Shown here: positions 1-19,130 of the stretch, in pieces | Numbering within the stretch: position 1 is the first letter of the stretch | How the letters are laid out: each line of letters opens with the position of its first letter | Origin: Cantharellus purpuraceus | Taxonomy: Eukaryota; Basidiomycota; Agaricomycetes; Cantharellales; Hydnaceae | Reading direction: 5' to 3' | Assembly: GCA_025174535.1 (NCBI GenBank) | Contig: JALBUN010000044.1 | Location: 1 to 19,130, forward strand | DNA length: 19,130 nt | Made by a program: the position numbers and the translations under genes | The notes under the pieces: generated by a model | Database searches by the model: none | Seen by the model: only the letters and a program-made list of their open reading frames with translations | What the model was told of the DNA's origin: nothing

Positions 1-1705
1 CCTTATCTACCTCAGGCTCCATCTCTGACTCATCATCACTCTCTACATCTGACACCCAATCTTTCTCATCTCCCATGTCCAAATCCTCATCCAATGGGGC
101 CATGAACTTCTGCAACCGACGTAACTCGGCTGTCTGACGACCCTCCAGAACCTCCTTCCATTTCATCATCTTCACCAAGTCCACTAGCAACCCCTCTGTC
201 TGCCAGAGGTGCTCCGACTGCAGGTTAACCAGCCGGATAAGCTGGCCCACGGTACTATTGGGCACAGAGACACGCCCCATACCTGCACCGGTCGTTGCCC
301 CTTCCGATCCGACACCACTACCCCCGGCTGCCACAGCACCTGTCTCCGTCTGCCTCTTTTTGGTCAGACGACCTTCTGATTCTTTCTCTGCCCCTCCTTG
401 TACCACTAGTTGGGGCTTGATGCTCTGACTCTGGGGATCGAACTTCCCATCAATCCTACACCCTCCTTTCCGACCCCGACAATGATCGCAGGACCGAAGG
501 TGGCGAGTTGGGCTGGTAGGCCACACGCACTCCACACCCGCATCACGACATAAGTCGCAAGTTACGCCGGGTCCGCCAAATGGCTCTGTTGGAGCCAGAG
601 CCTTGGGTGGTCCGCCCCTTCTTGCTGTGGCCTCCAAGCATTCCCTCTCCTCCTCCTTGTCCTACTGTTCTGCCGCTGCCTTCTCCATCTCACGCTTGCG
701 AAGCTGGATCGCCGACCTCACGACATGCAGCTCCTTCTTACGGGTTGCCAACACGCGACTCTCCGCCTTGCACCATATGACCCTCTGATCCGCCTCCCGC
801 TTCTCCGTATCAGCACTCGGGTATGCCTTCAATGAAAAAACCGCGACGTCAAGATTCTTCTTAGTGGTAGCGGCATAGAGCTCCACTCTTTTGCGAGCCT
901 CGACCGCAGCTACCCAAGCCATCTCCTCGTAAGAATTCGAAGTGGGATCCGGCTCTGCATCCATCTCAACATCCACACCCGCCTCAGGCTCCACATTTGC
1001 ATCGAGCTCCATATTGGCATCAGGATCCGCCTCCACCTCCGCCCTCTCCGTCTCCACCACATCATCTTCCTCAGCTGCCCCCAACTCAAATAAGGGCCAT
1101 GCCCGCGGACGTAACGGTGAGTCCTCCACAGTGACAGTCTTCGAATGAGTCATCTCCGTCCGTGTAACAGAGATGATGGCGACTTCAGGGGTCCCTGGCC
1201 GTATCGGCACACTCAGACTTCCTGGACTGGTCGCCCCTGCCCCGGTCACCTCCTCCTCTACCTCCATGGTGGCTTCCAGCTCGTGCGCCTGCTCCTCCAC
1301 TTCCTTCAGTCTCGCGGCCTCCATCGCTGCCGCAAGTTCCTTTACCATCTGGGCCCTCTTGGCCTTCGCTTCCTCCTCTTTCCTTCTCCGTTCCGTCTTC
1401 GCCGCCTCTTTCCACCTCTGCTCTTCCTCCTCCTTCCGTCTCCGTTCCACCACCTCCTCCTCCTTCTGTCTCTGTTCCGCCTCCTCCTCCTCCTTCCGTC
1501 TCTGCTCCACTGCCTCCTCCTCCTTCCATCTCCGTTCTGCTTCCTCCTCCTCTTTCCGTCTCCGTTCTGCTTCCTCCTCCTCTTTCCGTTTCCATTCCGC
1601 TTCCTCCTCCTCTTTCCATTTCTGCTCCTCCTCCTCTTCCTTCCGTCGGGCCAAGAGCAACTGCTCAAGCTCGGCCACGCTCATTCTTGCCAAAGGGTTT
1701 GACAT
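1..1705 (-). pseudogene. Coiled-coil, Cys-cluster protein, interrupted by an in-frame stop; 3' end beyond the window
   Basis: The minus-strand frame opens at 1705 (MSNPLARMSVAEL) and runs to a TAG at 662-664. It then stays open in the same frame to the left edge. The first ~120 residues are a repetitive E/K/R-rich helix (RRKEEEEAE-type units of about 12 residues), followed by an acidic, Pro/Val-rich middle. Beyond the TAG (458-559) lies a double cluster, CDLCRDAGVEC then SCDHCRGRKGGC, resembling the Cys-rich motif of large hypothetical families in Agaricomycetes, remotely Zn2Cys6-like. The part near the left edge is again acidic (DDESEMEPEVD). An ATG at 1729 exists but lies only a few bases below a TATA box, so 1705 or the ATG at 1684 is the more likely start. 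Without the stop the product would exceed 570 residues. Function is unknown; DNA binding is only suggested by the cluster. The TAG could also be an intron-spanned or erroneous base. Confidence 0.65.
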
Positions 1706-1735
1706 TGTTGAGTATAAGACCTCAATCATGCCCCT

Positions 1736-1746
1736 CCTTTTATATG
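1736..1746 (-). promoter_or_regulatory. TATA box of the minus-strand coiled-coil gene
   Basis: Reading the minus strand, ACATATAAAAGG sits about 31-40 bases upstream of the ATG at 1705 and is followed by a purine-rich GAGGGGC. The spacing matches a TATA box with transcription starting very close to the start codon, which argues against using the ATG at 1729. Confidence 0.45.
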
Positions 1747-2388
1747 TCTCCAGACCCCCAGTATAACTCCGACCGTGCCCAATCGTCTCACCTATTCAAT
1801 CCATGGACATGAGGCCTCAGGGGCTCGGCCTTAAATGGGAAGATACTGTTATGACTATATTCATTAACATCCAGATCCCCATCTGATCCACTCAGATCCC
1901 AGCGCATATGAAATCTATACTCCATTTGGAAACCGCCATCTCCATCTACCTGTCCGATTGTCACCGCTGATTCCGCCCATCCGTCTGGTTCCAATTGATG
2001 CATCAGCATCACCATAGGAACCAGACATCTGTCCCCATCAGACTCGGACATGCTCATGTAAGGCCGTCGGCCTTGGAGACCCATCACCGGAGTTATTATT
2101 ATTAGATTTCAAATATGTATTTAAGTTGCCCGACTGGGGACTTCATTCCCCAGTTCAAATATCGAATCACACCTAGTTCCTAAGTCTGATCCTAACTCTC
2201 CAAGTTGTACTCCGTCTCTGAAATCTTGGACACCAGTATCAGTGAGGGTGCAGCACATAAGCTGAAGCCAAGTCCGTTCCAACCCCTGCGACGTACTCCG
2301 ACTCCGACCCAACCTCCGACCTTGATCTCCGACCCAATCTCCGACCCAATCTCTGACTGCCAATCGGACCTAGTGCGTAACACTCATT
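1747..2388. other. Non-coding spacer with small palindromes
   Basis: No convincing gene is visible. Two compact palindromes occur: AAGGCC-GTC-GGCCTT near 2060, and ACTGGGGA-CTTCAT-TCCCCAGT at 2133-2154. A stretch at about 2285-2350 repeats short CCGAC/TCCGACCC motifs. It may contain the promoter region of the minus-strand gene and a truncated retrotransposon edge. I could not define an LTR with TG...CA ends. Confidence 0.4.
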
Positions 2389-3460
2389 GAGGATGAAGAT
2401 GATCTCCGCAAGTCTCAAGAATGGCCCACTACTAGTGCAACTGTTGAGAATACAGCACTTGCAGCAAAACTCACGTGGTGCAAAAGGGAAACAAGGCAGC
2501 GTAGACCATTCAAAAACGGAGTGTCACAATTGCAAGAAGCTTGGGCATATACGTGCTAATTGTTGGGCTAAAGGTGGTGGAAAAGAAGGTCAGGGCCCTC
2601 ATGGGAAATGTACAAGGCATAGCAGAGGTAGCGGTAATAAGGGTGGAAGTGGTGGCAATACTGTTACCACTGCTGCGAATACTGCAACTATGATGGCACC
2701 AGCAAAGTCAGTGGTTCAAGACACTGATTATGCATTTACCTCATCTTTTGGTGGTACTGCGCTTGCAAAAACCGTCACCAATACAACACTGGACAAAATT
2801 GTGTTGATCTTTGACACTGGTGCTAATACTCATATGTCGCCCTACCGTAACCTCTTTCAAAACTACACACCATTCACCACACCGAGAATTATCCATGCCG
2901 CTGACAAAACCGTCTTCAAGGCTATCGGAAAAGGGGACATTATTATCTCCATCCCAAATGAGAAGGGAAACATGAAACTTACCCTCACAGATGTGCTATA
3001 TGCACCGACTATTGCCTTCACACTGATTTCCGTCAGCCGCTGTGATCAGGCTGGCTTCTTTGCCACTTTTGGAGGAGGCCAATGTGTTGTGTGCGATTGC
3101 AATGGCAAGACATTTGCTGCAATCCCAAGTTACCATGGATTGTATCTTCTTGAACAGGAGACAAATGTTAACCCTTATGTTGTGAACATTTCACTTGGTG
3201 ACTTACATGCTTGTCTTGGTCACGTATCACATACTGCCGCCCAACGTTTAATACAGGAAGGCTACATGACTGGTATTCACCTTGACCCAAATTCTTCAGC
3301 TGGATTTTGTGAAGCATGTGTCAAAGCCAAAGTTACTTGTATGCCTGTCCCAAAAGAACGAGTTAATGATCATGTAAAGGCACAGGGAGAGAAGATTCAT
3401 ACCGATGTCTGGGGACCAGCGCAGACTGAAACCATTGCTGGAAAGCATTACGGAATCATG
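2389..3460 (+). mobile_element. Ty1/copia retrotransposon fragment (Gag end, protease, HHCC and start of integrase), interrupted
   Basis: The reading frame of 2387-3511 shows a Gag zinc knuckle CHNCKKLGHIRANC (CX2CX4HX4C, 2522-2563) and a retropepsin-like active site IFDTGANTHMSP (DTG at 2813-2821). A GAG-pre-integrase HHCC follows (HACLGH near 3206, CEAC near 3308-3319), then the first catalytic aspartate region of the integrase, IHTDVWGP. This order (Gag, protease, integrase) is that of Ty1/copia. Upstream, another frame (2389 to about 2480) reads ENTALAAKLT-like Gag sequence, so a frameshift precedes the knuckle. A stop at 2371 ends that frame upstream. After HYGIM the frame runs into the 7.18-kb repeat and stops at 3509-3511. 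Reverse transcriptase and RNase H are absent here, and whether they follow the array on the right cannot be seen. Confidence 0.88.
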
Positions 3461-3472
3461 TCAGTATACAAT

Positions 3473-3503
3473 ATTCTAATGTATATGAGATATACATCAG
3501 AAT
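3473..3503. repeat. Hairpin at the left end of copy A
   Basis: ATTCTAATGTATAT and ATATACATCAGAAT are complementary over 14 positions with one mismatch and flank a GAG loop. The hairpin begins 22 bases inside the unit. Its place beside the junction suggests a recombination, replication or termination site (inference). Confidence 0.7.
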
Positions 3504-4071
3504 TTCAATGATACATAAAGCCAGGGAGTTACAATTTGGATATCTTAAAAGATTTCGGATGTGTGAAATTTTCATAAATATAAACATATATTCTATATTT
3601 TAATAAACTTTAAAAGATAAGATATTTGGTTGAGATGAACATAATCATTTACATGGATATAATAGGAATGTATGTATTAATATAATTGGTATTATATAGG
3701 GTATTTAGATATACAAATACCAGGTGGGGATTAAAGATAGTTCAAATTATGTTATAAGTATTGTATAAGAAAGAATCAATGATATTTGGATGTTCCTTCA
3801 AGAGAGTTGCCACCACTAAATGGGGAAAAAAGAATTATTTTTGAGAATTATGCCAAAATATCACAATATGTTTTAATCTAGTATATTGTGTAAAATTTGA
3901 GAATCATGTTGAAATATGAAAATAAGTTTGAATTGAAGTGTATTGTATAAAATTTGAGGAAAATAGGTTGTATATACGTATTTGTTGTATTTCTGAACAA
4001 GCGTCTTAGGAAAGTCTTGGAAACAAACACCTTTAATGCAGTGAAGCTATTTTTAAAACAAAGTAACTTAG
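3504..4071. other. AT-rich non-coding region, copy A
   Basis: No ORF of interest is found on either strand. The stretch is very AT-rich and contains an imperfect 56-base tandem duplication (3843-3898 and 3899 to about 3954). It also holds a G-run/A-run (GGGGAAAAAA) whose composition differs in each copy. Copies B (10683-11252) and C (17861-18429) carry the same region. A replication origin or 3' regulatory function is possible but unsupported. Confidence 0.5.
3843..3954 (+). repeat. Imperfect 56-bp tandem duplication, copy A
   Basis: Both halves begin GAGAATYATG and end with GTATTGTGTAAAATTTGA-like sequence (TATTGTATAAAATTTGA in the second), with diverged centres. The same pair is present in copies B and C. 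Confidence 0.6.
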
Positions 4072-4398
4072 TTAGGGCATAGTGGTAGATAATCTTGTTC
4101 TAACATGAGACTGTATGACTATCCCTCGTACTTTAGGGTGCAATACCATCAGATTTTCCATCCAAAGTGGTGGAAAATAATGATCCTGCTCCATACTAGT
4201 ATATAACTCTGTTAATTTCTGTTCCAGAAGTGTGCCATCAGTACATCTGTATAAAGTCAGTGATTGGAACCTTGATATTTATAAAGGAACTTACCTCAGA
4301 AACAAATCATGGAGGGATCCTATCCGAGATATATACCAATCATTAACTCTTCTATCAAACTCTATCTTGCATTGAAGCATAAAAGAGAGCATCTTCAT
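4072..4398 (-). CDS. Spliced 92-residue protein, copy A
   Basis: Exon 1 (4398-4295) starts at ATGAAGATGC and encodes 34 codons plus two bases. The intron (4294-4247, 48 nt) starts GTAAGT, contains a CACTGAC branch-point-like sequence and ends TTATACAG. Exon 2 (4246-4072) restores an open frame of 57 codons and ends at TAA. Splicing removes an immediate in-frame TAA (AGG TAA), so the intron explains an otherwise short ORF. The product begins MKMLSFMLQC and ends RLSTTMP. It is soluble-looking, with clusters of charged and aromatic residues (DWYISRIG, DHYFPPLWM). I recognise no family. It diverges from the coiled-coil gene at 4546 across an inverted-repeat promoter. Sequence and splice signals are conserved in copies B and C. 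An additional 5' exon cannot be excluded. Confidence 0.7.
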
Positions 4399-4401
4399 AA
4401 T

Positions 4402-4529
4402 GCTTATAACATAAAAACATAATAATCATTTTATTAAGAAAGCAAGATGTATATATCTACTGCCTATACAAAATATCAAATGTTCAGAAAAAAATGATTA
4501 TTATGTTTTTTCATTTCTGTTTTATAAGC
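4402..4529. promoter_or_regulatory. Divergent promoter with a long inverted repeat, copy A
   Basis: Between the start codons at 4398 (minus) and 4546 (plus), the arm 4402-4432 begins GCTTATAA and contains AAAAACATAATAATCATTTT (4413-4432). The opposite arm is 4491-4529: its first 20 bases are the exact reverse complement of that 20-mer, and it ends TTATAAGC, the reverse complement of the outer eight. About 58 bases of spacer lie between the arms. The symmetry matches the symmetric gene layout, so a shared regulatory site read by a dimeric protein is plausible. A replication or recombination hairpin is the alternative. Confidence 0.6.
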
Positions 4530-4545
4530 AGAGAGGGATTTGAAA

Positions 4546-5628
4546 ATGTCACAAATCTTTGAAGATATAAAAGCAATCAAAGGCTGGATAAGTGACAATG
4601 ATGCACTGATAAAAGCTATGGCAAGTCAAATGGAAGTAAAAGATGAATTAATATCTGATCTTATAAATGTCAAGTCTTGGATGAGTGAAAAGGATAGGCA
4701 GATCACTATACTTGAACAACAGGTTAATTCCCAGAGTCAGGAAATTCAGGTGCTTAAGAAACAGGTTGAGGAAAAAAATACAATTATAACTACTTTGACA
4801 GACAGGAAAGAGAATTTAGATGAATGGATGAGTGAAATGAATGATATTGTATCAGGATTTGGAACAGATATTCATAAACTTCAGAGACAGGTTAATAGGT
4901 GTGTTGCCACAATATCAGACCATGGAACAGATATTCATCAACAGGTCAATACACATAATGCAGAGAATCTTATATTGGACCATAGAACAGATATTCATAA
5001 ACTTCAGAAACAGGTTAATAGATGTATTGCAACAATATCAGACATTGTGGAATGGAAATCTGAAGTGCATGAGTGGATTGTAGAAACAGATGATACTGTA
5101 GTGGAACTTGGAACAGACATTAATAAACTTCAGAAACAGGGTGATAAATATAAAGCAATAATATCTGAGATTGTTGACTGGAAATTTGATATGAATCACT
5201 GGGCTGGAAAACAAGAACAGGAGGTAACAAGGTTACAGGAAAATGGTACCAGAAAGGTGACATTTAAGATAGTGAAAAGAGGTGTAGATTATATACTTAT
5301 AGACTCAGATCAGTCTTGTAGACTAAATAGAATGGAATTATTCATAAATGGTGAGCCTAGAAAACTATCTACAATATATACTATGAAGAATGAAATGTCA
5401 TCATATGACGTAGATGGTAATAGGATTAATTTTCAAACATGGAAGCAAGGAATGACTCAAGGTTCAAGGCATCAAGAAAAAAGGTCTAAGGAACGATCTG
5501 ATTCAGACTCTGATCAATCTGATTCAGACTCTGATCAATCTGATTCAGACTCTGATCAATCTGATTCAAACTCTGATCAATCTCAAATTCCTAGTTCAAG
5601 AAAAAGATGTAGAGGGAGAACCCAGTAA
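4546..5628 (+). CDS. 360-residue coiled-coil protein with Ser-Asp repeats, copy A
   Basis: The first ATG in the frame is at 4546 (MSQIFEDIKA). Residues 1-235 are predicted from the sequence to be largely helical coiled coil. Modules resembling EWxxExxDxVxxxGTDI-K-LQ-Q recur at about 92-125 and 174-208, and shorter TDIH-LQKQVNRC-ATISD copies occur at about 107-166. Residues 236-305 look like a small beta-rich globular segment (KVTFKIVKRGVDYILID...MELFINGEPRKL). Residues 317-345 are four SDSDSDQ repeats, which resemble casein kinase 2 substrates, and the tail SSRKRCRGRTQ is basic and could be a nuclear signal. There is no signal peptide or membrane segment. I recognise no family; the shape recalls fibre, tether or scaffold proteins. 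It is transcribed divergently from the spliced 92-residue gene. Confidence 0.8.
   Translation: MSQIFEDIKAIKGWISDNDALIKAMASQMEVKDELISDLINVKSWMSEKDRQITILEQQVNSQSQEIQVLKKQVEEKNTIITTLTDRKENLDEWMSEMNDIVSGFGTDIHKLQRQVNRCVATISDHGTDIHQQVNTHNAENLILDHRTDIHKLQKQVNRCIATISDIVEWKSEVHEWIVETDDTVVELGTDINKLQKQGDKYKAIISEIVDWKFDMNHWAGKQEQEVTRLQENGTRKVTFKIVKRGVDYILIDSDQSCRLNRMELFINGEPRKLSTIYTMKNEMSSYDVDGNRINFQTWKQGMTQGSRHQEKRSKERSDSDSDQSDSDSDQSDSDSDQSDSNSDQSQIPSSRKRCRGRTQ
5497..5580 (+). repeat. Four 21-bp tandem repeats inside the coiled-coil gene, copy A
   Basis: TCTGATTCAGACTCTGATCAA occurs three times exactly and a fourth time with one G-to-A change, encoding SDSDSDQ three times and SDSNSDQ once. The length is a multiple of three, so expansion would keep the frame. 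Confidence 0.9.
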
Positions 5629-5642
5629 TGTAAGCCTCCAAA

Positions 5643-6445
5643 GACGTAGGATACAAGGTCACCTTGGAGTGAATGGCTGTCCATGAGCAGTCTAATGATG
5701 TCCCTATCTGTCGTTTCATTTCTCCATGATTTCCCCTTTAGTAGCTCAACTTCACACGCTTCGTCAGCTGGCTTGATCAGCATTTCTTGCATCATTTGCT
5801 CCTCATATTGTGTCGTTGTGCCCTGGGAATTTGTATATAAAAGGGCGCTAGTTTTCGCCTTTGGAATCAAAAAACAAGTTTTCAGCCGGCACTCTAAAGT
5901 CAAAGTCCAAGCTCTAAGTCTACACTCTACATCACAATCCATCATCTCTACACTGAGGTAAAACACCTTGGTTCAACGATCAGATTTCCCTCCGCCACCG
6001 AGAGGTTGCTTCTCCTGAAACCAGCTTTCGTGTACCTCCCAACCGGGCTCCGCATTGTCATCCAGTCACAGAGCACGATCAGCCATCGGGACCGACCTTT
6101 TGCTCCCATCCTCATCCAACCACAGAGCACTATCCCACTTCCCTGTTACGTACCCCTCGCCCTGATTGATCTTTGGAGTGCTGAACAACTGCGTTACACA
6201 CCGTCTGCTTGCTAGGACCATTGCGTGCAGGCTTATAGGATCTATTCCATAAGCGAACCGACACCGAGTGACATCATCAGGCTGCTCAAGGACAACGATT
6301 CAATTATCTGGTACACCATGCCGCTGCAAAGTCTCACCTACTGTCTGCTCAGTAAGTGCATCATTATCAACCCTCACAGCCAAAAGGCTGTCCTTTGATA
6401 ATGTGATCAAACTGCTCCTGACAAGGTGACCTTCCATCCGACGTC
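5643..6445. repeat. Approximately 0.8-kb segment with inverted-repeat-like ends and host-like composition, copy A
   Basis: The left end reads GACGTAGGATACAAGGTCAC (5643-5662). The right end read on the minus strand is GACGTCGGATGGAAGGTCAC. Over 25 bases the ends match at 21. The interior is visibly less AT-rich than the rest of the unit, has no gene-like ORF and contains a TATA box. It also holds two similar stretches, CATCCAGTCACAGAGCACGA near 6060 and CATCCAACCACAGAGCACTA near 6113. It starts 15 bases after the coiled-coil stop codon. Possible readings are a nested non-autonomous DNA transposon, a captured host promoter, or an LTR fragment. No target-site duplication is evident. Confidence 0.45.
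5834..5843 (+). promoter_or_regulatory. TATA box in the 0.8-kb segment, copy A
   Basis: TATATAAAAG followed by GGCGC is the strongest core-promoter-like sequence in the unit. Downstream is a pyrimidine/CA-rich leader and a GAGGTAAAA donor-like site near 5955. The transcript it would drive, either a long leader towards the small ORFs or a non-coding RNA, is not defined. Confidence 0.45.
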
Positions 6446-6512
6446 ATTACCATGATATGATAATATCCAATCGGCTGGTACACCTATTTAGCTATGCAGC
6501 AAAGAATTTGGA

Positions 6513-6674
6513 ATGAAAGACTGGCAAGATAGGAAACAAGGAACTGGTAGAAGAATGATAGATGAAAGGACAGGGAATTCTGTATTGGACTTTGTTGTAG
6601 TATTCAGAACGAGTGCATGCATCTGGCTATTGACAACTTTAGAAAATATATATAATTCAATTTATAAATATTAG
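6513..6674 (+). CDS. Small hypothetical protein, 53 codons, copy A
   Basis: ATG at 6513 opens a frame beginning MKDWQDRKQGTGRR and ending at TAG 6672-6674. The first half is basic and polar; the second (LDFVVVF...ACIWLLTTLENI) is hydrophobic and could form one short membrane segment. It is the first ORF downstream of the TATA-bearing segment. Its length is near the chance limit, and only the near-identical copy B supports it. I recognise no family. Confidence 0.3.
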   Translation: MKDWQDRKQGTGRRMIDERTGNSVLDFVVVFRTSACIWLLTTLENIYNSIYKY

Positions 6675-6755
6675 ATAAAAATATGGACATTCTGCTCTTC
6701 AGAACTATGCACATATCTAGTAAATAAATTTTATATATCCTTCTTTATTGACATC

Positions 6756-6908
6756 ATGGGTAAAGATAAGAAGTGCAATGATTGGAGTTCTCATGATCTT
6801 TGGGATTATGGTATAATGGTTGACACACAATGGACTAAACAGTTTTTTGAGACAGATTTTAGAGATATTACTTTAGATACTGATGATGAGATCCTCAGTT
6901 TTGATTAA
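6756..6908 (+). CDS. Small Trp-rich acidic protein, 50 codons, copy A
   Basis: ATG at 6756 begins MGKDKKCNDWSSHDLWDYG. Three tryptophans (10, 16, 26) and an acidic end (DITLDTDDEILSFD) precede a TAA at 6906-6908. The next ORF (7002) is in the same frame, and the intervening reading frame has only that TAA and a TAG at 6963. In copy B the TAA codon reads TAC. The ORF may therefore be the first exon of a longer gene ending at 7247; a 45-nt GTGAAATG...TACTTAG segment (6921-6965) would be an in-frame intron, although its donor is weak. No family recognised. Confidence 0.4.
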   Translation: MGKDKKCNDWSSHDLWDYGIMVDTQWTKQFFETDFRDITLDTDDEILSFD

Positions 6909-7001
6909 AAAAAAGATGATGTGAAATGTTTAAAGGAGTCTTCAAGAAAATTTTTACATACTTAGATAAGGAAGAATAAGGGAAAAAGTGCTTTAGAGGA
7001 A

Positions 7002-7247
7002 ATGACAATACCTTGCATTCAAACATCGAGAAAAGTCCCCCAGTTTTACCTAGTAACTGTTACAAGAGAGCTTGATCATGCTATCACAGAAGGGTTGTTT
7101 TCAGAAGTGATAACAAATGTAAGGTGTTGTTTTCCTGTAACAGTAACAGGTATGAAACATATTAATAGTAGAAAGAATGTTCTACAGTGTTTTGAAGCAT
7201 TTAAGAAGTTTGTAGATATACTTGATAGGAAATTAGATGAGAAATAA
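7002..7247 (+). CDS. Hypothetical protein, 81 residues, copy A
   Basis: ATG at 7002 begins MTIPCIQTSRKVPQFYLVTV and the frame ends at TAA 7245-7247. The pattern is alternating hydrophobic strands (FYLVTV, FPVTVTG) with a C-terminal amphipathic helix (LQCFEAFKKFVDILDRKL). It looks like a small soluble alpha/beta protein. Upstream the frame is open back to a TAG at 6963 (IRKNKGKSALEE), so the true start may be an upstream exon. No family recognised. A TTT/TTC difference from copy B is synonymous, which mildly supports coding. Confidence 0.55.
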   Translation: MTIPCIQTSRKVPQFYLVTVTRELDHAITEGLFSEVITNVRCCFPVTVTGMKHINSRKNVLQCFEAFKKFVDILDRKLDEK

Positions 7248-7285
7248 TGAGTTTTGAAAATTAATATATAATAACCAGAGACACC

Positions 7286-7465
7286 ATGTTGAATATACCC
7301 GAGATTGGTGATAAGGTATCATTTATCAATGCAAGAACACAAATGACAGTGACAGGTATTGTTACATTAGTAACTGGCACTTTGTCAGATGACACTTTGC
7401 TAATAACTGTTACTTATGATGACAATGAGATTCAGCTACCACTACGTGCACTACAACAAGTATAA
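7286..7465 (+). CDS. Small beta-barrel-like protein, 59 residues, copy A
   Basis: ATG at 7286 begins MLNIPEIGDKVSF; the frame ends at TAA 7463-7465. GDKVSF, TGIVTLV, LLITVTYDDNEIQL and the final LRALQQV are spaced like strands of a small SH3/Tudor-type barrel, a fold common in chromatin and nucleic-acid binding proteins (inference from pattern, not a family match). It lies 38 bases after the 81-residue ORF on the same strand. Identical in copy B. Confidence 0.5.
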   Translation: MLNIPEIGDKVSFINARTQMTVTGIVTLVTGTLSDDTLLITVTYDDNEIQLPLRALQQV

Positions 7466-7516
7466 GATAAATCAGATAAGTGAATATGCAATATTTTTAT
7501 TCACTCAAATGAAGGC

Positions 7517-7741
7517 ATGTGTGGTGATAGTGAAAAAATTCAAATTACTTGGAAGTGCAATCATATAACTACTACATCTGTAGTTACAGATTGTAAGGAT
7601 ATTAAATGTCCTAAGAGCTCTGAACATTCAAAAAATACTCATCATGATACTAATGGTACTTATTGTTGTGTGAACAAAAGTTCAAATCTTGAAATTATCC
7701 AAGTGAAAATAGATGAAAAATGTTGTGAGTGTAGAAACTAG
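7517..7741 (+). CDS. Cys-rich protein, 74 residues, copy A
   Basis: ATG at 7517 begins MCGDSEKIQITWKCNH. Nine cysteines (2, 14, 26, 31, 50, 51, 69, 70, 72) and histidines at 16, 37, 42 and 43 suggest zinc binding or disulphides, though no classical finger spacing is met. There is no signal peptide, so a cytoplasmic or nuclear metal-binding role is more likely than a secreted one. The stop is 18 bases from the stop of the convergent 216-residue gene. An upstream ATG at 7509 is in another frame and leads to a short ORF. Copy B has an in-frame nonsense change. Confidence 0.5.
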   Translation: MCGDSEKIQITWKCNHITTTSVVTDCKDIKCPKSSEHSKNTHHDTNGTYCCVNKSSNLEIIQVKIDEKCCECRN

Positions 7742-7759
7742 GACTTTTAAATCAACTCC

Positions 7760-8410
7760 TTATGAGGATTCTTTGAACATCTGATTTCTTATACTTTGGA
7801 ATATAATGTCAATAGCATTAGAACACTCTTCAAACTGAGCTTCTATGCTGTATCCAGAGGAAGGATATACAACAATTGAAACACCCTGATTGTTATTGGT
7901 GGTTTCATATAATTTTAACCTACCATCCTTAGTTATGATCATACCATAGATTGTGATTTTACTTTTCTTGAAAACTCTCTGCTGTTGTTTCAATGCAACA
8001 ACCATTGATGTAACCAAATTGTTATACACATCACAGTTCTTACAAGTTTCCCCAGCAATAGAAATATCACACTTCTTGCCAGTTTCTCTAGCAATAGAAA
8101 TATTACAACTAGGCAGATTATCCTGTTGCATGGTTTGCAGACTTGACATACAATGATTTTGTTGAATCCAGGTTGAATTACTTATTTCATTGCCCTTTTC
8201 AATCATCTTATTGTACAGTGCTTCTGGTGTTTTATCTCTTTCCTGAGAAACCGATCCAGCTGGAAAGAAGTCCTTTGGGGGATTTCTTAATCTGAATTTT
8301 ATGTAGATGGTGTCAGAGTCTATATACAAAGGATTTTCATCATCCTCTGGTTCTTTTTTAACAAAGACAGTAGATATTTTACGAACAACTTGCTTAGAGA
8401 CAGACAACAT
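7760..8410 (-). CDS. 216-residue protein with a SUMO-site-like motif and internal repeat, copy A
   Basis: The minus-strand ORF runs from ATG at 8410 to 7760 without interruption. Residues 17-25 (VKKEPEDDE) match a sumoylation consensus followed by acidic residues, as found in nuclear proteins. Residues 102-113 and 114-125 are a tandem repeat, CNISIARETGKK and CDISIAGETCKN, followed by a further CD. A C-terminal part (about 133-205) has strand-like segments (KITIYGMIITKDGRLKLYE, VSIVVYPSSGYSIEAQF) and a terminal amphipathic helix. There is no membrane segment or known catalytic motif. It diverges from the transposase gene across 97 bases. Copies A and B encode identical proteins. Family unknown. 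Confidence 0.75.
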   Translation of the reverse strand: MLSVSKQVVRKISTVFVKKEPEDDENPLYIDSDTIYIKFRLRNPPKDFFPAGSVSQERDKTPEALYNKMIEKGNEISNSTWIQQNHCMSSLQTMQQDNLPSCNISIARETGKKCDISIAGETCKNCDVYNNLVTSMVVALKQQQRVFKKSKITIYGMIITKDGRLKLYETTNNNQGVSIVVYPSSGYSIEAQFEECSNAIDIIFQSIRNQMFKESS

Positions 8411-8507
8411 AGCTTCATAGAATAAATATTATTTAATTTAAAATTCAATTATCAAAAAAAATGAACATATTTTTGTTTTACTGTAATATAAGAGTATCTT
8501 AGTCAAA
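8411..8507. promoter_or_regulatory. Divergent promoter between the 216-residue gene and the transposase, copy A
   Basis: Ninety-seven very AT-rich bases separate the two start codons. TATTTAATTTAAAAT and AATATAAG-like stretches could serve as core elements in either direction. No inverted repeat like that at 4402-4529 is found here. Copy B (15592-15687) differs by one deleted C. Confidence 0.4.
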
Positions 8508-9987
8508 ATGCCCTCAGACCAGCAAAAACGCACAAAGGAGCAAAAAGAGAAAGAGCAAAAAGAGAAAGAAGAAAAAGAGCTTCAGCAACTTAAAATGTGG
8601 AATGATCAAAGGGACAGAGCATATAATAAGTTGATGGACAATCATTGGAATTTTCTATACACAAAGTGGCCTGTCTTAGAACACACAAAAAATATCATAG
8701 AACAAAACTAAAAGATATGAATGATATGGATGATGTAAAAAAAAGTAGTATATAACAAGCTTGGACCAATACCAGTTTTTTTCTTTCTTGTGGTATTTTT
8801 TTCAGTTGAAGAACATTCTACACCTTATAGAGAGATAGAAAAAGGCTTGTTAGTACTATATCATCTACTCAAAGGTCCTACTTATGAAGAAATAGGAAAT
8901 TTCATGCCATCAAGTAGCTTTTATGATGTTCATAAGGAATTTTATGGTCGTCTGCATCATCTTAACTTTGATCTAGATAAACAAGTTACTGATTCACTGC
9001 GTACAATGTTCTCAAATATAATAATAAGGATATTATCAGCTCTTATAAAGAATCCTCCAAAAATGGAATCAGTGACATTACTTCTTGATGGTCATGATAC
9101 AAGAGGAATTTTGATTGGATCGGCATCTGAATAGGGGTACTCATATAAATTTAAAAAGGCAGGATTTCGTACTCAAGTATGCATTGACATTAATCAAATG
9201 GTTCTATTCACCTCACCTTCATTGGCATGTAAACTAAATCCTGATGCAAAAATGTTTGTAGAGATGGCTGTATGGAATAAAATAGATAAGAATGATCAGA
9301 TAGGCTTTGATGGAGCTTATCCATCTGCTATTCCAGAAGTAGTAAAGGCAAGTATATTAAAGCCTAAGAACTTCTTTTATCCTTTTCGGAAGCCAAAAAA
9401 TGTTGAACTTAAACCTGAAGAAAAGATTTTTAATAAGAAGTTTGGTGCCTTTCGTTCAACAGTAGAAGCATTCTTTGGAGGGTTTGCAAGATTGTTTGAA
9501 AAATTTGATAATAAGAGATCTATTAGAACTACAAATCCTGCTGTCTTTAATCTGGAATTAAAGGTAGCATGTCTATTATGGAATATTAAGAAATTTGTAG
9601 AACTACGTAAGATCAAACCATCCCCTTATCATGAAAAATGGTGTGAACAATATTTTGATTACCCTGAGGAAGAGGACCCAGATATTGAGCCACCCAGATC
9701 ATTACTGGAAAGAGCAGAAGATGTTGACAAGATGACTCAATCTCAACAACGACTATTAGAAAGATGTGAGTATGATGTGGAGATGCATTATGAGACTGAA
9801 AATGAAGTAGAACAAATAATAAGGCAAAGAAAAAGGAAAGTACGTAGAATATTTAGTTAAATGGAAATGTTATGCAGAGAAAACTTGGGAAGCAACATCA
9901 AGCTTTAAATCTACAGAATGTATTAAAGAGTATTGGAAAGACAATAGTAATAATATTATTGTATACCTATGCTACATTCAACTGTAA
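8508..9987 (+). pseudogene. DDE_Tnp_4 (PIF/Harbinger-like) transposase with chromodomain, broken, copy A
   Basis: Three collinear pieces are present. First, 8508-8711 encodes a K/E/Q-rich basic coil ending WNFLYTKWPVLEH. Second, about 8790-9860 encodes the catalytic domain: PYREIEKGLLVLYHLLKGPT, then LLLDGHDTRG, then GFDGAYPS about 74 residues later, then FRSTVEAFFGGF about 52 residues further. These are D, D and E positions as expected of DDE_Tnp_4. Third, a chromodomain lies in another frame to 9987. Breaks are a frame change after 8711, an eight-base A run at 8737-8744, a TAG at 9132-9134 (GAG in copy B), and a +1 shift near 9840. Its role would be cutting and joining the element's ends. 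Part of 8745-8805 might be an intron (GTAGTATAT...TTTTTTTCAG). Coding capacity in this copy appears lost unless the changes are sequencing errors or recoded. Confidence 0.75.
9804..9942 (+). other. Chromodomain split by a +1 frame change, copy A
   Basis: In the transposase frame the sequence reads NEVEQIIRQRKRK. Skipping the G at 9840 gives YVEYLVKWKCYAEKTWEA and then ...CIKEYWKD. This is the chromodomain pattern (VEKIL, EYLVKWKGY, TWEP). Of the three methyl-lysine cage aromatics, W (LVKW) and Y (KCY) are present, while the first is replaced by Asn. The domain sits at the C-terminus of the transposase, as chromodomains do in chromoviral integrases. The same shift occurs in copy B. Confidence 0.72.
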
Positions 9988-10042
9988 ATTTTTTTCCCAG
10001 AATAAAATTGAATATTTGTATGTTTTATACTTATAGGTATCT

Positions 10043-10540
10043 ATGGAGACTGATCCATTACTGAAACAGCGTCTCAATCAACAGTTTTACCAAAAGCCTT
10101 TTCACAGCAATCCACACCGGCTAGCTAATTGTACAACGTGTGACTGGTACCCCTTTGGGCAGTATCTGGACCGTTCATATGCTGAAGGTGAAGTGTTCCA
10201 GCTTTCAAAGTATCCTCATATCAAATATGTATTTCTTGGTCTACAACCTGATAAAATAGGCTATAATGAAAGTGATCCTATTTTTGTAGCAGAATTTGCA
10301 GGTTTTCTGAATAAAACCAACAGATTTGTAAGTGGTTCTGATCCAACCTCTGGATATGCACACATTATAACCACACATGTGAATCAGGCGTTTGTTAGAC
10401 AGCCAGGCCCAGATATAAATAGGCAGAAACTATATCTTGGCCGTACAGTGCACATGATCTACATAACTAGTATTGGTATACTATTGGCTTTGCTGTGTTG
10501 GACAGTGTCCAGACATACCAATGAAGATAAGAATTCATAA
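10043..10540 (+). CDS. 165-residue protein with C-terminal membrane segment, copy A
   Basis: ATG at 10043 begins METDPLLKQRLNQQF and the frame is open to TAA 10538-10540. About 137 polar and aromatic residues (NCTTCDWYPFGQYLDRSY, then HIKYVFLGLQPD) precede one hydrophobic segment at about 138-155 (MIYITSIGILLALLCW) and a short polar tail (SRHTNEDKNS). With no N-terminal signal peptide, this is the layout of a tail-anchored membrane protein. The frame is also open two codons upstream to a TTATAG acceptor-like site at 10036, which would join the chromodomain frame in phase (GTATAC donor at 9961). A separate gene with an AATAAA (10001) upstream is the simpler reading. No family recognised. The protein is identical in copy B. 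Confidence 0.75.
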   Translation: METDPLLKQRLNQQFYQKPFHSNPHRLANCTTCDWYPFGQYLDRSYAEGEVFQLSKYPHIKYVFLGLQPDKIGYNESDPIFVAEFAGFLNKTNRFVSGSDPTSGYAHIITTHVNQAFVRQPGPDINRQKLYLGRTVHMIYITSIGILLALLCWTVSRHTNEDKNS

Positions 10541-10651
10541 TGGCATGTCTAAATCTATGGAGAAAGAAGCTTGTTGATGATATAAGGTGATGATTTTTGT
10601 TTTTAAAATGACCTCCCTAGACGCTTGTTCGGAATCATGTCAGTATACAAT

Positions 10652-10682
10652 ATTCTAATGTATATGAGATATACATCAGAAT
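10652..10682. repeat. Hairpin at the left end of copy B
   Basis: The same 14-base arms and GAG loop as at the start of copy A, again 22 bases from the unit boundary. Confidence 0.7.
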
Positions 10683-11252
10683 TTCAATGATACATAAAGC
10701 CAGGGAGTTACAATTTGGATATCTTAAAAGATTTCGGATGTGTGAAATTTTCATAAATATAAACATATATTCTATATTTTAATAAACTTAAAAAGATAAG
10801 ATATTTGGTTGAGATGAACATAATCATTTACATGGATATAATAGGAATGTATGTATTAATATAATTGGTATTATATAGGGTATTTAGATATACAAATACC
10901 AGGTGGGGATTAAAGATAGTTCAAATTATGTTATAAGTATTGTATAAGAAAGAATCAATGATATTTGGATGTTCCTTCAAGAGAGTTGCCACCACTAAAT
11001 GGAAAAAAAAAAGAATTATTTTTGAGAATTATGCCAAAATATCACAATATGTTTTAATCTAGTATATTGTGTAAAATTTGAGAATCATGTTGAAATATGA
11101 AAATAAGTTTGAATTGAAGTGTATTGTATAAAATTTGAGGAAAATAGGTTGTATATACGTATTTGTTGTATTTCTGAACAAGCGTCTTAGGAAAGTCTTG
11201 GAAACAAACACCTTTAATGCAGTGATGCTATTTTTAAAACAAAGTAACTTAG

Positions 11253-11579
11253 TTAGGGCATAGTGGTAGATAATCTTGTTCTAACATGAGACTGTATGAC
11301 TATCCCTCGTACTTTAGGGTGCAATACCATCAGATTTTCCATCCAAAGTGGTGGAAAATAATGATCCTGCTCCATACTAGTATATAACTCTGTTAATTTC
11401 TGTTCCAGAAGTGTGCCATCAGTACATCTGTATAAAGTCAGTGATTGGAACCTTGATATTTATAAAGGAACTTACCTCAGAAACAAATCATGGAGGGATC
11501 CTATCCGAGATATATACCAATCATTAACTCTTCTATCAAACTCTATCTTGCATTGAAGCATAAAAGAGAGCATCTTCAT
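11253..11579 (-). CDS. Spliced 92-residue protein, copy B
   Basis: Exon 1 is 11579-11476, the intron 11475-11428 (GTAAGT...CACTGAC...ACAG) and exon 2 11427-11253. I see no difference from the copy A coding sequence. A single A-to-T change lies just outside the stop (GTGATGC against GTGAAGC). Confidence 0.7.
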
Positions 11580-11582
11580 AAT

Positions 11583-11710
11583 GCTTATAACATAAAAACA
11601 TAATAATCATTTTATTAAGAAAGCAAGATGTATATATCTACTGCCTATACAAAATATCAAATGTTCAGAAAAAAATGATTATTATGTTTTTTCATTTCTG
11701 TTTTATAAGC
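11583..11710. promoter_or_regulatory. Divergent promoter with a long inverted repeat, copy B
   Basis: Arms at 11583-11613 and 11672-11710, identical to copy A. Confidence 0.6.
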
Positions 11711-11726
11711 AGAGAGGGATTTGAAA

Positions 11727-12809
11727 ATGTCACAAATCTTTGAAGATATAAAAGCAATCAAAGGCTGGATAATTGACAATGATGCACTGATAAAAGCTAT
11801 GGCAAGTCAAATGGAAGTAAAAGATGAATTAATATCTGATCTTATAAATGTCAAGTCTTGGATGAGTGAAAAGGATAGGCAGATCACTATACTTGAACAA
11901 CAGGTTAATTCCCAGAGTCAGGAAATTCAGGTGCTTAAGAAACAGGTTGAGGAAAAAAATACAATTATAACTACTTTGACAGACAGGAAAGAGAATTTAG
12001 ATGAATGGATGAGTGAAATGAATGATATTGTATCAGGATTTGGAACAGATATTCATAAACTTCAGAGACAGGTTAATAGGTGTGTTGCCACAATATCAGA
12101 CCATGGAACAGATATTCATCAACAGGTCAATACACATAATGCAGAGAATCTTATATTGGACCATAGAACAGATATTCATAAACTTCAGAAACAGGTTAAT
12201 AGATGTATTGCAACAATATCAGACATTGTGGAATGGAAATCTGAAGTGCATGAGTGGATTGTAGAAACAGATGATACTGTAGTGGAACTTGGAACAGACA
12301 TTAATAAACTTCAGAAACAGGGTGATAAATATAAAGCAATAATATCTGAGATTGTTGACTGGAAATTTGATATGAATCACTGGGCTGGAAAACAAGAACA
12401 GGAGGTAACAAGGTTACAGGAAAATGGTACCAGAAAGGTGACATTTAAGATAGTGAAAAGAGGTGTAGATTATATACTTATAGACTCAGATCAGTCTTGT
12501 AGACTAAATAGAATGGAATTATTCATAAATGGTGAGCCTAGAAAACTATCTACAATATATACTAGGAAGAATGAAATGTCATCATATGACGTAGATGGTA
12601 ATAGGATTAATTTTCAAACATGGAAGCAAGGAATGACTCAAGGTTCAAGGCATCAAGAAAAAAGGTCTAAGGAACGATCTGATTCAGACTCTGATCAATC
12701 TGATTCAGACTCTGATCAATCTGATTCAGACTCTGATCAATCTGATTCAAACTCTGATCAATCTCAAATTCCTAGTTCAAGAAAAAGATGTAGAGGGAGA
12801 ACCCAGTAA
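11727..12809 (+). CDS. 360-residue coiled-coil protein, copy B
   Basis: The same protein as at 4546-5628 with two substitutions, serine 16 to isoleucine (AGT to ATT) and methionine 280 to arginine (ATG to AGG). The SDSDSDQ repeats and basic tail are unchanged. Confidence 0.8.
   Translation: MSQIFEDIKAIKGWIIDNDALIKAMASQMEVKDELISDLINVKSWMSEKDRQITILEQQVNSQSQEIQVLKKQVEEKNTIITTLTDRKENLDEWMSEMNDIVSGFGTDIHKLQRQVNRCVATISDHGTDIHQQVNTHNAENLILDHRTDIHKLQKQVNRCIATISDIVEWKSEVHEWIVETDDTVVELGTDINKLQKQGDKYKAIISEIVDWKFDMNHWAGKQEQEVTRLQENGTRKVTFKIVKRGVDYILIDSDQSCRLNRMELFINGEPRKLSTIYTRKNEMSSYDVDGNRINFQTWKQGMTQGSRHQEKRSKERSDSDSDQSDSDSDQSDSDSDQSDSNSDQSQIPSSRKRCRGRTQ
12678..12761 (+). repeat. Four 21-bp tandem repeats inside the coiled-coil gene, copy B
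   Basis: The same four units, in the same order and with the same variant in the last, as in copy A. Confidence 0.9.
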
Positions 12810-12823
12810 TGTAAGCCTCCAAA

Positions 12824-13626
12824 GACGTAGGATACAAGGTCACCTTGGAGTGAATGGCTGTCCATGAGCAGTCTAATGATGTCCCTATCTGTCGTTTCAT
12901 TTCTCCATGATTTCCCCTTTAGTAGCTCAACTTCACACGCTTCGTCAGCTGGCTTGATCAGCATTTCTTGCATCATTTGCTCCTCATATTGTGTCGTTGT
13001 GCCCTGGGAATTTGTATATAAAAGGGCGCTAGTTTTCGCCTTTGGAATCAAAAAACAAGTTTTCAGCCGGCACTCTAAAGTCAATGTCCAAGCTCTAAGT
13101 CTACACTCTACATCACAATCCATCATCTCTACACTGAGGTAAAACACCTTGGTTCAACGATCAGATTTCCCTCCGCCACCGAGAGGTTGCTTCTCCTGAA
13201 ACCAGCTTTCGTGTACCTCCCAACCGGGCTCCGCATTGTCATCCAGTCACAGAGCACGATCAGCCATCGGGACCGACCTTTTGCTCCCATCCTCATCCAA
13301 CCACAGAGCACTATCCCACTTCCCTGTTACGTACCCCTCGCCCTGATTGATCTTTGGAGTGCTGAACAACTGCGTTACACACCGTCTGCTTGCTAGGACC
13401 ATTGCGTGCAGGCTTATAGGATCTATTCCATAAGCGAACCGACACCGAGTGACATCATCAGGCTGCTCAAGGACAACGATTCAATTATCTGGTACACCAT
13501 GCCGCTGCAAAGTCTCACCTACTGTCTGCTCAGTAAGTGCATCATTATCAACCCTCACAGCCAAAAGGCTGTCCTTTGATAATGTGATCAAACTGCTCCT
13601 GACATGGTGACCTTCCATCCGACGTC
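12824..13626. repeat. Approximately 0.8-kb segment with inverted-repeat-like ends, copy B
   Basis: As in copy A, with one A-to-T change inside the right arm (ACATGGTGACC) and one A-to-T change in the interior near 13085. Confidence 0.45.
13015..13024 (+). promoter_or_regulatory. TATA box in the 0.8-kb segment, copy B
   Basis: Identical TATATAAAAG and surrounding sequence to copy A. Confidence 0.45.
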
Positions 13627-13693
13627 ATTACCATGATATGATAATATCCAATCGGCTGGTACACCTATTTAGCTATGCAGCAAAGAATTTGGA

Positions 13694-13855
13694 ATGAAAG
13701 ACTGGCAAGATAGGAAACAAGGAACTGGTAGAAGAATGATAGATGAAAGGACAGGGAATTCTGTATGGGACTTTGTTGTAGTATTCAGAACGAGTGCATG
13801 CATCTGGCTATTGACAACTTTAGAAAATATATATAATTCAATTTATAAATATTAG
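13694..13855 (+). CDS. Small hypothetical protein, 53 codons, copy B
   Basis: The same ORF as at 6513-6674 with one change, TTG to TGG at codon 25 (leucine to tryptophan). Confidence 0.3.
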   Translation: MKDWQDRKQGTGRRMIDERTGNSVWDFVVVFRTSACIWLLTTLENIYNSIYKY

Positions 13856-13936
13856 ATAAAAATATGGACATTCTGCTCTTCAGAACTATGCACATATCTA
13901 GTAAATAAATTTTATATATCCTTCTTTATTGACATC

Positions 13937-14104
13937 ATGGGTAAAGATAAGAAGTGCAATGATTGGAGTTCTCATGATCTTTGGGATTATGGTATAATGG
14001 TTGACACACAATGGACTAAACAGTTTTTTGAGACAGATTTTAGAGATATTACTTTAGATACTGATGATGAGATCCTCAGTTTTGATTACAAAAAGATGAT
14101 GTGA
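13937..14104 (+). CDS. Small Trp-rich acidic protein, 55 codons, copy B
   Basis: Same as 6756-6908 through residue 50. It then continues YKKMM to TGA, because TAC replaces TAA and the following A run is shorter. Confidence 0.4.
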   Translation: MGKDKKCNDWSSHDLWDYGIMVDTQWTKQFFETDFRDITLDTDDEILSFDYKKMM

Positions 14105-14182
14105 AATGTTTAAAGGAGTCTTCAAGAAAATTTTTTACATACTTAGATAAGGAAGAATAAGGGAAAAAGTGCTTTAGAGGAA

Positions 14183-14428
14183 ATGACAATACCTTGCATT
14201 CAAACATCGAGAAAAGTCCCCCAGTTTTACCTAGTAACTGTTACAAGAGAGCTTGATCATGCTATCACAGAAGGGTTGTTTTCAGAAGTGATAACAAATG
14301 TAAGGTGTTGTTTCCCTGTAACAGTAACAGGTATGAAACATATTAATAGTAGAAAGAATGTTCTACAGTGTTTTGAAGCATTTAAGAAGTTTGTAGATAT
14401 ACTTGATAGGAAATTAGATGAGAAATAA
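14183..14428 (+). CDS. Hypothetical protein, 81 residues, copy B
   Basis: Protein identical to the copy A product. The only coding difference seen is a synonymous TTT to TTC. Confidence 0.55.
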   Translation: MTIPCIQTSRKVPQFYLVTVTRELDHAITEGLFSEVITNVRCCFPVTVTGMKHINSRKNVLQCFEAFKKFVDILDRKLDEK

Positions 14429-14466
14429 TGAGTTTTGAAAATTAATATATAATAACCAGAGACACC

Positions 14467-14646
14467 ATGTTGAATATACCCGAGATTGGTGATAAGGTAT
14501 CATTTATCAATGCAAGAACACAAATGACAGTGACAGGTATTGTTACATTAGTAACTGGCACTTTGTCAGATGACACTTTGCTAATAACTGTTACTTATGA
14601 TGACAATGAGATTCAGCTACCACTACGTGCACTACAACAAGTATAA
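14467..14646 (+). CDS. Small beta-barrel-like protein, 59 residues, copy B
   Basis: No difference seen from 7286-7465. Confidence 0.5.
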   Translation: MLNIPEIGDKVSFINARTQMTVTGIVTLVTGTLSDDTLLITVTYDDNEIQLPLRALQQV

Positions 14647-14697
14647 GATAAATCAGATAAGTGAATATGCAATATTTTTATTCACTCAAATGAAGGC

Positions 14698-14922
14698 ATG
14701 TGTGGTGATAGTGAAAAAATTCAAATTACTTGGAAGTGCAATCATATAACTACTACATCTGTAGTTACAGATTGTAAGGATATTAAATGTCCTAAGAGCT
14801 CTGAACATTAAAAAAATACTCATCATGATACTAATGGTACTTATTGTTGTGTGAACAAAAGTTCAAATCTTGAAATTATCCAAGTGAAAATAGATGAAAA
14901 ATGTTGTGAGTGTAGAAACTAG
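14698..14922 (+). pseudogene. Cys-rich protein, truncated by a stop, copy B
   Basis: Codon 38 is TAA (14809-14811) where copy A has TCA, a C-to-A change next to an A run. The remaining frame to 14922 is otherwise as in copy A. Five of the nine cysteines are lost if the base is real; a consensus error extending the homopolymer is the alternative. Confidence 0.55.
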
Positions 14923-14940
14923 GACTTTTAAATCAACTCC

Positions 14941-15591
14941 TTATGAGGATTCTTTGAACATCTGATTTCTTATACTTTGGAATATAATGTCAATAGCATT
15001 AGAACACTCTTCAAACTGAGCTTCTATGCTGTATCCAGAGGAAGGATATACAACAATTGAAACACCCTGATTGTTATTGGTGGTTTCATATAATTTTAAC
15101 CTACCATCCTTAGTTATGATCATACCATAGATTGTGATTTTACTTTTCTTGAAAACTCTCTGCTGTTGTTTCAATGCAACAACCATTGATGTAACCAAAT
15201 TGTTATACACATCACAGTTCTTACAAGTTTCCCCAGCAATAGAAATATCACACTTCTTGCCAGTTTCTCTAGCAATAGAAATATTACAACTAGGCAGATT
15301 ATCCTGTTGCATGGTTTGCAGACTTGACATACAATGATTTTGTTGAATCCAGGTTGAATTACTTATTTCATTGCCCTTTTCAATCATCTTATTGTACAGT
15401 GCTTCTGGTGTTTTATCTCTTTCCTGAGAAACCGATCCAGCTGGAAAGAAGTCCTTTGGGGGATTTCTTAATCTGAATTTTATGTAGATGGTGTCAGAGT
15501 CTATATACAAAGGATTTTCATCATCCTCTGGTTCTTTTTTAACAAAGACAGTAGATATTTTACGAACAACTTGCTTAGAGACAGACAACAT
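14941..15591 (-). CDS. 216-residue protein, copy B
   Basis: The protein is identical to copy A, making this one of the best conserved genes of the unit. Confidence 0.75.
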   Translation of the reverse strand: MLSVSKQVVRKISTVFVKKEPEDDENPLYIDSDTIYIKFRLRNPPKDFFPAGSVSQERDKTPEALYNKMIEKGNEISNSTWIQQNHCMSSLQTMQQDNLPSCNISIARETGKKCDISIAGETCKNCDVYNNLVTSMVVALKQQQRVFKKSKITIYGMIITKDGRLKLYETTNNNQGVSIVVYPSSGYSIEAQFEECSNAIDIIFQSIRNQMFKESS

Positions 15592-15687
15592 AGCTTCATA
15601 GAATAAATATTATTTAATTTAAAATTCAATTATAAAAAAAATGAACATATTTTTGTTTTACTGTAATATAAGAGTATCTTAGTCAAA

Positions 15688-17164
15688 ATGCCCTCAGACC
15701 AGCAAAAACGCACAAAGGAGCAAAAAGAGAAAGAGAAAAAAGAGAAAGAAGAAAAAGAGCTTCAGCAACTTAAAATGTGGAATGATCAAAGGGACAGAGC
15801 ATATAATAAGTTGATGGACAATCATTGGAATTTTCTATACACAAAGTGGCCTGTCTTAGAACACAAAAATATCATAGAACAAAACTAAAAGATATGAATG
15901 ATATGGATGATGTAAAAAAAGTAGTATATAACAAGCTTGGACCAATACCAGTTTTTTTCTTTCTTGTGGTATTGTTTTCAGTTGAAGAACATTCTACACC
16001 TTATAGAGAGATAGAAAAAGGCTTGTTAGTACTATATCATCTACTCAAAGGTCCTACTTATGAAGAAATAGGAAATTTCATGCCATCAAGTAGCTTTTAT
16101 GATGTTCATAAGGAATTTTATGGTCGTCTGCATCATCTTAACTTTGATCTAGATAAACAAGTTACTGATTCACTGCGTACAATGTTCTCAAATATAATAA
16201 TAAGGATATTATCAGCTCTTATAAAGAATCCTCCAAAAATGGAATCAGTGACATTACTTCTTGATGGTCATGATACAAGAGGAATTTTGATTGGATCGGC
16301 ATCTGAAGAGGGGTACTCATATAAAATTAAAAAGGCAGGATTTCGTACTCAAGTATGCATTGACATTAATCAAATGGTTCTATTCACCTCACCTTCATTG
16401 GCATGTAAACTAAATCCTGATGCAAAAATGTTTGTAGAGATGGCTGTATGGAATAAAATAGATAAGAATGATCAGATAGGCTTTGATGGAGCTTATCCAT
16501 CTGCTATTCCAGAAGTAGTAAAGGCAAGTATATTAAAGCCTAAGAACTTCTTTTATCCTTTTCGGAAGCCAAAAAAATGTTGAACTTAAACCTGAAGAAA
16601 AGATTTTTAATAAGAAGTTTGGTGCCTTTCGTTCAACAGTAGAAGCATTCTTTGGAGGGTTTGCAAGATTGTTTGAAAAATTTGATAATAAGAGATCTAT
16701 TAGAACTACAAATCCTGCTGTCTTTAATCTGGAATTAAAGGTAGCATGTCTATTATGGAATATTAAGAAATTTGTAGAACTACGTAAGATCAAACCATCC
16801 CCTTATCATGAAAAATGGTGTGAACAATATTTTGATTACCCTGAGGAAGAGGACCCAGATATTGAGCCACCCAGATCATTACTGGAAAGAGCAGAAGATG
16901 TTGACAAGATGACTCAATCTCAACAACGACTATTAGAAAGATGTGAGTATGATGTGGAGATGCATTATGAGACTGAAAATGAAGTAGAACAAATAATAAG
17001 GCAAAGAAAAAGGAAAGTACGTAGAATATTTAGTTAAATGGAAATGTTATGCAGAGAAAACTTGGGAAGCAACATCAAGCTTTAAATCTACAGAATGTAT
17101 TAAAGAGTATTGGAAAGACAATAGTAATAATATTATTGTATACCTATGCTACATTCAACTGTAA
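15688..17164 (+). pseudogene. DDE_Tnp_4 (PIF/Harbinger-like) transposase with chromodomain, broken, copy B
   Basis: The same organisation as copy A. The coil ORF is 15688-15888. The catalytic ORF is open from 15825 across the position of the copy A TAG (here GAAGAG), but it fails at 16571-16577, where seven A replace the six of copy A. After that, 16669-17037 continues the E-containing region in another frame. The frame changes after the coil ORF and before the chromodomain are shared with copy A. The two copies are therefore broken at different places in the catalytic domain. Confidence 0.75.
16981..17119 (+). other. Chromodomain split by a +1 frame change, copy B
   Basis: Identical to the copy A segment, including the position of the frame change, so the change predates the duplication or has a function. 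Confidence 0.72.
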
Positions 17165-17220
17165 ATTTTTTTTCCCAGAATAAAATTGAATATTTGTATG
17201 TTTTATACTTATAGGTATCT

Positions 17221-17718
17221 ATGGAGACTGATCCATTACTGAAACAGCGTCTCAATCAACAGTTTTACCAAAAGCCTTTTCACAGCAATCCACACCGGCT
17301 AGCTAATTGTACAACGTGTGACTGGTACCCCTTTGGGCAGTATCTGGACCGTTCATATGCTGAAGGTGAAGTGTTCCAGCTTTCAAAGTATCCTCATATC
17401 AAATATGTATTTCTTGGTCTACAACCTGATAAAATAGGCTATAATGAAAGTGATCCTATTTTTGTAGCAGAATTTGCAGGTTTTCTGAATAAAACCAACA
17501 GATTTGTAAGTGGTTCTGATCCAACCTCTGGATATGCACACATTATAACCACACATGTGAATCAGGCGTTTGTTAGACAGCCAGGCCCAGATATAAATAG
17601 GCAGAAACTATATCTTGGCCGTACAGTGCACATGATCTACATAACTAGTATTGGTATACTATTGGCTTTGCTGTGTTGGACAGTGTCCAGACATACCAAT
17701 GAAGATAAGAATTCATAA
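17221..17718 (+). CDS. 165-residue protein with C-terminal membrane segment, copy B
   Basis: Protein identical to 10043-10540. The upstream spacer has one extra T in the TTTTTTTCCCAG run. It ends 89 bases before the start of copy C. Confidence 0.75.
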   Translation: METDPLLKQRLNQQFYQKPFHSNPHRLANCTTCDWYPFGQYLDRSYAEGEVFQLSKYPHIKYVFLGLQPDKIGYNESDPIFVAEFAGFLNKTNRFVSGSDPTSGYAHIITTHVNQAFVRQPGPDINRQKLYLGRTVHMIYITSIGILLALLCWTVSRHTNEDKNS

Positions 17719-17829
17719 TGGCATGTCTAAATCTATGGAGAAAGAAGCTTGTTGATGATATAAGGTGATGATTTTTGTTTTTAAAATGACCTCCCTAGAC
17801 GCTTGTTCGGAATCATGTCAGTATACAAT

Positions 17830-17860
17830 ATTCTAATGTATATGAGATATACATCAGAAT
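17830..17860. repeat. Hairpin at the left end of copy C
   Basis: The same 14-base arms and GAG loop, 22 bases inside the third unit start. Confidence 0.7.
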
Positions 17861-18429
17861 TTCAATGATACATAAAGCCAGGGAGTTACAATTTGGATAT
17901 CTTAAAAGATTTCGGATGTGTGAAATTTTCATAAATATAAACATATATTCTATATTTTAATAAACTTTAAAAGATAAGATATTTGGTTGAGATGAACATA
18001 ATCATTTACATGGATATAATAGGAATGTATGTATTAATATAATTGGTATTATATAGGGTATTTAGATATACAAATACCAGGTGGGGATTAAAGATAGTTC
18101 AAATTATGTTATAAGTATTGTATAAGAAAGAATCAATGATATTTGGATGTTCCTTCAAGAGAGTTGCCACCACTAAATGGGAAAAAAAAGAATTATTTTT
18201 GAGAATTATGCCAAAATATCACAATATGTTTTAATCTAGTATATTGTGTAAAATTTGAGAATCATGTTGAAATATGAAAATAAGTTTGAATTGAAGTGTA
18301 TTGTATAAAATTTGAGGAAAATAGGTTGTATATACGTATTTGTTGTATTTCTGAACAAGCGTCTTAGGAAAGTCTTGGAAACAAACACCTTTAATGCAGT
18401 GAAGCTATTTTTAAAACAAAGTAACTTAG

Positions 18430-18756
18430 TTAGGGCATAGTGGTAGATAATCTTGTTCTAACATGAGACTGTATGACTATCCCTCGTACTTTAGGGTGCA
18501 ATACCATCAGATTTTCCATCCAAAGTGGTGGAAAATAATGATCCTGCTCCATACTAGTATATAACTCTGTTAATTTCTGTTCCAGAAGTGTGCCATCAGT
18601 ACATCTGTATAAAGTCAGTGATTGGAACCTTGATATTTATAAAGGAACTTACCTCAGAAACAAATCATGGAGGGATCCTATCCGAGATATATACCAATCA
18701 TTAACTCTTCTATCAAACTCTATCTTGCATTGAAGCATAAAAGAGAGCATCTTCAT
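18430..18756 (-). CDS. Spliced 92-residue protein, copy C
   Basis: Exon 1 is 18756-18653, the intron 18652-18605 and exon 2 18604-18430, all with the same splice signals and open frame as copies A and B. Confidence 0.7.
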
Positions 18757-18759
18757 AAT

Positions 18760-18887
18760 GCTTATAACATAAAAACATAATAATCATTTTATTAAGAAAG
18801 CAAGATGTATATATCTACTGCCTATACAAAATATCAAATGTTCAGAAAAAAATGATTATTATGTTTTTTCATTTCTGTTTTATAAGC
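18760..18887. promoter_or_regulatory. Divergent promoter with a long inverted repeat, copy C
   Basis: Arms at 18760-18790 and 18849-18887, the same as in copies A and B. Confidence 0.6.
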
Positions 18888-18903
18888 AGAGAGGGATTTG
18901 AAA

Positions 18904-19130
18904 ATGTCACAAATCTTTGAAGATATAAAAGCAATCAAAGGCTGGATAAGTGACAATGATGCACTGATAAAAGCTATGGCAAGTCAAATGGAAGTAAAAG
19001 ATGAATTAATATCTGATCTTATAAATGTCAAGTCTTGGATGAGTGAAAAGGATAGGCAGATCACTATACTTGAACAACAGGTTAATTCCCAGAGTCAGGA
19101 AATTCAGGTGCTTAAGAAACAGGTTGAGGA
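18904..19130 (+). CDS. Coiled-coil protein, copy C, 5' part only
   Basis: The first 75 codons and part of the next are present before the window ends. They match copy A, including serine at residue 16. Confidence 0.8.
   Translation, partial: MSQIFEDIKAIKGWISDNDALIKAMASQMEVKDELISDLINVKSWMSEKDRQITILEQQVNSQSQEIQVLKKQVE

Follow-up and report, generated by a model that had tools for sequence, protein, structure and literature searches.

A probable composite-like DNA transposon with terminal direct repeats, and its tandem arrays, in a fungal genome

Layout of the array and boundaries of the element

What kind of element is repeated head to tail at this locus, and how such an array may come about, is the question addressed here. 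The window analyzed is the whole of contig C44, a stretch of 19,130 bp in a 40.15-Mb fungal assembly of 50 contigs. Two 7.18-kb units lie in it head to tail (3451–10629 and 10630–17807, 99.6% identical), followed by a partial third (17808–19130). The junctions between the units are identical, which bears out the tandem organization given in a preliminary description of this DNA.

The junction ACGCTTGTT|CGGAATCATG had been taken in that description as the edge of the element, but it sits 10 bp inside a longer direct repeat. Thirty-six stretches (L039–L074) were fetched at the start of CGGAATCATG; of these, L058 lies in the middle of a dimer on contig C45 and the other 35 are 5′ ends. GACGCTTGTT immediately precedes CGGAATCATG or its variant in 32 of the 35 5′ ends, and each of the 27 3′ ends (L012–L038) is followed by another copy of the start region. 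The likeness past the 3′ end stops at about the same length in 26 of the latter, and continues in L027, which belongs to the C45 dimer. The element is thus organized as TDR-INT-TDR over approximately 7.7 kb, with a 6.6-kb gene-bearing stretch, INT, between two terminal direct repeats (TDRs) of about 565 bp. Each TDR starts with GACGCTTGTT, finishes with AACAAGCGTC and has its own 10-bp inverted ends (GA...TC), and 57 of 61 aligned copies measure 564–567 bp. The GC content is 26% in the TDR, and 35% in the unit compared with 52% in the flank. The triplets next to the TDRs on the INT side are TTA and CTA. The order in the window is TDR (without 10 bp)-INT-TDR-INT-TDR-INT (partial), as follows:

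2381–3450, + strand: copia-like fragment (Pol_BBD, gag_pre-integrs), adjoining the array and outside the element
3451–4005, + strand: first TDR, without its first 10 bp
4006–10619, + strand: INT copy 1, 6614 bp
10620–11186, + strand: second TDR, 567 bp, common to copies 1 and 2, with the ends GACGCTTGTT and AACAAGCGTC
11187–17797, + strand: INT copy 2, 6611 bp
17798–18363, + strand: third TDR, 566 bp, common to copies 2 and 3
18364–19130, + strand: INT copy 3, truncated at the contig end

Positions 1–1788 and 1753–3451 of the window match C1:1091412-1094866 at 99.4% and 99.5%, whereas the other scored paralogues of positions 100–1100 reach only 91–92%; C44 is, therefore, an allele or a duplicate of the C1 locus. 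At C1, about 835 bp of further flank precede the start of an element, and the left junction of C44 lacks this flank together with the initial 10 bp of the TDR. Consequently, the left end of the array in the window is no insertion boundary. This junction in a second version of the C1 flank, the short length of a contig that terminates within copy 3, and the small number of differences between its units, many of them adjacent to homopolymers, would all suit an array produced by the assembly, that is, a short leftover contig with chained repeat copies. Against this origin, which we regard as unlikely, the C44 units differ among themselves, and thus are not one read stretch repeated. Moreover, C45, a contig of 3.5 Mb, contains an internal dimer with TAA at both outer sides, corresponding to a single target duplication that encloses the dimer as a whole, and C38 has another shared-TDR junction, although the second copy there lacks an intact right end. 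The reality of the C44 array leans on these two cases, C44 being one odd short contig. The scarcity of differences between its units, and their frequent position at homopolymers, also imply that some frame breaks in C44 may be consensus errors.

Dispersed copies, target duplications and empty sites

The assembly was searched for copies and their orientations, as the preliminary description had suggested. The TDR start occurs 505 times (≤2 mismatches), never in reverse orientation. INT has 59 left and 61 right junctions (48 of the latter exact, and 8, 2 and 3 with 1, 2 and 3 mismatches, respectively), which pair into 52 INTs, 51 of them with 5,998–7,286 bp between patterns and one with 12,465; seven left and nine right ends are unpaired, some of them at contig ends. 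These counts imply that about 116 TDRs are attached to INT, and roughly 390 of the 505 are estimated to be unattached, MITE-like solo repeats. The end-paired INTs mostly stand singly (47/52), and five are in arrays. At four junctions in three places, a single TDR belongs to both adjacent INTs (C44 has two such junctions, C45 and C38 one each), and no INT-INT junction without a TDR was found among exact matches.

Both flanks were fetched for 20 of the 52 elements. An identical triplet is present on both sides in 18 of them, with 3.8 expected by mispairing, and the flanks agree over 4 bp in none of the 20. The triplets are TAA (6), TTA (5), ATA (2), CAA (2), TCA, TAG and TAT. Twenty solo TDRs were sampled from the first 100 of the 505 listed sites, and 17 of these had both ends; a triplet duplication is found in 13 of the 17 (1.6 expected). 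No matching duplication is seen in two of the 20 elements and four of the 17 solos. The preliminary description had set the array apart from ordinary DNA transposons, which sit singly between target-site duplications. This contrast finds no support, since the element too is mostly single between 3-bp target duplications.

Three empty sites were found, each with a single triplet and no TDR. The site on C24 corresponds to the L129 element on C35 (flanks identical at 140/140 and at 99.75% of 400 bases), that on C20 to the element at C15:69-76k and its twin on C26 (97.5% of 241 and 98.9% of 175), and that at C15:507k to the element at C15:458-466k (139/139 and 160/160). Structure, target duplications and empty sites are thus direct observations.

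Transposase, accessory genes and related systems

Several orphan ORFs are carried by each unit on both strands, as had been described, in addition to a transposase region. The genes of copy 1 are as follows:

4546–5628, + strand: gene for a coiled-coil protein, containing a tract of 21-bp repeats at 5491–5583
6675–7247, + strand: two short ORFs (6675–6908 and 6966–7247), matching a single 267-aa ORF of the relative L129
7265–7741, + strand: two short orphan ORFs (7265–7465 and 7484–7741), conserved in relatives
7760–8428, − strand: 222-aa orphan ORF
8487–9860, + strand: transposase gene region in three open pieces (8487–8711, 8739–9134 and 9135–9860)
9841–9984, + strand: chromodomain segment, in a frame different from that of the transposase
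10037–10540, + strand: 167-aa orphan ORF

The transposase-chromodomain gene that had been proposed for each unit holds as to its two readings, both below the curated Pfam cut-offs, and not as to a common frame. The transposase reading of the window unit matches DDE_Tnp_4 with an E-value of 8e-5 and 22.7 bits (curated 24.8), and the chromodomain segment scores 20.2 bits with an E-value of 5.7e-4 (curated 25.1). The transposase frame is uninterrupted in several genomic copies; in L080 and L081 it spans 456 aa from stop to stop. An additional frame break within the transposase is common to 19 copies, and all 41 occurrences of the stretch before the chromodomain (fetched loci, some overlapping) are alike and include the frame change. 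The transposase protein of the element scores 23.0 bits for DDE_Tnp_4, below the cut-off of 24.8, whereas its relatives P0001, P0011 and P0028 score 34.5–41.2 bits. Eighty homologues were found, up to 53% identical, and DDE_Tnp_4 and Chromo are both present in 53 of them; the named sources are Apophysomyces, Rhizomucor, Mortierella, Actinomortierella, Circinella and Thamnidium. Over 40 alignment rows, D193 and D267 never vary and E319 hardly does; these three are the predicted catalytic residues. The model of P0001 (pLDDT 90.5) aligns with piggyBac, Tn5 and chromodomains; Foldseek alone gave no match at an E-value of 0.001 or better, and the absence of solved Harbinger-type structures from the fold lists proves nothing. 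A PDB sequence search with the transposase alone returned nothing at E-values up to 1, and with the alignment it returned chromodomain proteins among the 60 of 79 matches listed. In NCBIfam, P0001 matches IS5 and IS982 models at E-values of 0.035–0.05, and the transposase of the element itself has no match.

No accessory ORF scanned has a Pfam match above cut-off, and neither the coiled-coil protein nor the 267-aa protein encoded by L129 has a homologue at an E-value of 0.001. The fold model of the 222-aa ORF is uninformative (pLDDT 33.6). Divergent relatives in the same genome keep the accessory genes at approximately 76–99% identity over the matched stretches; the identity of their transposases is 50–65% in L127 and L129, and 81–84% in L128. 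ARAGORN and Rfam gave no matches in the window.

Transposons of the PIF/Harbinger type have a 3-bp, TWA-rich (TAA/TTA) target duplication, a DDE_Tnp_4 transposase and a Myb-like second protein. The element resembles them in its 3-bp duplication (18/20 elements), which is TAA or TTA in 11 of the 18; DDE_Tnp_4 is a further common point for its relatives, and the match of the element itself falls below cut-off. It differs from them in its long terminal direct repeats, its chromodomain and its extra orphan genes; no Myb-like Pfam match was detected in the scanned ORFs, although the orphans could be diverged. The DDE_Tnp_4-Chromo proteins of Mucoromycota and metagenomes include transposases up to 53% identical to that of the element.

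The layout as such is that of the KolobokP elements of animals (Kojima & Bao 2022, PMC9587614), composite-like DNA transposons with solos and multimers, whose architecture that paper calls unlike that of any other DNA transposon. In both, an INT is framed by long direct repeats, each of which has short inverted termini of its own; the repeats also occur as solos, multimers have repeats in common (here at four junctions), and short target duplications flank all three forms, monomers, solos and multimers; the fungal ends GA...TC also agree with the KolobokP termini 5′-RR and YY-3′. By this analogy, the array in the window can be read as elements with a terminal direct repeat in common, like the KolobokP multimers (PMC9587614). 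The fungal TDR, in contrast, is of a length between the KolobokP repeats of ~450 and ~660 bp reported there, and the transposase appears Harbinger/IS5-like, with DDE_Tnp_4 and Chromo together in relatives. The C/DxxH motif of KolobokP and Kolobok between the second D and E is absent, with no histidine between D267 and E319, and on this motif the element falls outside Kolobok. Compared with KolobokP, which has a His-Me finger nuclease gene, no Pfam match for one was obtained among the scanned ORFs; several orphan genes are present, and the host is a fungus and not an animal. Bacterial composite transposons and IS26-type translocatable units, as treated in the same paper (PMC9587614), are likewise flanked by two smaller mobile units in direct orientation and occur in tandem forms, whereas the end repeats of the fungal element are non-coding and its transposase lies inside.

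Literature searches, in which subscription journals were thinly covered, found neither a composite-like transposon of this kind in fungi nor a described family for the multi-gene mobile element, in line with the preliminary description. The architecture of the fungal element is already known from KolobokP in animals; what would be new is the other transposase type and the fungal host. Such a second case would mean more than one origin of composite-like transposons in eukaryotes.

Exchange through the repeats and formation of the array

The two TDRs of an element differ by 0.34% on average (20 elements), with seven pairs identical and 16 of the 20 having ≤2 differences, whereas TDRs of different elements differ by 1.9–2.0%. 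None of 100,000 re-pairings gave a within-pair divergence as low, and the own partner is the nearest TDR in 16 of the 20, ties counted. Four of the 20 pairs differ at 4–9 sites; a pair outside this sample differs at 5/562, and its twin at 7/561. In 30 copies, the last 2 kb of INT vary much less than the TDR, the level of variation changing in a step where the two meet. Divergence at the INT 3′ end is 0.31% compared with 1.9% in the TDR (19 elements, the outlier C45b left out), and the corresponding contrast on the left side is weak (5 copies). C7 and C15c have 0/2024 differences in the INT end and 15/565 and 15/532 in the TDRs. The TDR haplotypes look mosaic, and the four-gamete rule is broken in 288/630 TDR site pairs compared with 24/120 in INT; the TDR distances are still correlated with those of INT (Mantel r 0.34, p 0.0002). 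The combination of alike pairs, diverse TDRs, uniform INT and mosaic haplotypes indicates that whole-unit movement alone fails to give the pattern, and that exchange through the TDRs must be frequent. Some of the repeat differences may be consensus errors, because the twins C15/C26 have identical flanks (0/206 and 0/944) and differ in INT (3/934) and in the TDRs (4/1127). In C15b, there are four differences within the TDR pair, while the flanks of its empty twin site are identical, so that a non-identical pair seems to have travelled. This speaks for pairs that are homogenised later and not made alike at insertion.

We consider it probable that the element is a composite-like DNA transposon TDR-INT-TDR, that the array is a multimer, (TDR-INT)n-TDR, sharing TDRs, and that exchange keeps the pairs alike. 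The DDE transposase encoded by INT would act on the 10-bp inverted ends of every TDR. The outermost pair of ends would move the whole ~7.7-kb element, and the pair within one TDR would move a 565-bp MITE, with duplication of 3 bp at insertion in either case. The array would most likely have formed at a single insertion, either by unequal exchange between sister-chromatid TDRs or when a TDR took up a TDR-INT circle. The element may pass through a circular or concatemeric stage, as suggested in the preliminary description; excision, circles and transposition of the element are predictions from the sequence pattern. Exchange among the ~500 TDR copies, including both TDRs of one element, may keep most pairs near-identical, and could likewise account for the observed diverged TDR alleles around a nearly uniform INT. 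The authors of PMC9587614 discuss unequal crossover, circle uptake by solo repeats and endonuclease-induced exchange for KolobokP. Circle uptake by a solo TDR through a single crossover, without later conversion, predicts pairs about as different as unrelated TDRs and is, given the likeness of 16 of the 20 pairs, not the main route.

The pairs could also be alike from the outset. A full element might regenerate its repeat pair if an INT circle or repair template joined a resident solo TDR replicatively, in a cointegrate-like manner or through break repair with copying of the resident TDR. The two sides would then be identical at first, and INT would in this way colonise solo TDRs. The sixfold greater diversity of the TDRs compared with the INT 3′ end, the divergence step at the repeat edge, the C7/C15c comparison and the nearness of own partners would all fit, and the INT-side triplets TTA and CTA resemble the target duplication with one change. 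We nevertheless hold this route to be rather doubtful, in view of three empty sites without even a solo TDR, of the C15b pair that seems to have travelled non-identical (empty-twin flanks 139/139 and 160/160), and of a TDR-INT distance correlation as for units travelling whole. With similar reserve, INT may be regarded as a homing-like passenger of its own MITE family, with a TDR-INT circle or repair template converting solo TDRs to full elements. If so, a 6.6-kb gene block would spread and multiply in tandem via hundreds of ready-made landing sites, the resident TDR being copied to both sides, and its spread would be partly uncoupled from transposition.

Near-identical paired direct repeats with many solos would also be expected if the TDRs were the LTRs of a non-autonomous retrotransposon that had captured genes. 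LTR retrotransposons have TG...CA ends and a target duplication of 4–6 bp. Here, the 10-bp inverted ends are GA...TC, the target duplications are 3 bp and the repeats are far more diverse than the internal end; these features lead us to reject an LTR retrotransposon, a reading to which we give almost no credence. A DDE_Tnp_4-like transposase is present as well, and no reverse transcriptase was found in the INT ORFs scanned, although non-autonomous members would lack one anyway. A virus-like element had also been considered in the preliminary description, and an AT-rich, multi-gene unit with orphan genes, placed head to tail, would fit an integrated virus or plasmid concatemer. This origin is very improbable: the ORFs scanned contain no polymerase or capsid domain, in agreement with the preliminary description, and no packaging domain; among 38 stretches that matched a pattern in one scan of viral contigs none is a relative of the transposase; and the element is dispersed as single copies with target duplications. 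As a composite-like transposon with ~50 full copies, ~390 solos and low divergence, the element would be a favourable system for the study of paired-end likeness and multimer formation.

As a separate observation, DUF6535, a domain typical of mushroom-forming fungi, has 132 matches in the assembly (150 of 184 candidates scored).

Chromodomain segment and divergent relatives

9841–9984 (+ strand): chromodomain coding segment, in a frame different from that of the transposase

The chromodomain segment is out of frame with the transposase in 41 of 41 occurrences in the fetched loci. This arrangement differs from that of relatives, in which the chromodomain is in frame with the transposase, and corresponds either to loss of the domain or to a segment that is read in an unusual way.

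Three older, divergent relatives in the same genome, L127 (contig C23), L128 (C18) and L129 (C35), retain the accessory genes with a transposase that is up to half different. The pattern resembles what would be expected if different lineages had swapped transposase and accessory genes.

Variation within the internal region

5491–5583: 21-bp repeat tract inside the coiled-coil gene (L005:3560–4080 in the copy on contig C1)
about 5640–6480: GC-richer stretch (core GC 44–54%)

The 21-bp tract comprises ~4 units in the window versus ~25 in the C1 copy, and this difference in unit number partly explains why the internal region varies in length. The GC-richer stretch, which is probably a nested insertion, has inverted ends that resemble AAGGTCACCTTG, and is partly absent from contig C38, L128 and L129.

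Left flank and duplicated loci

1–3450: left flank of the array, a member of another high-copy repeat family

This family has 594 candidates, of which 40 were scored, most of them at 91–92%; its members display long minus-strand frames with cysteine-rich motifs.

A number of loci are present as two copies whose flanks are identical (C15:69–77k and C26:126–135k; C29:79k and C8:14k; C38:37k and C36:3k), and the assembly therefore seems to contain some regions as duplicates or as both haplotypes.
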